Origin: Streptomyces mirabilis
Lineage (GTDB): Bacteria > Actinomycetota > Actinomycetes > Streptomycetales > Streptomycetaceae
Length of the DNA stretch: 64,000 bases
Direction of reading: 5' to 3'
Assembly: GCF_018310535.1 (NCBI RefSeq)
Contig: NZ_CP074102.1
Location: 3,038,001 to 3,102,000, forward strand
In this document: piece after piece, positions 1-64,000 of the stretch
How positions within the stretch are numbered: the first letter of the stretch is position 1
How the letters are laid out: the number at the start of each line of letters is the position of its first letter
Program-made: the position numbers and the translations under genes
Notes under the pieces: model-generated
Seen by the model: the letters and a program-made list of their open reading frames with translations, nothing else
What the model was told of the DNA's origin: nothing
The model's database searches: none

Positions 1-722
1 CGGTGACGCTGTTCGCCCCGCCGTCGGGTCCTGGCGTCCGCCTGGACGCGGGCGTCGAGTCCGGCAGTGTGATCGGCCCGGCCTGGGACTCCCTGCTCGC
101 CAAGCTGATCGTCACCGGCGCCACCCGCGAGCAGGCGCTCCAGCGCGCCGCCCGCGCCCTCGAGGAGTTCCAGGTCGAGGGCATGGCGACCGCCATCCCG
201 TTCCACCGCGCGGTGGTCCAGGACCCGGCCTTCGCCCCCGAACTGACGGGCTCCGCCGACCCGTTCACGGTCCACACCCGCTGGATCGAGACCGAGTTCG
301 CCAACGAGATCCCCGCCTTCACGGCTCCCGCGGACACCGAGACCGACGAGGAGCCGGGTCGCGAGACGGTCGTCGTCGAGGTCGGCGGCAAGCGCCTGGA
401 GGTCTCGCTGCCGTCCTCGCTGGGCATGTCGCTGGCCCGCACCGGCCTCGCCGCCGGCGCCAAGCCCAAGCGCCGCGCCGCCAAGAAGTCCGGCCCGGTC
501 GCCTCCGGTGACACGCTCGCCTCGCCCATGCAGGGCACGATCGTCAAGGTCGCGGTCGAGGAAGGCCAGGAGGTCAAGGAGGGCGACCTCGTCGTCGTCC
601 TGGAGGCCATGAAGATGGAACAGCCCCTCAACGCCCACCGCTCCGGCACCATCAAGGGCCTGAGCGCGGAGGTCGGCGCGTCCATCACCTCCGGCGCCGC
701 GATCTGCGAGATCAAGGACTGA
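1..722 (+). CDS. accA2: Acetyl/propionyl-CoA carboxylase alpha subunit (biotin carboxylase plus BCCP), C-terminal part
   Basis: The frame is open from the left window edge, so only the C-terminal ~240 residues are present. The first part is the end of a biotin carboxylase C-domain. A linker rich in Ala and Lys follows, then a biotinyl carrier domain with the biotin-lysine motif EAMKMEQ about 40 residues before the stop. Known role of the family: ATP-dependent carboxylation of biotin, which a separate beta subunit transfers to acetyl- or propionyl-CoA to make malonyl- or methylmalonyl-CoA. The accA2 name rests on recalled synteny with S. coelicolor. A methylmalonyl-CoA mutase lies at the other end of the window. 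Confidence 0.93.
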
Positions 723-741
723 CGACACCGTCGTACGACAT

Positions 742-787
742 CCGAAGCGCCCGTCGGACCGAGCAATCGGTCCGACGGGCGCTTCGG
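742..787. terminator. Perfect 21-bp stem terminator, bidirectional
   Basis: Arms 742-762 and 767-787 are exact reverse complements closed by a GCAA tetraloop. The hairpin lies between two convergent genes, so it can stop transcription from both. There is no U-run, as is common in Streptomyces. Confidence 0.85.
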
Positions 788-874
788 CGTTTCCGGTGGC
801 GGGCAGGGGATCCTCTTCCCCGGCGGCGACCCGCAGACCGTCCCTCCCGGTGGCGGGCCGGGGAATTCGTCGTC

Positions 875-2077
875 TCAGCCGGGTGAGCGGCCGGGATGGG
901 CCGGCTCGGGCCGGGCCCGCATCTCGCTGATCACGGACCAGGCCACCGACACCATCGGGACGGCCACGACCGCGCCGATCACACCGGCCAGGATGCCGCC
1001 CGAGATGACGGACAGGGCCACGACCACCGGGTGCAGCCGGACCGCCCAGCTCAGCACGAGCGGGTGCAGGACATGGCCCTCGATCTGGCCGACGACCACG
1101 ATCAGGGCGAGCACCACGAGCGCGATGACCGGCCCCCGTGAGGCCAGCGCGACGACCGTGGCCACGCCCAGCGCGATGGGCGAGCCCACCAGCGGGATGA
1201 ACGCGGCGAAGAACTCCAGCAGGGTCAGCGGCAGGGCCAGCGGCACGCGCAGCGCGAACAGGGCGATCCCGACCAGTACGGCGTTGGTGGCGGCCACGAT
1301 GATGATGCCGCGGGTGTACCCGGCGAACGTCCGCCACGCGACCCGTCCCGCGCGGCCCCAGGGATCCCGGGCGCTCTCGGGCAGCAGGCCCTGGAACCAG
1401 TGCCAGAACCTGTCCCCGGAGTGGATGAAGAACAGCGAGCAGAACAGCGCGAGCACCGCTCCGGTCAGCACCTCCACCGCCCGCCCGGCACCGCTGAGCG
1501 CACTGCTGATCAGTGTGGAGCGGTGCTCCTTGACGTACGTCGTCACCTTGCCCTGAAGGTTCGACAGCACGGTGTGGCGGACACGGAAGGGAGGGCCCTC
1601 CAGCCACCGCTGGATCCGCCCGATACCCCCGGCGAACTCCTGCCCCAACTGGTCCGACTCGCCCGCGACCAGGCTGCCGACCAGCGCCAGCAGCCCGAGT
1701 ATCAGCGCCAGGCTGCCCATCACGCTCACCACGACGGCCAGGGGCCGGGGCATGCGCCGCGCCAGCAGATCGGCCAGGGGACGCAGCACCGAGGTGACCA
1801 CCAGTGCGAGGAACAGCGCCACGGCGACGAGCTGCAACCGGCCCACAATCTTGAAAGCCGCGTACACGGCCACCCCGAGCACCAGCAGCCGCCATGCGTA
1901 CGCCGCGGCCACCCGCAGCCCCTGGTTCACCGGCACCGCGTCGCGCTCCGCGGCACGCCGGATCGCCGTCCCCGCCGTACGGGCCCGTGCCACCGCCCCC
2001 GCTCCGCGGGCGGGCCGGCTCCCCAGGACGACGTACCGCATCCGTCGCTGGTGCGAACGGCGCGATCCGTCGTTCAC
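875..2077 (-). CDS. AI-2E family transporter (UPF0118 permease)
   Basis: This is a polytopic membrane protein of about 400 residues. It has paired hydrophobic segments near the N-terminus (from LLVLGVAVYAAF), a polar middle region, and a C-terminal membrane block with the family-like stretch LLEFFAAFIPLVGSPIAL. Members of this family export autoinducer-2 or act as Na+/H+ antiporters, so the substrate here is unknown. I chose the GTG at 2077 because GGGAGG lies upstream, although the spacing is long. An ATG at 2041 lacks a ribosome site. The frame runs further upstream to 2257 but with non-conserved-looking sequence. Confidence 0.8.
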   Translation of the reverse strand: MNDGSRRSHQRRMRYVVLGSRPARGAGAVARARTAGTAIRRAAERDAVPVNQGLRVAAAYAWRLLVLGVAVYAAFKIVGRLQLVAVALFLALVVTSVLRPLADLLARRMPRPLAVVVSVMGSLALILGLLALVGSLVAGESDQLGQEFAGGIGRIQRWLEGPPFRVRHTVLSNLQGKVTTYVKEHRSTLISSALSGAGRAVEVLTGAVLALFCSLFFIHSGDRFWHWFQGLLPESARDPWGRAGRVAWRTFAGYTRGIIIVAATNAVLVGIALFALRVPLALPLTLLEFFAAFIPLVGSPIALGVATVVALASRGPVIALVVLALIVVVGQIEGHVLHPLVLSWAVRLHPVVVALSVISGGILAGVIGAVVAVPMVSVAWSVISEMRARPEPAHPGRSPG

Positions 2078-2281
2078 CTGTACGTCACCGCCTCCCGTCG
2101 CCGTGTCAGGGACAGGTTGCGGGTGGACAAGGAGCCGTCGCAAGCCGGGGCACATGCGGACAAACCGCACTCGTGTGCCGTGAGCTGCACCGCTTCCCCG
2201 TATCGCGGCCGGGGGACGGCCGAGTGGAGGGTGCCCGGCGTACGCCATACGGCCCATGGGGGTGCAGGCCGGTCGAGTCGG

Positions 2282-3244
2282 TCAGCGGCGGCGCAAATCC
2301 GCCACTCGCGCCCGCTCTCCCGGGGACTGCTCGCCCAGGACGGTGGCGCTGCGCAACTGCGGTCCCGCGCCCGGCACCTGGCCGCGGCGCGGACCGGGGA
2401 GGGGCATGTCGCGGCGCGGCTGGCGCCCCGTCGGGACCGTATCCCCTCCCGCACCGCCGCCCGCCTGCCCGGCCACCGCGATCTGTACGCCCTGGTCAGC
2501 CAGGGCCTGCAGTTCGGTGACCGCGCGGTCGTCGTGCGCGGGCGGCTCGTCCGTGACCAGGCGGGTGATCAGATCGGTCGGCACCGTCTGGAACATGGTG
2601 TCGGTGCCGAGCTTGGTGTGGTCGGCGAGGACGACGACCTCCCCGGCGGCCTGCACCAGCGCGCGGTCGACGGACGCCGACAGCATGTTGGAGGTGGACA
2701 GGCCACGCTCGGCGGTGAGCCCACTACCGGAGAGGAAGGCCCGCGAGACCCGCAGCCCCTGGAGGGACTGCTCGGCACCGCTGCCGACCAGGGCGTAGTT
2801 GGAACCGCGCAGGGTGCCGCCGGTCATCACGACCTCGACGCGGTTGGCATGGGCCAACGCCTGCGCCACCAGCAGGGAGTTGGTGACGACGGTCAGCCCG
2901 GGGACCCGCGCGAGCCGGCGTGCCAGCTCCTGCGTCGTGGTGCCCGCGCCCACCACGATGGCCTCGCCCTCTTCGACGAGACCCGCGGCGAGATCGGCGA
3001 TGGCCGTCTTCTCGGCGGTCGCGAGATGCGATTTCTGCGGAAAGCCGGACTCCCGCGTGAACCCGCCCGGCAATACCGCACCGCCATGCCGGCGGTCGAG
3101 GAGTCCTTCTGCCTCCAGTGCGCGCACGTCCCGCCGTACGGTCACTTCGGAGGTCTGGACGACGCGGGCGAGCTCACGGAGCGACACGGCCCCGTTCGCT
3201 CGCACCATTTCGAGGATCAATTGGCGACGTTCTGCAGCGAACAC
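2282..3244 (-). CDS. DeoR/GlpR family transcriptional regulator
   Basis: The N-terminal helix-turn-helix of DeoR type spans residues 1-60, with the family signature around EVTVRRDVRALE. A sugar-phosphate-sensing DeoRC domain follows (GAGTTTQELARRL, then LADHTKLG near residue 210). Residues beyond about 260 are a Gly/Pro/Arg-rich tail not typical of the family. The start is GTG at 3244. Regulators of this family usually repress sugar or nucleoside catabolism and release DNA on binding a phosphorylated sugar. Its position 2.4 kb from purine nucleoside phosphorylase makes it one candidate, unproven, for the nucleoside operator seen in this window. Confidence 0.88.
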   Translation of the reverse strand: MFAAERRQLILEMVRANGAVSLRELARVVQTSEVTVRRDVRALEAEGLLDRRHGGAVLPGGFTRESGFPQKSHLATAEKTAIADLAAGLVEEGEAIVVGAGTTTQELARRLARVPGLTVVTNSLLVAQALAHANRVEVVMTGGTLRGSNYALVGSGAEQSLQGLRVSRAFLSGSGLTAERGLSTSNMLSASVDRALVQAAGEVVVLADHTKLGTDTMFQTVPTDLITRLVTDEPPAHDDRAVTELQALADQGVQIAVAGQAGGGAGGDTVPTGRQPRRDMPLPGPRRGQVPGAGPQLRSATVLGEQSPGERARVADLRRR

Positions 3245-3411
3245 GAAACTGACAGTAACCCCAACGACCGTCTGCTTTCAGCAGTTTGCGCCGAATAACA
3301 GAAGTTGTTCGCATGGCAGTACGCGAAGTGGTATACGCGCCTACTCGCGCCGCCTATGCCGTACGAATGGTCGACAACTCCCCGTGACCAGCGGGAAGTC
3401 GAGGTGAGACG

Positions 3412-4860
3412 TCAGCCTTCGTCGCCCGCCTTGCGGGTGTGCAACTGCCGTGCGACCTCGGCGATCGAGCCCGAAAGGGAGGGGTACACGGTGAACGCGT
3501 TCGCGATCTGTTCGACCGTCAGATTGTTGTCGACCGCGATCGAGATGGGATGGATCAGTTCCGAGGCACGTGGCGCGACGACCACGCCACCGACGATGAT
3601 CCCGGTGCCGGGGCGGCAGAAGATCTTGACGAAGCCGTCCCTGATGCCCTGCATCTTGGCGCGCGGGTTGCGCAGCAGCGGCAGCTTGACGACCCGGGCG
3701 TCGATCTTGCCCGCGTCCACGTCGGCCTGCGTGTAGCCGACGGTGGCGATCTCGGGGTCGGTGAAGACGTTGGACGAGACCGTCTTCAGGTTCAGCGGAG
3801 CGACCGCGTCGCCCAGGAAGTGGTACATGGCGATACGTCCCTGCATCGCCGCGACGGAGGCGAGGGCGAAGACGCCGGTCACGTCACCGGCGGCGTACAC
3901 GCCCGGGGCGGTGGTCCTGGAGACCTTGTCGGTCCAGATGTGCCCGGAGTCCCTGACCCGGACCCCGGCCTCCTCCAGACCCATGCCGCTGCTGTTCGGG
4001 ATGGCTCCGACGGCCATCAGACAGTGCGAGCCGCTGATGACCCGGCCGTCGGAGAGCGTGACCTCGACCCGGTCGCCGACCCGCTTGGCGGACTCGGCGC
4101 GGGAGCGGGCCATGACGTTCATGCCACGGCGCCGGAACACGTCCTCCAGCACGGCGGCGGCGTCCGGGTCCTCGCCCGGCAGCACGCGGTCGCGACTGGA
4201 GACGAGCGTGACGCGCGACCCGAGCGCCTGGTAGGCACCGGCGAACTCGGCACCGGTGACGCCGGAACCGACGACGATGAGCTCCTCCGGGAGCTCGTCG
4301 AGGTCGTAGACCTGGGTCCAGTTGAGGATCCGCTCACCGTCCGGCTGCGCGTCGGGCAGCTCACGCGGATGCCCGCCGGTGGCGATCAGCACCGCGTCGG
4401 CGACGAGTGTCTCCTCGGTCCCGTCCACGGCCCGTACGACGACCTTGCGCGAGCCGTCCAGGGCCTGCATGCCCTCCAGTCGTCCACGCCCGCGCAGCAC
4501 CCGCGCGCCGGCCCGCGTCACGGAGGCCGTGATGTCGTGCGACTGCGCGAGCGCGAGCCGCTTCACACGCCGGTTGACCTTCCCGAGGTCGACACCGACG
4601 ACCCGGGCCGCCTGCTCCATGGGTGGGGTGTCGTCGGCGACGATGATCCCCAGCTCCTCGTACGACGAGTCGAAGGTGGTCATCACCTCGGCCGTCGCGA
4701 TAAGGGTCTTCGACGGCACGCAGTCGGTGAGCACCGACGCCCCGCCCAGACCGTCGCAGTCGACGACGGTCACCTCCGCGCCGAGCTGGGCGGCAACCAG
4801 CGCCGCCTCATATCCGCCGGGTCCGCCACCGATGATCACGATCCGAGTCACGTACTCCAT
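3412..4860 (-). CDS. NAD(P)H-quinone dehydrogenase, LpdA-like flavoprotein disulfide reductase homologue
   Basis: The 482-residue protein has the pyridine nucleotide-disulfide oxidoreductase layout: an FAD dinucleotide motif GGGPGGYEA at the N-terminus, a second NAD(P) Rossmann motif GSGVTGAEFAGAY in the middle, an FAD motif near VYAAGDVTG, and a dimerisation domain. The redox-active CxxxxC is degenerate: the sequence reads SVLTDC, so the first cysteine is missing. The C-terminal His-Glu pair of lipoamide dehydrogenases is also absent (TVYPSLSG). M. tuberculosis LpdA (Rv3303c) shares these losses and acts as a quinone reductase, so I infer that activity. ATG at 4860 was chosen; GTG at 4851 is an alternative. 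Confidence 0.88.
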   Translation of the reverse strand: MEYVTRIVIIGGGPGGYEAALVAAQLGAEVTVVDCDGLGGASVLTDCVPSKTLIATAEVMTTFDSSYEELGIIVADDTPPMEQAARVVGVDLGKVNRRVKRLALAQSHDITASVTRAGARVLRGRGRLEGMQALDGSRKVVVRAVDGTEETLVADAVLIATGGHPRELPDAQPDGERILNWTQVYDLDELPEELIVVGSGVTGAEFAGAYQALGSRVTLVSSRDRVLPGEDPDAAAVLEDVFRRRGMNVMARSRAESAKRVGDRVEVTLSDGRVISGSHCLMAVGAIPNSSGMGLEEAGVRVRDSGHIWTDKVSRTTAPGVYAAGDVTGVFALASVAAMQGRIAMYHFLGDAVAPLNLKTVSSNVFTDPEIATVGYTQADVDAGKIDARVVKLPLLRNPRAKMQGIRDGFVKIFCRPGTGIIVGGVVVAPRASELIHPISIAVDNNLTVEQIANAFTVYPSLSGSIAEVARQLHTRKAGDEG

Positions 4861-5003
4861 TGTCCCGCACGCTTCAAGATGCTTCCGCCCGGGGGCCGCG
4901 CCCGCCCCCATCCGAGCCCCTTCCGTTATGCGCTCACCGGTTATGCGCCCATGCGTTCTGTTACGCAAGAGGCTCCTGTGTTCCCTGCCGTACCCTCGAC
5001 CTC
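4861..5003. promoter_or_regulatory. Divergent intergenic region with GTTATGCGC direct repeats
   Basis: This short region separates two divergent genes and should hold both promoters. GTTATGCGC occurs at 4925-4933 and 4940-4948, 15 bp apart, and a weaker GTTACGC follows at 4960. Such spaced direct repeats could be an operator; no regulator can be named. Confidence 0.35.
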
Positions 5004-5441
5004 ATGTCGCTCTACGCCGCGTACGCCGGCAATCTCGACCCGCGGCTCATGACGCGCCGCGCCCCGCACTCGCCGCTGCGCGCCACGGGCTGGCTGAACG
5101 GCTGGCGGCTGACGTTCGGGGGCGAGCACATGGGCTGGGAAGGCGCGCTGGTGACCCTCGTCGAGGCCCCCCGCTCGCAGGTCTTCGTGGCGCTGTACGA
5201 CATCGCCCCCCTGGACGAGGACTCCATGGACCGCTGGGAGGGCGTGGGCCTCGACATATATCGCCGGATGCGCGTACGGGTGCACACGCTGGAGGGCGAG
5301 GAACCCGCGTGGGTGTACGTACTGAACGGGTACGAGGGCGGACTCCCCTCCGCGCGCTACCTCGGTGAGATCGCCGACGCGGCGGAGTCGGCGGGCGCGC
5401 CCCACGACTATGTGATGGAGCTGCGCAAGCGTCCCTGCTGA
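5004..5441 (+). CDS. Gamma-glutamylcyclotransferase-like (AIG2/GGCT) protein
   Basis: This 145-residue protein opens with [13 protein letters not shown], which matches the YGSNL-type substrate loop of the GGCT fold, and keeps the compact beta-barrel length of the family. A Glu-rich stretch ([11 protein letters not shown]) follows where the catalytic Glu is usually found. Family enzymes release 5-oxoproline from gamma-glutamyl amino acids or amines, but many members have unknown substrates. The start is ATG at 5004; the longer frame back to 4860 runs through the divergent promoter and is unlikely. It is transcribed away from the LpdA-like gene. Confidence 0.75.
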
Positions 5442-5567
5442 GGGCCCTTCCCGCGCCCCGAGCGCCCCTGCCGACGACACCCCTCGCGGGAAACGCCGGC
5501 CCACCCCGTTCCCACCCCTTCGTCGGAAACAACAAGACAACGATCGCAAGACCGTGACCTCTGTCAT

Positions 5568-5579
5568 CTACGCGCGTAG
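5568..5579. promoter_or_regulatory. Nucleoside-regulon palindrome, PNP copy
   Basis: A perfect 12-bp palindrome CTACGCGCGTAG lies 25 bp before the GTG of purine nucleoside phosphorylase. A TACCCT element at 5592-5597 can serve as -10, which puts the palindrome over the -35 region. It is identical to sites at 11125, 22856 and 36449. Confidence 0.75.
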
Positions 5580-5604
5580 GCCTGGACCGGCTACCCTCAT
5601 GCGC

Positions 5605-6429
5605 GTGAACGCATCTCTTCTTCCGGACGACATCCAGGGCGACCCCCACGCCGCCGCCGACGCCGCCGCCACCCGCCTGCGGGAGCTCACGGGCGCCGAG
5701 ACCCACGACGTCGCGCTCGTGATGGGCTCCGGCTGGGCTCCGGCCGTGGACGCCCTCGGCACCCCCGAGGCCGAGTTCCAGGTCACCGAGCTGCCCGGGT
5801 TCCCCCCGCCGGCGGTCGAGGGGCACGGCGGCAAGATCCGCTCGTACAAGATCGGTGACAAGCGGGCCCTGGTCTTCCTCGGCCGCACCCACTACTACGA
5901 GGGCCGCGGAGTCGCCGCCGTCGCGCACGGCGTGCGTACCGCCGTCGCCGCGGGCTGCAAGACCATCGTGCTCACCAACGGCTGCGGTGGTCTGCGTGCG
6001 GACATGCGCCCCGGCCAGCCGGTGCTGATCAGCGACCACATCAACCTGACGGCGACGTCCCCGATCGTCGGGGCGAACTTCGTCGACCTCACCGACCTGT
6101 ACTCGCCGCGGCTGCGCGCCCTCTGCAAGGAGGTCGACCCCACCCTGGAGGAGGGCGTCTACGCGCAGTTCACCGGGCCGCACTACGAGACGCCGGCCGA
6201 GATCCGGATGGCCCGTGTCCTCGGCGCGGACCTCGTCGGCATGTCGACGGTTCTCGAAGCGATCGCCGCGCGTGAGGCCGGTGCGGAGGTTCTCGGCATC
6301 TCCCTCGTCACCAACCTCGCCGCGGGTATGACGGGCGAGCCCCTCAACCACGAGGAGGTCCTCCAGGCGGGCCGCGACTCCGCAACCCGCATGGGCGCCC
6401 TCCTCACCCAGGTCCTGGACCGCCTGTAG
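5605..6429 (+). CDS. Purine nucleoside phosphorylase (trimeric PNP/MTAP family)
   Basis: The enzyme cleaves purine (deoxy)ribonucleosides with phosphate to base plus (deoxy)ribose 1-phosphate in the cytoplasm. The 274-residue sequence shows the phosphate loop VMGSGWAP near residue 37, GRTHYYEG (phosphate/ribose contact) near 93, the base-site region LTNGCGG, and [12 protein letters not shown] followed by GADLVGMS. These are hallmarks of the low-molecular-mass trimeric class. GTG at 5605 fits a leaderless transcript from TACCCT at 5592; ATG at 5599 is a possible alternative. The upstream palindrome links it to the nucleoside uptake genes. Confidence 0.93.
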
Positions 6430-6971
6430 GGGTTCATCGCCCCCGCCGCCCCTACCCGTCCCATCCCTGGGGGCTGCACCCCCCAGACCCCTCTGTCGGC
6501 CTGAACGGCCTCGTCCTCGAACGCCGGACGGGCTGAAGACGCGGGCCGGGGCTTTCAGGGGCGCGGGGAACTGCGCGACCGGCCCCCACCGGTCGGCAGC
6601 CAAAAGGTAAAGGACGGACGGCGGATGCGGGGCGAAGCCCCCGCCCCAGGGGCGCGGGGAACTGCGCGACCAGCCCCCACCAACCGGCAGCCAAAAGGCA
6701 AAAGGCGGACGGCGGATGCGGGGCGAAGCCCCGCCCCAGGGGCGCGGGGAACGGCGCGGGCAACCCCCACCGGCCCGCAGCCGAGGCACTTCGCACCGGC
6801 GGGGATCCGGGGCGAAGCCCCGACCCCAGGGGCGCGGGGAACGGCGCGGGCAACCCCCACCCACCCGCAGCCGACCATCGCACCCGGACGGGTAGGCACG
6901 GCGGGGGCGAGAGAAGGCACCCCTGGCCGGGTACACACCAAGGGCAGCACAAACAGAGAGGTTCACCCGAC
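6430..6971. repeat. Gene-free stretch with four copies of a 90-bp GC-rich intergenic repeat
   Basis: I see no credible gene here. The core CAGGGGCGCGGGGAAC recurs at 6556, 6647, 6737 and 6827, spacings of 91, 90 and 90 bp. Each copy is followed by GCCCCCACC or CAACCCCCACC and a CGGCAGCC-like segment, and three are preceded by GGGGCGAAGCCCC, which folds on itself. The same core occurs at 19984, 20075 and, inverted, near 10900. These elements sit only between genes. I infer a role in transcription termination or a mobile repeat family, without proof. Confidence 0.75.
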
Positions 6972-8603
6972 GTGCAGGACGAACTCATCGCACGGGCCGA
7001 GACATGGCTCGCCGAGGACCCCGACCCGGAAACCCGCGAGGAACTCGCCGAGCTCATCGCCGCCAAGGACGTCCCCGAGCTCACCGCACGCTTCAGCGGC
7101 ACCCTCCAGTTCGGCACCGCCGGCCTCCGGGGCGAACTCGGCGCGGGCCCGATGCGCATGAACCGCGCGGTGGTCATCCGCGCCGCCGCCGGCCTGGCCG
7201 CGTACCTCAAGAAGCAGGGCGAGACGGACGGCCTCGTCGTCATCGGCTACGACGCCCGCCACAAGTCCGCCGACTTCGCCCGCGACACCGCCGCGGTGAT
7301 GACGGGCGCGGGCCTGCGGGCCGCCGTCCTCCCCCGCCCCCTGCCCACCCCCGTCCTGGCGTACGCCATACGGCACCTCGGCGCCGTGGCCGGCGTGGAG
7401 GTCACCGCCAGCCACAACCCGCCCCGCGACAACGGCTACAAGGTCTACCTGGGCGACGGTTCGCAGATCGTCCCCCCGGCGGACGCCGGGATCGCCGCCG
7501 AGATCGCCGCTGTCAGCAGCCTCGCCGACGTCCCCCGCCCGGACTCCGGCTGGGAGACCCTCGACGAGGGCGTCCTGAACGCCTACCTGGCCCGTACGGA
7601 CGCCGTCCTCGCCCAGGGCTCCCCCCGCACCGCCCGCACCGTCTACACCGCGATGCACGGCGTCGGCAAGGACGTCCTGCTCGCCGCCTTCGCCCGGGCC
7701 GGCTTCGCGGAGCCCGCGCTCGTCGCCGAGCAGGCGGAGCCGGACCCCGACTTTCCCACCGTCGCCTTCCCCAACCCGGAAGAGCCCGGCGCGATGGACC
7801 TGGCCTTCGCGAAGGCCCGCGAGACCGGCCCCGACCTGATCATCGCCAACGACCCGGACGCGGACCGTTGCGCGGTGGCCGTCAGGGACGGTGCCGACTG
7901 GCGGATGCTGCGCGGCGACGAGGTCGGCGCGCTGCTCGCCCAGCACCTGGTGAACCGCGGCGCGCGCGGCACCTTCGCGGAGTCGATCGTCTCCTCCTCC
8001 CTCCTCGGCCGGATCGCCGAGAAGGCGGGCCTCCCCTACGAGGAGACCCTCACCGGCTTCAAGTGGATCGCCCGGGTGGACGGCCTGCGCTACGGCTACG
8101 AGGAGGCGCTCGGTTACTGCGTCGACCCGGACGGCGTACGCGACAAGGACGGCATCACGGCGGCCCTGCTCATCACGGAACTCGCCTCCGAGCTGAAGGA
8201 GGAGAGCCGCACCCTCCTCGATCTCCTCGACGACATCGCCGTGGAGCACGGTCTGCACGCCACCGACCAGCTCTCGGTCCGCGTGGAGGACCTGTCGGTC
8301 ATCGCGAACGCGATGGGCCGACTGCGCGAGCAGCCCCCGACGGAGCTGGCGGGCCTGCCCATCACCAGGTCCGAGGACCTGACGAAGGGCACGGACACGC
8401 TTCCGCCGACCGACGGGCTGCGCTACACGCTGGACGGCGCCCGCGTCATCGTCCGCCCCAGCGGCACCGAGCCCAAGCTGAAGTGCTACCTGGAGGTCGT
8501 GGTCCCGGTCGGCTCGCACGCCGAGCTGCCCACGGCCCACGCGAAGGCCGCCGAGCTGCTCGCGGGGATCAAGCGGGACCTGTCGGCGGCGGCCGGCATC
8601 TGA
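6972..8603 (+). CDS. Phosphosugar mutase (phosphomannomutase/phosphopentomutase-like, alpha-D-phosphohexomutase superfamily)
   Basis: The 543-residue protein has the four-domain phosphohexomutase layout. The phosphoserine loop VTASHNPP lies near residue 147, the metal loop NDPDADR near 294, the sugar-specificity region around GYEEALGYCVD, and the phosphate-binding RPSGTEPKLK near the C-terminus. The length and the GLRGELGAG start resemble the PGM2-type mutases that act on ribose or deoxyribose phosphates as well as hexoses. Because it follows PNP, isomerising (deoxy)ribose 1-phosphate to 5-phosphate for DeoC is a reasonable inference. The start is GTG at 6972. Confidence 0.88.
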   Translation: MQDELIARAETWLAEDPDPETREELAELIAAKDVPELTARFSGTLQFGTAGLRGELGAGPMRMNRAVVIRAAAGLAAYLKKQGETDGLVVIGYDARHKSADFARDTAAVMTGAGLRAAVLPRPLPTPVLAYAIRHLGAVAGVEVTASHNPPRDNGYKVYLGDGSQIVPPADAGIAAEIAAVSSLADVPRPDSGWETLDEGVLNAYLARTDAVLAQGSPRTARTVYTAMHGVGKDVLLAAFARAGFAEPALVAEQAEPDPDFPTVAFPNPEEPGAMDLAFAKARETGPDLIIANDPDADRCAVAVRDGADWRMLRGDEVGALLAQHLVNRGARGTFAESIVSSSLLGRIAEKAGLPYEETLTGFKWIARVDGLRYGYEEALGYCVDPDGVRDKDGITAALLITELASELKEESRTLLDLLDDIAVEHGLHATDQLSVRVEDLSVIANAMGRLREQPPTELAGLPITRSEDLTKGTDTLPPTDGLRYTLDGARVIVRPSGTEPKLKCYLEVVVPVGSHAELPTAHAKAAELLAGIKRDLSAAAGI

Positions 8604-8642
8604 TCCCGCGCCTCGGATCCCGCGCCTCGGATCCCGCGCCTC
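8602..8642. repeat. 14-bp tandem repeat, three units
   Basis: GATCCCGCGCCTCG is repeated three times (8602-8615, 8616-8629, 8630-8642, the last lacking its final G). The array begins inside the stop codon of the phosphosugar mutase gene, so copy number would not alter the protein. Confidence 0.85.
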
Positions 8643-8777
8643 CGCGAGGGCCCAGGTCCAGGACTCAGCCACTTACGGGTGATTTCCGCCCGGCAGTTGA
8701 CGCAGCGCTCCGGTGCGCCACCATCCGACCGAGGAACGGTTGGCGGTAGCGCACCGCCGAGCCCCAGGAGCTGCCGC

Positions 8778-10010
8778 GTGTCCTCGACCGCTTCCCGGCC
8801 GACATCCTCCCCACCCCGGAACGCTCCCGGCGAATTCCCCGCGAACCCGAACGCAAGTACGGGCACGGTTGGGGGCACGAATGCGAGCACAGGCATTCTG
8901 TGCGCCCTCCGCACCCACCTGCGCCGGGCGGCCCCCGCTCTCCTCGCCTACGGGGCCGTACGCCTCTTGAGCCTGCTGCTCCTCGCCCAGTGGGCGCACC
9001 ATCAGCACCACGGCCTGTGGCCGATCCTGGCCACGCAGTGGGACGCGGACTGGTACCTGGGCATCGCCCAGCACGGTTACACCCACCACCTGGGCACTCG
9101 GTACGACGCGAACAACCTCGCGTTCTTCCCGATGTACCCGTTCCTGGTCAAGGCGGTCGCGGTCCTGACCCCGGGTACGCGCGCCACGACGGGCGTGGCG
9201 ATCTCGATCGCCGCCTCCTTCGTCGCCGCGTGGGGAGTCTTCGCCGTCGGCCACCATCTCCACGGCCGGCGCGTGGCCCTGCTGCTGACCTTCCTGTGGG
9301 CGGCTCTCCCGGTCGGCCTGGTCCAGTGGATGGGCTACACGGAGTCCCTCTTCACGGCGTTCGCGGCCTGGTCGCTGTACGCGGTGCTCACCGGCCGCTG
9401 GCTCTGGGCGGGCACCCTGGCGTCGCTGTCGGGCCTGACCCGCCCGACGGGGATCGCGGCGGCGGCCGCGGTCACCGTCACGGCCCTGCTCTCCCTGCGG
9501 GGCCGCTTCTCGCCGCGCGTCCTCGCGGCCGCGGCCCTCGCCCCGGCGGGCTGGCTCGGGTACGTCGGCTGGGTGGGCGTGCGCCTGGGCCGATGGGACG
9601 GCTACTTCGCCGTACAGCGGCTGTGGCACAACGACTGGGACGGCGGCGCGGAGACCCTGCGCCGTATGGGGGAGGTCCTGGCGCACGACTCCAGGCCGGA
9701 GCTCTTCCTGGTGATGGTGACGGTCACGCTGATCGTGTCCGTGGTCCTCTTCGCCCTGGGCGCCTGGGACCGGCAGCCGCTCCCCCTGCTGGTCTTCACC
9801 GGCGTCCTGCTGCTGATCGTGCTGGGCAGCGGCGGCGTCTACTTCCCCCGCGCCCGCTTCCTCCTGCCCGGCTTCCCGCTCCTGCTCCCGCTGGCCCTCC
9901 ATCTGTCCCGCGCCTCACCCCGCTTCCGGGCCCTCACCCTGACCGCGGCGCTGCTGGGTTCGGCGTACTGGAGCGGGTACATGGCGCTGGTGTGGCCGAG
10001 CGCGCCGTGA
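8778..10010 (+). CDS. Polytopic membrane glycosyltransferase, PIG-V/GPI mannosyltransferase-like
   Basis: About ten hydrophobic segments are predicted by eye. The first extracytoplasmic loop holds WDADWYLGIAQHGY, the Asp-containing catalytic-loop type seen in GT-C enzymes and in the PIG-V family. NLAFFPMYPFL follows, then a C-terminal PRARFLLPGFPLLLPLAL segment. Enzymes of this group use polyprenyl-phosphate mannose; the acceptor here is unknown. I chose GTG at 8778 because AGGAG lies 9 bp upstream. The reading frame extends to 8679 without a ribosome site. The Ser/Pro-rich N-terminus of about 40 residues is probably cytoplasmic. Confidence 0.78.
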   Translation: MSSTASRPTSSPPRNAPGEFPANPNASTGTVGGTNASTGILCALRTHLRRAAPALLAYGAVRLLSLLLLAQWAHHQHHGLWPILATQWDADWYLGIAQHGYTHHLGTRYDANNLAFFPMYPFLVKAVAVLTPGTRATTGVAISIAASFVAAWGVFAVGHHLHGRRVALLLTFLWAALPVGLVQWMGYTESLFTAFAAWSLYAVLTGRWLWAGTLASLSGLTRPTGIAAAAAVTVTALLSLRGRFSPRVLAAAALAPAGWLGYVGWVGVRLGRWDGYFAVQRLWHNDWDGGAETLRRMGEVLAHDSRPELFLVMVTVTLIVSVVLFALGAWDRQPLPLLVFTGVLLLIVLGSGGVYFPRARFLLPGFPLLLPLALHLSRASPRFRALTLTAALLGSAYWSGYMALVWPSAP

Positions 10011-10057
10011 CAGGCCGGGACGAGCCGAGACAGGCCGGGACGAGCCGTGACGAGCCG
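10007..10057. repeat. 20-bp tandem repeat at a gene end
   Basis: The unit GTGACAGGCCGGGACGAGCC occurs at 10007, again with one change (GAGACAGG...) at 10027, and a shortened form follows from 10047. It spans the stop codon of the preceding membrane protein gene. Confidence 0.7.
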
Positions 10058-10093
10058 AGAGCTGACACGGGGCCTGCGTGCGGCAGGCGGGGG

Positions 10094-10735
10094 CTACCCC
10101 ACCGCCAGCAGGATCGCCAGGACCACGGCCCCCGCGAGTGCGGGACCCATGACCTCGTACGCCCACCGCACGCTCACCTCGCCCTGCGCGCCCTCCGTGG
10201 CCGCCCGGGCCTCGGCGAGTTCGCGCAGGTCGTCCATGACCTGGTCGGCCTGGGAACGGGTGGGCCCGCTCGCCACCGAGGAGGTGCGTCCGCTGCTGTC
10301 GGCGGCGGCGTTGCGCGCCTGCCGTCGGGCCGCGGACTTGCGGGCACGCAGGGAGACGGGGATCGCCCAGAGCTGGAACTTGGCGCCCTCGGTGTCGACC
10401 ACCTCGTTGGAGTACCCGGAACGCAGTGAGGCGACCTTGCTCCAGGGCAGCACGACGACACGGAACGGGTTACGGACACGCAGCCGGTCCTCGTTGGCGT
10501 AGACCGCGGGGCGCAGGGTGAAGGCGGCCACCAGCGGAACCAGGAGGATCAGCGCGGCGAGTGCCAGCCAGGGGGTGCGGCCGTGGCCGGAGACCAGCGC
10601 GTCGATGCCGAGCCAGCCCGTGATGGCGAGCAGCAGTACGCCGCCCGCGATGCCGGCGTGTGACCGGTAGATCCGGTCCTGCGACTCGGGTCGCGAGGCG
10701 TCCGGCACGGGTGGCTGGTCATCCGGGGTCGTCAT
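10094..10735 (-). CDS. PH domain-containing membrane protein
   Basis: The 213-residue protein has two N-terminal hydrophobic segments (AGGVLLLAITGWLGI and WLALAALILLVPLVAAF). A bacterial PH-like domain of about 70 residues follows (RLRVRNPFRVVVLPWSKVASLR), then a charged Arg/Ala-rich region and one C-terminal membrane segment (AGAVVLAILLAV). Such proteins are common in actinobacteria with no assigned function. ATG at 10735 follows a GGGGG ribosome site. It is convergent with the preceding membrane glycosyltransferase gene. Confidence 0.8.
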   Translation of the reverse strand: MTTPDDQPPVPDASRPESQDRIYRSHAGIAGGVLLLAITGWLGIDALVSGHGRTPWLALAALILLVPLVAAFTLRPAVYANEDRLRVRNPFRVVVLPWSKVASLRSGYSNEVVDTEGAKFQLWAIPVSLRARKSAARRQARNAAADSSGRTSSVASGPTRSQADQVMDDLRELAEARAATEGAQGEVSVRWAYEVMGPALAGAVVLAILLAVG

Positions 10736-11124
10736 GCCCCCGATTCTGCCCGACGCCCCCTGAACACTTCCTTCACCCCCGCCCCACGCCGCCGCTTCGT
10801 TACGGCCAGGCGTCCGCGGGGCTCCGCCCCGAATCCCCCGGCCGCTCCTGGTCGCTCGGCTGCGGGCGAGTGGGGGCCCGGCCGCGCAGTTCCCCGTGCC
10901 CCTAAAAACCACGGCTCGCCCGACGCTCGAAAGCGAGGACGCTCCAGGACGCAACCCCGCAGAGGACCGGGGGCGCAGCCCCGCAGGGGTCGAAGGGGTG
11001 CAGCCCCTGGGATGATGGGGGTCCCCTGCTCGAGCGAAGCCGAGAGCTTGGGGGGTGGGGGCGGCGGGGGCGAGACTCGCCCGGTGCGCACTCCCCCACA
11101 CCCACCCCCGGGGCTGTACAGCCG
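10736..11124. repeat. Gene-free stretch with inverted copy of the GC-rich intergenic repeat
   Basis: No credible gene is seen. The stretch near 10870-10910 (GCGCAGTTCCCCGTGCCCC) is the reverse complement of the GGGGCGCGGGGAACTGCGC core found at 6556 and 19984. Two GGGGCTGCGCCCC-like self-complementary runs lie at about 10970-11010. The right end carries the deoC promoter. Confidence 0.6.
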
Positions 11125-11136
11125 CTACGCGCGTAG
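11125..11136. promoter_or_regulatory. Nucleoside-regulon palindrome, deoC copy
   Basis: A perfect CTACGCGCGTAG lies immediately upstream of a candidate -10 TATGCT (11138-11143). Six bases later comes GTG 11150, which suggests a leaderless deoC transcript with the operator covering the core promoter. Confidence 0.75.
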
Positions 11137-11149
11137 ATATGCTCAGCTC

Positions 11150-12106
11150 GTGACCATGCCCACCACTGCACCCGCACTCGGCGACGTAACCGCGTCAGAC
11201 AGCACGCTGCGCCGCTTCCTCCACGGGCTCCCCGGCGTCGACACGGTCGGCCTGGAGGCTCGCGCCGCCTCGCTCGGCACCCGTTCCATCAAGACGACCG
11301 CGAAGGCGTACGCCATCGACCTCGCCATCTCGATGGTCGACCTGACGACGCTGGAAGGCGCGGACACCCCGGGCAAGGTCCGGGCGCTCGGCGCCAAGGC
11401 GGTCCACCCCGACCCCACGGACCGTACGACGCCCACCACCGCGGCCGTCTGCGTGTACCCCGACATGGTGGCCACCGCCAAGGACGCCGTCGCCGGCTCC
11501 GGCGTGAAGGTCGCCTCGGTCGCCACCGCCTTCCCGGCCGGCCGCGCGGCCCTCGACGTGAAGCTCGCCGACGTACACGACGCGGTCGCCGCCGGTGCCG
11601 ACGAGATCGACATGGTCATCGACCGCGGGGCGTTCCTCGCGGGCAAGTACATGAAGGTGTACGACGAGATCACCGCCGTGAAGGAGGCCTGCGGGACCAG
11701 CGCCCGCCTGAAGGTCATCTTCGAGACCGGCGAGCTCTCGACGTACGACAACATCCGCCGCGCGAGCTGGCTCGGCATGCTGGCCGGCGCGGACTTCATC
11801 AAGACCTCGACCGGCAAGGTCGCCGTCAACGCGACCCCGGCGAACACGCTCCTCATGCTGGAGGCGGTCCGCGACTTCCGCGCCCAGACCGGCGTCCAGG
11901 TCGGCGTGAAGCCCGCCGGCGGCATCCGCACCACCAAGGACGCCATCAAGTTCCTGGTCCTGGTGAACGAGACCGCGGGCGCGGACTGGCTGGACAACCA
12001 CTGGTTCCGCTTCGGCGCGTCCTCGCTCCTGAACGACCTGCTGATGCAGCGTCAGAAGCTGGCCACCGGCCGCTACTCCGGCCCCGACTACGTGACGGTG
12101 GACTGA
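11150..12106 (+). CDS. deoC: Deoxyribose-phosphate aldolase (DERA)
   Basis: This cytoplasmic class I aldolase splits 2-deoxyribose 5-phosphate into glyceraldehyde 3-phosphate and acetaldehyde. The TIM-barrel sequence shows the Schiff-base lysine in ADFIKTSTGKVAVN (about residue 218), EIDMVIDRGAFLAGK, and VGVKPAGGIRTTKDA with the second conserved lysine. GTG at 11150 fits a leaderless mRNA; ATG at 11156 is the alternative. Two aldehyde dehydrogenase genes follow, the first 5 bp downstream, and could remove the acetaldehyde. The upstream palindrome places it in the nucleoside regulon. Confidence 0.95.
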   Translation: MTMPTTAPALGDVTASDSTLRRFLHGLPGVDTVGLEARAASLGTRSIKTTAKAYAIDLAISMVDLTTLEGADTPGKVRALGAKAVHPDPTDRTTPTTAAVCVYPDMVATAKDAVAGSGVKVASVATAFPAGRAALDVKLADVHDAVAAGADEIDMVIDRGAFLAGKYMKVYDEITAVKEACGTSARLKVIFETGELSTYDNIRRASWLGMLAGADFIKTSTGKVAVNATPANTLLMLEAVRDFRAQTGVQVGVKPAGGIRTTKDAIKFLVLVNETAGADWLDNHWFRFGASSLLNDLLMQRQKLATGRYSGPDYVTVD

Positions 12107-12111
12107 TCACC

Positions 12112-13554
12112 ATGGCATCCGCATCCGCTTTCGAGTACGCACCGGCGCCCGAGTCCCGCTCCGTCGTCGACATCGCGCCCTCCTACGGCCTGTTCATCGA
12201 CGGCGAGTTCACCGAGGCGGCGGACGGCAAGGTCTTCAAGACCGTCTCCCCCTCCACCGAAGAGGTCCTGTCCGAGGTCGCCCAGGCGGGCGCGGAGGAC
12301 GTCGACCGCGCCGTGAAGGCCGCCCGCAGGGCCTTCGAGAAGTGGTCGGCGCTGCCCGGCTCCGAGCGCGCCAAGTACCTCTTCCGCATCGCCCGGATCA
12401 TCCAGGAGCGCTCCCGCGAGCTCGCCGTCCTGGAGACCCTCGACAACGGCAAGCCGATCAAGGAGACCCGCGACGCCGACCTCCCCCTGGTCGCCGCGCA
12501 CTTCTTCTACTACGCGGGCTGGGCCGACAAGCTCGACCACGCCGGCTTCGGCGCCAGCCCTCGTCCCCTGGGCGTCGCGGGCCAGGTCATCCCCTGGAAC
12601 TTCCCCCTCCTGATGCTGGCGTGGAAGATCGCCCCGGCGCTGGCGACCGGCAACACGGTCGTCCTCAAGCCCGCCGAGACGACCCCCCTGTCCGCCCTGT
12701 TCTTCGCGGACATCTGCCGCCAGGCGGGCCTGCCCAAGGGCGTCGTCAACATCCTTCCGGGATACGGCGACACGGGCGCCGCGCTCGTCGAGCACCCCGA
12801 CGTGAACAAGGTGGCCTTCACCGGCTCCACCGCCGTCGGCAAGGCGATCGCCCGCCAGGTCGCGGGCACGGACAAGAAGGTCACCCTCGAACTCGGCGGC
12901 AAGGGCGCGAACATCGTCTTCGACGACGCCCCCATCGACCAGGCCGTCGAGGGCGTCGTCACCGGCATCTTCTTCAACCAGGGCCAGGTCTGCTGCGCGG
13001 GCTCCCGTCTCCTCGTCCAGGAGTCGATCCAGGACGAGCTGCTGGACTCGCTCAAGCGCCGCCTGTCCACCCTCCGCCTGGGCGACCCCCTGGACAAGAA
13101 CACGGACATCGGCGCGATCAACTCCGCCGAGCAGCTGTCCCGTATCACCTCGCTCGTCGAGCAGGGCGAGGCCCAGGGCGCCGAGCGCTGGTCCCCGGCC
13201 TGTGAACTCCCCTCCTCCGGCTACTGGTTCGCCCCGACGCTCTTCACGAACGTCACCCAGGCGCACACCATCGCGCGCGACGAGATCTTCGGCCCGGTCC
13301 TGTCCGTCCTCACGTTCCGGACCCCCGACGAAGCCGTAGCCAAGGCCAACAACTCCCAGTACGGCCTCTCCGCCGGCATCTGGACCGAGAAGGGCTCCCG
13401 GATCCTCGCCGTCGCGAGCAAGCTGCGCGCGGGCGTCATCTGGGCCAACACGTTCAACAAGTTCGACCCGACCTCGCCGTTCGGCGGTTACAAGGAGTCG
13501 GGCTTCGGCCGCGAGGGCGGTCGCCACGGCCTGGAGGCGTACCTCGATGTCTGA
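12112..13554 (+). CDS. NAD(P)-dependent aldehyde dehydrogenase, catalytically complete member of a pair
   Basis: The 480-residue ALDH has a cofactor loop at IPWNFPLLMLAWKIAPAL, the general base glutamate in TLELGGKGANIVF (about residue 262), and the nucleophilic cysteine in FFNQGQVCCAGSR (about residue 296). DEIFGPVL and the C-terminal oligomerisation arm are also present. It lies 5 bp after deoC, so acetaldehyde made by DERA is a likely substrate. Its end overlaps the next gene by 8 bp. The pair resembles a split ALDH16: a canonical domain followed by a non-catalytic ALDH-like domain. Confidence 0.93.
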   Translation: MASASAFEYAPAPESRSVVDIAPSYGLFIDGEFTEAADGKVFKTVSPSTEEVLSEVAQAGAEDVDRAVKAARRAFEKWSALPGSERAKYLFRIARIIQERSRELAVLETLDNGKPIKETRDADLPLVAAHFFYYAGWADKLDHAGFGASPRPLGVAGQVIPWNFPLLMLAWKIAPALATGNTVVLKPAETTPLSALFFADICRQAGLPKGVVNILPGYGDTGAALVEHPDVNKVAFTGSTAVGKAIARQVAGTDKKVTLELGGKGANIVFDDAPIDQAVEGVVTGIFFNQGQVCCAGSRLLVQESIQDELLDSLKRRLSTLRLGDPLDKNTDIGAINSAEQLSRITSLVEQGEAQGAERWSPACELPSSGYWFAPTLFTNVTQAHTIARDEIFGPVLSVLTFRTPDEAVAKANNSQYGLSAGIWTEKGSRILAVASKLRAGVIWANTFNKFDPTSPFGGYKESGFGREGGRHGLEAYLDV

Positions 13555-14455
13555 GAAGACCGACAAGACCGAGCAGCAGCGACTGAGCGTCTTCAAGACC
13601 TACAAGCTGTACGTGGGCGGGAAGTTCCCGCGTTCCGAGAGCGGCCGGGTGTACGAGGTGACGGACTCCAAGGGCAAGTGGCTGGCCAACGCGCCCCTCT
13701 CCTCCCGCAAGGACGCCCGTGACGCGGTGGTCGCCGCCCGCAAGGCGTTCGGCGGCTGGTCCGGCGCGACGGCGTACAACCGCGGTCAGATCCTCTACCG
13801 CGTCGCCGAGATGCTGGAGGGCCGCAAGGACCAGTTCGTCCGTGAAGTCGCGGACGCGGAGGGCCTGTCGAAGTCCAAGGCTGCCGCGGTCGTCGACGCG
13901 GCGATCGACCGCTGGGTCTGGTACGCGGGCTGGACCGACAAGATCGCCCAGGTCGTGGGCGGCGGCAACCCGGTCGCGGGCCCCTTCTTCAACCTCTCGA
14001 CCCCGGAGCCGACGGGCGTCGTCACCGTCCTCGCCCCCCAGGAGTCGTCCTTCCTGGGCCTGGTCTCGGTGATCGCCCCGGTGATCGCGACCGGCAACAC
14101 GGTGATCGTGATCGCGAGCGAGAAGTCCCCGCTCCCGGCGCTGTCGCTGGGCGAGGTGCTGGCCACGTCCGACCTGCCGGGCGGCGTCGTCAACGTCCTC
14201 TCCGGCAAGACGGCGGAGATCGCCGCTCCCCTCGCCGCGCACCAGGACGTCAACGCGATCGACCTCGCCGGCGCGGACGCCGTACTGGCGAAGGAACTGG
14301 AGATCGCCGCGGCCGACAACCTGAAGCGGGTCGTCCGTCCACAGCCTGTGGATTATTCGCAGACGCCCGGCATCGAGCGCCTGACGGCCTTCCTGGAAAC
14401 GAAGACGGTCTGGCACCCGACGGGCGCGCTCGGCGCATCCGGCTCGTCCTACTGA
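13547..14455 (+). CDS. Truncated, non-catalytic aldehyde dehydrogenase-like protein (ALDH16 second-domain type)
   Basis: Only 302 residues are present, against about 480 for a full ALDH. The cofactor-fold part is recognisable (YVGGKFPRSESGR, YNRGQILYRVAEML, TGVVTVLAPQESSFLGLVSV), but the catalytic half is missing. The protein has no cysteine at all, so it cannot be an active ALDH. Its ATG overlaps the end of the upstream ALDH gene by 8 bp, implying coupled translation. ALDH16 enzymes carry a similar inactive ALDH domain fused to the active one, so I infer a structural partner of the upstream enzyme rather than a pseudogene. Confidence 0.82.
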   Translation: MSEKTDKTEQQRLSVFKTYKLYVGGKFPRSESGRVYEVTDSKGKWLANAPLSSRKDARDAVVAARKAFGGWSGATAYNRGQILYRVAEMLEGRKDQFVREVADAEGLSKSKAAAVVDAAIDRWVWYAGWTDKIAQVVGGGNPVAGPFFNLSTPEPTGVVTVLAPQESSFLGLVSVIAPVIATGNTVIVIASEKSPLPALSLGEVLATSDLPGGVVNVLSGKTAEIAAPLAAHQDVNAIDLAGADAVLAKELEIAAADNLKRVVRPQPVDYSQTPGIERLTAFLETKTVWHPTGALGASGSSY

Positions 14456-14460
14456 GGTTC

Positions 14461-14485
14461 CCCGCGCCCCGTCCAGGGGCGCGGG
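14461..14485. terminator. Bidirectional hairpin terminator
   Basis: CCCGCGCCCC (14461-14470) and GGGGCGCGGG (14476-14485) form a 10-bp perfect stem with a GTCCA loop between convergent genes. The right arm equals the core of the dispersed intergenic repeat in this window. Confidence 0.75.
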
Positions 14486-14494
14486 AGAGCTCAC

Positions 14495-14911
14495 TCACAC
14501 ACCCCCCAGCAACCCCAACGCCTGCCCCACCACCGGCACGCTCCCCAGCGACGGCGCCTGCGCCAGCGGCCCCGTCAGGGCCTGCGAGGTCAGCGGCTTG
14601 AAGTCCGCGAGCTGGGTGCCCACCCCGTTGTCGAGCGGGTCGACCCCCGTGCCGGCGAGCGGGTTGGGCTTGAGGCCCGCGACCGGACCGGTGACATGTC
14701 CCACCGTGCCGGTCAGGGCCCCCAGGCCCGCCTGCGGGTCGAGGTTGCCCAGCGAGGTGGGCTGGGTGCGCATCAGATCCACGGCGGGGGCCGCGTCCGC
14801 GACGGCCGGACTCGCGGCGGCGGCCGCACCGGCGGCGACCACCCCGAACGCGACGGCGATGCGCGCGGTGGTGCGGGCCAGGGGGGTCTGCTGGTGTGCG
14901 TGTCGCGCCAT
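14495..14911 (-). CDS. Small secreted Ala/Gly/Leu/Pro-rich protein
   Basis: The 138-residue product has a long signal peptide: a basic start (MARHAHQQ), a hydrophobic core (IAVAFGVVAAGAAAAA) and a likely AVADA-A cleavage site. The mature part is low-complexity, with Leu/Gly/Pro motifs (GLGALTGTVGHVTGPV, VPVVGQALGLLGGV) and no cysteine. ATG at 14911 follows GAGGA. A second protein of similar design is at 21190-21543. The function is unknown; a surface or cell-wall role is a guess. Confidence 0.72.
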   Translation of the reverse strand: MARHAHQQTPLARTTARIAVAFGVVAAGAAAAASPAVADAAPAVDLMRTQPTSLGNLDPQAGLGALTGTVGHVTGPVAGLKPNPLAGTGVDPLDNGVGTQLADFKPLTSQALTGPLAQAPSLGSVPVVGQALGLLGGV

Positions 14912-15132
14912 CGGATGTCCTCTTCGGTGAACGTAACGAATGCGAGCGGAGAGCAACGGGATTCGCACGCAGAGTAGTTGACCCGGATGCCGTTCCGGGC
15001 GGCGATGGCGGCGGATTCCCCTGTCCGGGTCAACACACATACGGACGTAACCCAGATAATCCTTCGGGATAATGTTCCGGAGGCCTGCCGAAGCGCGGCG
15101 TGGCCCGGCCGAGTCACAGAAGGTACAGAGAA

Positions 15133-15759
15133 TTGGGTTCCCATCCTCCGATACCCACCCGCGTGGTGCTGCTCTGCGGCCCCTCCGGCTCTGGAAAGTC
15201 CCTTCTCGCGGCCGACTCCGGGCTTCCCGTGCTCCGCCTCGACGACTTCTACAAAGAGGGCACCGACCCGACGCTTCCCCAGGTCGAGGGCAGCTCCGAC
15301 ATCGACTGGGACCATCCGCAGTCGTGGGACGCGGACATCGCGGTCGCGGCGATCGAGGAGCTGTGCCGTACGGGACGTACGACCGTTCCCGTCTACGACA
15401 TCTCGCTGAGCGCCCGTACCGGCGCGGAGGCCCTGCACATCGGCCGGACCCCGCTGTTCATCGCGGAGGGCATCTTCGCCGCCGAGATCGTCGAGCGCTG
15501 CCGGGAACTGGGGATGCTGGCCGACGCGCTGTGTCTGTCCCGCGGCCCGCTGACCACGTTCCGCCGCCGCTTCCTGCGGGATCTGCGGGAGGGCCGCAAG
15601 TCGGTCCCGTTCCTGCTGCGCCGCGGCTGGCGCCTGATGCGCGCCGAACGTTCGATCGTGGCCCGGCAGAGCGCGCTGGGCGCCCACCCCTGCGACAAGG
15701 CCGAGGCCCTGGGCCGACTGACCGCGGCGGCCGCCGGACGCTGCACGACACCGGCGTAG
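15133..15759 (+). CDS. Uridine kinase-like P-loop kinase
   Basis: The 208-residue protein has a Walker A motif LLCGPSGSGKSLLA at its start. LRLDDFYKEGTDPTLP follows, the uridine-kinase/phosphoribulokinase DDFY signature, then DIDWDHPQSWD and an Arg-rich lid region (TTFRRRFLRDLREGRKS). It probably phosphorylates uridine (or cytidine) to UMP, the pyrimidine salvage step complementary to cdd. The start is uncertain: TTG at 15133 has AGAAGG upstream, while GTG at 15100 has no ribosome site. No nucleoside palindrome was seen in front of this gene. Confidence 0.75.
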   Translation: MGSHPPIPTRVVLLCGPSGSGKSLLAADSGLPVLRLDDFYKEGTDPTLPQVEGSSDIDWDHPQSWDADIAVAAIEELCRTGRTTVPVYDISLSARTGAEALHIGRTPLFIAEGIFAAEIVERCRELGMLADALCLSRGPLTTFRRRFLRDLREGRKSVPFLLRRGWRLMRAERSIVARQSALGAHPCDKAEALGRLTAAAAGRCTTPA

Positions 15760-15806
15760 TACGGGCCCCTTCACGGAAACACGCAAAGAGACCAGACACG
15801 AAAAGA

Positions 15807-15842
15807 GGCCCAGGCGGACCCCCCGTCCGCCCGGACCTTTTC
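15807..15842 (+). terminator. Hairpin terminator after the uridine kinase-like gene
   Basis: GGCCCAGGCGGAC and GTCCGCCCGGACC pair with two mismatches around a CCCCC loop and are followed by TTTT. It lies 47 bp after the stop codon. Confidence 0.7.
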
Positions 15843-15954
15843 TCGTTTCCCCCGTGCTCCGCAGGGGTCCCCCGACCCCGTTGGTTTCTTTCCCCCGGTA
15901 CCGCTCCCCCGTACCAACCGGTACAACCGGCTACCTGCTTCCCCCCACAGACCT

Positions 15955-16707
15955 TCAGGCGACGAGCTCCCCGAAGGACTCCTCCTCGTCACGGCCGAAG
16001 CTGAGGACCTCGTCCTCGCGCATCCGGCGCAGCGACCGCCAGATGCTCGACTTCACCGTGCCGACACTGATGTCGAGGATCTCCGCGATCTCCGGGTCCG
16101 TGCGGCCCTCGTAGTAACGGAGGACCAGCATGGTGCGCTGGAGTTCGGGCAGCCGGGCCAGCGCCTGCCACAGCACGGCGCGCAGCTCGGTGCCGCGCAT
16201 CGCGTCCGTGTCACCGGCGGTCTCCGGCAGTTCCTCGGTCGGGTACTCGTTCAGCTTGCGGCGACGCCACGCGCTGATGTGCAGATTGGTCATGGTGCGG
16301 CGGAGGTAGCCCCCCACCGCGGCCTTGTCACTGATCCGGTCCCAGGCCCGATACGTCGAGAACAGCGCGCTCTGCAGCAGGTCCTCGGCCTCGAAGCGGT
16401 CCCCGGTCAGGTGGTAGGCGGTTGCGTACAGGGAGGCTCGGCGCTCCTGGACGTAGGCGGTGAACTCCGCCTCCGACACCGAGCGACGTTCCCCCGTGAC
16501 CTCCCTGTACGCGGCTCCCCCGTGAGCTCCCCCGTTACCGCCGCTCTCCCCCGTGAAGGCGTCAACCACCGTCATGTACGTGGTGTGCTGACGCCCGGTG
16601 CCGCGAGCGCACCCCCGCCCGCTCACGGCACCGGACTTCTCCGAACCCCTGACGTCGTGGAGCCGCGTGACAACTGCGCTAGTGCTGGTGCTGTGCAGCG
16701 TGTTCAT
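15955..16707 (-). CDS. sigQ: ECF-family RNA polymerase sigma factor SigQ
   Basis: The 250-residue protein has a poorly conserved N-terminal extension of about 90 residues. Sigma region 2 follows (ASLYATAYHLTGDRFEAEDLLQSALFSTYRAWDRI is its position, residues ~110-145), then region 4 with LPELQRTMLVLRYYEGRTD and the helix SVGTVKSSIWRSLRRM. It is divergent from afsQ1, as in S. coelicolor, where SigQ opposes AfsQ1/Q2 in controlling antibiotic production and development. ATG at 16707 begins MNTLHSTSTSA, the start I recall for this family. AfsQ1-type direct repeats lie in the intergenic region. Confidence 0.92.
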   Translation of the reverse strand: MNTLHSTSTSAVVTRLHDVRGSEKSGAVSGRGCARGTGRQHTTYMTVVDAFTGESGGNGGAHGGAAYREVTGERRSVSEAEFTAYVQERRASLYATAYHLTGDRFEAEDLLQSALFSTYRAWDRISDKAAVGGYLRRTMTNLHISAWRRRKLNEYPTEELPETAGDTDAMRGTELRAVLWQALARLPELQRTMLVLRYYEGRTDPEIAEILDISVGTVKSSIWRSLRRMREDEVLSFGRDEEESFGELVA

Positions 16708-16838
16708 CTCGCGCCCCCCGTCGTGGAGTTCCGGTTCTTCGGTTCGTTCCGTCGTGCTGTGTTGCGGTCTTGCCGTCTTGCTCTCTTGCTTGTGTCGAAA
16801 AGCTTGCCCAGGCCACTTCATGGCCGTGTCCGCCGACT

Positions 16839-16900
16839 GTCACAGACCTGTCACAGGGCCCCTCCCCAGGCGCGTCACGGCACGATCACAGCGAGGTCAC
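16839..16900. promoter_or_regulatory. AfsQ1 box array between sigQ and afsQ1
   Basis: GTCAC-N6-GTCAC occurs at 16839-16854, an exact match to the published AfsQ1 consensus GTnAC-n6-GTnAC as I recall it. A second array, GTCAC-N6-ATCAC-N6-GTCAC, follows at 16874-16900. All units repeat every 11 bp, so successive dimers would sit on one face of the helix. The placement suits autoregulation and control of sigQ. Confidence 0.82.
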
Positions 16901-17016
16901 AGAGGAGAGCGGTACGCCTCCGCGGACGCCCTTCGGAGGCCCCCTTCTGTGCGGGAGATGGATGGGAGCGCTCCAACTGTCGAAAGAGTCCCTCGCCATG
17001 GGCCAGAATGACGTTC

Positions 17017-17694
17017 GTGCCTTCCCTGTTGCTGATCGAGGACGACGACGCCATCCGTACGGCCCTGGAGCTCTCTTTGACGCGCCAGGGACACCGGGTG
17101 GCCACCGCTGCCACCGGCGAGGACGGTCTGAAACTGTTGCGTGAGCAGCGGCCGGATCTGATCGTGCTGGACGTGATGCTGCCCGGCATCGACGGGTTCG
17201 AGGTGTGCCGGCGCATCCGGCGCACGGACCAGCTGCCGATCATTCTGCTGACCGCGCGCAGCGACGACATCGACGTCGTGGTCGGGCTCGAGTCCGGCGC
17301 CGACGACTATGTCGTCAAGCCCGTGCAGGGGCGGGTACTCGACGCCCGTATCAGGGCCGTGCTGCGGCGCGGGGAGCGCGAGGCCAACGACTCGGCGACG
17401 TTCGGTTCCCTCGTCATCGACCGGGCGGCCATGACGGTCACCAAGAACGGCGAGGATCTGCAGCTGACGCCCACCGAGCTGCGGCTGCTCCTGGAGCTGA
17501 GCCGCCGGCCCGGACAGGCGCTGTCCCGCCAGCAGTTGCTGCGACTGGTGTGGGAGCACGACTACCTGGGCGACTCGCGGCTGGTGGACGCGTGTGTCCA
17601 GCGGCTGCGCGCGAAGATCGAGGACGTTCCGTCCTCGCCCACCCTGATCCGTACGGTCCGCGGAGTCGGCTACCGACTGGATACTCCTCAGTGA
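17017..17694 (+). CDS. afsQ1: Two-component response regulator AfsQ1
   Basis: This OmpR/PhoB-class regulator has 225 residues. The receiver domain begins LLLIEDDDAIR, with phosphoacceptor Asp52 in LIVLDVMLPG and the conserved lysine in DDYVVKPVQG. A winged-helix DNA-binding domain follows (LTPTELRLLLELSRRPG, then RTVRGVGYRL). In S. coelicolor AfsQ1 responds to glutamate-grown conditions and activates antibiotic genes. GTG at 17017 gives the expected family length; ATG at 17008 would add three residues. The stop overlaps the start of afsQ2 by 4 bp. Confidence 0.95.
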   Translation: MPSLLLIEDDDAIRTALELSLTRQGHRVATAATGEDGLKLLREQRPDLIVLDVMLPGIDGFEVCRRIRRTDQLPIILLTARSDDIDVVVGLESGADDYVVKPVQGRVLDARIRAVLRRGEREANDSATFGSLVIDRAAMTVTKNGEDLQLTPTELRLLLELSRRPGQALSRQQLLRLVWEHDYLGDSRLVDACVQRLRAKIEDVPSSPTLIRTVRGVGYRLDTPQ

Positions 17695-19268
17695 CCCCAC
17701 CGCACGACGAGCTCCGCGGCTGGGCCGCGGCGCGCAGGGCGATCCTGGCGGGACTGCGCTTCACGAGCCTGCGACTGCGGCTGGTCGTGGTGTTCGGACT
17801 CGTCGCGCTCACGGCCGCCGTGTCGGCGTCGGGCATCGCGTACTGGCTCAACCGCGAGGCGGTGCTGACGCGTACGCAGGACGCGGTGCTGCGCGACTTC
17901 CAGCAGGAGATGCGCAACCACGCGAGCATGCTGCCGGTGCACCCGGCGCAGGACGAACTGCAGCGCACGGCGGGCCAGATGGCCAACAGCAGCCAGCGCT
18001 TCAGCGTGCTCCTCGTCGCCCAGGACGGCAACGGCAAGACGGTCATCGGGAACTCCGCGCTGGACACCTTCACACTGAACGACGTACCCAAGTCCCTCCA
18101 GAAGGCCGTGAACAAGGAGCAGCCGCTCTCCTCGAACAACAAGTCGACCTACCACCTGTACTGGCAGCGCATCACCGACCACGACAAGCCGTACCTGGTC
18201 GGCGGCGCGAAGGTGATCGGCGGGACGACGACCGGCTACATGCTCAAGTCCCTGGAGCCCGAGGCCAAGGACCTCAACTCGCTGGCCTGGTCACTGGGCA
18301 TCGCGACCGGCCTGGCCCTGATCGGCTCGGCGCTGCTCGCCCAGGCCGCCGCGACGACGGTCCTCAAGCCGGTGCACCGCCTCGGCATCGCGGCCCGCCG
18401 CCTGGGCGAGGGCAAGCTCGACACCCGGCTGCGCGTCTCGGGTACGGACGAGCTCGCGGACCTCTCCCGTACGTTCAACCACACCGCTGAGTCCCTCGAA
18501 AAGCGCGTGGACGACATGAGCGCCCGCGAAGAGGCGTCCCGCCGCTTCGTGGCGGACATGTCCCACGAACTCCGTACGCCGCTCACCGCGATCACCGCCG
18601 TGACGGAGATCCTGGAAGAGGAACTCGACGCGGAGACCGGCAGCGTCGACCCGATGATCGAACCGGCCGTCCGGCTGGTCGTCAGCGAGACCCGCCGCCT
18701 GAACGACCTCGTCGAGAACCTCATGGAGGTCACCCGCTTCGACGCGGGCACCGCCCGGCTGGTCCTCGACGACGTGGACATCGCCGACCAGATCACCGCG
18801 TGCATAGACGCACGCGCCTGGCTGGACGCCGTCGACCTGGACGCCGAGCGCGGCATCATGGCGCGCCTCGACCCGCGCCGCCTGGACGTGATCCTCGCGA
18901 ACCTCATCGGCAACGCGCTCAAGCACGGCGGCAGCCCGGTCCGTGTCTCGGTCCGCGAAGAGGCCGACGACCTTCTCATCGAGGTCCAGGACCACGGGCC
19001 AGGCATCCCCGAGGACGTCCTCCCGCACGTCTTCGACCGCTTCTACAAGGCGAGCGCCTCCCGCCCCCGCTCCGAGGGCAGCGGTCTGGGCCTGTCCATC
19101 GCCCTGGAGAACGCGCACATCCACGGCGGCGAGATCACCGCGGCCAACGCGCCCAAGGGGGGCGCCGTCTTCACGCTCCGCCTCCCACAGGACGCGTCGG
19201 AGCTGCTCGCCGACGACGAGCGCGAGCGCGGAAGGAACGGGAACGGTACGGAGGGCAGCGCCGGATGA
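17691..19268 (+). CDS. afsQ2: Sensor histidine kinase AfsQ2
   Basis: The 525-residue sensor has a first membrane helix (LVVVFGLVALTAAVSASGIA), an extracytoplasmic domain of about 150 residues, and a second helix (LGIATGLALIGSALLAQAA). A HAMP domain follows, then the H-box FVADMSHELRTPLTA, an N-box (ANLIGNALKHGG) and G-boxes (DHGPGIPEDV, SEGSGLGLSI). It phosphorylates AfsQ1; the ligand is unknown. The GTG start overlaps the afsQ1 stop (GTGA), and the afsQ2 stop overlaps the downstream lipoprotein start (ATGA), so the three genes are translationally coupled. Confidence 0.95.
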   Translation: MTPPHDELRGWAAARRAILAGLRFTSLRLRLVVVFGLVALTAAVSASGIAYWLNREAVLTRTQDAVLRDFQQEMRNHASMLPVHPAQDELQRTAGQMANSSQRFSVLLVAQDGNGKTVIGNSALDTFTLNDVPKSLQKAVNKEQPLSSNNKSTYHLYWQRITDHDKPYLVGGAKVIGGTTTGYMLKSLEPEAKDLNSLAWSLGIATGLALIGSALLAQAAATTVLKPVHRLGIAARRLGEGKLDTRLRVSGTDELADLSRTFNHTAESLEKRVDDMSAREEASRRFVADMSHELRTPLTAITAVTEILEEELDAETGSVDPMIEPAVRLVVSETRRLNDLVENLMEVTRFDAGTARLVLDDVDIADQITACIDARAWLDAVDLDAERGIMARLDPRRLDVILANLIGNALKHGGSPVRVSVREEADDLLIEVQDHGPGIPEDVLPHVFDRFYKASASRPRSEGSGLGLSIALENAHIHGGEITAANAPKGGAVFTLRLPQDASELLADDERERGRNGNGTEGSAG

Positions 19269-19912
19269 CGACCTTGGTACGAGGCCGAGAGGGGCGCCGA
19301 CGGACGCCTCTCGCCTCCCTTTCCCTCCTCTCCCTCCCCCTCCTCACCGTCCTGCTCGCGGGCTGCGGTATCCGCTCCACCCAGGTCCCGACGGACTTCG
19401 GCCCGGCGCCGTCCCGGGTCCCGTGCGCGCTGTCCGGCCCGGACATCACCACCCAGACCTCCCGTGGCATCCCGGTCCAGGTCTTCCTGATCTGCTCCGG
19501 GCAACTGGTGACGGTCGACCGGTCCGTGCGGATTCCCGACGGTACGGCGGAGGGGGCGCGGCGGGTTCTGGTGGCGCAGGGGCTCCTCGACGAGCTCGCC
19601 GAGACGCCCTCCACGCCCGAGCAGCAGGCCGGCTACACGACCGACGTGCGGGGCGGGATGACGGTGAGCGGGCCTCGGCCCAAGGACCCCGAGGACGCGC
19701 TCCGCCTCAGCACCCCGCCCCAGAACCTGACCTCCGCCGCCCTCGCCCAGATCATCTGCACCTTCTCCGACTCCGCCGCCGCGCAGGACGACGGTTCGGT
19801 CATCCTCGGCGGCCCCGACACCACCCCACTGCGCAGCTACGAGTGCCCCACCGACGTCCGCGCCAACCCCACCACCAAGTCCCCGCCGTCCAGGCCGATC
19901 TCCGGCGCGTAA
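19265..19912 (+). CDS. Lipoprotein co-transcribed with afsQ1-afsQ2
   Basis: The 215-residue protein has an Arg-rich N-region, a hydrophobic stretch and the lipobox LLAGC, so it should be anchored outside the membrane. The mature part contains three or more further cysteines (e.g. SRVPCALSG, FLICSGQL) that could form disulfides, and a segment (AEGARRVLVAQGLL) reminiscent of GerMN-like lipoproteins. Its ATG overlaps the afsQ2 stop, so it belongs to the same operon and may modulate sensing by AfsQ2. That role is an inference from linkage. Confidence 0.85.
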   Translation: MTTLVRGREGRRRTPLASLSLLSLPLLTVLLAGCGIRSTQVPTDFGPAPSRVPCALSGPDITTQTSRGIPVQVFLICSGQLVTVDRSVRIPDGTAEGARRVLVAQGLLDELAETPSTPEQQAGYTTDVRGGMTVSGPRPKDPEDALRLSTPPQNLTSAALAQIICTFSDSAAAQDDGSVILGGPDTTPLRSYECPTDVRANPTTKSPPSRPISGA

Positions 19913-20229
19913 TCGTTCGCGCAACTGTTTCCTCGTCCTCAAACGCCGGACGGGCTGAAGACGCCGGCCGGAGTGCGGGCTTTCAGGGGCGCGGGGAACT
20001 GCGCGGTCAACCCCCACCGGCCGGCAGCCGAACACATACGCGCGGCCGCGGATCCGGGGCGAAGCCCCGGCCTCAGGGGCGCGGGGAACTGCGCGACCCG
20101 CCCCCACCGGCCCGCGGACGCCGAACCGTGCCCGCTCCGCACCGTACGTGTGGCGCATCCCTCACCCCTCAGACCCAAGCTCACCGACAACCCGGAACCG
20201 ATCCTGCCGACCCCCGCGTCTTGGGAGGC
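19913..20229. repeat. Gene-free stretch with two copies of the GC-rich intergenic repeat
   Basis: CAGGGGCGCGGGGAACTGCGCG occurs in split form at about 19984 and 20075. The first is preceded by the same CCTC-(A/G)AACGCCGGACGGGCTGAAGACG lead-in seen at 6510-6540, the second by GGGGCGAAGCCCC. No credible gene was found. Confidence 0.7.
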
Positions 20230-20781
20230 GTGCAACGTCAAGGCGAAGGCGGCGGCAGCGCCGTGACCCGCGTCCGTGCGACAGGAGCTCTCCTCCTCGT
20301 CGCACATCTCGCGCTCGTCGCCTGGCTCACCCTGCGTCCCCTGGACGTCCCCTGGGTGAGCCCCGCCAATCTCCGCCCGTTCGCCGGCATCAGGGCCGAC
20401 CTCGCGCTGGGCCCGGCGGAAGCCGCCCGCCGGATAGGTCAGGGCCTCGGCCTGCTCGCCCCGCTCGGCGTCCTGCTCCCCATGGCCGGCGGCAAGCTGA
20501 CGGCATCCCCGCTCGGCTCCCTCGTCCGCACGGTCGCCGCCGGCGCCCTGATCTCGCTGGGCATCGAACTGCTGCAGACCGGCGTACCCGGCCAGGTCGT
20601 GGACGTCGACTCCCTGCTGCTCAACACGGTCGGCGTCGCCCTGGCCCATCTCGCGATCGTGCCGGCCGCCAGGGTCAGGCTCCGCCGCCGGGCCGAGACC
20701 CGGCGCCGCGCGGCCCTCCCCCGGGAGGACATGGCTCAGGGTCGGACCCCGACGATTCCCAGGGTCGGCATCGCCCCGTAG
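20230..20781 (+). CDS. VanZ family membrane protein
   Basis: The 183-residue protein has about four membrane segments and the VanZ hallmarks: a conserved first helix with TLRPLDVPW and a loop with NLRPFAGIRADL. Then come GIELLQTGVPGQVVDVDSLLLN, which carries the family Glu-Leu-x-Q and Asp-x-Asp-x-x-x-N pattern, and a C-terminal Arg-rich tail. VanZ proteins are linked to low-level teicoplanin resistance, mechanism unknown. The start is either GTG at 20230 or GTG at 20263; neither has a well-spaced ribosome site. Confidence 0.85.
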   Translation: MQRQGEGGGSAVTRVRATGALLLVAHLALVAWLTLRPLDVPWVSPANLRPFAGIRADLALGPAEAARRIGQGLGLLAPLGVLLPMAGGKLTASPLGSLVRTVAAGALISLGIELLQTGVPGQVVDVDSLLLNTVGVALAHLAIVPAARVRLRRRAETRRRAALPREDMAQGRTPTIPRVGIAP

Positions 20782-20884
20782 AGCGACGCTTCGCCCGCTT
20801 CGTCACCGTAGCGTTGAAGACATCGAAGAAGACCTCGATGCGCCGACATCCCGGCGTCCAGCCACGGTTCACGAAGGAGCCCTC

Positions 20885-21085
20885 ATGACCGCCCTTGCCC
20901 GCCCCACCAACGGCCGCATGATCGGCGGAGTGTGCGCAGCGCTGGCGCGGCGCTTCGGTACCTCCGCGACCACGATGCGCGTGATCTTCGTTCTCTCCTG
21001 CCTGCTCCCGGGCCCGCAGTTCCTGCTCTACATAGCGCTGTGGATCCTGTTCCCCTCCGAGGACAAGGCCCGCACGGCCTGGTGA
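20885..21085 (+). CDS. PspC domain-containing protein
   Basis: The 66-residue protein is essentially one PspC domain: RMIGGVCAALARRFG at the N-terminus and a hydrophobic helix with LLPGPQFLLYIALWILFP. Such proteins are membrane-bound phage-shock-type or envelope-stress factors. ATG at 20885 follows the strong ribosome site GAAGGAG at 8 bp. It stands alone, ends in a strong terminator and has no other psp gene next to it. Confidence 0.88.
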   Translation: MTALARPTNGRMIGGVCAALARRFGTSATTMRVIFVLSCLLPGPQFLLYIALWILFPSEDKARTAW

Positions 21086-21111
21086 CCCCCAGCCGCTCCG
21101 ACGGCACGACA

Positions 21112-21153
21112 CGCCAGTGGGGCGCACCCCAATCAGGGTGCGCCCCACCGGCG
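21112..21153. terminator. 18-bp stem bidirectional terminator
   Basis: Arms 21112-21129 and 21136-21153 pair with a single mismatch around a six-base loop (CAATCA). The hairpin lies between the convergent PspC gene and the small secreted protein gene. Confidence 0.85.
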
Positions 21154-21189
21154 TTCGTACAGGCGAAAGGCCGAAACAAGCGGAAGGCG

Positions 21190-21543
21190 TCAGCCGAGCG
21201 GCAGCCCGTTCACCGGCAGACCGTGCGTCGGCAGGCCCTGCAGCGGCAGCCCCCCGAGCAGCCCGGCCACCGGCGCCGCCGGCCCGTCGGCAAGGACCTT
21301 CGCGATGGCGGGCTGGGCCGCGGCCACCCCCGCGCCGAGCGCGCCCTGCCCGTGGGTGAGCGCCTCTCCCGCACCCGGGAGCGCCGCCGCGGCGTTCTGC
21401 GCGGGCAGCGTCTGGGTGACGGTACCCAGCGCCTGGGAGGCGTCCGGCACGGCCGGGGCGGCGTTCGCGGCGCCCGCGCCGACGGCGGCGAATGCGGCAC
21501 CGAGAGCGGCGACACCGAGGGTCTTGGCAGCAGACTGCTTCAT
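21190..21543 (-). CDS. Small secreted Ala/Pro/Gly/Leu-rich protein, paralogue-like to the 14.5 kb gene
   Basis: The 117-residue product has a clear signal peptide (MKQSAAK, then LGVAALGAAFAAVGAG) with likely cleavage at ANA-AP. The mature chain is low-complexity and ends in the repeating pattern GLPLQGLPTHGLPVNGLPLG. It has no cysteine. ATG at 21543 follows AAGGA. Length, signal design and Leu/Gly/Pro composition resemble the product of 14495-14911. The function is unknown. Confidence 0.72.
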   Translation of the reverse strand: MKQSAAKTLGVAALGAAFAAVGAGAANAAPAVPDASQALGTVTQTLPAQNAAAALPGAGEALTHGQGALGAGVAAAQPAIAKVLADGPAAPVAGLLGGLPLQGLPTHGLPVNGLPLG

Positions 21544-21627
21544 ATTGAATGCGTCCTTGGATCCGTGTGACGGGGATGTGAGCGGTCCAAAAACGTAAAC
21601 ACGCAGAGCCACCCTCCGCAAACATCA

Positions 21628-21673
21628 AAAAGCAGCCGAGTCATGGAGAACAAGTGAAGACCCGGCTGCTTTT
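21628..21673 (-). terminator. Rho-independent terminator of the adenosine deaminase gene
   Basis: On the minus strand AAAAGCAGCCG and CGGCTGCTTTT form an 11-bp stem with a 24-base loop, followed by a T-run. It starts 12 bp after the adenosine deaminase stop codon. Confidence 0.85.
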
Positions 21674-21684
21674 CGCTCCTTCGA

Positions 21685-22839
21685 TCAGCCCCGTTCCTCC
21701 AAGGAACCACTGGTGGAGGCGGTCTGCTGGAACAGCCATTCGGATTTGAGCTCTGCATATCCAGGCTTGATCACGTCATTGATCATCGCCAGTCGTTCAT
21801 CGAAAGGAATGAATGCTGACTTCATAGCATTGACAGAGAACCACTGCATATCATCGAGCGAATAACCGAACGCATCGACCAGATGCTCGAATTCGCGCGA
21901 CATGCTCGTCCCTGACATGAGCCGGTTGTCCGTGTTCACGGTCGCCCGGAAGTGCAGGCGCCGCAGCAGACCGATCGGGTGCTCCGAGTAGGAGTCGGCG
22001 GCGCCGGTCTGGAGGTTGGAGCTGGGGCACAGTTCCAACGGGACGCGCTTGTCACGGACGTACGAGGCCAGCCGTCCGAGCTTCACCGAGCCGTCCGCCG
22101 CGACCTGGATGTCGTCGATGATCCGCACACCGTGGCCGAGCCGGTCCGCGCCGCACCACTGGAGCGCCTGCCAGATGGAGGGGAGCCCGAAGGCCTCGCC
22201 GGCGTGGATGGTGAAGTGGTTGTTCTCGCGCTTGAGGTACTCGAAGGCGTCGAGGTGACGGGTGGGCGGGAAGCCCGCCTCGGCGCCCGCGATGTCGAAG
22301 CCCACCACTCCCAGATCGCGGTAGCGGTTGGCCAGTTCGGCGATCTCCAGGGCGCGGGCCGCATGCCGCATGGCGGTGAGCAGGGCGCCGACCCGGATGC
22401 GGTGGCCGTTCTCCCGGGCACGCCGCTCACCCTCCCGGAAGCCCTCGTTGACCGCCTCGACGACCTCTTCGAGGGTGAGCCCGGCCTCCAGGTGCTGTTC
22501 CGGCGCGTACCGCACCTCGGCGTAGACGACCCCGTCCTCGGCGAGGTCCTCGGCGCACTCGGCGGCGACCCGCACCAGCGCCTCGCGTGTCTGCATGACG
22601 GCACAGGTGTGGGCGAAGGTCTCCAGGTACCGCTCCAGGGACCCGGAGTCCGCGGCCTCGCGGAACCAGACGCCGAGTTTGTCGGGGTCGGTCTCGGGGA
22701 GCCCGGAATAGCCTGTCTCCTGGGCGAGTTCCACGATCGTCCCGGGGCGCAGGCCCCCGTCGAGGTGATCGTGCAGCAGGACCTTGGGTGCCCGGCGGAT
22801 CTGTTCCGAGCTCGGGGTGTTCTGGATCTGGCTCGTCAT
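21685..22839 (-). CDS. add: Adenosine deaminase
   Basis: This zinc hydrolase converts (deoxy)adenosine to (deoxy)inosine, feeding purine nucleoside phosphorylase. The 384-residue sequence has the first metal motif HDHLDGGL near residue 24, the catalytic-base region HAGEAFG near 217, RLGHGVRI near 239, and the final metal aspartate in [12 protein letters not shown]. The last 70 codons are visibly less GC-rich than the rest. ATG at 22839 lies 16 bp from a nucleoside-regulon palindrome. On the minus strand a TACAGT element between them can serve as -10. Confidence 0.95.
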
Positions 22840-22855
22840 TTTCGCACTGTAGACC

Positions 22856-22867
22856 CTACGCGCGTAG
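22856..22867. promoter_or_regulatory. Nucleoside-regulon palindrome, adenosine deaminase copy
   Basis: A perfect CTACGCGCGTAG lies 16 bp upstream of the add ATG and 84 bp upstream of the divergent gene at 22952. It sits over the inferred -35 region of add. Confidence 0.75.
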
Positions 22868-22951
22868 ATCTCCTGTCACGCCGTCCGTCGATACGTAACG
22901 GTGACCAGGCGGACGGGTGGCGTACACGGTCACTTCTGACACTGTTCTGTC

Positions 22952-23713
22952 ATGGCACAGCAAGCGACGCCGGTTCGCAGGGCCCGGCTTGGGAGGGCGA
23001 TCGGCCCGGAGCCGACGGCGGTCAGCGGAGTGGTTCTGCTGCTCCCGGGCGGCGACGAGGTCTCCGCGCGCAGACCGTCCCCGATGTTGGCGACCGCCTC
23101 CGTACGCGCGCTCGGCCGCCGGCTCATGCGCGCGGGAGGCGCGGAAGGCCTGGCGACCCATGTCGTGCACTACCGCTTCCGCGGCTGGAACGGCAGCGAG
23201 GCGCATCTCGCGAGCGACGCGTCCTGGGCCGCCGACGAGGTCGTACGCCGCTACGGGGACGTGCCGGTGTGCCTCGCCGGTGTGGGCATGGGAGGCCGGG
23301 CGGCGCTGCGGGCGGCCGGGCACACCGCCGTCAACTCCGTTCTGGCGCTCGCCCCCTGGCTGCCCGAGGACGACGTGGCGGCGCCACTCGAACCGGTGAA
23401 GCAGCTCTCCGGGCGGCGCGTGCTGATCGTGCACGGCACCAACGACGAGCGCACCGACCCGGAGTTGTCCTTCCGGCTCGCGGCGCGGGCGAAGAAGTCC
23501 AACCGGGACATCTGCCGGTTCGAGGTCCACTCCGACGGGCACGGGTTGCACCAGTACCGGTCCGAAGTGCACGCTCTGGCGGAGGACTTCGTGATGGGGG
23601 CGTTGTTCGGGCGCGGGCTGGCCCGGCCGTTGGAGGATGCGCTGGCCGCTCCGCCGCCGTTGGGGTTGCGGATGCCGCTTGCCTCCGGCTTCGGGAAGGC
23701 GTTGCGTCGATAG
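22952..23713 (+). CDS. Alpha/beta hydrolase-fold protein lacking the nucleophile serine
   Basis: The 253-residue protein follows the alpha/beta hydrolase order: LLLPGGDEVSARR (oxyanion region), the nucleophile elbow, an acid-loop aspartate in VLIVHGTNDERTDP, and a histidine in SDGHGLHQY. The elbow reads AGVGMGGRAAL, so the serine of GxSxG is replaced by glycine. It is therefore unlikely to be a normal serine hydrolase. The rest is well preserved, which argues against a dying gene. It is divergent from adenosine deaminase; the function is unknown. Confidence 0.75.
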   Translation: MAQQATPVRRARLGRAIGPEPTAVSGVVLLLPGGDEVSARRPSPMLATASVRALGRRLMRAGGAEGLATHVVHYRFRGWNGSEAHLASDASWAADEVVRRYGDVPVCLAGVGMGGRAALRAAGHTAVNSVLALAPWLPEDDVAAPLEPVKQLSGRRVLIVHGTNDERTDPELSFRLAARAKKSNRDICRFEVHSDGHGLHQYRSEVHALAEDFVMGALFGRGLARPLEDALAAPPPLGLRMPLASGFGKALRR

Positions 23714-23814
23714 GTCGTGGGTTCGCTGCGGGTCTGTGGGGGCTGGTCGCGCCCACGCGGCGGAGCCGCACATGTCACAGCCTCGCGCCCCTGAAAGCGG
23801 GGCGCGTCCGCCCC

Positions 23815-24777
23815 TCAGTCCGGTAGCAGGTGGCCCCTCCTCGACAGCAGGAACTTCTTGAAGGCCGCCACCGGTGGGGTGTCCGGGTGGCCGTCCAGCC
23901 ATGCCACCCCGATCTCGCGGACCGCTCTCGGGGCCGTGACCGTCAGTTCGACCACCCCCGGGCGGGGCACGGCCGGGGGTGGCAGGAGGGCGACTCCGAG
24001 GCCGGCGGCCACCAGGCCCCGTAGGGTCTCGGCCTCCTCGCCCTCGAAGGCGATCCGGGGCCTGAAGCCGGCCTCCTGGCAGAGGTCGTCGGTGATGCGG
24101 CGCATGCCGTAGCCGGGTTCGAGGGTCACGAAGGTCTCGTCGGCGGCCTCGGCGAGGCGGATGCGTTTGCGGGCGGCGAGGCGGTGGTCGGCCGGGACGA
24201 CGAGCCGGAGCTTCTGCTCGTCGAGGCGGCGGCCCACCAGGTCGGGCGCGTCCGGCACCGGCGAGGTGAGGCACAGGTCCAGCTCGCCCGAGCGCAGCCC
24301 CTCCAGCATCGCCTCACCGTAGTTCTGGACGAGGCTGAAGCGGACCCGGGGGTGGTCGGCGCGGAAGGCGCGGATCAGGCCGGGGACGGTCTCCGATCCC
24401 ATCGTGTGCAGGAAGCCGAACGCGACCTTGCCGGTGGCCGGGTCGGCGTCCGCGCGCACCTCCTCGGCTGCGCGCTCGATCTCGGCGAGGGCCCGTTCGA
24501 CGGAGGAGAGGAACGTACGGCCCGCGGGGGTGAGGGAGACCGTGCGGCCCCGGCGTGCGAACAGATCGACGCCGAGGTCCTGTTCGAGCCGGACCATGGC
24601 GCGCGAAAGGGTCGACTGGGGGACCTGCATCTCCTGCGCGGCGCGCGTGACGTGCTCCGTGCGGGCGACGCCGGCGAAGTACGCGAGGCGTGGGGCGAGC
24701 AACCTCGACATTCCCGCGCTGTCTTCTGTGTCACTGGACGGTGACAGGTGAGCCTGTGACCTTTGCTGATGCACCAT
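23815..24777 (-). CDS. LysR family transcriptional regulator
   Basis: The N-terminal winged helix lies at residues ~24-82 (RLAYFAGVARTEHVTRAAQE, then STLSRAMVRLEQDLGVDLFARRGR). A periplasmic-binding-like sensor domain follows, including FGFLHTMGSETVPGLI. The gene is divergent from an MFS transporter 62 bp away, the usual LysR target arrangement, so it probably controls that gene and itself. ATG at 24777 was chosen; ATG at 24711 would remove a 22-residue N-terminal tail. The effector is unknown. Confidence 0.9.
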   Translation of the reverse strand: MVHQQRSQAHLSPSSDTEDSAGMSRLLAPRLAYFAGVARTEHVTRAAQEMQVPQSTLSRAMVRLEQDLGVDLFARRGRTVSLTPAGRTFLSSVERALAEIERAAEEVRADADPATGKVAFGFLHTMGSETVPGLIRAFRADHPRVRFSLVQNYGEAMLEGLRSGELDLCLTSPVPDAPDLVGRRLDEQKLRLVVPADHRLAARKRIRLAEAADETFVTLEPGYGMRRITDDLCQEAGFRPRIAFEGEEAETLRGLVAAGLGVALLPPPAVPRPGVVELTVTAPRAVREIGVAWLDGHPDTPPVAAFKKFLLSRRGHLLPD

Positions 24778-24839
24778 GGGAACGATTATGGCGATTCCAT
24801 GCATTGGACGGATGAGCGACGAATCTTTAGTTTCGAAGC

Positions 24840-26129
24840 ATGCCTTCCGCCAGTACCGGGGCGTCCACCACCGTGGGCGCCACCTCCTCCGCCACGTCCT
24901 CCACCGCCGCCGTCGACTCCCGTCTCACCCCGGGTGGGCCCGGCTACCGCCGAATGAGCTTCGCGCTCTTCCTCGCGGGTGTGGCGACCTTCGCGCTCCT
25001 CTACTCCACGCAGGCCCTCCTCCCGCTCGTCTCCACGGACTTCGGGGTCAGCGCGAGCGAGGCGAGCTGGACGGTGTCGGCGGCGACGGGCGGCCTCGCG
25101 CTGTTCGTTCTCCCGATGAGCGCGCTGTCGGAGCGCTTCGGACGGCGTACGTTGATGACGGCGTCGCTGGCGGTCGCGGTGGCGGTCGGGCTCCTGGTCC
25201 CCTTCGCCCCGTCGATCGGCGCACTGGTCGCGCTGCGGGCGGTGCAGGGCGCGGCCCTGGCGGGGCTTCCGGCCTCCGCGACGGCCTATCTGGCCGAGGA
25301 GGTCCGCCCCAAGGCCCTGATCACGGCGATCGGCCTCTTCGTGGCGGGCAACAGCGTCGGCGGCATGAGCGGCCGGGTCATCACCGGCTGGGTCGCGCAG
25401 GAGTGGGGCTGGCGGGTGGCCGTCGCCACGATCGGGATCATCGCGGTGGCCTGCGCGGTCGCCTTCCGGCTGCTGCTGCCCGCGCCGAAGCACTTCACGC
25501 CCGGCTCGCTGCGGCCGCGGGTGCTGGCCCGTACGGTCCGTGACCACCTCGCGAACCCGCTGCTGCGCCGGCTGTACGCGATCGGCGCGCTGTTCATGAT
25601 GGTCTTCGGCGGGGTCTACACGGTGATCGGCTATCGCCTGACCGAGGCCCCGTTCTCCCTCCCCCAGGGCATCATCGGCTCGATCTTCCTGGTGTATCTG
25701 GTCGGTACGGTGTCGGCGTCCACGGCGGGCAGGCTGGTCGCCCGCCTGGGCCGGCGCGGCTCCCTGTACCTGGCGGGCGGCACCACGACCGCCGGCCTGC
25801 TCCTCTCTCTGGTCGACTCCCTCCCCCTCGTCCTGCTCGGCCTGGTGCTGATCACCGCGGGCTTCTTCGCGGGCCACGCGGTGGCGTCCTCCTCGGTCAG
25901 CCACACCGCCAAGCAGGGCCGCGCCCAGGCCTCGGCCCTCTACCAGTCCGCGTACTACATCGGCTCCAGCGCGGGCAGCACGCTCGGCGCGGTCGCCTTC
26001 CACGCGGGCGGGTGGGCCGGGACGGTGACACTCGGACTGTTCGCGGTCCTCGGCGTCGTCACGATCACGCTGCTCGGCTCCCACGCGGCCCGCACACAGG
26101 CCCGCCGCGAGCCTGCCCTGGCGCACTGA
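24840..26129 (+). CDS. MFS transporter (YnfM/Bcr-type inner membrane transport protein)
   Basis: About twelve membrane segments follow a Ser/Thr-rich N-terminus of 40 residues. The motif between helices 2 and 3 (SERFGRRTLM) is the MFS signature, and AGLPASATAYLAEE with a matching second half support a 12-helix exporter or arabinose-efflux-like permease. The substrate is unknown. No ribosome site precedes ATG 24840, but TTTAGT at 24826 could be a -10 of a leaderless transcript. A LysR gene is transcribed divergently. Confidence 0.88.
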   Translation: MPSASTGASTTVGATSSATSSTAAVDSRLTPGGPGYRRMSFALFLAGVATFALLYSTQALLPLVSTDFGVSASEASWTVSAATGGLALFVLPMSALSERFGRRTLMTASLAVAVAVGLLVPFAPSIGALVALRAVQGAALAGLPASATAYLAEEVRPKALITAIGLFVAGNSVGGMSGRVITGWVAQEWGWRVAVATIGIIAVACAVAFRLLLPAPKHFTPGSLRPRVLARTVRDHLANPLLRRLYAIGALFMMVFGGVYTVIGYRLTEAPFSLPQGIIGSIFLVYLVGTVSASTAGRLVARLGRRGSLYLAGGTTTAGLLLSLVDSLPLVLLGLVLITAGFFAGHAVASSSVSHTAKQGRAQASALYQSAYYIGSSAGSTLGAVAFHAGGWAGTVTLGLFAVLGVVTITLLGSHAARTQARREPALAH

Positions 26130-26166
26130 GCGTCCCAGCTCCTGCGTTCCCCCTGGTCGGACCCCG

Positions 26167-26189
26167 TTGTCAGTGGCGGCACCTAGCCT
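26167..26189 (+). promoter_or_regulatory. RecA-NDp/PafBC-type DNA-damage promoter, DnaN paralogue copy
   Basis: TTGTCAGTG, eight bases, then TAGCCT match the mycobacterial RecA-NDp consensus TTGTCRGTG-N8-TAnnnT as I recall it. Transcription would start about 30 bp before the ATG at 26226. Confidence 0.75.
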
Positions 26190-26225
26190 CCACCCGGTCA
26201 ACTGGCCCGAACAGGGGGATCTTTC

Positions 26226-27389
26226 ATGGAGTTCCGCGTCGATCGCGACGACCTCGCCGAGGCGGTGGCCCGGGCAGCCCGCACCCTGCCCAGCCGCTCG
26301 CCGGTACCGGTGCTGGGCGGGCTGCTGCTGGAGGCCGGTCCGGGACGGCTCGGTATCTCGGGGTTCGACTTCGAGGCGGCGGCGAGCATCGAGATCGATG
26401 CCGAGACGGGGGCGGACGGCCGGATCCTCGTGCTGGGGCGCCGGCTGCTGGACATCTGCCGGGTGCTGCCGCAGGGGCAGGTGAGCTGCGCGCTGGAGGG
26501 GACGCGGTTCACGGTGGAGGCGGGTGGCACACGGTTCGGTCTGTCGACGCTGCCCAAGGACGAGTACCCGGCGCTGCCGGTGCCACCCGAGCCGCGCGGC
26601 ACCGTGGACGCCGCCGCGTTCGCGACCGCCGTGGCCCAGGTCGCCGTCGCGGCCGGGCGCGACGACACGCTGCCGGTCCTCACCGGCGTACAACTGCGGT
26701 TGTCCGGCGAGGAAATGACACTCTCCGCCTCGGACCGCTACCGGTACGCCGTGCGCGCCCTGGCCTGGAAACCCGAGGCCCCCCTCGACGACGTCGTGGA
26801 GGCGCTGCTGCCCGCGCGTCGGCTGCACGAGATCGCCCGTTCGCTGGCCCGCTCCGGTGAGGTGCGCATCGGGCTCGACCCCGCGGGCGGCGGGATGATC
26901 GGCTTCGAGGGTGGGTCCATGCGGACGGCGGTGCGGCTGATGGAGGGGCGGCTGCCGCGGCACGGCTCGCTGTTCTCGGTGTCCGACGCCGCGGTCGCGG
27001 AGGTGGAGCGCGAGGCGCTGGCGGAGGCCGTACGGCGCGTCGCCGTCGTCGCCGAGGTGAACAGTCCCGTGCGGCTGGACTTCACCGGTGACGGCGAGGG
27101 ATCCGTTCTGCTGCGCGCCGGATACGCCGACGACGTGGCCTCGCAGCGGCTGCCCGCGGCGCTGACCGGCACGGCGGAGCTCACCGTCGCCTTCAACCCG
27201 GCGTATCTGCTGGACGCCCTGAACTCCTTCGAGGAGCCGCGGATACGGCTGGAGCTGCTGGGGCCGGGGCAGCGGGCGCTGCTGAGCGGGGCCGAATCGG
27301 CGGCCGGGGCCGAAGCGGAGGCCGACGCCGGGGGCGAGGCGGACGGTGCGTACCGGCATCTGCTCATGTCCGTGAAGCAATTGGTCTGA
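26226..27389 (+). CDS. DNA polymerase III beta subunit paralogue (second sliding clamp)
   Basis: The 387-residue protein has the three-domain beta-clamp pattern. Domain 1 starts MEFRVDRDDLAEAVARAART with LGGLLLEA, domain 2 begins after LSTLPKDEYPALP, and domain 3 begins near VEREALAEAVRRVAV. The typical end xLLMPV is present as HLLMSVKQLV. It carries an Ala/Glu-rich insert before that end. A ring clamp tethers polymerases to DNA. The isolated position away from oriC genes and the damage-type promoter suggest a clamp used after DNA damage, which is inference. The ribosome site AGGGGGA precedes ATG 26226. Confidence 0.85.
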   Translation: MEFRVDRDDLAEAVARAARTLPSRSPVPVLGGLLLEAGPGRLGISGFDFEAAASIEIDAETGADGRILVLGRRLLDICRVLPQGQVSCALEGTRFTVEAGGTRFGLSTLPKDEYPALPVPPEPRGTVDAAAFATAVAQVAVAAGRDDTLPVLTGVQLRLSGEEMTLSASDRYRYAVRALAWKPEAPLDDVVEALLPARRLHEIARSLARSGEVRIGLDPAGGGMIGFEGGSMRTAVRLMEGRLPRHGSLFSVSDAAVAEVEREALAEAVRRVAVVAEVNSPVRLDFTGDGEGSVLLRAGYADDVASQRLPAALTGTAELTVAFNPAYLLDALNSFEEPRIRLELLGPGQRALLSGAESAAGAEAEADAGGEADGAYRHLLMSVKQLV

Positions 27390-27417
27390 GCTGCGCTTTT
27401 TCCCACTTCGGGGGCCA

Positions 27418-27440
27418 TTGTCAGTGGGCTGCGGTAGCTT
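27418..27440 (+). promoter_or_regulatory. RecA-NDp/PafBC-type DNA-damage promoter, ECF sigma copy
   Basis: TTGTCAGTG, eight bases and TAGCTT repeat the layout of the element at 26167 with ten identical leading bases (TTGTCAGTGG). It lies in the gap between the clamp gene and the sigma gene, giving a 5' leader of about 55 bases. Confidence 0.75.
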
Positions 27441-27501
27441 CCGAAGTGCCGGCGCAACGAGGCGACGGTACGACGGGAACAGCCATAGGGGCGGGTTGGC
27501 C

Positions 27502-28494
27502 ATGAGCGACGGTACGGCGACGACGACAGATCTGGACGTCCGGCTGGAGAAGCACCGGGTCGAGCTGACCGGGTACTGCTATCGCATGCTCGGCTCCTCC
27601 TTCGAGGCGGAGGACGCGGTGCAGGACACGATGGTCCGCGCCTGGCGGAGCTTCGACAAGTTCGAGGGCCGTTCGTCGATGCGGTCCTGGCTGTACCGGA
27701 TCGCCACCAACGTCTGCCTCGACATGCTGAACGCCGGCAACCGGAGGGCTCGTCCGATGGATCTGAGTGGTCCCTCACCCCTGGCTCAGGCGGCGCTCAC
27801 CCCGCGCCCGGACAACGTCTGGCTGGAGCCGATGCCCGACGCGCGTGTGCTGCCCACGATCAGTGACCCGGCCGAGGCCGCGGTGGCCAAGGAATCGGTG
27901 CGCCTCGCCTTCATGGCCGCCCTGCAGCAGCTGCCGCCCAAGCAGCGCGCCGTGCTCATCCTGCGCGAGGTCCTGGCCTGGAAGGCGGCCGAGGTCGCCG
28001 AACTGCTCGGGACGACGGTCGCCTCGGTCAACAGCGCGTTGCAGCGGGCCCGCGCGACCCTCGCGGAGAGCGACAGCGCCGAGGCCGCCGTCTCCGACCC
28101 GCTCGACGAGGAGCAGCAGAAGCTCCTGGAGCGCTATGTCGCGGCGTTCGAGGGGTACGACATGACGGCGCTGACCGCGCTGCTCCACGAGGACGCGATC
28201 ATGACGATGCCGCCGTTCGACCTGTGGCTGCGCGGCACGGGCGACATCACCGGTTTCATGACGACCCTCGGTGCCTCCTGCGCGGGTTCGCGCCTGCTGC
28301 CGGTCGCGGTCAACGGTCTGCCGGGATTCGCGCACTACAAGCCGGACCCGGAGGAGGGCGGCTTCAGTGCCTGGGCGATCCAGGCGCTGGAGATCTCAGA
28401 CGGCCGCATCACCGGGTTCCACTGCTTCCTGGACACCAAGCGCTGGTTCCCGCTCTTCGGCCTCCCCCTCCAGCTCGAAGCGGAGTCCGACTAG
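27502..28494 (+). CDS. ECF sigma factor with C-terminal SnoaL-like domain (SigG-type)
   Basis: The 330-residue protein has region 2 (YCYRMLGSSFEAEDAVQDTM, SSMRSWLYRIATNVCLDML) and region 4 (LPPKQRAVLILREVL, helix TTVASVNSALQRARATL). A SnoaL/NTF2-like domain from about residue 200 follows (ERYVAAFEGYDMTAL, AIQALEISDGRITGFHCF). The C-terminal domain in this class tunes sigma activity. M. tuberculosis SigG has the same architecture and is induced by DNA damage from a RecA-NDp promoter, which fits the promoter at 27418. ATG at 27502 was chosen. Its last 99 bp overlap the opposite-strand STAS gene. Confidence 0.88.
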   Translation: MSDGTATTTDLDVRLEKHRVELTGYCYRMLGSSFEAEDAVQDTMVRAWRSFDKFEGRSSMRSWLYRIATNVCLDMLNAGNRRARPMDLSGPSPLAQAALTPRPDNVWLEPMPDARVLPTISDPAEAAVAKESVRLAFMAALQQLPPKQRAVLILREVLAWKAAEVAELLGTTVASVNSALQRARATLAESDSAEAAVSDPLDEEQQKLLERYVAAFEGYDMTALTALLHEDAIMTMPPFDLWLRGTGDITGFMTTLGASCAGSRLLPVAVNGLPGFAHYKPDPEEGGFSAWAIQALEISDGRITGFHCFLDTKRWFPLFGLPLQLEAESD

Positions 28495-28782
28495 ATCGAG
28501 AAGCAGGAGAAGCGGTGGGGCCGGGGCCCGCAGGCGGATGCGGCCCCCGGCCCGGCGGGCGGCGAGCTGCATCCTGGCCAGGGCGTCGACGGTGGCCAGG
28601 CCGGGTGGACCAAGGCCCGCGACGTCGCAGACCACCACCCCGGCACCGGTCGCCGCCAGCCGCGCGCGCACATCGTCACAGAGCCTCGGCACCTGGTCAC
28701 GGGTGACGGGGCCGGGCAGCACGAGTACGGCGGGTGTCGTGGCGTCCACGGTCAGTAGACCGGCCGGGGGCACGGAACTCAT
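28396..28782 (-). CDS. STAS domain protein (anti-sigma factor antagonist-like)
   Basis: The 128-residue protein has the STAS order: a strand with AVLVLPGPVTRDQVPRL, then VVVCDVAGLGPPGLATVDAL, where anti-sigma antagonists carry a phosphorylatable Ser/Thr (a Thr is present), and a final strand GGRIRLRAP. A Leu-rich helix (PLLLLLDLVGL) and an acidic tail follow. ATG at 28782 was chosen. Its 3' 99 bp are antisense to the end of the ECF sigma gene. A partner-switching role is family knowledge; the partner is unknown. Confidence 0.78.
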   Translation of the reverse strand: MSSVPPAGLLTVDATTPAVLVLPGPVTRDQVPRLCDDVRARLAATGAGVVVCDVAGLGPPGLATVDALARMQLAARRAGGRIRLRAPAPPLLLLLDLVGLRFELEGEAEEREPALGVQEAVEPGDAAV

Positions 28783-28927
28783 CGCGGAGAGCGGACCCGT
28801 TCGAGGCGCGCGCCCGCAAAGGATCACATTGACCTGCGCCCCTCCCGCCACAGAGGGTTGGGTGTATGCCCCATGAATCAGCGCCTTCCGTGATACCCGA
28901 CGGCCTCCTCCGCTCGAAGGAGGCACC

Positions 28928-29848
28928 GTGCAAGGGGTGCTGACGGGCTTCGCGGTCATCGCCGTCGTCATCGGGGTCGGTTACGTCATCGGGCGCCGCG
29001 GCTATCTCGGGGAGAACGGGCGGGAGGTGCTGACGAAGCTCGCCTTCCACGTGGCCTCCCCCGCGCTGCTGTTCACCACGCTCGCCAGGGCCGACCTGTC
29101 GGTGATCTTCTCCAGCCGGCTCCTGGTGACGGCGATGAGCACGGCCGCGGCGGCCGGCGTCTTCGTCGCGATCGGGGTCGTACGCGGCTGGGGCGTGGGC
29201 CGGACGACGATCGGCGCGCTCTGCTCCAGCTACGTCAACTCGGGCAACCTCGGTATCCCGATCGCGGTGTACGTGCTGGGGGACGCCTCGCTCGTCGCGC
29301 CTGTACTGCTCTTCCAGCAGATCATGGTCACGCCCATCGCGCTCACCGTCCTCGATCTGTCGGGGAAGGGCGAGAAGGGCCCGTTGTGGCAGCGGCTCGT
29401 CACACCGCTGCGCAATCCCATCGCGGTCGGCTCCCTCGCCGGGGTCGCGGTGTCGGCGACCGGTCTGACGCTGCCGGGGCCGGTCATGGACCCGCTCACG
29501 CTGATCGGCAACATGTCGGTGCCCGCGGTGCTGCTGGCGTTCGGCATCTCGCTGTGCGGCAGCACGCTGCCCGGCCGGGGCGCGGACCGGTATCCGGTGC
29601 TGCTGTCCGTCGCCCTGAAGTCGGTGGGCCAGCCGCTGGCCGCCTGGGCCCTGGCCGTGGGCCTGTTCGGGCTGCACGGCGCGCCGCTGCTCGACGTCGT
29701 GGTCACCTCGGCACTGCCGGCCGCCCAGAACCTCTTCACCTACGCCTCGCGCTACCGGGTCGGCGAGACGCTGGCCCGGGAGTCGATCCTGCTGTCGACG
29801 ATCCTGTCGGTGCCGGTGCTGGTGGTGATCGCGGCGGTGCTCGGCTGA
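28928..29848 (+). CDS. AEC family transporter (auxin efflux carrier-like permease)
   Basis: The 306-residue protein has about ten membrane segments in two similar halves. The family-typical helix break occurs in SSYVNSGNLGIPIAVYVLG, where the Asn-x-Gly-Asn-x-Gly pattern marks the first crossover, and VTSALPAAQNLFTYASRY marks the second. Members move small organic anions such as malate or malonate; the substrate here is unknown. GTG at 28928 follows a near-perfect AAGGAGG ribosome site. Confidence 0.88.
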   Translation: MQGVLTGFAVIAVVIGVGYVIGRRGYLGENGREVLTKLAFHVASPALLFTTLARADLSVIFSSRLLVTAMSTAAAAGVFVAIGVVRGWGVGRTTIGALCSSYVNSGNLGIPIAVYVLGDASLVAPVLLFQQIMVTPIALTVLDLSGKGEKGPLWQRLVTPLRNPIAVGSLAGVAVSATGLTLPGPVMDPLTLIGNMSVPAVLLAFGISLCGSTLPGRGADRYPVLLSVALKSVGQPLAAWALAVGLFGLHGAPLLDVVVTSALPAAQNLFTYASRYRVGETLARESILLSTILSVPVLVVIAAVLG

Positions 29849-29913
29849 CGGTGGGCCAACCAGCGTTCGACAGGGGTCGGCGCACAAAAACCGGGCGCCG
29901 CCCCTCGGGTACG

Positions 29914-30534
29914 TCAGTCGACGGGGAACACGCTGGTGTCGAAGGTGAGGTCGAAGGGCTCGGGCAGCGTGATCGCGTCGCCGAACTTTCCGGCACGCAG
30001 GACGCGGTAGACGTCGCCTGCGGGTTCGCCGTACAGCGTCACCGTCGGGCCGCCGGTCGCCCATCGGTCGACGAGCAGGTAGAAGGGGGTGCCCCCGGCG
30101 GCGTAGGCGGCGGGCTTGCTGACGCGGTCATGCGCGGCGTTGGACTTCGAGGTGACTTCGACGACGAGTTCCGCCATGCCTGCAGGGATGTGACTGCTCA
30201 GGCCTTCCCCCTCCACCACAGGCGCTACGACCAGGTCGGGGATCAACATGCCCAACCGGGAGGGCACGGCGACCGCCAGGGTTTGGAAGACCTCCCAGTC
30301 TTCGGGAATGACGGAGAGCAGGCGGCGGTGGATTCGCGCCGCGATCACGTTGTGGTGGTATGCGGGAGCGGGTGACACGGTGACGATCCCCTCGATGATC
30401 TCCACCTTGCTGCCGTCCGGCCACTCCATCTCCTCCCAGAACCGGACGAGGTCGTCCCAGTTCTGCTCGGGGTCGTGGTCGACGGTGAGTGCGCTCACGG
30501 CGGTCTCCAATCGAGGCGTCACCAAGTCCAGCAT
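29914..30534 (-). CDS. Uma2 family (DUF820) putative restriction endonuclease-fold protein
   Basis: The 206-residue protein has the Uma2 core of PD-(D/E)xK type: KVEIIEGIVTVSPAPAYHHN, IPDLVVAPVVEGEG with the catalytic-position Asp, then ELVVEVTSKSNAAHDRVSKP with Glu-Val-Thr-Ser-Lys. These proteins are very numerous in Streptomyces with no clear function. ATG at 30534 was chosen. A second, more divergent Uma2 protein is at about 60 kb. It lies just beyond the terminator of the nucleoside operon. Confidence 0.82.
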   Translation of the reverse strand: MLDLVTPRLETAVSALTVDHDPEQNWDDLVRFWEEMEWPDGSKVEIIEGIVTVSPAPAYHHNVIAARIHRRLLSVIPEDWEVFQTLAVAVPSRLGMLIPDLVVAPVVEGEGLSSHIPAGMAELVVEVTSKSNAAHDRVSKPAAYAAGGTPFYLLVDRWATGGPTVTLYGEPAGDVYRVLRAGKFGDAITLPEPFDLTFDTSVFPVD

Positions 30535-30537
30535 GCC

Positions 30538-30571
30538 GAACGGGATCGGTGGACGTCCACCGATCCCGTTC
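30538..30571. terminator. 34-bp perfect palindrome, terminator of the nucleoside operon
   Basis: Positions 30538-30571 read the same on both strands (centre ACGT). As RNA this is a 15-bp stem with a four-base loop, 23 bp beyond the deoA stop codon on the minus strand. Confidence 0.82.
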
Positions 30572-30593
30572 ACCCGTACGAGGAAAGCGCAGG

Positions 30594-31877
30594 TCAGGCG
30601 ATACGTTCCAGCACGACGGGGGTGGCCTTGAAGTCCGTGCCCGCGGCCGCGATGTCGTAGGAACCCTCGACCGACTCCAGGGCGTACTCGAAGCGCTCGG
30701 GGGTGTCGGTGTGGAGGGTCAGCAGGGGCTGGCCCGCGGTGACGGTGTCGCCGGGCTTGGCGTGCAGTTCGACGCCCGCGGCGGCCTGCACCGGGTCCTC
30801 CTTGCGGGCGCGCCCCGCGCCCAGGCGCCAGGCGGCGATGCCGATGTCGTAGGCGTCCAGGCGGGTCAGGACGCCGGAGGACGGGGCCGTCACCACGTGC
30901 TGCTCGCGGGAGGTGGGCAGCGCGGCGTCCGGGTCACCGCCCTGCGCGGCGATCATGCGGCGCCAGACGTCCATCGCCGAGCCGTCCGCGAGGGCCTTCG
31001 CCGGGTCGGCGTCCTTGATGCCCGCCGCGTCCAGCATCTCGCGCGCCAGGGCGATGGTGAGGTCGACGACGTCGGCCGGGCCGCCGCCCGCCAGGACCTC
31101 CACCGACTCCCGTACTTCGAGCGCGTTGCCCGCCGTCAGGCCCAGCGGGGTCGACATGTCCGTGAGGAGCGCGACCGTCCTCACTCCGTGGTCGGTGCCC
31201 AACCCGACCATCGTGGAGGCGAGTTCGCGGGCGTCCTCGATGGTCTTCATGAAGGCGCCGGTGCCGACCTTCACGTCCAGGACCAGCGAGCCCGTGCCCT
31301 CCGCGATCTTCTTCGACATGATGGAGGAGGCGATGAGGGGGATCGCCTCCACCGTGCCCGTGACGTCACGGAGCGCGTAGAGCTTCTTGTCCGCCGGGGC
31401 CAGGCCGTCGCCCGCGGCGCAGATGACCGCACCGGTCGTGTCGAGGACGTTCAGCATCTCCTCGTTCGACAGCAGGGCGCGCCAGCCGGGGATCGACTCC
31501 AGCTTGTCCAGCGTGCCGCCGGTGTGGCCGAGGCCGCGTCCGGACAGCTGCGGGACCGCCGCGCCGCACGCGGCGACCAGCGGCGCCAGCGGAAGGGTGA
31601 TCTTGTCGCCGACGCCGCCCGTGGAGTGCTTGTCGGCGGTCGGGCGGGAGAGGGAGGAGAACTCCATGCGCTCGCCGGAGGCGATCATCGCGGCGGTCCA
31701 GCGGGCGATCTCACGGCGGTTCATGCCGTTGAGCAGGATCGCCATGTTGAGGGCGGCCATCTGGTAGTCGGCGACCTCGCCGCGGGTGTACGCGTCGATG
31801 ACCCAGTCGATCTGCGCGTCGCTGAGCTCGGCGCGGTCCCGCTTGGTGCGGATGACGGAGACGGCGTCCATGGCCAT
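30594..31877 (-). CDS. deoA: Thymidine phosphorylase
   Basis: The enzyme converts thymidine or deoxyuridine plus phosphate to base and 2-deoxyribose 1-phosphate. The 427-residue protein has the all-alpha N-domain, the phosphate-binding loop KHSTGGVGDK near residue 84, the family pattern SGRGLGHTGGTLDKLESIPG near 114, and the central GTGSLVLDVKVGTGAFM. The C-terminal PYNP domain is also present. ATG at 31877 follows GGAAGG at 6 bp. It is the last gene of a run ABC transporter-cdd-deoA on the minus strand. Confidence 0.95.
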   Translation of the reverse strand: MAMDAVSVIRTKRDRAELSDAQIDWVIDAYTRGEVADYQMAALNMAILLNGMNRREIARWTAAMIASGERMEFSSLSRPTADKHSTGGVGDKITLPLAPLVAACGAAVPQLSGRGLGHTGGTLDKLESIPGWRALLSNEEMLNVLDTTGAVICAAGDGLAPADKKLYALRDVTGTVEAIPLIASSIMSKKIAEGTGSLVLDVKVGTGAFMKTIEDARELASTMVGLGTDHGVRTVALLTDMSTPLGLTAGNALEVRESVEVLAGGGPADVVDLTIALAREMLDAAGIKDADPAKALADGSAMDVWRRMIAAQGGDPDAALPTSREQHVVTAPSSGVLTRLDAYDIGIAAWRLGAGRARKEDPVQAAAGVELHAKPGDTVTAGQPLLTLHTDTPERFEYALESVEGSYDIAAAGTDFKATPVVLERIA

Positions 31878-31917
31878 GGCTTTCCTTCCGAAGACTTCCG
31901 AAAATCCGCGGCCCCTC

Positions 31918-31967
31918 CCGACCGGTCGTTCATCGTCCGGTTGTCGGGAGGGGCCGCGCAGGCGTTA
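31918..31967 (-). terminator. Intra-operon hairpin between cdd and deoA
   Basis: GCGGCCCCTCCCGAC (31918-31932) and its exact complement (31953-31967) form a 15-bp stem with a 20-base loop in the cdd-deoA gap. It could reduce read-through into deoA or stabilise the upstream mRNA. Confidence 0.7.
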
Positions 31968-32378
31968 CTTGGTGAGATTCTCCGGCCCGAAGGCCTGCGG
32001 CAGCATCTCGGAGAGCGGCAGGATTCCGGCCGGGGTCTCCAGGAGCAGATCGGCCCCACCGAACTCGTACAGCAGCTGGCGGCAGCGTCCGCACGGGACG
32101 AGGATCTCGCCCTGTCCGTCGACGCAGGTGAAGTGCGTCAGCCGACCGCCCCCGGTGTTCAGCAGCTGGGAGACCAGACCGCACTCGGCGCACAGTCCGA
32201 GCCCGTACGAGGCGTTCTCGACGTTGCAGCCGGTGACGGTCCGGCCGTCGTCGACGAGGGCCGCGACGCCGACCGGGAAGCCCGAGTAGGGGGCGTACGC
32301 CCGGGACATGGCGTCCCGCGCGAGCTCCCGCAGGGCCTCCCAGTCGACGGCCGTGGACCCGGCGCCGACGGACGTCAC
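31965..32378 (-). CDS. cdd: Cytidine deaminase
   Basis: The 137-residue enzyme deaminates (deoxy)cytidine to (deoxy)uridine. The small tetrameric class is recognised by AYAPYSGFPVGVA, GCNVENASYGLGLCAE (zinc-ligand cysteine and catalytic Glu) and PCGRCRQLL (two further zinc cysteines). GTG at 32378 overlaps the stop of the upstream permease gene (GTGA), so translation is coupled. Its product uridine could be used by the uridine kinase-like gene and deoxyuridine by thymidine phosphorylase. Confidence 0.95.
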   Translation of the reverse strand: MTSVGAGSTAVDWEALRELARDAMSRAYAPYSGFPVGVAALVDDGRTVTGCNVENASYGLGLCAECGLVSQLLNTGGGRLTHFTCVDGQGEILVPCGRCRQLLYEFGGADLLLETPAGILPLSEMLPQAFGPENLTK

Positions 32379-33637
32379 TTGCCCTGTCCTCTCCGGTACG
32401 GCATGCCGTCCGCCTTCGGCATCCGCAGGTGCTGCGCGGACAGCGAGAGCACGAGCAGGGTCACGACGTACGGCGTGGCGCTCACGAACTGCTGCGGGAC
32501 CTCGTCGGTGGCGAGATACCAGACGAACATCAGCGCCGAGACCACGGCCGTGATGACCGCGGGCACGACCCGCTTCTTCCATGCCAGGTAGGCCACGGCG
32601 AACACCAGCAGGATCGCGAGGAGCAGGATCAGCGCGTGCACGTTGGTGCCGCCGCCGCGCAGGTTGAGGCTGTCGGTGTAGCCGAACAGGCCCGCGCCGA
32701 GGGCGAGGCCGCCCGGCATCCAGTTGCCGAAGATCATCGCGGCGAGACCGATGTATCCGCGGCCGGCCGTCTGACCGTCCAGGTACACGTTGGACGCGAC
32801 GATCGACAGGAAGGCACCGCCGAGGCCGGCGAAGCCGCCCGAGATGATCACGGCGAGGTACTTGTACTTGTAGACGTTGACGCCGAGGGATTCGGCGGCC
32901 ACCGGGTTCTCACCGCAGGAACGCAGGCGCAGGCCGAAGGCCGTGCGCCACAGCACCCACCAGGTCGCGGGGATGAGGGCCACCGCGACGACGGTGAGCG
33001 GCGACAGGTCGGTGACCAGTCCGCCGAGCAGACCTGCGATGTCCGAGATCAGGAACCAGTGCTTGCCGTTGAGCGTGGTCAGCCAGCTGGACAGCCCTGG
33101 GATGTCGAAGGTGCCGAGCGAGTCGATCGGCGGGGACTGCTTGGAGGAGCCCTGCGGCGCGTTCTCGAAGGTGAACTTGGAGAGGTAGCGGGTGGTGCCG
33201 AGCGCCAGGATGTTGATGGCCACACCGGAGACGATGTGGTTGACGTTGAAGGTCACCGTGGCGATGGCGTGCAGGATGCCGCCGAGGCAGCCGCCGATGA
33301 TGCCGAAGGCGACACCGGTCCACGGCCCCCACTGGTAGCCGGCCCAGGCACCGAACCAGGTGCCGAGGATCATCATGCCTTCGAGGCCGATGTTGACGAC
33401 GCCCGCGCGCTCGGACCACAGGCCGCCGAGGCCCGCGAGGCCGATCGGCACCGCGAGGCGCAGCGCCGTGGACATCTGTCCGGTCGAGGTGATGCCGTCC
33501 GCGCCGGTGATCAGGCGGACGACCGAGGTCAGGATGAGTACGCCCGCAATGATCAGCAGGAGCACGGGGAGCGAGAATCGGCGGCTGCCCTTGCCGGGCT
33601 GCTGCGCCTGCGGCTTGGCGACGGTCGCGGTGCTCAT
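32375..33637 (-). CDS. Nucleoside ABC transporter permease (NupQ/BPD_transp_2 type)
   Basis: The 420-residue polytopic protein has a family signature region ERAGVVNIGLEGMMILG, followed by NHIVSGVAINILALG and FGLRLRSCGENPVAAESLGV (the cytoplasmic coupling loop). About ten membrane segments are present. It overlaps the upstream permease gene (ATGA) and cdd (GTGA). Together with the other permease and the ATPase it forms a BMP-dependent importer; the salvage genes in the operon argue for nucleosides. Residues 150-215 form a longer loop than usual. Confidence 0.9.
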   Translation of the reverse strand: MSTATVAKPQAQQPGKGSRRFSLPVLLLIIAGVLILTSVVRLITGADGITSTGQMSTALRLAVPIGLAGLGGLWSERAGVVNIGLEGMMILGTWFGAWAGYQWGPWTGVAFGIIGGCLGGILHAIATVTFNVNHIVSGVAINILALGTTRYLSKFTFENAPQGSSKQSPPIDSLGTFDIPGLSSWLTTLNGKHWFLISDIAGLLGGLVTDLSPLTVVAVALIPATWWVLWRTAFGLRLRSCGENPVAAESLGVNVYKYKYLAVIISGGFAGLGGAFLSIVASNVYLDGQTAGRGYIGLAAMIFGNWMPGGLALGAGLFGYTDSLNLRGGGTNVHALILLLAILLVFAVAYLAWKKRVVPAVITAVVSALMFVWYLATDEVPQQFVSATPYVVTLLVLSLSAQHLRMPKADGMPYRRGQGK

Positions 33638-34757
33638 CGGGCAGCCACCTCCTTCGGGGAGTTGTTGTTGGCGGCGGCCGCGGCCAGTTCCTCACCGACC
33701 CGCTTCTGCTGGCGGCGCAGGCCCCAGACACGTACGGCCTCGTACGAGATGACGACCGCGAAGACGATCAGGCCCTGCATGATCGTGGCGATCTCCTTCT
33801 CGTACGCCACCGGGGTCGCGTAGTCGAGCGCAGGGGACGCCTTGTCGAGGAAGGCCCACAGGAGCGCGGCGAGCGCGATGCCGCCCGGGTTGTTGCGGCC
33901 GAGCAGCGCGATGCCGATGGCGGTGAAGCCGAGGCCGGCCGGGAAGCTCAGGCTGTAGGTGTGGGCGTCACCCAGCAGCAGCGGCAGACCGGAGAAGCCC
34001 GCGATCGCGCCGGAGATCAGCATCGCGGTGAGCACCATCTTCTTGGCGTCGACGCCGGAGGCCGCGGCAGCGGTCTCGGAGGCACCGGTGGCGCGCAGGT
34101 CGAAGCCGAAGCGGGTGCGGTTGAGGACGAGCCAGTACAGAACGCCCATGAGGATCGCGATGAAGACCATGCCGTAGATCTCGCCGACGTCCGCGCCGAG
34201 GTTGATGCCAGGGAACCAGCCGGACTTCTTCATGATGCCGGTCGTGTTGTTGTTGCCGACCTGCACACCCCAGATGTTCTCCGCGGTGAGGTAGCCGATG
34301 AGGCTGGTGGCGATCGCGTTGAGCATGATCGTCGCGACGACCTCGCTCACACCGCGGGTGACCTTCAGGACGCCCGCGATACCGGCCCAGAAGGCGCCGG
34401 TGAACACCGCGACGAGCATGAGCACCGGGATCTGCAGGAAGGACGGCAGCGCGAGATGCGCGCCGACCACCGCGGTCATCATCGCGCCGAGGCGGTACTG
34501 GCCGTCGACGCCGATGTTGAACAGGTTCATGCGGAAGCCGATGGCCACACCGAGTGCCGCGATGTAGTACAGCGACGCCTGGTTGATGATCAGGACCTGG
34601 GTGTCGGAGTACGTCGCCTGCTGGAGCATCAGGGAGTACGGCTCGAACGGGCTCTTGCCCGAGGCGAGCAGCACGACCGAGGTCAGCGCGATCGCCGCGA
34701 CGAGCGCGATGACCGGGCCGGCCACCGCGAGGAGCACGCGCTCCTTGTCGAACTTCT

Positions 34758-34761
<4 letters not shown>
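33634..34761 (-). CDS. Nucleoside ABC transporter permease (NupP type)
   Basis: The 375-residue membrane protein has the BPD_transp_2 pattern GFRMNLFNIGVDGQYRLGA, then VTRGVSEVVATIMLNAIA and the coupling loop RFGFDLRATGASETAAAASG. ATG at 34761 overlaps the stop of the ATPase gene, and its own stop overlaps the next permease. It forms the heteromeric channel with the following permease. A Lys/Arg-rich start (MKKFDKERV) and an Ala-rich tail face the cytoplasm. Confidence 0.9.
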
Positions 34762-36419
<1,658 letters not shown>

Positions 36420-36448
36420 GGCGCACTCTCCTTGGAAAAGGGGCCTAT

Positions 36449-36460
36449 CTACGCGCGTAG
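36449..36460. promoter_or_regulatory. Nucleoside-regulon palindrome, ABC operon copy
   Basis: A perfect CTACGCGCGTAG lies 29 bp upstream of the ATPase start. On the minus strand it runs into TAGATA, a plausible -10, the same arrangement as at deoC. Confidence 0.75.
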
Positions 36461-36515
36461 CGCCCCTGCTTTGAATTGCACTCGGACGGACCGGGTTCTT
36501 TTCGGACTGCTTTCG

Positions 36516-36537
36516 GTCCGATCCGATCCGATCCGAG
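36516..36537. repeat. 5-bp microsatellite (TCCGA)x4
   Basis: Four tandem TCCGA units lie upstream of the ABC operon promoter. Length changes here would shift the distance from upstream elements; no function is evident. Confidence 0.6.
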
Positions 36538-36599
36538 CATTCTGCCGCGCGAACGGGGCACGGGAAGGTCATCCTCCCCACGCCCCGTTCCGTGGCCGT

Positions 36600-36619
36600 A
36601 ACGCTGCCATTACAGCGTT
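36600..36619 (-). terminator. Short hairpin after the first BMP lipoprotein gene
   Basis: AACGCTG and CAGCGTT pair around CCATTA, 65 bp beyond the stop of the lipoprotein gene. The stem is short and has no T-run, so this is a weak terminator call. Confidence 0.4.
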
Positions 36620-36683
36620 GCCATGGCCATGGTTTCGACGTCTGGTGATGACGTCGTGACCTGGGCCGGGATCAGGACTCGGG

Positions 36684-37733
36684 TCAGGAGGTCTTGACCG
36701 TGATCGAGCCGTCCTTGATACCCGCCTCGGCCTTCTTCAGCGCGGCCTGCAGGTCGGCGTTGTTCTTGAACGCCGGGTTCGAGTCGGCGAGGCCGACACC
36801 GCCGGTGGCGAGGCTGGCACGGACGACACCGGTCGCGGGCTTGCCGTCCGCCACGGACTTCGCGAGGTTGTAGACCGCCCCGGCGACGTCCTTGGTGGCC
36901 GAAGTCAGGATGTAGTCCTTGTACTTGGCCAGCGCGTCCTGCTTGTACTGGTCGGAGTCGACGCCGATGGCCCACACCTTGTGCGAGGCGGCGGACTGGA
37001 TGACGCCCTGACCCGACAGACCCGCGGCGGCGTAGATCACGTCCGCGCCCGCCTCGATCTGACCCTCGGCCGCGTCCTTGCCCTTGTCGGGGCTGGAGAA
37101 ACCGCCCTCCTGGGGCGTCTGGGTCAGGTACTGCTTCTCGATCTTGATCTTCGGGTTGACCGACTGGGCGCCCTGGACGTACCCGGCCTCGAACTTGTGG
37201 ATCAGCGGGATGTCCACGCCACCGACGAAGCCGATGTGGTCCTTCTTGGTGGCCTTCGCCGCCGCGACACCCGCGAGGTAGGAGGCCTGCTCCTCGTGGA
37301 AGACCATGTCGGCGACGTTCGCGGCCTTGTCCTGCTCGTCGTCGATGATGCCGAAGGTGGTCTTCGGGTACTTCGCCGCGACCTCCTTGACGGCCGGCGC
37401 GTACACGAAGCCGACGCCGATCACCGGGTTGTAGCCGGACTTGGCGAGCTGCTCCAGGCGCTGCACCTTGTCGGCGTCGGACTCGCCGTCCTGCGGCTCG
37501 ATGTCCCGGCCGCCGATCTTGAGGTCTTTCTCGGCCTTCTGGAAACCGGCGAACGCGGCGTCGTTGAAGGACTGGTCACCCTTGCCGCCGATGTCGTACG
37601 CAAGGCCGATGCCCTTGGTCTTGGCCGAGCCGCCGCTCGAGGCTTCGGTGGACGATCCGCCACAGGCGGAGAGGGCAACGGCGAGGGATGCGGTCGCAAC
37701 GCCCGCAACCGCGATTCGGGACACCCGGCGCAT
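36684..37733 (-). CDS. BMP family nucleoside-binding lipoprotein, copy 1
   Basis: The 349-residue protein has a signal peptide with lipobox LSACG and a Ser/Gly linker. The Bmp/PnrA-type binding fold follows: GLAYDIGGKGDQSFNDAA, PVIGVGFVYAPAVKEVA, TTFGIIDDEQ, VGGVDIPLIHKFEAGY and WAIGVDSDQY. It should be the lipid-anchored receptor that delivers nucleosides to the ABC importer encoded downstream. ATG at 37733 follows AAAGGAG. A palindrome variant lies 54 bp upstream. It shares a 199-bp exact stretch with copy 2. Confidence 0.92.
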   Translation of the reverse strand: MRRVSRIAVAGVATASLAVALSACGGSSTEASSGGSAKTKGIGLAYDIGGKGDQSFNDAAFAGFQKAEKDLKIGGRDIEPQDGESDADKVQRLEQLAKSGYNPVIGVGFVYAPAVKEVAAKYPKTTFGIIDDEQDKAANVADMVFHEEQASYLAGVAAAKATKKDHIGFVGGVDIPLIHKFEAGYVQGAQSVNPKIKIEKQYLTQTPQEGGFSSPDKGKDAAEGQIEAGADVIYAAAGLSGQGVIQSAASHKVWAIGVDSDQYKQDALAKYKDYILTSATKDVAGAVYNLAKSVADGKPATGVVRASLATGGVGLADSNPAFKNNADLQAALKKAEAGIKDGSITVKTS

Positions 37734-38087
37734 GAACGTGACTCCTTTGTGCAGGCGCCCAAACCAGGCGCTGATTCCGCCGCAGCGTAACGCGCGTAGA
37801 CATAGCAGAGAACCCACGTCGCCAGAGTGTTATCCGACCGTTTTGAACCCTCGGAGAACAAACTCCGAACACCAAGGGCGCACCTGGGGCTTCCACTCGG
37901 CAAAGCCACCCGGCCCCGGGACCCGACGTCGACGTATGCGATGCCATGCATCAGACCATGGTACTTTCCGAGATTCTGCCCAGATTTGATCTTTTCGACA
38001 GGTTCCCGCCGGGTATCGGCGTTGTTCTGTCGGGCACCGTGGTCCGGCGTCGAGGTGTTCACCAACGACCCCGCACGACCGCATGCA
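37734..38087. other. Upstream region of BMP copy 1
   Basis: This 354-bp stretch has no convincing gene. It holds the palindrome variant at 37788 and the ribosome site. It is AT-richer than its surroundings at about 37830-37870 and 37950-38010, and short ORFs in it overlap the promoter. I see no further named element. Confidence 0.5.
37788..37799. promoter_or_regulatory. Nucleoside-regulon palindrome variant, BMP copy 1
   Basis: TAACGCGCGTAG (plus strand) matches the palindrome except that one arm reads TTA instead of TAG when viewed from the gene. It lies 54 bp upstream of the ATG, next to a candidate -10 (CTATGT on the minus strand). Confidence 0.7.
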
Positions 38088-38130
38088 TGAGGGAGCCCCC
38101 GGCCCGTACAACGGGCCGGGGGCTCCCTCA
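38088..38130. terminator. 20-bp perfect-stem terminator after BMP copy 2
   Basis: Arms 38088-38107 and 38111-38130 are exact complements around an ACA loop. The hairpin lies 27 bp beyond the stop of the second BMP gene and probably isolates its transcript from the downstream copy. Confidence 0.88.
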
Positions 38131-38157
38131 CCGGTGATCAGCCGCGACAGGCACGAC

Positions 38158-39234
38158 TCACTGGGTCGTCTTGACGGTGACCTTGCCGTCGATGATGTCC
38201 TGCTTGGCCTTGTCGACCGCAGCGACGACATCCTTCATGGCCTTGTACTTCGGGTTGGAGTCGGCGAAGCCGACGCCGCCCGACTTCAGGTCACCGCGCA
38301 CGACACCGCTCAGCGGCTTGCCGTCGACGACGGACTTGGCCAGGTCGTACACCGCGCCGCCGACGTTCTTCAGGGCCGAGCCGAGGATCCAGTCCTTGTA
38401 CTTGGCCAGGGAGCTCTGCGCGTACTGGTCGGAGTCGACGCCGATGGCCCACACCTTCTTGGAGGCGGCCTCGGAGATCACGCCCTGACCGGACAGGCCG
38501 GCCGCGTGGTAGAGCACGTCGGCGCCCTTCTCGATCTGGCCGGCCGCCGCGTCCTTGCCCTTGTCGGGGCTGGCGAAGCCGCCCTCCTGGGGCGTCTGCG
38601 TCAGGTACTGCGACTCGATCTTGATGCTCGGGTTGACCGACTTCGCGCCCTGGTCGAAGCCCGCCTCGAACTTGTGGATGAGCGGAATGTCCACGCCGCC
38701 GATGAAGCCGATGTGGTTCTTCTTGGTGGCCTTCGCCGCAGCGACACCCGCGAGGTAGGAGGACTGCTCCTCGTGGAAGACCAGGTCGGCTATGTTCGCC
38801 GCCTTGTCCTGCTCGTCGTCGATGATGCCGAAGGTGGTCTTCGGGTACTTCGCCGCGACCTCCTTGACGGCCGGCGCGTACACGAAGCCGACGCCGATCA
38901 CCGGGTTGTAGCCGGACTTGGCGAGCTGCTCCAGGCGCTGCACCTTGTCGGCGTCGGACTCGCCGTCCTGCGGCTCGATGTCCCGGCCGCCGATCTTGAA
39001 CTCGGTCTCGGCCTTCTGGAAACCGGCGAACGCGGCGTCGTTGAAGGACTGGTCGCCCTTGCCACCGATGTCGTACGCGAGACCGATGCCCTTCCCGGCG
39101 TAGCCCGACGAGCTCTTCTTGGAGTCGCTGCTCGTGTCGGTGCTCGACTTGCCACAACCGACCGCCGCGAGGGCGATGACCGAGACGGCCACCGCTGCTT
39201 GGGAGAACCTGGTCCTCCGAGACATCAGACGCAC
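38158..39234 (-). CDS. BMP family nucleoside-binding lipoprotein, copy 2
   Basis: It has the same architecture as the 36684 gene: signal peptide with lipobox AAVGC, a Ser/Lys linker, then GLAYDIGGKGDQSFNDAA, PVIGVGFVYAPAVKEVA, GGVDIPLIHKFEAGF and WAIGVDSDQY. It differs mostly in the linker and the C-terminal third. I chose GTG at 39234 because GAAGG lies 9 bp upstream; ATG at 39225 is too far from it. A strong terminator follows, so its expression can be uncoupled from copy 1. It may have a different nucleoside preference. Confidence 0.92.
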   Translation of the reverse strand: MRLMSRRTRFSQAAVAVSVIALAAVGCGKSSTDTSSDSKKSSSGYAGKGIGLAYDIGGKGDQSFNDAAFAGFQKAETEFKIGGRDIEPQDGESDADKVQRLEQLAKSGYNPVIGVGFVYAPAVKEVAAKYPKTTFGIIDDEQDKAANIADLVFHEEQSSYLAGVAAAKATKKNHIGFIGGVDIPLIHKFEAGFDQGAKSVNPSIKIESQYLTQTPQEGGFASPDKGKDAAAGQIEKGADVLYHAAGLSGQGVISEAASKKVWAIGVDSDQYAQSSLAKYKDWILGSALKNVGGAVYDLAKSVVDGKPLSGVVRGDLKSGGVGFADSNPKYKAMKDVVAAVDKAKQDIIDGKVTVKTTQ

Positions 39235-39544
39235 AGCAAGCACCCTTCATCCCCACGGCCGTCGCCGGTCCGCTTCCCCAACACGCCGCCGACGCAGCGA
39301 TTTCGGCGCACAGTAACGCGCGTAGAAGGGGAGGGGAACGGTGTTTCTCCTGGCCGTTATCGAACCGTGCCGCCACCGGGTTACGTTTGCGCGCCACCCG
39401 TTACGACGGGGTGACGCAAGCGGACAAAGGGGTGCCGATCGGGGCATCGGACGGGCCGGCGGCCCGGGTACCCCTACGTCATTTGTGCGCCGTATTTGTG
39501 CGCCGTCTCCGGGTGAGCGTCTCGCGTTCGTGGGACCGCGTCCA
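39235..39544. other. Upstream region of BMP copy 2
   Basis: There is no credible gene in this ~310-bp stretch. It holds the palindrome variant at 39315 and, further out, GTTACG-containing sequence without a recognisable motif. Short frames here are shadows. Confidence 0.45.
39315..39326. promoter_or_regulatory. Nucleoside-regulon palindrome variant, BMP copy 2
   Basis: TAACGCGCGTAG, identical to the variant at 37788, lies 80 bp upstream of the proposed GTG. Both lipoprotein genes therefore share the same altered arm. Confidence 0.7.
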
Positions 39545-39577
39545 GGGCCTGTCCGGCGGATCATGCCGGCCAGGCCC
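39545..39577 (-). terminator. Hairpin terminator after the M20 peptidase gene
   Basis: GGGCCTGTCCGGC and GCCGGCCAGGCCC pair with one mismatch around a seven-base loop, 45 bp beyond the stop codon. Confidence 0.75.
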
Positions 39578-39621
39578 CGCAGGCCGTAGCGGACCTGGGG
39601 GACCTACTGGCCCTGGAAGAC

Positions 39622-40908
39622 CTAGCGGATCGCGTCCAGCAGGGCCGCCGCGGTGAAGAGCTCGACTCCGGCCGTGATGGCCGACTCGTCCACGTCGAAG
39701 TCGCCGCGGTGCAGGTCACGGGTGGTGCGCTCGCCCGGCGTACGGACGCCGAGGCGGGCCATGGCGCCGGGCACGTGCTCCAGGTACCAGGAGAAGTCCT
39801 CGCCGCCGAGGCTCTGCTCGGTGTCCTCGACGGAGTGCGAGCCGCGCCGCGAGGTCATGGCGTCATGGAGGAGCTCCGTGACCGCCGGGTCGTTGACGAC
39901 CGGCGGGACGCCCCGGATGTAGTTGATCTCGGACTTGGCGCGGTACAGGTTCGCGATCTCGTCGATGGCCGCGTGCACCAGGTCGGGCGCCTGCCGCCAG
40001 GCCTCGAGGTCGAGGCAGCGTACGGTCCCGGAGAGCTCGGCATGCTGCGGGATGACGTTGCAGGCGTGACCGGATTCGACGCGTCCCCAGGTCACCGCGA
40101 GCCCGCTGCGGGCGTCCACGCGCCGGGCGACGAGGGACGGCACGTCGGTGACGACGCGCGCGGCGGCGGTGACGAGGTCGGTGGTGAGATGGGGGCGCGC
40201 GGTGTGGCCGCCGGCGCCGTCGAGTGAGACTTCCAGCCGGTCGCAGGCGGAGGTGATGGGACCGTGGCGCAGTCCGATCCGTCCGGCGTCGACCTTCGGA
40301 TCGCAGTGCACGCCGATGATCCGCCCCACGCCGTCCAGCACTCCGGACTCGATGGCGTCGGGCGCGCCCCCGGGCAGGACCTCTTCGGCGGGCTGGAAGA
40401 TCAGCCGTACGGGATGCGGCAGGAGCCCCTGGCGATGCAGCTCGGCGAGGACGAGCCCGGCGCCGAGGACGACGGTCGTGTGCACGTCGTGGCCGCAGGC
40501 GTGCGCGCGGCCGGGCACGGTCGAGCGGTACGCGCAGTCACTCTTCGTGTCCGGGATGGGCAGCGCGTCGATGTCGGCGCGCAGGGCGAGCATGCCGCGT
40601 CCGCCGTCGACCACACGGTCCCGTGCGCGGTCGCGCGCCCCGCCCCCTTCGCCCTCCCCCGCTCCTTCACCGGCGTCGATCCCGATGTCACAGATGAGCC
40701 CGGTCCCGATGTCGAGCACGCGGGGCTTGAGGCCCGCCTGCTCCAGGCGCGCCTTGAGTGCCGCGGTGGTGCGGAACTCCTGGTTGCCGAGCTCCGGGTG
40801 CATGTGCATGTCGCGCCGGAACGCGATCAGCTCGGCACGCAGGGCGTCGGGCAGGGTGCCGGGGAGCGCTGCTCCCCCGGGGACATCGGCCTCGTACTCT
40901 CGGGACAT
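39622..40908 (-). CDS. M20 family amidohydrolase/carboxypeptidase
   Basis: The 428-residue metal hydrolase has MHMHPELGNQEFRTT at the start, the metal site HACGHDVHTTVVLGAG near residue 140, the catalytic Glu pair in IFQPAEEVLPGGA, and GGEDFSWYL near the C-terminus. It resembles hippurate/N-acyl-amino-acid hydrolases. An insert near residue 80-105 is rich in Gly/Glu and Asp/Arg (EGAGEGEGGG, DRARDR) and looks like a low-complexity linker. ATG at 40908 was chosen; AAAGG lies 11 bp upstream. The natural substrate is unknown. Confidence 0.88.
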   Translation of the reverse strand: MSREYEADVPGGAALPGTLPDALRAELIAFRRDMHMHPELGNQEFRTTAALKARLEQAGLKPRVLDIGTGLICDIGIDAGEGAGEGEGGGARDRARDRVVDGGRGMLALRADIDALPIPDTKSDCAYRSTVPGRAHACGHDVHTTVVLGAGLVLAELHRQGLLPHPVRLIFQPAEEVLPGGAPDAIESGVLDGVGRIIGVHCDPKVDAGRIGLRHGPITSACDRLEVSLDGAGGHTARPHLTTDLVTAAARVVTDVPSLVARRVDARSGLAVTWGRVESGHACNVIPQHAELSGTVRCLDLEAWRQAPDLVHAAIDEIANLYRAKSEINYIRGVPPVVNDPAVTELLHDAMTSRRGSHSVEDTEQSLGGEDFSWYLEHVPGAMARLGVRTPGERTTRDLHRGDFDVDESAITAGVELFTAAALLDAIR

Positions 40909-41331
40909 CAATTGGTTCACCCTTTGAAGGGTAGGGCGGCGGGGCGGCCAACTGACCCACGATCAACAAAACTTCAGCCCGTTAGGGGAAGAAACTTGGC
41001 CACGCGCCGCATAGGTTTCCAGTGGGATGGGTATGCTCGCCCGCCTTTCCGGACGATGGGATCTTGAGCCAGACGGTATGCGCGCCGTGCCCGGACCGCA
41101 TCCGGGCCGAAGGCCGACTGCCGCGTCCGGGACGATGGCCGACTGCCAAGTCCGCCACAATGGCCGACTGCGGTGACGGCCCGTGACCACGGGGTGACGC
41201 GGGCCCTTGATGCGGGCCGCCGCCCCTCTCTCGATCCAGTCCGCCGGGGCTGCCGGCGAACTCCTATAGGGGAACGCTCGGGGTGACCGAGCCCATTCCC
41301 GTCCCCTACGGTCCCACAGACCCGACCAAGA
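40909..41331. other. Gene-poor stretch with a degenerate (A)TGGCCGACTGC repeat
   Basis: No convincing gene is seen. GGCCGACTGC recurs at about 41112, 41135 and 41161, spaced 23-26 bp. A 49-codon GTG frame at 41283-41432 (beginning VTEPIPVPYGPTDP) has no clear ribosome site. Base composition is ordinary. Confidence 0.45.
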
Positions 41332-41520
41332 TCATGCGCACGGATGCCCGAACACCACTCCCTGTCGACCCGGGCGCGAGGGGCCGCCTGGGTCCGCGCC
41401 GGAGGGGCGCGGGGATGACCTGGGGCGCCTGATCGGTCGACGGCATCGGACAGCCGTACCGCCGACCATGAGGATCTTGATCGCGCCGGTGTCTTCGCCG
41501 TTTCCTACGTGGTCAGGCAT
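41332..41520 (-). CDS. Hypothetical small protein overlapping the HATPase gene end
   Basis: A 62-codon frame starts MPDHVGNGEDTGAIKILMVG, 8 bp inside the end of the upstream HATPase gene, with GGGGA 5 bp before its ATG. That overlap suggests translational coupling. The C-terminal half is Arg/Pro-rich and could be non-natural translation. I do not recognise the family. Confidence 0.35.
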   Translation of the reverse strand: MPDHVGNGEDTGAIKILMVGGTAVRCRRPIRRPRSSPRPSGADPGGPSRPGRQGVVFGHPCA

Positions 41521-41953
41521 CTAGATCCCCACGCATTTCCAGCTCCGCCCAGACGGTCTTGCCGACGGTGAGCTTCTCCACGGACCAGCGGTTCGCGAGT
41601 GCGCGGACGATGAGGAGGCCTCGGCCGAACTGGTCATCCGCGACGGGCGTGGGCGGATACGGCAGCCGCTCACCTCTCGGGTCGGTCACGGCGACGCGCA
41701 GTGCGTTGCCGGTCAGCGACGTCTCGACGCGGAACAGGCGGTCCCGTAAGCACCCATGGAGCAGGGCGTTCGTGCACAACTCGCTCGCCAGCAGCGCCGC
41801 GTCGCCGGCGGCGTCGGGGTGACCCCAGTCGACGGCGAGTTGGGCGACGCGCCTGCGGGCGCGGGGGATGTTGCCCGGGTAGGGGGTGTAGTCCACGGAG
41901 TCATAGCGGTCGTTGCCCTTGGGGAAGCGAGGGGGAGGGCAGGACTTGGTCAC
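41513..41953 (-). CDS. RsbW/SpoIIAB-like HATPase (anti-sigma regulatory kinase-type protein)
   Basis: This 146-residue GHKL ATPase domain has an N-box ALLASELCTNALLHG and a G-box QFGRGLLIVRALA, the pattern of the many serine kinase-like anti-sigma or ATP-binding proteins of Streptomyces. GTG at 41953 follows AAGGAG at 9 bp. It is divergent from an XRE-DUF5753/DUF397 gene pair, the standard abaA-like neighbourhood. These trios affect development or antibiotic production in some species; the exact role here is unknown. Confidence 0.85.
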   Translation of the reverse strand: MTKSCPPPRFPKGNDRYDSVDYTPYPGNIPRARRRVAQLAVDWGHPDAAGDAALLASELCTNALLHGCLRDRLFRVETSLTGNALRVAVTDPRGERLPYPPTPVADDQFGRGLLIVRALANRWSVEKLTVGKTVWAELEMRGDLDA

Positions 41954-42187
41954 GGGGTGGGTCTCCTTGCGCGAGGGCGGGCGCCAGGTGGGGTGGCTTT
42001 GCCGCGCGGGCCGGTTTGGGCAGCACGGTGCGCTTCCGCCAACTGGTGCCGTTGGGTAGTCGTTTGAAAACTGACAGTAGCGGAGTGGCGACATAGCGAG
42101 CAAGAAGTCTCGGGGAAATGTGTCCCCCAGCTTTGCAACCCTGCTCGGCGACCTGCACACTGGCCGCGACCCGGGAGGTAATCCGAC

Positions 42188-43069
42188 GTGACCGCAGTCC
42201 CGTTCACGCGCGGCAACCGCGTATCCACCGTCCTCGCCCGCAAGTTGGGCGGTGAGCTGCTGACGCTGCGTGACACAGCCGGCCTGACGCAGCCACAAGC
42301 CGCGGAGGCACTGTCGGCAACTGCGGCCAAGGTCGCCAAGATGGAGCGCGGCTGGGTCCCCTTCCGCGATCCCGACATCCAGATCCTGTGCGACGTGTAC
42401 GGCGTGACCGACCCGAAGGTCGTGGAACGGCTGCTGAACCTCGCCAAGACCGACCGGGGTCGCCGTAAGGCCAAGGGATGGTGGAACCAGTACCCCGAGC
42501 TTCGCTCTCTGGTTGAGTACGTGGCCCTCGAGGACATCTCGACCGGAATCCGTACCTGGCAAGGGGCCTTCGTCCCCGGCCTCTTGCAGACTCCGGACTA
42601 CGCCCGGGCTCTCGCGATCGGCAACGCCGACTGGGATGACCCCGACGACATCGAGCGTTTCGTCGAGGCGAAGATCGCGCGGCAGGCACGCTTGACGGAC
42701 ACGAACCCTCTCAGCCTGTGGGCTGTCGTGGGCGAGGGCGCACTGCGCCAACTTGTCGGCGGCCGCGAGGTCATGCGCGTACAACTGGCGCACTTGGCGG
42801 AAGCGTCCCGTCTGCCCAATGTCAGGCTTCAGGTGCTTCCCTTCCTCGCCGGTTCCCATCCCGGGATGACCAGCGCCTTCAGCATCGTCTCGTTCGCCGA
42901 ACCCGGCGCGATGGACGTGGTCTACATGGACACCACCTCGTCTACCCTGTGGCTGGAGAGCGAGGCCGACGCCGCGCGCCACAACGCCACATTCGAGCGG
43001 ATCGCCCGGAGCGGACTCGCTCTTCGCGATTCCACCGCCCTGATCGAACGTATCCGCAAGGAGTTGTGA
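42188..43069 (+). CDS. XRE family regulator with DUF5753 (Scr1 family)
   Basis: The 293-residue protein has an N-terminal helix-turn-helix (LGGELLTLRDTAGLTQPQAA, residues ~20-75). The DUF5753 domain with ISTGIRTWQGAFVPGLLQTPDYARA begins near residue 115. The domain pair is very common in Streptomyces, usually beside DUF397 and HATPase genes as here. GTG at 42188 follows GGGAGG. Such proteins bind DNA and are thought to be antagonised by the small DUF397 partner. Confidence 0.92.
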   Translation: MTAVPFTRGNRVSTVLARKLGGELLTLRDTAGLTQPQAAEALSATAAKVAKMERGWVPFRDPDIQILCDVYGVTDPKVVERLLNLAKTDRGRRKAKGWWNQYPELRSLVEYVALEDISTGIRTWQGAFVPGLLQTPDYARALAIGNADWDDPDDIERFVEAKIARQARLTDTNPLSLWAVVGEGALRQLVGGREVMRVQLAHLAEASRLPNVRLQVLPFLAGSHPGMTSAFSIVSFAEPGAMDVVYMDTTSSTLWLESEADAARHNATFERIARSGLALRDSTALIERIRKEL

Positions 43070-43072
43070 GCC

Positions 43073-43270
43073 GTGCCGCAGTTCGAGTTCGCCAAGTCCA
43101 GCCACAGCAGCGGCAACGGCGAGTGCGTCGAAGTCGCCCGCAACATACCCGGCACCGTCGCCGTCCGTGACTCAAAGGACGTGGACGGGCCCATAGTCGT
43201 GGTCGCCCCGTCCACCTGGGCGGCGTTCGCGGTGCACGTGGGGCAGCGACCGAGCCGCGCACCTCACTGA
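43073..43270 (+). CDS. DUF397 protein
   Basis: The 65-residue protein has the DUF397 signature FAKSSHSSGNGECVEVA and VAVRDSKD, ending in an F-x-V strand. It starts with GTG 3 bp after the XRE gene stop, so the two are co-translated. Its last 7 bp overlap the convergent immunity gene. DUF397 proteins such as the toxin-like or anti-activator partners of XRE-DUF5753 regulators bind their neighbour; that is family knowledge. Confidence 0.92.
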   Translation: MPQFEFAKSSHSSGNGECVEVARNIPGTVAVRDSKDVDGPIVVVAPSTWAAFAVHVGQRPSRAPH

Positions 43271-43950
43271 CCGGCGTCCGGCCCGTAGTCCGCTCGCGGC
43301 GCCGCGAGCCGTTCGGCGACGAGGGTGAGCCAGCCGCTGGGGCTGTAGGGGGCAGGTGGGTCGACCTCCATGCCCAGTTCGGCGACGGCCAAGGCGTAGT
43401 CGGACTCGTCCAGGTCCAGGGCCAGGAGTTCGCACAGTTCGCCAGCCAGGCGGGCGACAAGCTGGGGGTGGGTGCCGGCCGCGTAGTCGTCGACGGCGGC
43501 ATCGTGGTCGTCGAACTCGTCCGGCATGTCCTGGGAGAACCAGCCGCCGAGGAACTGGGCGAGTTCGGGGGAGCGGGCGTGCCATTCCCAGTGGGTGGTG
43601 GGGGTGGCCGGGGGCGGGGCCTCGCCGGTCTCGACGCTGTGCTTGATGTGGTCGGCGAGGCAGGTCAGCCACTGCTCGATGTCCGACTCGGGCAGCCCGA
43701 CGTCCGGGATCGCGTAGAACTCGCCGAGGCGCAGACGGAGTCGGCCGGGCGGGTTGCGGGCGTACTCCCGCAGCTGGGTCTCTGCCGTGGCCAGTGCCCA
43801 GGGTCGGGTGTGCCAGGTGTGGCGGAGGTAGGCGGTCAGGGCCTGGCTGGGCTTGTCCGGGGTGTCGTCGGCGGGCTGCCCGGCGTAGGCGCGGATCACC
43901 TGGTCCAGTTCGCCGTGGCGGCGGTCGTGTTCGAGGGGGCTCAGGGGCAC
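43264..43950 (-). CDS. CdiI-type immunity protein paired with the orphan RNase A-like fragment
   Basis: The 228-residue acidic protein contains LAQFLGGWFSQDMPDEFDDH followed by AAVDDYAAGTHPQLVARLAGELCELLAL. This is the pattern of contact-dependent-inhibition immunity proteins (CdiI_2-like), with the aromatic-Gln-Asp centre and a helix of polar/Leu residues. An extra N-terminal helical half of about 110 residues precedes it. It lies 32 bp after the orphan toxin fragment on the same strand and is the last gene of the toxin locus. Immunity function is inferred from domain and position. Confidence 0.72.
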   Translation of the reverse strand: MPLSPLEHDRRHGELDQVIRAYAGQPADDTPDKPSQALTAYLRHTWHTRPWALATAETQLREYARNPPGRLRLRLGEFYAIPDVGLPESDIEQWLTCLADHIKHSVETGEAPPPATPTTHWEWHARSPELAQFLGGWFSQDMPDEFDDHDAAVDDYAAGTHPQLVARLAGELCELLALDLDESDYALAVAELGMEVDPPAPYSPSGWLTLVAERLAAPRADYGPDAGQ

Positions 43951-43982
43951 GGTGATCAGCCTCTACTGGTCTCTACGGGGCT

Positions 43983-44282
43983 CTACAGATAGACGGGGAA
44001 GGTGGCCTGGACGACGAAGCCATGGGGACGGGTCGCGTCGCGCCTGAGCACCACGCGGGCCGCGCGTACGTCCACGGGCTCACGGCCCGCCAGCATCATC
44101 GCCTGGATCAGCACCCGGCCGACCGGCTCGGTGCGCGAGGGCCACGACGCCTCGATCGTCAGACGGGGGCGGGTGGCCAGGGCGAGCCAGCGGTGGATCA
44201 GCTGCTCGTTGGCTGTGACGACCTGCTGGGTGGCCCATTGGGCGGTTTCGCGGTCGGGGTAGGTGGCGGAACGGGTACGCAT
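43983..44282 (-). CDS. Orphan RNase A-like (CdiA-CT) toxin fragment
   Basis: The 99-residue protein matches the C-terminal two thirds of the bacterial RNase A-like toxin domain: SATYPDRETAQWATQQVV, then RVVLRRDATRPHGFVVQATFP. The N-terminal segment with the catalytic His and KH(I/V)G motif, present in the full effector upstream in the operon, is absent. Yet ATG 44282 has a good ribosome site (AGGAG, 8 bp). It may be an inactive spare toxin cassette, or a product that binds the neighbouring immunity protein. It sits between two immunity genes. Confidence 0.72.
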   Translation of the reverse strand: MRTRSATYPDRETAQWATQQVVTANEQLIHRWLALATRPRLTIEASWPSRTEPVGRVLIQAMMLAGREPVDVRAARVVLRRDATRPHGFVVQATFPVYL

Positions 44283-44305
44283 GTCGTGGCTCCTGGCTGT
44301 GCGAA

Positions 44306-45022
44306 CTACGCGGAAACCCAGTGCGGAGGGTGCAGTTCACGCATGTGCGTGGTGAAGGTGTCGGCGATGAGTGGCAGCCAGTCCGACCATGCAAGGTTTC
44401 CCGAACCGAGTCCGTGTTCGATATCGAAGAACCTCGACAGCGATTCCTCATCGTGGAAAATGGTCAGCGCTTCCGTGCACTCCGCCACAATCCGAGGAAG
44501 TCGCCATAGGCAGATCGGATGACAGTGCTCGATATAGAGCTGCAGTCCCTCGGATTCTGTCAGGTCGCCGTCCGTCGCCATTCCATCCTGGCCGAAGTAG
44601 TTCAGCAGGAATTCACCGAGCTGCGGAAACCGGCGACCGAGTTCCCAGCTCGTCGGTGTCGCGTGAGAAAGTCTGGCCACGAATCCCGAGGGCCATGATT
44701 CCACCTGGAGAGCGATATCCCGCAGAACCCTCCATGGCTCGTCCGGCACCGAGCCCACTGCCAACTCGACGAGATCAGCGGGCACCCCGCCGCGCTCCCG
44801 AGCCTCCGGGCTCAGGGCGTCAGCAATCAGACGTACCTCTCCCGCCACCTCGTAGAGGTTCCGCCCTCCGCCCTCACCCGCCTGCCACAGGGCACGGATC
44901 GCGGGTTCCAGCGCGGCGTCACGTTCTTCCGGCTCCACGGGAATACCGCGACCACGGAACACGGACAACAGAACTCGTGCTCCCTCGAAGCGAAAGTGGT
45001 TGAGCGTATCTTCGCTGAGCAT
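44306..45022 (-). CDS. Immunity protein for the RNase A-like effector
   Basis: The 238-residue protein carries WELGRRFPQLGEFLLNYFGQDG, the same aromatic-Gln-Asp arrangement as the downstream immunity protein, within a helical acidic sequence. It starts 16 bp after the effector stop codon, the normal toxin-immunity spacing. The coding sequence has noticeably more A/T than the flanking core genes, which suggests acquisition. I infer that it neutralises the effector's ribonuclease. Confidence 0.68.
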   Translation of the reverse strand: MLSEDTLNHFRFEGARVLLSVFRGRGIPVEPEERDAALEPAIRALWQAGEGGGRNLYEVAGEVRLIADALSPEARERGGVPADLVELAVGSVPDEPWRVLRDIALQVESWPSGFVARLSHATPTSWELGRRFPQLGEFLLNYFGQDGMATDGDLTESEGLQLYIEHCHPICLWRLPRIVAECTEALTIFHDEESLSRFFDIEHGLGSGNLAWSDWLPLIADTFTTHMRELHPPHWVSA

Positions 45023-45038
45023 GCTGCTGCGCCGCTCC

Positions 45039-46787
45039 TCAGTTCTTCGTCGGTGTGGAGGTGATAAGCGTGAACGGGGGGTCCAGTTTCGTGTTCGGGT
45101 CAGGGTCCGGCTTCACCCTGATCTGTACACCATGGGACTCGACGACCCGCGGATCCTGACGGTGCTGCAGACCGTACTGGTAGTCGTCCTTGGAGATGCT
45201 GGTACCCGTCACCGGTCCGTTCGGATCATGGTAAGTGAACACCTTGCTCGGCGGGTTGTACGGAGGCCCGCTCTTCAAGTAGGTCTCGATCGCGGCCTGT
45301 TCCTTGTCGATGGTGAGCTGCGTGTACTTCTGGGCGTCAGCCATGTCCTTGAAGGTCGAAGCCGCCGGAATATTGCTCTGGTCCCGAAGGCGCTGGGCGA
45401 GTTGGTCGTCCGTCTTCCCAATATGTTTGTCGACACCGTGCGAGTTCTCGATGTATTCCTGGTTCGCCAGGTCGAGCGGGTACTTGTGGTTTCCTGCCGC
45501 GTCATTCGGAACAGTCCACTTGTGTTCCTTTTTGAAGTCGTTGAGCGCCCGCGCGCCGAAGGCCTCCGCCCTGGCCTCCTCCGCGTTGAACGTGGGCGCG
45601 CTCTTGAGCGCCTCGTCCAGTTCCCACTCCAGCTCGAGCAGTGTGCTCGCCGCGTCGCTGAATTTCTGCTGGTAGATCTCGACGGCCTTGTCCGCGGCCG
45701 CCCGGTCCATGTGCTGGCGGAATGTCATGACCAGCTTGCCGAACATGGCGCTGCCGGCGAGTTCGAGCAGTTCCAGCACGTCGAGCCCGGTCGTCAAGTC
45801 CTCCACCATCCCCTTGGCCGCGGTCTTGGCCAGGTTGGTGGTGGTCTCCCGGCAGGTCTTCGCCACCTGGGCCAGGTCGTCGCAGGTCTTCTGGATGGTG
45901 TCGGCGGTGTGGTGAAGAACCTCCAGGATCGGACGGCGTTGGGCGGGCGCCACCGTTCCCGAGGTTTTCCAGCTGCGACCGCCCTGCTGGGCAATGTTGC
46001 CCTGCGCGTCCCGGTTGCGGCCCCAGGCGGTAGTCCCCCAGATCGCCTGGCAGAACGACTTCATCGCGCCCTGCCACTCACTGTCGCCCTGAGGGTCCGT
46101 CATATAGCTGATGGCGGAGGTGAAGTTGTCACCCGCTTTCAGGGCAGTGCTCCCGGCCTGGCGCCACGCGGTGGCCATCCCCTTGAGGTCGTCCTCGCGG
46201 GCACCCGGGGTGATCTCGTGGGTCTTGCCGAGGTTGAGCCCGTACTCGATGGCCGGCCGGATCACGTCCGCGAGGAAGTCCGGGATCTCGCCGAGCGCCC
46301 CGGAGATCGCCCAGGAGTCGGCGTCCTCGCCCGTCCCGGACCACCTGATGTCGTTGACCTTGCCGTAGTTGGGCTCCTTGTCGATGACGACCGGGGGCAT
46401 GCGGCGTGGCGGCGGTCCTTGCATTTTGCGCGCGAACCAGTCCGCCGCCTGGTAGTTGTTGGCCGTCACCGTCAGCCCGACCGCGACACCGCCGACGCTC
46501 ACCACGCTGGTCGCCCAGGTCTTGATGAACTTCTCGGTGATCTGCATGTAGACGTTGGCGAAGGAATCGGGACCCCACCCCGTACCCGCCGACTGGCTGT
46601 ACTGATTGAGCGCCTCGACCAGCTGGGTGGCGCCCTTGTCGTAGTCGAACTGCCCGTCACGCACCACTGCCGACGAGTAGTACAGGTGCGGTGGCTGTAC
46701 GTCGAACCCACCACCGCTGCCGGGCGTCGCCGGCGTCAACTGGTCCCGCTCCTGCTTGCGTTGGGCGTCGCTGGGACGGTCGGCCAT
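45039..46787 (-). CDS. WXG100-linked polymorphic toxin with C-terminal RNase A-like domain
   Basis: The 582-residue protein has an N-terminal charged region, a conserved-looking helical central region of about 350 residues, and a C-terminal toxin module. The module starts near VDKHIGKTDDQLAQRLRDQ, includes ASTFKDMADAQKYTQ, and ends GVQIRVKPDPDPNTK...FTLITSTPT. The His in KHIG and the Thr near the end match catalytic positions recalled for CdiA-CT RNase A toxins. No signal peptide is seen. Its ATG overlaps the upstream WXG100 stop (TGATG), so a type VII-like export route is inferred. GC is lower in the toxin end. Confidence 0.75.
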   Translation of the reverse strand: MADRPSDAQRKQERDQLTPATPGSGGGFDVQPPHLYYSSAVVRDGQFDYDKGATQLVEALNQYSQSAGTGWGPDSFANVYMQITEKFIKTWATSVVSVGGVAVGLTVTANNYQAADWFARKMQGPPPRRMPPVVIDKEPNYGKVNDIRWSGTGEDADSWAISGALGEIPDFLADVIRPAIEYGLNLGKTHEITPGAREDDLKGMATAWRQAGSTALKAGDNFTSAISYMTDPQGDSEWQGAMKSFCQAIWGTTAWGRNRDAQGNIAQQGGRSWKTSGTVAPAQRRPILEVLHHTADTIQKTCDDLAQVAKTCRETTTNLAKTAAKGMVEDLTTGLDVLELLELAGSAMFGKLVMTFRQHMDRAAADKAVEIYQQKFSDAASTLLELEWELDEALKSAPTFNAEEARAEAFGARALNDFKKEHKWTVPNDAAGNHKYPLDLANQEYIENSHGVDKHIGKTDDQLAQRLRDQSNIPAASTFKDMADAQKYTQLTIDKEQAAIETYLKSGPPYNPPSKVFTYHDPNGPVTGTSISKDDYQYGLQHRQDPRVVESHGVQIRVKPDPDPNTKLDPPFTLITSTPTKN

Positions 46788-47101
46788 CAGGCACCTCCCC
46801 AGCCCCGCAGCACCGCCCGGTTCGCCGCCGCATAGTTGGCGTGGCCCGTCGTGACGTATTCGTGCAGCCACTTCTGTGCGGCCTGGAGGTCCTGCGCCGA
46901 GTGGTCCCACTCGTCGAGTTTGTCGACGAAGACCTCGCGGGCCTCGCCTTCCCAGGAGAGGACGACAGGGACGGCCCGGTCGTAGAGGTCGTCCAGTTTG
47001 CCGTTGAGCTTCTTGAGGATGTCCTCCAGTTCGACGGCGAGGTCGTGAAGGGTGGTGAAGGAGACGGCTATGTGGTCGTCGGCGGCATCTCCAGGCTGCA
47101 T
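46787..47101 (-). CDS. WXG100 family protein (ESX-type partner)
   Basis: The 104-residue helical protein carries the central motif SWEGEAREVF between two amphipathic helices, the WXG100 hallmark. The C-terminal helix (AAQKWLHEYVTTGHANYAAANR) is followed by GWGGA. It overlaps the effector start by one base and probably forms the export-competent complex with it. No T7SS core genes (eccA-E) are in the window, so the secretion machinery would be elsewhere. Confidence 0.85.
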   Translation of the reverse strand: MQPGDAADDHIAVSFTTLHDLAVELEDILKKLNGKLDDLYDRAVPVVLSWEGEAREVFVDKLDEWDHSAQDLQAAQKWLHEYVTTGHANYAAANRAVLRGWGGA

Positions 47102-47144
47102 GTTTCCCCCGGTACGTGAAAAGTGCTTCGTGGTCTGTGGGAGG

Positions 47145-47570
47145 TCAGAGGGCGTCGAGGCCGCTGCTCGGGCGCGCGGGTGGGGTCGCCGACGCGGCGT
47201 CCGGGTTGGGCGTGGAGAGCCGGTCGACCTCGCTGCCCACGTCCACCCGAATCTGGCGCATCTGCTCGACCACGGCCAGTTCCTGCTCCGTGAAGCCGTC
47301 GCGGCTCAGCCGCACGGCCTGCTCCAGATGCTTCATCACATCGCGAATGCGTACGGCGTCCTCGGCTGCGGCCCGGTGGAACTCGCGGTACGCCGTCGCC
47401 GCGGGGCCCCGCCAGCCCGCCTCGATGCGGTCGACGATCGAGTCCATGCGCTTGACCTGCTGGTCCAAGTGGTCCTGCATGTCGTCGAGGTCGTCAGCCA
47501 GCTTCGTCAGGTCCTGGTGGGAAGCTCGCAGATCTTTTGGGCTGCCCTGATGGCCCGTACGGTCTCCCAC
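47145..47570 (-). CDS. WXG100-like helical protein
   Basis: The 141-residue protein has helix-WRG-helix architecture (RIEAGWRGPAATAYREFH) and heptad-rich helices on both sides. A third helix (EQELAVVEQMRQIRVDVGSE) and a Pro/Ala/Ser tail follow. It lies 43 bp upstream of the second WXG100 gene on the same strand. It probably pairs with it or with the effector N-terminus, as ESX heterodimers do. GTG at 47570 was chosen. Confidence 0.82.
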   Translation of the reverse strand: MGDRTGHQGSPKDLRASHQDLTKLADDLDDMQDHLDQQVKRMDSIVDRIEAGWRGPAATAYREFHRAAAEDAVRIRDVMKHLEQAVRLSRDGFTEQELAVVEQMRQIRVDVGSEVDRLSTPNPDAASATPPARPSSGLDAL

Positions 47571-47649
47571 GCCGACCCCCGTCGCGTCAGTCCGTCAACT
47601 CCCGTATTCGCACTGGCGATCCTAACAACTCACGCTCAGCACGGCTGGC

Positions 47650-48477
47650 TCACAGCGCGGTCTGCCCCGCCTCCACCCGGTCGATCGCCCTGCGGGTCGC
47701 GGCGGTGAAGGTCCAGAAGGATGGGAGGAGGTTGGTGGCGCGGTCGGCGACCGTGTTCTTGCCGGGGGCGAACATCGCGGTGCGTAGGGCCGTGGTCATC
47801 TCCAGCTGGGCGCCCATGCCGAGGAGTGTGCGGTTGCAGATGTTGTCCGGGTCGATGCCCGCGATCTCCTCCTCCCCCGAGGCCGTCACCGCGCGGATGT
47901 CGGCCGCGGTGAACTCCTCCATCAGGTACTGGCGGAAGGTGGAGTTGAGGCCGCCGACGAGGACGGCAGCGGCGCCTGGTTCCAGGCCCGCCTGCTCCGG
48001 CTGGCAGCCGTGGAGGGATACGACGTTGAGGCTGCCCGCGCACAGAGAGCGGGCGATCGTGTCGTCGCAGTGGGTGGAGGTGACGTGCAGCGCTCCGTTT
48101 CCGCTGCTCATCAGGCCCTCGAACATCCAGAAGTCGTGCACCGGGCCCGCCACCGGGGTGGGTGCGAGGTCGGCGGGGTGGTAACCGGCTATCGCCAGGC
48201 AGAGTTCCGAGGTGCCCCCTTCGATGCCGCCGCCGTGCGGGGCGATGACCGTGGAGCGGAGGAAGGGGGCGCGGTCGGTCCTGCTCTGGTCGTCGATCAG
48301 GTGGCGTCTGGAGCGGCGGCCCCAGTGGACGCCCTCGGTCCATGTGGGGTCCGCGTAGAGGGCCGTGTTCGAGGCGGGTTCGGCGGCTGCCGCGGGCGTG
48401 GCGGTCGTGGTCACCGCGACGCCGCTCAGGACGGGGGTGGTCGCGAGCGCGGTCAGGAGAGTACGGCGTCTGATCAT
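47650..48477 (-). CDS. Poly-gamma-glutamate hydrolase family protein, Tat-exported
   Basis: The 275-residue precursor has a twin-arginine-like leader (MIRRRTLLTALATTPVL) with cleavage near AAAA-E. The mature part has the phage-type PghP zinc motifs: VIAPHGGGIEGGTSE, VSLHGCQPEQ and a family pattern NICNRTLLGMGAQLEMT. Such enzymes hydrolyse gamma-glutamyl bonds and are common as secreted actinobacterial proteins. ATG at 48477 was chosen (GTG 48480 directly precedes it). The physiological substrate is unclear. Confidence 0.85.
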   Translation of the reverse strand: MIRRRTLLTALATTPVLSGVAVTTTATPAAAAEPASNTALYADPTWTEGVHWGRRSRRHLIDDQSRTDRAPFLRSTVIAPHGGGIEGGTSELCLAIAGYHPADLAPTPVAGPVHDFWMFEGLMSSGNGALHVTSTHCDDTIARSLCAGSLNVVSLHGCQPEQAGLEPGAAAVLVGGLNSTFRQYLMEEFTAADIRAVTASGEEEIAGIDPDNICNRTLLGMGAQLEMTTALRTAMFAPGKNTVADRATNLLPSFWTFTAATRRAIDRVEAGQTAL

Positions 48478-48494
48478 CACGGAAGCCGAGGATG

Positions 48495-49442
<948 letters not shown>

Positions 49443-49461
49443 GGGGAGTTCACAGGAGAGT

Positions 49462-50400
49462 TCACAGCAGGTTGGGCAGCAGTTCCGTGGTGCGGACGGC
49501 CACCTGGAGGCCCAGGACCGCGACCACGGGGGCGAACACGATCCACGTCTGGTGCCGGCCCCAGCGGTGCCAGGTCCACACCGCGGCGACGGCGGCGGCC
49601 ACCAGCGCCTGGAGCCACATGACCAGCGGCCACGGCACGCCGGAGGGGTGGGCGAGGGGCTGTTCGGACTCAGGGAGCGTGCCGGAGCGGATGACGGCCG
49701 CCGGGGTCTGGGCGGGGGTGGAGATCAGGTCGGCGTCGACGCGCAGCACCCCGCCGGGCATGAAGTGCGGGCCGGTGGCCGTGACGAGGACCAGGCGGCC
49801 CTTGCCGGAGGCCACGGCGGCGGGCGCCGGGTCGCCGGCCCGGCGGAGGCCGAGGACCTGGTACTTCGCCTTGCCCTGGCCGGTGGTCACGGTGAACGTG
49901 TCGCCCGCGGCGAGCTGGTCGAGACGGCCGAAGGGACCTCCGTAGGCGGCCGCGCGACCCATCAGCACGCTGGTGCCGGACTGTCCGGGCAGCGGGGTGT
50001 CCCGGCGGTGGCCGTTGCCGTTGAGGTTCGCGGCGGCGACGGTGGCCGTGTAGGTGCCGAGGGCCAGGCCGGTGAAGCTGTACGACGTGGTGGTGGCCGG
50101 GACGTCCTTGACGGCCACGACGGCGCCGTCCGAACCGGTCAGCGTGACGCGGTAGTCGGTGACGGGCAGCGCGGGGGCGGGGGTGGGGGCGGTCCAGGTC
50201 AGCTTGAGGCTCGCGTCGCCGGGGGTGGCCTTCAGGGCGGGTGCGGACGGCGTCGCGGTGTCGACGCCGGACTCCTCCAGGCCGCCGAGCTCGGCGTGCC
50301 TGGCCGGGTTGACCGAGCCGTTGTACGACTCGTTCAGGAAGCCGAAGTCGGCGATGACCTTCTCGGCGGTGTCGGTGGCGGGCCGGGAACGCGGAAAGCC
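49462..50400 (-). pseudogene. 5'-truncated fn3/sortase-like membrane protein gene
   Basis: The frame is open from the stop at 49462 to beyond 50400 but has no plausible start before GTG 50118. In-frame sequence upstream (ADFGFLNESYNGSVNPA, LKLTWTAPTPAPALPVTDY) is clearly coding-like and includes the start of a fibronectin type III domain. The downstream part resembles a sortase barrel (SVLMGRAAAYGGPFGRLDQL, KGRLVLVTATGP), with the catalytic His and Cys positions occupied by Arg and Ala. Two C-terminal membrane helices follow. The N-terminal part appears deleted. Confidence 0.6.
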
Positions 50401-50424
50401 CGAAGGGCCCGCCGGGCGGTGAAT

Positions 50425-50444
50425 GCCCGAAGGGCCCTTCGGGC
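50425..50444. terminator. 20-bp perfect palindrome downstream of the polysialyltransferase-like gene
   Basis: GCCCGAAGGGCCCTTCGGGC is self-complementary and lies 12 bp beyond the 50456 stop codon. A related half, GCCCGAAGGGCCC, occurs at 50398-50410, next to the truncation of the fn3/sortase-like gene. Confidence 0.7.
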
Positions 50445-50455
50445 CAGGAAAAGTC

Positions 50456-51535
50456 CTATACCGCCGCCACCGCCGACAACCGGTGTACGTCCCGGGCCGT
50501 CCCCGTCACCCCGGACAGGAAGCCCTGGGCCCGTGGCGAGGCGTTCTCCGTCAGCCAGGCCGGGTCGATGTCGCAGACGGCGACGCGGACCTCGGTGCCG
50601 GCCAGGGCCAGCGGCAGCGTGTGCACGACCGTGGAGGGGAAGCTGAGGATCGTGCGGCCGATGGGGCCGCGGCGGGCGATCAGCTCCAGGGGGAGGTCGG
50701 GGCGGACGATCTCCAGGCCCGTCTCCGCGGCCAGCCGGTGGAGCTTCTCGGCGCTCTCGCGGCGGTGGGCGAAGTAGCGGGTGGCGCCGTGGGCCTTGGC
50801 GAGGGTGCGGACCGCCTCTAGGTAGCGGTCCCCGTCGACCACACCCGTCTCGACGAGGGACGTGCCGACCAGGTCCGCGCCCTTGGTGAGGCGGGGCGGC
50901 CCGAAGCGGGCCCGGGTCCAGGAGAAGTCGTTGGCGGTGACGCGCACACCGATCGGGGTCTCGTCGATCGGCATCGAGGAGAACACCTCGACCGTACGGT
51001 GCTCACCGGGCGTCAGCCGGCGCCGGGCCAAGGAGGACACCGGGGCGAAGACCAGGTCGCGCGGGCCGGGGCGGCCGCCCTTGCGGTGCCAGCGGACCAG
51101 GCGTTCGCCACGGGCGAGCTGGGCGACGAACTCCATCGTCGCCGTGCCGTCGTCGACCACGACCAGGTCGGGGGCGCGGGTGATGGTCAGAAGAAGCTGC
51201 ACATAGCGGGAGAACGGGTCTCCCATGACGATGCGGCGGGCCCTGCGCAGCAGCGGGGCGAGGCCGCCGATGGTGTGGAAGGGCGCCGTGGTGCCACCGC
51301 GCGCCTCCTCCCAGCGGACCTGGTGGCCCTCGTCGCGGGCCAGTTCGGCCATGCGGCGCAGTTGGCCACGGGTCATCGGGTCGTTGGGGGACAGGACGAC
51401 GAGGGTGAGCCCCGCGCCGGGCGCCGTGCCGTGGTGGACAGAGGTGTGTGCCCATTCCAGCACGTTCAGGAGCTGTACCGGACTCTCGACGAAGGCGAGA
51501 GTGTGGGGGCCGGTGGATCCGGCGCGGGGGCTCAT
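50456..51535 (-). CDS. Polysialyltransferase-like glycosyltransferase of the glycopolymer cluster
   Basis: The 359-residue protein begins with a short strand and AFVESPVQLLNVLEW, the start typical of bacterial sialyl/polysialyltransferase-like GT-B proteins that use CMP-activated nonulosonates. It has LVVVDDGTATMEFV in the middle, then RYFAHRRESAEKLHRL, ELIARRGPIGR and FPSTVVHTLPLAL (serine-threonine pocket in this type). It lies 80 bp after neuB on the same strand. I infer transfer of a CMP-sugar such as CMP-Kdn; donor and acceptor are unproven. Confidence 0.7.
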   Translation of the reverse strand: MSPRAGSTGPHTLAFVESPVQLLNVLEWAHTSVHHGTAPGAGLTLVVLSPNDPMTRGQLRRMAELARDEGHQVRWEEARGGTTAPFHTIGGLAPLLRRARRIVMGDPFSRYVQLLLTITRAPDLVVVDDGTATMEFVAQLARGERLVRWHRKGGRPGPRDLVFAPVSSLARRRLTPGEHRTVEVFSSMPIDETPIGVRVTANDFSWTRARFGPPRLTKGADLVGTSLVETGVVDGDRYLEAVRTLAKAHGATRYFAHRRESAEKLHRLAAETGLEIVRPDLPLELIARRGPIGRTILSFPSTVVHTLPLALAGTEVRVAVCDIDPAWLTENASPRAQGFLSGVTGTARDVHRLSAVAAV

Positions 51536-51615
51536 CGACGTACGACCGTCCTGTCGTAAGGAGTTGTCGTAGAGAGGTGGGAGGTAACGCGTGGGGGGTT
51601 CGAGGGGTCAGGACC

Positions 51616-52554
51616 TCAGACCGCGACCGGCTCGCCCGCGGCCGCGGCGATCTCGGCCTCGGCGACGACGCCCGTGACGCGGCGCAGCTTCTTCATGGGG
51701 CCGAGCTCGGACTCGTAGACCTTCTTGACGCCGTCGCCGAGGGAGGCCTCGATGGTGCGGATGTCGCGGACGAGGCGGGTGAGGCCCCCCGGCTCGACGG
51801 AGGCGGCCTGGTCGGAGCCCCACATCGCGCGGTCGAGGGTGATGTGACGCTCGACGAAGGTGGCACCGAGGGCGACCGCGGCCAGCGTGGTCTGCAGGCC
51901 CGTCTCGTGGCCGGAGTAGCCGATCGGGACGTTCGGGTACTCGGCCTGGAGGGTGTTGATGACGCGGAGGTTGAGCTCCTCGGCCTTCGCCGGGTACGTC
52001 GAGGTGGCGTGGCAGAGCAGGATGTTGTCGCTGCCCAGGACCTCGACCGCGTGGCGGATCTGCTTCGGGGTCGACATGCCCGTGGACAGGATGACCGTGC
52101 GGCCGGTGGCGCGCAGGGAGCGCAGCAGCTCGTCGTCGGTCAGGGACGCGGAGGCGACCTTGTGGGCGGGGACGTCGAACTTCTCCAGGAAGGCGACGGC
52201 CTCGGTGTCCCACGGGGAGGCGAACCAGTCGATGTTCTTGCTCTTGGCGTACTCGTCGATCTGGCGGTACTCGTCCTCGCCGAACTCCACGCGGTGGCGG
52301 TAGTCGATGTAGGTCATGCGGCCCCAGGGGGTGTCGCGCTCGATGTCCCACTGGTCGCGCGGGGTGCAGATCTCCGGGGTGCGCTTCTGGAACTTGACGG
52401 CGTCGCAGCCGGCCTCGGCGGCGGCGTCGATCAGCTTGAAGGCGTTCTCGAGCTCGCCGTTGTGGTTGATGCCGATCTCGCCGACGACGTAGACGGGGTG
52501 GCCGGGGCCGGCGGTCTTCGAACCGAACGTGCGCAGACGGGAGTTGGTGCTCAT
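51616..52554 (-). CDS. neuB: N-acetylneuraminate/Kdn(-9-phosphate) synthase, NeuB family
   Basis: The 312-residue TIM-barrel protein has the NeuB order: VVGEIGINHNGELENAFKLI, AVKFQKRTPEI, DWFASPWD, KVASASLTDDELL, STGMSTPKQI, LCHATSTYPA, GYSGHETGLQTTLAAVALGA and ERHITLDRAMWGSDQAASVE (metal histidine). It condenses PEP with an N-acetylmannosamine or mannose derivative. The C-terminal antifreeze/SAF domain of classical NeuB is absent, so the protein is shorter than usual. The S. coelicolor cluster makes Kdn, so mannose 6-phosphate is a plausible substrate. Confidence 0.9.
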   Translation of the reverse strand: MSTNSRLRTFGSKTAGPGHPVYVVGEIGINHNGELENAFKLIDAAAEAGCDAVKFQKRTPEICTPRDQWDIERDTPWGRMTYIDYRHRVEFGEDEYRQIDEYAKSKNIDWFASPWDTEAVAFLEKFDVPAHKVASASLTDDELLRSLRATGRTVILSTGMSTPKQIRHAVEVLGSDNILLCHATSTYPAKAEELNLRVINTLQAEYPNVPIGYSGHETGLQTTLAAVALGATFVERHITLDRAMWGSDQAASVEPGGLTRLVRDIRTIEASLGDGVKKVYESELGPMKKLRRVTGVVAEAEIAAAAGEPVAV

Positions 52555-52568
52555 GGTGGAGAAGTTCC

Positions 52569-53801
52569 TTACTTGTCGAGGGAGTCGAGAGAAGGGCCGA
52601 GGATCCAGCTGGCGATCTCTCGGATCGCGCCGTCGCCGCCGGGGACGGTGGTGACCGCGCGTGCGGCGCCGCGCACGACGTCGTGGGCGCTCGCGACCGC
52701 CACGGGCCAGCCCACGAGGGCGAAGCACGGGAGGTCGTTGACGTCGTTGCCGACGTAGAGCACGCGCTCAGGCGCGATGCCCTGCTCCTCGCACCACTGC
52801 TTCAGTGCGAGGTCCTTGCGGTCGATGCCGTGCAGGACCGGAATCTTGAGCTTCCGGGCCCGGGCGGCGACCACCGGGTTCTGTTCCGTGGACAGGATCA
52901 GCATCGTCAGCCCGCTCTTGCGGAGGGCGGCGATACCGAGCCCGTCTCCGCGGTGCACGGAGACGAACTCCCGTCCGTCGGAGTCGATCAGCACCCTGTC
53001 GTCGGTCTGGGTGCCGTCGAAGTCGAGGACGACCGCGTCGATGTCTTCGGCGGTCGGCAGCGAACCGGGGCGGTTCGCGTCGAAGAGGGGGGCCAGCGCG
53101 CGGGCGCGGGCGAGGTCGTGCGGGTCGTCGATCTCCAGCACGCGGGCCGGGTCGGTGCGGACCAGCTCCGTGCGGCCGAAGAAGCGGTGCTGGTGCTTGC
53201 GCAGGCCCGCGGCGTCCATGGCGTAGGCCGCGCCGGTCTCCAGGAGGTCCTGGGGCCGGTCCTGGCGGCGGGGCCGGAAGGACTTGTCGTGGTTGACGCC
53301 GTTGCCGCCCTCGGCGGACTCGTCGGCGGCGTCGCGCCAGATGAAGCCGTGGAAGTTGGCCACCGTCAGCGCGGTGTCGGCACCGTTCTCGGCGACCGCG
53401 CCGGCGACCCCGTCGATGTCCTCCCGCGTGATGAACGGGCTGGTGCACTGGACGAGCAGGACCACGTCGACCGCGGATCCGTGCAGCGCCTCGTGGGCGT
53501 CCAGGGCGTGCAGGACGGCCGCCTCGGAGGTGGCCGTGTCGCCGGCGATGGCGGCGGGGCGCAGCACGACCTCGGCGCCCGCCTCGCGGGCGGCGGCGGC
53601 GATCGCCTGGTCGTCGGTGGAGACCACGACGTCCGTGACGAGCCGCGTCGCCCGGCACTCGCGCACCGCGCGGGCCACCAGCGGCACTCCGCCGACCGGC
53701 AGGAGGTTCTTGGCGGGGACGCCCTTGGAGCCGCCGCGCGCGGGGATCACCGCGAGCACCCGGCGCACCGGCGCCGCTTGACCCGCTTCCGAGTTGGTCA
53801 T
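52569..53801 (-). CDS. neuA: Fused CMP-nonulosonate synthetase and HAD phosphatase (NeuA-KdsC type)
   Basis: Residues 1-235 form a CMP-sugar synthetase: VIPARGGSKGVPAKNL, VSTDDQAIAAAAREAG, LLVQCTSPFI, and a late EIDDPHDLARA. Residues 245-410 form a HAD phosphatase: VVLDFDGTQTDDRVL (nucleophile DxD), LILSTEQNPVV, a lysine in GIDRKDLALK and GNDVNDLPCFALVG (metal aspartates). The fusion would dephosphorylate the 9-phosphate and activate the free acid with CTP. It starts 14 bp upstream of neuB. Kdn as product is an inference from cluster context. Confidence 0.9.
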   Translation of the reverse strand: MTNSEAGQAAPVRRVLAVIPARGGSKGVPAKNLLPVGGVPLVARAVRECRATRLVTDVVVSTDDQAIAAAAREAGAEVVLRPAAIAGDTATSEAAVLHALDAHEALHGSAVDVVLLVQCTSPFITREDIDGVAGAVAENGADTALTVANFHGFIWRDAADESAEGGNGVNHDKSFRPRRQDRPQDLLETGAAYAMDAAGLRKHQHRFFGRTELVRTDPARVLEIDDPHDLARARALAPLFDANRPGSLPTAEDIDAVVLDFDGTQTDDRVLIDSDGREFVSVHRGDGLGIAALRKSGLTMLILSTEQNPVVAARARKLKIPVLHGIDRKDLALKQWCEEQGIAPERVLYVGNDVNDLPCFALVGWPVAVASAHDVVRGAARAVTTVPGGDGAIREIASWILGPSLDSLDK

Positions 53802-53874
53802 GCGCTGTTCTCCTTGACGAGGGACATGGGGAGGGCTTGAGGGATCGGCGGAAGGCTTGAGGGATCCGCGGTGG

Positions 53875-55182
53875 TCACAGCTCCCCCATCCGCCGGATCA
53901 CGGGGGCCACGCGCTGCACTCCGTGGCGGTAGGCGCCGCGGGCCGCCCGGCGGACGATCTGCCGTACGGGGCTGGGCTCCTTGTCGGCCGCGGGGGCGCC
54001 GGGCAGCGGGCTGCCGTCCGGGGCGAGGTGGTGGCGGGCGAGGATCCCGGGGAGGTAGCCGGGGGCGGTGACGGGCGTGTAGTAGGGGGCGAGGGGCAGC
54101 AGTCCGGGGGCCGCCAGCAGGCCGGTGATCCGGGCGCGCGCCTCGTCGAAGGCCGTCTCGTACCGGCCGTCGGCGGCGACGCCCTGCCGGGCCACCCACG
54201 CCGGGTCTGGCGCCGGCTCGTACCCGGCGTCGAGCTGGTCCCAGGAGGCGAGGCAGCCGGAGCCCACGAAGTGGTGGTTGCCGAGCGCCTCGCGCACCCC
54301 GAGGTCGCTGAGGACGACGGTGGGGATACGGCGGTGCAGGGACTCCAGGGCCGCCGTGGAGCTGATGGTGACCAGCAGGTCGGTGCGGTCGAGCACCTCG
54401 CCCATGTGGCCGTACACCAGCCGGAAGTTGGCGGGCAGGTCGGTCTTCTGCGCCAGCTTCTGGTAGGGCAGCTCCTCGATGTGCGTGGTGTGCTCGCCCG
54501 GCTTGGAGCGCAGCTTCAGCAGCACCTCGCGGTCCGGGTGGAGGCGGGCGTGCTGGATCAGCCGGTTCAGCAGGTACGTACGGTCCTTGCGGTTCTCCGG
54601 GACGGAGGGCTGGGCGGCGAAGACGACCGTGTACGGGTCGTGCTTCTCGTAGCCGGCGCCGCCCAGGAAGGGCAGTGCCACCTCCGTCACCGAGGAGGCG
54701 TCGGCGCCCACTCCCTCGTACACGGCCCGGAACCGTTCCGCGTCCTGTCGGGAGTTGGCGAGGACGAGGTCCGCGCCGTGCCGAAGCAGCAGGCCGTCGG
54801 CGAGCTTCTCGTAGACGACGCCGACATAGCCGGTGACGACCACGGGCCGCTTGGTCCGCCCCTCCCAGACGTGGGCCAGGCCGTGCAGGATCGCCTGCAC
54901 ACCGCCGCCCACGAGGGCGACGACGAGGACGTCGTACGGCTCCCCTTCCATGGCGCGCAGGAATTCGACGGCGGTGACCTCGCGGAGGGAATCCGCGCGG
55001 ACGCCGACTTCTTCGAGCTGGCGGGCGGTGGGGGTGGCTCGGCCACGCAGGAGATAACCGTCGAGCAGAATGTCCGATTCAGTCGGTGAAATGCGATTCG
55101 CGGTGAGCGAACCCCATTTCCACCGGGTATCGGAATCCGCGAGAACGGCGACCCGCAGGGACTTCCTGGTACTTGCTGGCAC
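53875..55182 (-). CDS. Conserved glycosyltransferase-like protein (GT-B fold suspected)
   Basis: The 435-residue protein starts RVAVLADSDTRWKWG and carries GYVGVVYEKLADGLLLRHGADLVLANS, LLKLRSKPGEHTTH and LVTISSTAALESLHRRIPTVVL. The last stretch is the Ser-Thr-Ala-rich donor pocket typical of polysialyl- or CDP-glycerol-type GT-B enzymes. I recognise it as a recurrent member of actinobacterial nonulosonate clusters, not by a named activity. GTG at 55182 has no ribosome site but follows TAGCGT by 7 bases, so a leaderless transcript is likely. It is divergent from the GT2 gene. Confidence 0.7.
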   Translation of the reverse strand: MPASTRKSLRVAVLADSDTRWKWGSLTANRISPTESDILLDGYLLRGRATPTARQLEEVGVRADSLREVTAVEFLRAMEGEPYDVLVVALVGGGVQAILHGLAHVWEGRTKRPVVVTGYVGVVYEKLADGLLLRHGADLVLANSRQDAERFRAVYEGVGADASSVTEVALPFLGGAGYEKHDPYTVVFAAQPSVPENRKDRTYLLNRLIQHARLHPDREVLLKLRSKPGEHTTHIEELPYQKLAQKTDLPANFRLVYGHMGEVLDRTDLLVTISSTAALESLHRRIPTVVLSDLGVREALGNHHFVGSGCLASWDQLDAGYEPAPDPAWVARQGVAADGRYETAFDEARARITGLLAAPGLLPLAPYYTPVTAPGYLPGILARHHLAPDGSPLPGAPAADKEPSPVRQIVRRAARGAYRHGVQRVAPVIRRMGEL

Positions 55183-55380
55183 GTCCAAGACGCTAGGAAG
55201 CCATTCCGAGTTGCGGCCCAACCTGAATGCAACAAACGGTTAACAGCACATCGACGAATGGCGAATCGGGCCGTGATCCAGCCGGAAATCAGCTGGGTTC
55301 ACGGCTTCGCCACGCGTCGTTCACCTGACATCTCACCAACGGTCAAGACGAATGCCGGGCCGCCGCCTAACGTCACGTGG

Positions 55381-56361
55381 GTGGTCAAGCTCTCCGTCAT
55401 CGTGCCGTTCTACAACGTGCAGCAATACGCACCCGACACCTTGAAGAGCCTGCGTGCGAACGCACGTGAGGACTTCGAATTCGTTCTCGTGGACGACTGT
55501 TCACGAGACGAGACACCGGACATTCTCGCGCGCGCGGAGCGCGAGCTCCCCGGCGCGGTGTATGTCAGACACGAGAAGAACGGAGGACTGGCGACCGCGC
55601 GCAACACGGGCATCGACGCGGCGCACGGCGAATACCTCACGTTCCTCGACGGGGACGACTGGCTCGCCCCCGGCTATTACGAACAACTCGTCGCCTCCAT
55701 CGAGCAGTTGGGCTGCGACTTCGTCCGTACGGACCATGTCCAGTGCACCGCGCGGGCCCGCACCATCCACAGGGTCCCGCACGGCCGGCGCGGAGTGGTA
55801 CTGAACCCCCGCGACGCGATACTGCCCGCCGACCGCTCCACCTCCGTCGACTACGCCTACGCCTGGGCGGGCATCTACCACCGCCGGCTGGTCGACCGGG
55901 GGCTGCTGCACTTCACCGACGGCCTGCGGACGGCCGAGGACCGGCCCTGGATCTGGAAGCTGCACCGGGAGGCGGAATCCTTCGCCACGGTGGGTCTTCT
56001 CGGTGTGTTCTACCGGCGTGGTGTGGCCTCCTCTCTCACTCAGATCGGGGACGTGCGCCAGCTCGACTTCATTCGCGCGTTCGACCAGGTGGTGGCGGAA
56101 ACCGCCGCGGACCGCGACGCCGAAAAACTCCTGCCCAAGGCCGTGCGCACCTATTGCGCGATTATTTCCCATCATCTGGGATCCATCGAAAGGTTCGAGC
56201 CGGCAGTGGCACGGAAACTGAAGTCGATGAGCGCCGTCGCTCTGCGGAACATGCCGCAGGACGTGCTCGACGACGCCCTCGACTCGATGGACGTCCAGCG
56301 CGCCACGCGGCTGCGCCGGCTGCGCCGCCGTCCGGCTCCCACCGCGGGGGTGGCCGCGTGA
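55381..56361 (+). CDS. Family 2 glycosyltransferase
   Basis: The 326-residue protein has an N-terminal GT-A domain: LSVIVPFYNVQQYAPDTLKS, EFVLVDDCSRDETPDI, NGGLATARNTGIDAAHGEYL and FLDGDDW (metal DxD). A C-terminal helical region and an Arg-rich end (RLRRLRRRPAP) follow. It should transfer a hexose in assembly of the wall polymer. GTG at 55381 follows TAACGT by 7 bases, another probable leaderless start. Its stop overlaps the next gene by 4 bp (GTGA). Confidence 0.9.
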   Translation: MVKLSVIVPFYNVQQYAPDTLKSLRANAREDFEFVLVDDCSRDETPDILARAERELPGAVYVRHEKNGGLATARNTGIDAAHGEYLTFLDGDDWLAPGYYEQLVASIEQLGCDFVRTDHVQCTARARTIHRVPHGRRGVVLNPRDAILPADRSTSVDYAYAWAGIYHRRLVDRGLLHFTDGLRTAEDRPWIWKLHREAESFATVGLLGVFYRRGVASSLTQIGDVRQLDFIRAFDQVVAETAADRDAEKLLPKAVRTYCAIISHHLGSIERFEPAVARKLKSMSAVALRNMPQDVLDDALDSMDVQRATRLRRLRRRPAPTAGVAA

Positions 56362-57692
56362 CCACCCAGATCTTCATGGCGTCCACGCTGTACGGCACGG
56401 CCACGCTGGCCGCGGCCCTGGACACCGACTGTTTCCGCCCCGCCGACCGGCGCATCCTGCTCGTCTCCAACAACGCGGCGACGCCCGAGACGACGCCCGG
56501 CGTCGACGAGATGCCCGGGTTCGAGCAGCTGCGCGGCCGCTTCGACGACGTGATCTCGTGGAACGAGGCCATCTCCCCCTTCCACCCGGGCGGCTGGGCC
56601 CCGCGGCCCGACGACGTTCCCCTGTGGGAGCGGCATCTGCGGCTCGCCTGGAACCTCGGCGACGACGACATCGAGCTGGCCGTCGAGTCGATCCAGGTCA
56701 ACCCGGCGCTCGGCATCTCGCAGATCTTCATGGGCGCGCCCGTCACCGTGTACGCGGACGGCCTGATGAGCTACGGCCCCACCCGCAACAAGATCGACCC
56801 GCTGGTCGGCACGCGCGTGACCCGCCTGCTCCACCTGGACCTCGTGCCCGGCCTCAAGCCGCTGCTGCTCACCGAGTTCGGCGTCGAACCGGAGATCGTG
56901 CCGACGGACGCGTTCTCGAAGGTGCTCGCCGAGCTGGTCGACACCGGCGACGAGCTGCCCTTCATCGACGAACCGGCCCTCCTGCTCGGCCAGTACCTCT
57001 CCGCGCTGGACATACTCACCGCCGAGGAGGAGGAGAACCTCCACGTACGAATGCTGAAGGGCGCCCTCGCGCTCGGCCACACGCGGGTGGTGTTCAAGCC
57101 GCATCCCTCGGCCCCGGCCCGCTGGTCGCGCCTGCTGGAGAAGGAGGCCGAGAAGCTCGGCGCCGACCTCACCGTGCTCGACACCCCGGTCCTCGCCGAG
57201 GTGCTCTACCAGCGGATGCGCCCCGCCCTGGTGGTCGGCTGCTTCTCCACCGCGCTGCTCACCGCGTCGGCGCTGTACGGCCTGCCGGTCGCCCGCGTCG
57301 GCACCGGCCCCCTCCTCGACCGTCTCACGCCGTACGAGAACAGCAACCGCGTCCCCGTCACGATCGTGGACGCGCTGCTGCCCGAACTGACGGACGAGTC
57401 GGCGGTCAATGAGCAGCGCCGGAGCATGGACGTGGCGGAACTGACGGACCTCGTCCGGGCCGTCGGCTTCGCGATGCAGCCGAAGATCTACCCGGATCTG
57501 CGCCCGGCCACAGAGACCTTCCTGACCAGGCATCTGAACCACCACACCCGGCGCTACTTCAAGCGCAAGCGCCTCACCTCGCTGGCGCTGCCCGGCGCGG
57601 TCCCGGCGCAGCTGGCGTTCATCCCGCGCAACGCCACCGTGCGCCGGGTGGCACGCCGCGCCCGCTCGCTGAAGCGGGCGGTGGGTCGCTGA
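56358..57692 (+). CDS. Alpha-2,8-polysialyltransferase family protein
   Basis: The 444-residue protein begins with IFMASTLYGTATLAAAL and has MGAPVTVYADGLMSYGPTRN. The HP motif follows in RVVFKPHPSAPARW, near residue 240, and then VVGCFSTALLTASALYGLPVA, the donor-binding Ser-Thr pair. This is the pattern of bacterial polysialyltransferases (PF07388-like). The C-terminus is strongly basic (RYFKRKRL, RRVARRARSLKRAVGR), consistent with peripheral membrane attachment. It probably polymerises or adds nonulosonate residues from CMP donors. It is coupled to the GT2 gene by GTGA overlap. Confidence 0.82.
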   Translation: MTTQIFMASTLYGTATLAAALDTDCFRPADRRILLVSNNAATPETTPGVDEMPGFEQLRGRFDDVISWNEAISPFHPGGWAPRPDDVPLWERHLRLAWNLGDDDIELAVESIQVNPALGISQIFMGAPVTVYADGLMSYGPTRNKIDPLVGTRVTRLLHLDLVPGLKPLLLTEFGVEPEIVPTDAFSKVLAELVDTGDELPFIDEPALLLGQYLSALDILTAEEEENLHVRMLKGALALGHTRVVFKPHPSAPARWSRLLEKEAEKLGADLTVLDTPVLAEVLYQRMRPALVVGCFSTALLTASALYGLPVARVGTGPLLDRLTPYENSNRVPVTIVDALLPELTDESAVNEQRRSMDVAELTDLVRAVGFAMQPKIYPDLRPATETFLTRHLNHHTRRYFKRKRLTSLALPGAVPAQLAFIPRNATVRRVARRARSLKRAVGR

Positions 57693-57857
57693 TCCGGCTC
57701 CTGGGCCGGGCCGTCGCGGGCCGGCCCGGGAACCCGAAACGACGTACAGGTGAACGCGCACGGACCGTCGGGCGAATCGTCGGTCGGACGGCCAGGTAAA
57801 CCCTATTAATCGGATTAGTGTGCTGTGGGTCCCATGAGTCCCGCTGAGGGGAAACCT

Positions 57858-59033
57858 GTGATCGACTCGCGCGAGGCCGTCCAAGTGGCCTCCACGGGCA
57901 CCGTGGCCCGCACCGTCCTGCCGCCCACGGACGTACCGCCCCCCGCGAAACCGGCGGGGCCCCGGGAGACGCGGCTGCGCGCACTGGACGGACTGCGGCT
58001 GGTCGCCGCGCTGATGGTGGCCGCGTACCACTACGGCGGGCGCGACGGTGAGGTCGCGAAGGCGTGGGGCAGCTCGCCGCGCCACCAGTTCCCCGTGCTG
58101 CACGGGTACTTCGCGTACGGCTGCCTGGGCGTCCAGGTGTTCTTCGTGATCAGTGGCTTCGTCATCTGCATGAGCGGCTGGGGCCGCCCGCTGCGCTCGT
58201 TCTTCGCCTCCCGCGCCTCCCGGCTGCTGCCCGCGTACTGGGCCGCCATCATCCTGGTGACGGTGGTGTTCGCACTGCCGATGGTCGCGTTCAAGACGGT
58301 CTCGCCGAGCGACACCCTGGTCAACATGACGATGCTGCAGTATCCGCTCGGCGTCGACCGGGTACTGGGCGTGTGCTGGACGCTGTGGGCGGAGGTCCGC
58401 TTCTACGCCCTCTTCGCGCTGTGCATCGTCCTGCCCGGCGCGAACCGCCGCCGCGTGATCATGTTCTGCGCCGGCTGGACGCTGGCCTACGCCATCGCGC
58501 AGGGCGCCAAGATGCCGCTGCTGGACATCGTCCTGATGCCCGAGTACGCGCCGTACTTCATCGGAGGCGTCGGCCTCTACCTGGTGCACCGCGACCGCAA
58601 GGACGTGTACGCCTGGGGCATCGTGGCCGTGAGCTGGCTGATCGGCCAGCACTACGCGGTACAGGGACTGTGGCACGCCCCGCAGGCGAACGGCTTCTCC
58701 TACCGCACCAGCTACGGCATCGTCCTCGTCGTCACCTTCGGCTACGTCGCCGTCGCCGCGATCGCCCTGGGCTGGCTGCGCTGGGCCAACTGGCGCTGGC
58801 TGACGGTCGCGGGCGCGCTGACGTACCCCTTCTACCTCGTCCACGAGCACCTGGGCTGGGTCGTCATCAAGGCACTCCACCAGGGGCTGCACATCCCCTC
58901 GTACGCCACGTTCCTGCTGACGGCGGCGAGCATGCTGCTGCTGGCCTGGCTGCTGAACCGGTACGTCGAGAACTGGCTGACGCCGAGACTGCGCACGGCG
59001 CTGTCGAAGCCCCGACCTCAGCCGATCCCGTAA
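57858..59033 (+). CDS. Acyltransferase 3 family membrane protein
   Basis: The 391-residue protein has ten or so helices and the acyltransferase-3 signatures: ALDGLRLVAALMVAAYHYG near residue 42 and GYFAYGCLGVQVFFVISGFVI near 88. The loop SFFASRASRLLPAYW and TYPFYLVHEHLGW near the end also fit. It likely O-acetylates a sugar of the wall polymer. GTG at 57858 has GAGGGG 6 bp upstream; ATG at 57834 would lengthen the N-terminus. A TAATC-G-GATTA inverted repeat lies about 45 bp upstream of that GTG. Confidence 0.88.
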   Translation: MIDSREAVQVASTGTVARTVLPPTDVPPPAKPAGPRETRLRALDGLRLVAALMVAAYHYGGRDGEVAKAWGSSPRHQFPVLHGYFAYGCLGVQVFFVISGFVICMSGWGRPLRSFFASRASRLLPAYWAAIILVTVVFALPMVAFKTVSPSDTLVNMTMLQYPLGVDRVLGVCWTLWAEVRFYALFALCIVLPGANRRRVIMFCAGWTLAYAIAQGAKMPLLDIVLMPEYAPYFIGGVGLYLVHRDRKDVYAWGIVAVSWLIGQHYAVQGLWHAPQANGFSYRTSYGIVLVVTFGYVAVAAIALGWLRWANWRWLTVAGALTYPFYLVHEHLGWVVIKALHQGLHIPSYATFLLTAASMLLLAWLLNRYVENWLTPRLRTALSKPRPQPIP

Positions 59034-59305
59034 CGCGTCCCGATCCCAGCGATCACCAGGGCCAGCCCTTCTTCGAAGTGCCGGTCGTAGTCCTCGAAGA
59101 TCTCCGCGCCCGCCGCGGCCGACAGAGGGAAGTCGGCCATCCGGCGGGCGCGGTCGTCCCCGTCATATCCCTCGCGGCGCTCCCCGGCGAGCGGCTGGAC
59201 GCCCTGCTCCTCGGTGACGAACCCGAGGGTGTAGAGGTAGGCCGTCGTGGCCGCCCGGACCGCCTGGGCGAGGGTGAAGCCCGCGTGAACAACCCTGCGG
59301 GTCAA
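59018..59305 (-). pseudogene. TetR family regulator, C-terminal remnant
   Basis: The frame encodes about 95 residues resembling a TetR C-terminal ligand domain: AGFTLAQAVRAATTAYLYTLGFVTEEQG and an end with DYDRHFEEGLALVIAGIGTRYG. No helix-turn-helix precedes it; the adjacent LysE exporter gene begins to occupy the DNA only 6 bp away. The N-terminal half has therefore been lost. The 3' end overlaps the acyltransferase gene by 16 bp. Confidence 0.65.
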
Positions 59306-59310
59306 TACAC

Positions 59311-59964
59311 CTAGGCGCTGGCCAGGGTGAGCTTCACGGCGAAGCCCAGGAACAGGGCGCCCGCCGCGGTCGTGGCCCCCGCCGACAGCCGCTTGCGCCG
59401 CCGGAAGGCCGCCGCCAGCTTCGTCCCGCTGAAGATCAGCGCGGTGAGGTACAGGAAGCTGGCCAGCTGGGCGAAGGCGCCGAGGACGACGAAGGAGAGG
59501 GCCGGGTAGGCGTAGCCCGGATCCACGAACTGCACGAAGAAGGCGACGAAGAACAGGATCGCCTTCGGGTTGAACAGGCTGATCACCAGCGCCCGCCGGA
59601 AGGGCCGCTCCTCGGCCGCCGGCGCCGCGGCCGCCTCGCTCTCCTCGGCCCGCTCGTGCCGGGTCCGCCACATGCTCCACGCGGCGCGCAGCATCCCGAA
59701 CGCCAGCCACGTCAGATATCCGGCCCCGGCGTACTTCACGATCCCGAACAGCACGGCGTTGGCCTGCAGCAGCGAGGCGACTCCGGCCGCGGACAGGGTC
59801 ATCAGCACGGTGTCCCCGCACCAGACACCCGCGGCGGCCGTGTACCCCGTGCGTACGCCCTTGCGGGCGGCGACGGACAGCACGTACAGCGAGTTCGGAC
59901 CGGGAAGCAGAACGATCAGCACGAGTCCCGCGAGATAGGTCGGGAGGTCGATAACACCAAGCAT
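59311..59964 (-). CDS. LysE/LeuE family amino-acid exporter
   Basis: The 217-residue membrane protein has the LysE pattern: VLIVLLPGPNSLYVLSVAARKGVRTGY at the N-terminus, with the characteristic PGPN loop, and GAGYLTWLAFGMLRAA. FNPKAILFFVAFFVQFV follows, with the conserved Asn-Pro-Lys, and the protein ends in about six helices in total. It should export neutral or basic amino acids such as leucine. ATG at 59964 was chosen. It sits between a TetR remnant and a Uma2 gene that lacks its own stop, as if inserted there. Confidence 0.9.
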   Translation of the reverse strand: MLGVIDLPTYLAGLVLIVLLPGPNSLYVLSVAARKGVRTGYTAAAGVWCGDTVLMTLSAAGVASLLQANAVLFGIVKYAGAGYLTWLAFGMLRAAWSMWRTRHERAEESEAAAAPAAEERPFRRALVISLFNPKAILFFVAFFVQFVDPGYAYPALSFVVLGAFAQLASFLYLTALIFSGTKLAAAFRRRKRLSAGATTAAGALFLGFAVKLTLASA

Positions 59965-60009
59965 GAGGTGGAGTGTCGCACGAGAGTACGACAACGGACC
60001 CAGCGGGTG

Positions 60010-60598
60010 CCGAGGGTCGATCCCCGTCCAGGAGGGTGTCGACGGAGAGGTCGAGCGTGACACCGACGAACTCGGGCACGGGGACAGTCTGCCCGCGCCT
60101 GAAGCGCTGGGGCGCGGGGTATCTCCCGTCGACCGGGTTCTGGTGGAGCAGCACCTCGTCGTGTCGGCGGTCGACCACGACGTAGACGGGAATTCCCGCC
60201 TCGGCGTAGCAGGCGACCTTGAGGCCGAGGTCGTCGGACCAGTTGCAGGCGGTCACCTCCAAGACCATCCGGAAGGCGCGGGGCGCATAACAGTTGATCT
60301 GGACGTGCGTGCTCAGGAAGTCCGCCTCGACGATCGAGAGGTCGGGAACGGCGAAGTCCTCCGGCCCTGTGGGCAGCCACAACCCGATCCCCAGCAGACA
60401 CGTAAGCCCTGCGTGCTCCAGTCCGGCGTCGAAGAACGTCGTGATGAGACGCGTCAGTGTCCCCTGATGCGGACCGTCGGCCCACGGCGTGGCGGTGAGC
60501 CTCCCATAGAGGATCTCCCCCCGGTACCCCTCCAGCTCACGGGTGAGCCAGGCCTCGGCCTCGATGACAGTCGTCCGCCGCCGTGATGGCACCGCCAC
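60010..60598 (-). CDS. Uma2 family endonuclease-fold protein without its own stop codon
   Basis: The first 190 residues match the Uma2 core: GEILYGRLTATPWADGPHQG, VPDLSIVEADF (active-site Asp), VLEVTACNWSDDLGLKVACYAEAGIPVYVVVD and FVGVTLDLSVDTL. GTG at 60598 has GAGGAG 6 bp upstream. The frame does not stop after the domain; it continues through the LysE gene (in a shadow frame) to 59018. The listed end is only the approximate domain boundary. The 3' end was probably replaced when the LysE gene arrived. Confidence 0.62.
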
Positions 60599-60652
60599 GC
60601 CAACTCCTCTCCGGATACACCCTGTTCACAGAGCGAATCCGGAACGGCACCC

Positions 60653-62233
<1,581 letters not shown>

Positions 62234-62445
62234 TGCTGTGCCTCCCACTGAAGTTACTTACTGGTAGGTCCGACCCTCGCCACGGACTGTAGCGGCGGCC
62301 GTGCGCGGGATGGAGAGGACCGCGCTGGGACCTTCCTCACAGGCTTCATTGCTCACAGGCTTCATTCCCCAGGATCGCGCGTCGTTCGCAACCGGGCGCG
62401 CCTGGGGAGCATCTCAGGGGACACGACGACGTACCGGGGGTTGGA

Positions 62446-63291
62446 ATGCGTACGACTGGTATGAGCAGATCGCTGGCCGCCCTCGTGGCACTCGTCGCGG
62501 TGAGCGGCTGTACGGCCCAGGCCGTGGACGCGCACGGGAACGCGCGGGGGAAGACGCCGGGGAGCACGCAGGGCAAGACGCCGCCGTCCGCCTCGAAGAC
62601 GGACCGTTCGGCCGCGCCCGGGGACGACAAGCCGGGCGGCACGACGCCGTCCGCCGCCCCCAAGGTCCTCTGGTCCCGCGGCGACAAGGGGAACGACGTC
62701 CGTGAGGTCCAGGCCCGGCTGCACCAGGTCGCCTGGCTCATCCCGGCGCCGACGGGGACGTACGACACCCCGACGGTCACCGCGGTGAAGGGGTTCCAGG
62801 GCAAGCGCGGGCTGCCGCGGACCGGCGAGCTGGACGCCGTCACCTGGGAGCGGCTGCGGGGGATGACGCACAAGCCGGCCGCGTGGGAGCTGTACCCGTA
62901 CGGCGGGCAGCCCGCCGCGCGGCCCGACCCGCGCTGTATGACGGGCCGGGTGCTGTGCGTCAGCAAGACGAGCCGCACCCTGCGTTGGATGATCGACGGG
63001 AAGACGGTCTCGGAGATGGACGTGCGGTTCGGCTCGCAGTACACGCCGACCCGCGAAGGGGTCTTCAGCGTCTACTTCAAATCGCGCTACCACGTGTCGA
63101 CGATCTACCACACGTCCATGCCGTACGCGATGTTCTTCAGCGGCGGCCAGGCGGTCCACTACTCCCCCGACTTCGCGGCCCGCGGCTACTACGGCGCCTC
63201 GCACGGCTGCGTCAACGTACGGGACGAGGGGAAGATCGCGGCGCTGTTCGCACAGGTCCGGGACGGGGACAAGGTCGTCGTCTACTGGTGA
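62446..63291 (+). CDS. L,D-transpeptidase lipoprotein with peptidoglycan-binding domain
   Basis: The 281-residue precursor has a lipoprotein signal with lipobox VSGC and a Lys/Thr/Pro-rich linker. A PG_binding_1 domain follows (GDKGNDVREVQARLHQVAWL, VKGFQGKRGLPRTGELD), then a YkuD catalytic domain. The catalytic motif is ASHGCVNVRD near residue 258, and VHYSPDF precedes it. It cross-links or anchors wall peptides outside the membrane. ATG at 62446 has a poor ribosome site. A stable hairpin follows the stop codon. Confidence 0.92.
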   Translation: MRTTGMSRSLAALVALVAVSGCTAQAVDAHGNARGKTPGSTQGKTPPSASKTDRSAAPGDDKPGGTTPSAAPKVLWSRGDKGNDVREVQARLHQVAWLIPAPTGTYDTPTVTAVKGFQGKRGLPRTGELDAVTWERLRGMTHKPAAWELYPYGGQPAARPDPRCMTGRVLCVSKTSRTLRWMIDGKTVSEMDVRFGSQYTPTREGVFSVYFKSRYHVSTIYHTSMPYAMFFSGGQAVHYSPDFAARGYYGASHGCVNVRDEGKIAALFAQVRDGDKVVVYW

Positions 63292-63322
63292 CGGCCGGCC
63301 CGGAGGGCGGAAGGAGTGATGG

Positions 63323-63361
63323 GGCGCGGGCGGGACCGGGGGAACGTGTCCCGCCCGCGCC
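63323..63361 (+). terminator. 14-bp stem terminator after the L,D-transpeptidase gene
   Basis: GGCGCGGGCGGGAC (63323-63336) and GTCCCGCCCGCGCC (63348-63361) pair perfectly with an 11-base loop, 31 bp beyond the stop codon. Confidence 0.8.
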
Positions 63362-63605
63362 GATGTGCACCAGGCCTGGGTACGGGGGGAACCCCGGCTC
63401 AGTGCGACGGCCGATGACCAGTCGGCTCACCCAGTACTGCGTCGGCGCGGCCGAAAACGTCACACCCGGGCGGAAGAAAATTCCGAAGGAATGCGAAACC
63501 GCAGGTCAGAGGGCAGATAGCAGGGTTCTCGGAGTCCGGGTGGCTGAGAACACGCCCGGTCCGGATGGCCGAAAGTCTGCCCAGGAGGTGGGCAGCAGCG
63601 GCTGC
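63362..63605. other. Intergenic region before the right-edge gene
   Basis: I see no gene here. Near-duplicate segments occur: GGTGGCAGCAGCGG-like sequence at 63588 and GGTCGGCAGCAGCGG at 63611, and CCGGGTGGCTGAGAAC/CCGGATGGCCGAAAG at 63537-63575. These suggest small local duplications at the 3' end of the neighbouring gene. Confidence 0.4.
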
Positions 63606-64000
63606 TCAGGAGGTCGGCAGCAGCGGCGCGACGACCGAGCGCGGCGACGGGGCGAGGATCCCGTTGCGGCCGTGGTGGCCTCCCTCGCCGCCCGAACCTG
63701 TGTGGCCTTCGCCGTCACCGCCGTTGTCCCCGCCACCGGCGCCGCCGCCCGAGCCGTCGCCGGAACCGCCCCCGGCCCCCTGGTCGGAGCCGGAGTCCGA
63801 GCCCGTGGCGCCCTGCTGGTCCTGGTCGCCCCGGCCCTCACCCGCTGCGGCGCCCGTCTGGCCCAGGACGCCCGTGCAGTACTTCTTCACGCGCCGGCCG
63901 CCGCCCGCGGCGTCCACCAGAACACGTCTGCGGCCGGACTCCAGGCTCTTGCCGTCCAGCACGTCGCGGCAGTACGAGCGTGTCTTGGCCCACCACTCGC
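63606..64000 (-). CDS. Partial gene: Cys-containing helical domain plus Gly/Ser/Asp-rich tail, unknown function
   Basis: The frame is open to the right edge, so the N-terminus lies outside the window. Visible residues begin WAKTRSYCRDVLDGKSLESG, then RVLVDAAGGGRRVKKYCTGVLGQ. A long low-complexity tail rich in Gly, Asp, Ser and Gln (e.g. GDGSGGGAGGGDNGGDGEGH) follows, ending APLLPTS. The two cysteines are spaced about 36 residues apart. I recognise the helical part as a recurrent Streptomyces C-terminal domain but not its function. Confidence 0.6.
   Translation of the reverse strand, partial: EWWAKTRSYCRDVLDGKSLESGRRRVLVDAAGGGRRVKKYCTGVLGQTGAAAGEGRGDQDQQGATGSDSGSDQGAGGGSGDGSGGGAGGGDNGGDGEGHTGSGGEGGHHGRNGILAPSPRSVVAPLLPTS

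Follow-up and report, generated by a model that had tools for sequence, protein, structure and literature searches.

In the purine regulon of E. coli, the LacI-type repressor PurR acts on an even, CpG-centred palindrome and controls purine synthesis together with some salvage genes, and in the same organism salvage genes (deo, add and nucleoside transport) are held under the repressors DeoR and CytR. The B. subtilis PurR regulon ties purine synthesis to purine and nucleoside uptake through a repressor of the PRT fold. The palindrome analysed here lies in a 64,000-nucleotide stretch of the Streptomyces mirabilis chromosome (the window) and shares something with each of these systems. Its geometry and gene set recall E. 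coli PurR, but the operator sequence is different and nucleoside import and breakdown form the core of the regulon. The salvage genes are those of DeoR and CytR, whose operators are different and whose regulons hold no pur genes, and the B. subtilis regulator is unrelated in both protein fold and operator. The open literature, a scope that leaves most subscription journals outside, yielded no Streptomyces purine or nucleoside repressor matching this regulon, nor any regulatory use of the motif, whose strings turned up only in two papers, both unrelated to judge by their titles and the start of their abstracts. We consider it about an even call that a single repressor acting at the DNA level, most likely a LacI protein of the SCO4158 type, uses the palindrome as its operator and would govern nucleoside uptake and breakdown, de novo purine synthesis and a purine permease. 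If this is true, a single short operator marks the master switch of purine and nucleoside supply in the chief family of antibiotic producers, and the candidate protein for that switch can be tested directly.

The features concerned are as follows, with all -10 elements of the operator-bearing promoters assigned by eye.

2282..3244, minus strand: DeoR-family gene, the regulator originally proposed (Pfam)
5568..5579, plus strand: pnp operator, exact palindrome, ending 12 bp upstream of the putative -10 TACCCT
5599..6429, plus strand: pnp, purine-nucleoside phosphorylase (TIGR01698; start picked by eye)
11125..11136, plus strand: deoC operator, exact palindrome, ending 1 bp ahead of the putative -10 TATGCT
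11150..12106, plus strand: deoC, deoxyribose-phosphate aldolase (TIGR00126)
21685..22839, minus strand: add, adenosine deaminase (NCBIfam)
22856..22867, minus strand: add operator, exact palindrome, ending 4 bp ahead of the putative -10 TACAGT
30594..34761, minus strand: remainder of the ABC operon (permeases, cdd, deoA-type phosphorylase)
30594-31877, minus strand: deoA-type phosphorylase (NCBIfam)
within 31965-32582, minus strand: cdd, cytidine deaminase (NCBIfam)
32375-33637 and 33634-34761, minus strand: two BPD_transp_2 permeases (Pfam)
34758..36581, minus strand: ABC transporter ATPase ORF (ORF call and Pfam)
36449..36460, minus strand: ABC-cdd-deoA operator, exact palindrome, one arm overlapping the putative -10 TAGATA
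36684..37733, minus strand: bmp1, PnrA/Bmp-type nucleoside-binding lipoprotein (ORF 36684-37817; in-frame ATG at 37733 picked by eye)
37788..37799, minus strand: bmp1 operator, variant TCTACGCGCGTTAC, one arm overlapping the putative -10 TTACGCT
38158..39243, minus strand: bmp2, PnrA/Bmp-type lipoprotein (Pfam)
39314..39325, minus strand: bmp2 operator, variant TCTACGCGCGTTAC, one arm overlapping the putative -10 TTACTGT

The ABC ATPase gene must in reality begin downstream of its operator. The position of the palindrome over the core promoter varies, from the 12 bp spacing at pnp through those at add and deoC to outright overlap at the ABC operon, bmp1 and bmp2, and such variation suits a repressor. 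By covering the -10 element or the -35/-10 stretch, the proposed repressor would block RNA polymerase at bmp1, bmp2, ABC-cdd-deoA, add, pnp and deoC across the Streptomycetaceae, and a purine- or nucleoside-linked effector would alter its grip. The odd arm of the bmp sites (TTA for TAG) would be forced by the overlapping -10 elements.

The original prediction placed exact palindromes before pnp, deoC, add and the nucleoside ABC operon, and a window scan returned CTACGCGCGTAG at exactly those positions (5568-5579, 11125-11136, 22856-22867 and 36449-36460). The predicted variant, TAACGCGCGTAG, is likewise present before both bmp genes, at 37788-37799 and at 39314-39325, the second copy starting one base before the 39315 first reported, and the gene names hold up against NCBIfam (pnp, deoC, add, thymidine/pyrimidine-nucleoside phosphorylase, cytidine deaminase) and Pfam (Bmp, ABC ATPase, permeases, DeoR). 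The genome of 9,621,341 bases (9.62 Mb) contains 4 exact copies of CTACGCGCGTAG, none of them outside the window; chance alone, under a first-order Markov model built from the window, would give 0.0028 copies there and 0.41 genome-wide. With up to one mismatch the genome holds 20 places, the exact copies included. Looser matching is less telling: 8 copies with up to two mismatches occur in the window, only modestly above shuffled sequence (average 3.95, with 3 of 100 shuffles reaching 8), so the case rests on the perfect matches, on where they stand in the promoters and on how well they are conserved. The two-mismatch copies still unaccounted for, at 17605 and 23062, sit within called ORFs. 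Across the genome, exact sites precede nucleoside genes only. A weak point is that places with up to two mismatches hardly exceed background there, at 76 compared with 64 for the reversed control.

Conservation carries the argument further. TCTACGCGCGTAG was found in all 61 sampled genomes of the genus, with between 2 and 5 places per genome (the reversed control gave 9 places in all 61 together), and sites are kept before orthologous genes. In the family sample, 60/61 genomes representing 16/17 genera contained it, and the single genome that lacks an exact match carries CTACTCGCGTAG close to where deoC begins (L171). Family loci that were examined carry sites before pnp, deoC, add, the ABC ATPase, bmp1 and bmp2. 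An order-level sample gave TCTACNCGCGTAG in 45/45 genus genomes and in 1 of 15 genomes from two other families. The expectation of an operator-like site of a nucleoside regulon is borne out by conservation before orthologous genes through genus and family.

We catalogued sites with up to two mismatches by a best-hit rule, omitting windows shorter than 300 bases and matches below 55% identity; the loci were mostly chosen for carrying the motif, so the following rates are biased. Sites were present in 46/46 upstream windows for pnp, 28/28 for deoC, 44/44 for add, 14/14 for bmp1, 16/17 for bmp2, 33/33 for purS, 7/18 for the ABC operon and 1/11 for deoA. The ABC count rises to 16/18 with a wider window, so that extrapolated gene starts explain most of the ABC misses, and deoA is mostly internal to the ABC operon. 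Thirteen bmp promoters were counted under both bmp names, and the windows lacking a site (11 ABC, 1 bmp2, 10 deoA) are left out of the distinct sites, which number 176.

In 20 non-family loci with a nucleoside ABC cluster (one of which, L142, yielded no gene calls), no palindrome with up to two mismatches occurred at the start of bmp, add, deoC or pnp, and one lay near any called gene start just twice (L145:4393 and L146:6960). Among all the loci read, outlying sites in L037, L048, L151, L156, L157 and L194 may be due to chance. De novo motif search in 20 non-family loci returned another palindrome, GTCGTTNAACGAC, in 11 of 90 upstream windows; we rejected it as an operator because it falls within bmp coding sequence (by eye, a stretch resembling DQSFNDAA) and is also found in family bmp genes. 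In another family, a bmp promoter (L145, about 5390) reads CTACTCGCGAGTAG by eye, the same arms with two extra bases between them.

The original prediction underestimated the scope of the regulon, since purSQL, a purine permease and, in one genome, purN also carry sites. In the S. mirabilis genome a one-mismatch site lies at 4,407,453, 57 bp upstream of purS, and of 31 genus genomes, 24 have the form TCTACGCG(A/G)GTAGA upstream of purS. A search for TCTACGCGDGTAGA found 26 places in 24/31 genus genomes, 24 of them beside purS and the other two upstream of a Xan_ur permease and of the ABC operon. The distance from this pur-type site to purS is 57-92 bp in 23 of 24 cases, the last locus being cut by a contig end that makes its figure unusable. 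Purine permease sites occur in two genomes, and the Xan_ur permease of S. mirabilis itself is preceded by TCTACGCGCGGAGA. In one genome, G367, purN too has a site, an exact palindrome upstream of the gene. The regulon had been called dispersed, a word that needs qualifying: the window copies all lie within 34 kb, and the purSQL site is 1.36 Mb distant on the chromosome. The two forms of the site also change places, with the nucleoside form before purS, at the head of purSQL, in another genome (G191) and the pur form, marked by an inner change, at some pnp, deoC and ABC sites. This interchange makes a single regulator the simpler view, and the repressor proposed for the salvage genes would then also control purSQL, the purine permease and, in that one genome, purN.

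When the 176 distinct sites are oriented by their strong half, positions 2-8 (CTACGCG) are invariant in all of them, and the CG centre is likewise kept in 176/176. The complete 14-mer, TCTACGCGCGTAGA, is absent: 146 sites match it at 13 of 14 positions, 21 at 12, 9 at 11 and none at 14. None of the 107 perfect 12-mers has both the outer T and the outer A, and all 49 sites that have both carry an inner change. Used as a class-wide probe, the 14-mer revealed this asymmetry and was of no use for distribution, as it was found in none of 296 class genomes (28 of them of the genus), nor does it occur in the 407 sequences gathered. Shared ancestry inflates the counts of asymmetric sites. The departures differ from gene to gene, which makes selection against the perfect form plausible. 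We tentatively suggest, at somewhat short of even confidence, that SCO4158 is a family-wide master repressor of purine synthesis and nucleoside salvage that would read an invariant half, TCTACGCG, with the other half held imperfect, the perfect 14-bp palindrome being excluded and the promoters tuned below maximal strength. The missing perfect palindrome would then be a clean natural case of operators kept below maximal strength.

LacI-family operators are even palindromes with a GC|GC core and a central CpG. The site shares this geometry, being even and centred on GC|GC, and a LacI-type regulator is more likely than DeoR to bind it. LacI was the one regulator family listed genome-wide, and 26 loci with a LacI domain were found. 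Within 3 kb at each of them, a site with up to two mismatches was present at a single one, L265 (G000:C1, about 4.528 Mb), where TCTACGCGGATGGA lies 8 bp before the GTG start. The protein combines the LacI HTH with a periplasmic-binding-like effector domain (PF00356, PF13377, PF00532) and would probably repress its own gene. Its promoter site matches the operator at 12/14 positions, with a weak second half and a strong half that includes the putative -10 TAGACT. At this promoter TCCGCGTAGACT is unchanged in 80/80 relatives, which are the best 80 of 570 matches and include 77 records titled Streptomyces. The bases to its left are TCCAT in 60, TATAT in 13, TCTCT in 4, TCAAT in 2 and GCAAT in 1 of these best 80, and the four adjoining bases match TCTA at three of four positions in 79. 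The conserved half includes the putative -10, so promoter conservation alone could explain it. In a genus further out (G364), the LacI orthologue (83% identical) has ACCCGCGTAGACT and purS is preceded by TCTACTCGCGTAGA; in one further genus the LacI gene was not found at the one position guessed for it.

Among the 120 best homologues listed, the L265 protein is 86-94% identical, and the solved structures closest to it in sequence are chains of CcpA, RbsR and PurR. It reaches no NCBIfam equivalog cut-off, scoring 179.7 bits against the PurR model (cut-off 501) and 163.8 bits against that for CytR (cut-off 436). A PurR-like effector is not indicated, as the purine contacts R190 and R196 of PurR align by eye with T and H. 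L265 follows a GlnR-like ORF (by eye), the same place as SCO4158, of which it is likely the orthologue. PMC9739823 gives SCO4158 as a LacI regulator gene downstream of glnR, suggests glnR as its target and cites a paper on pigment production; the passages on SCO4158 in PMC3878966, PMC4848846 and PMC5839063 name no purine targets. An ArgR box is given for SCO4158 in PMC5839063, a possible link between arginine/pyrimidine control and a candidate purine regulator. We give L265 a roughly balanced chance of being the repressor of the palindrome regulon.

The regulator first proposed was the DeoR-family protein encoded at 2282-3244, which in this reading would sense a phosphosugar from nucleoside breakdown or PRPP. 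E. coli DeoR controls deo genes, and here deoR is present in 61/61 family genomes and stands beside lpd in 13/13 family loci where it was called, so that a place in the nucleoside region goes only with presence of the motif; outside the family the gene is located elsewhere and the motif is missing. The weak site offered as evidence, ATACGCGCCTAC at 3333, is indeed in the sequence, but it is not conserved: it is absent upstream of deoR in six other genus loci (L051, L054, L058, L060, L061, L064), although other upstream pieces are kept there. Orthologues outside the family also speak against DeoR. A match at 1e-40 was found in 92 of 296 class genomes (28 of the genus and 64 others), and 20 loci taken from the 64 non-family genomes had no palindrome with up to two mismatches at called gene starts (deoR itself was uncalled in a few), nor were pnp, add, deoC or bmp found in them. 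The recognition helices read in non-family loci are nearly identical, and GATCGG-type boxes (by eye) stand there in place of the motif. DeoR as the binder is thus distinctly improbable.

The operator could also be genuine and be read by some other transcription factor, from the GntR, TetR or another family, or by a different LacI protein. The LacI family is the one that was listed in the genome and the case for L265 is circumstantial, but the geometry of the operator suits LacI, and in the S. mirabilis genome no other regulator was recognised beside sites with up to two mismatches, among the neighbouring genes that could be named; we regard this as unlikely, at a level that still deserves attention. 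Two related regulators might instead discriminate between two sites, one for purine synthesis, TCTACGCG(A/G)GTAGA, and one for salvage, TCTACGCGCGTAG(G/C), with the perfect form avoided against cross-talk. This would fit the pur-type site in 32/33 purS windows and the missing 14-mer, in the 296 class genomes as in the 176 distinct sites, but the nucleoside form stands in the remaining purS window and at the G191 locus, the pur-like inner change recurs at several pnp, deoC and ABC sites, and we give the idea little credence. That the palindrome is a promoter feature, an RNA element or a modification site, suggested by the copies that overlap a putative -10, is hardly credible, as the pnp and add sites lie upstream of the putative -10 and would not be transcribed, and the palindrome is restricted to one pathway. 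The single repressor, most probably of the LacI type, remains our preferred reading.

Several sites lie beside other genes. A second adenosine deaminase gene, far from the cluster, has an exact palindrome at its start in five loci (L027, L046, L047, L049, L159), and the four that gave an identity are 61-63% identical to add. CTACGCCCGTAG, with the same flanks, precedes a CN_hydrolase gene in S. mirabilis (G000:C1:928617, L005), a possible extra member of the regulon, and an ORF in a close relative (L158:1028). An exact palindrome is found upstream of a HAD-type hydrolase gene in two genomes (L039, L158:4670). One genome has two tandem near-palindromes (L050:4626 and 4649) ahead of a gene for a signal-peptide protein of unknown function, and a gene resembling it in S. 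mirabilis (L103, G000:C1:8551055) is preceded by one near-palindrome.

The window also contains a LysR gene (23815-24804) adjoining an MFS gene, and ECF sigma genes. At 26226-28494 a DnaN-type sliding clamp gene (TIGR00663) adjoins an ECF sigma factor with a SnoaL/NTF2 domain, and at 43264-47570 on the minus strand a WXG100 gene stands in a row with two ORFs that carry a CdiA-CT RNase A-type domain and with a gene for a CdiI-type immunity protein.
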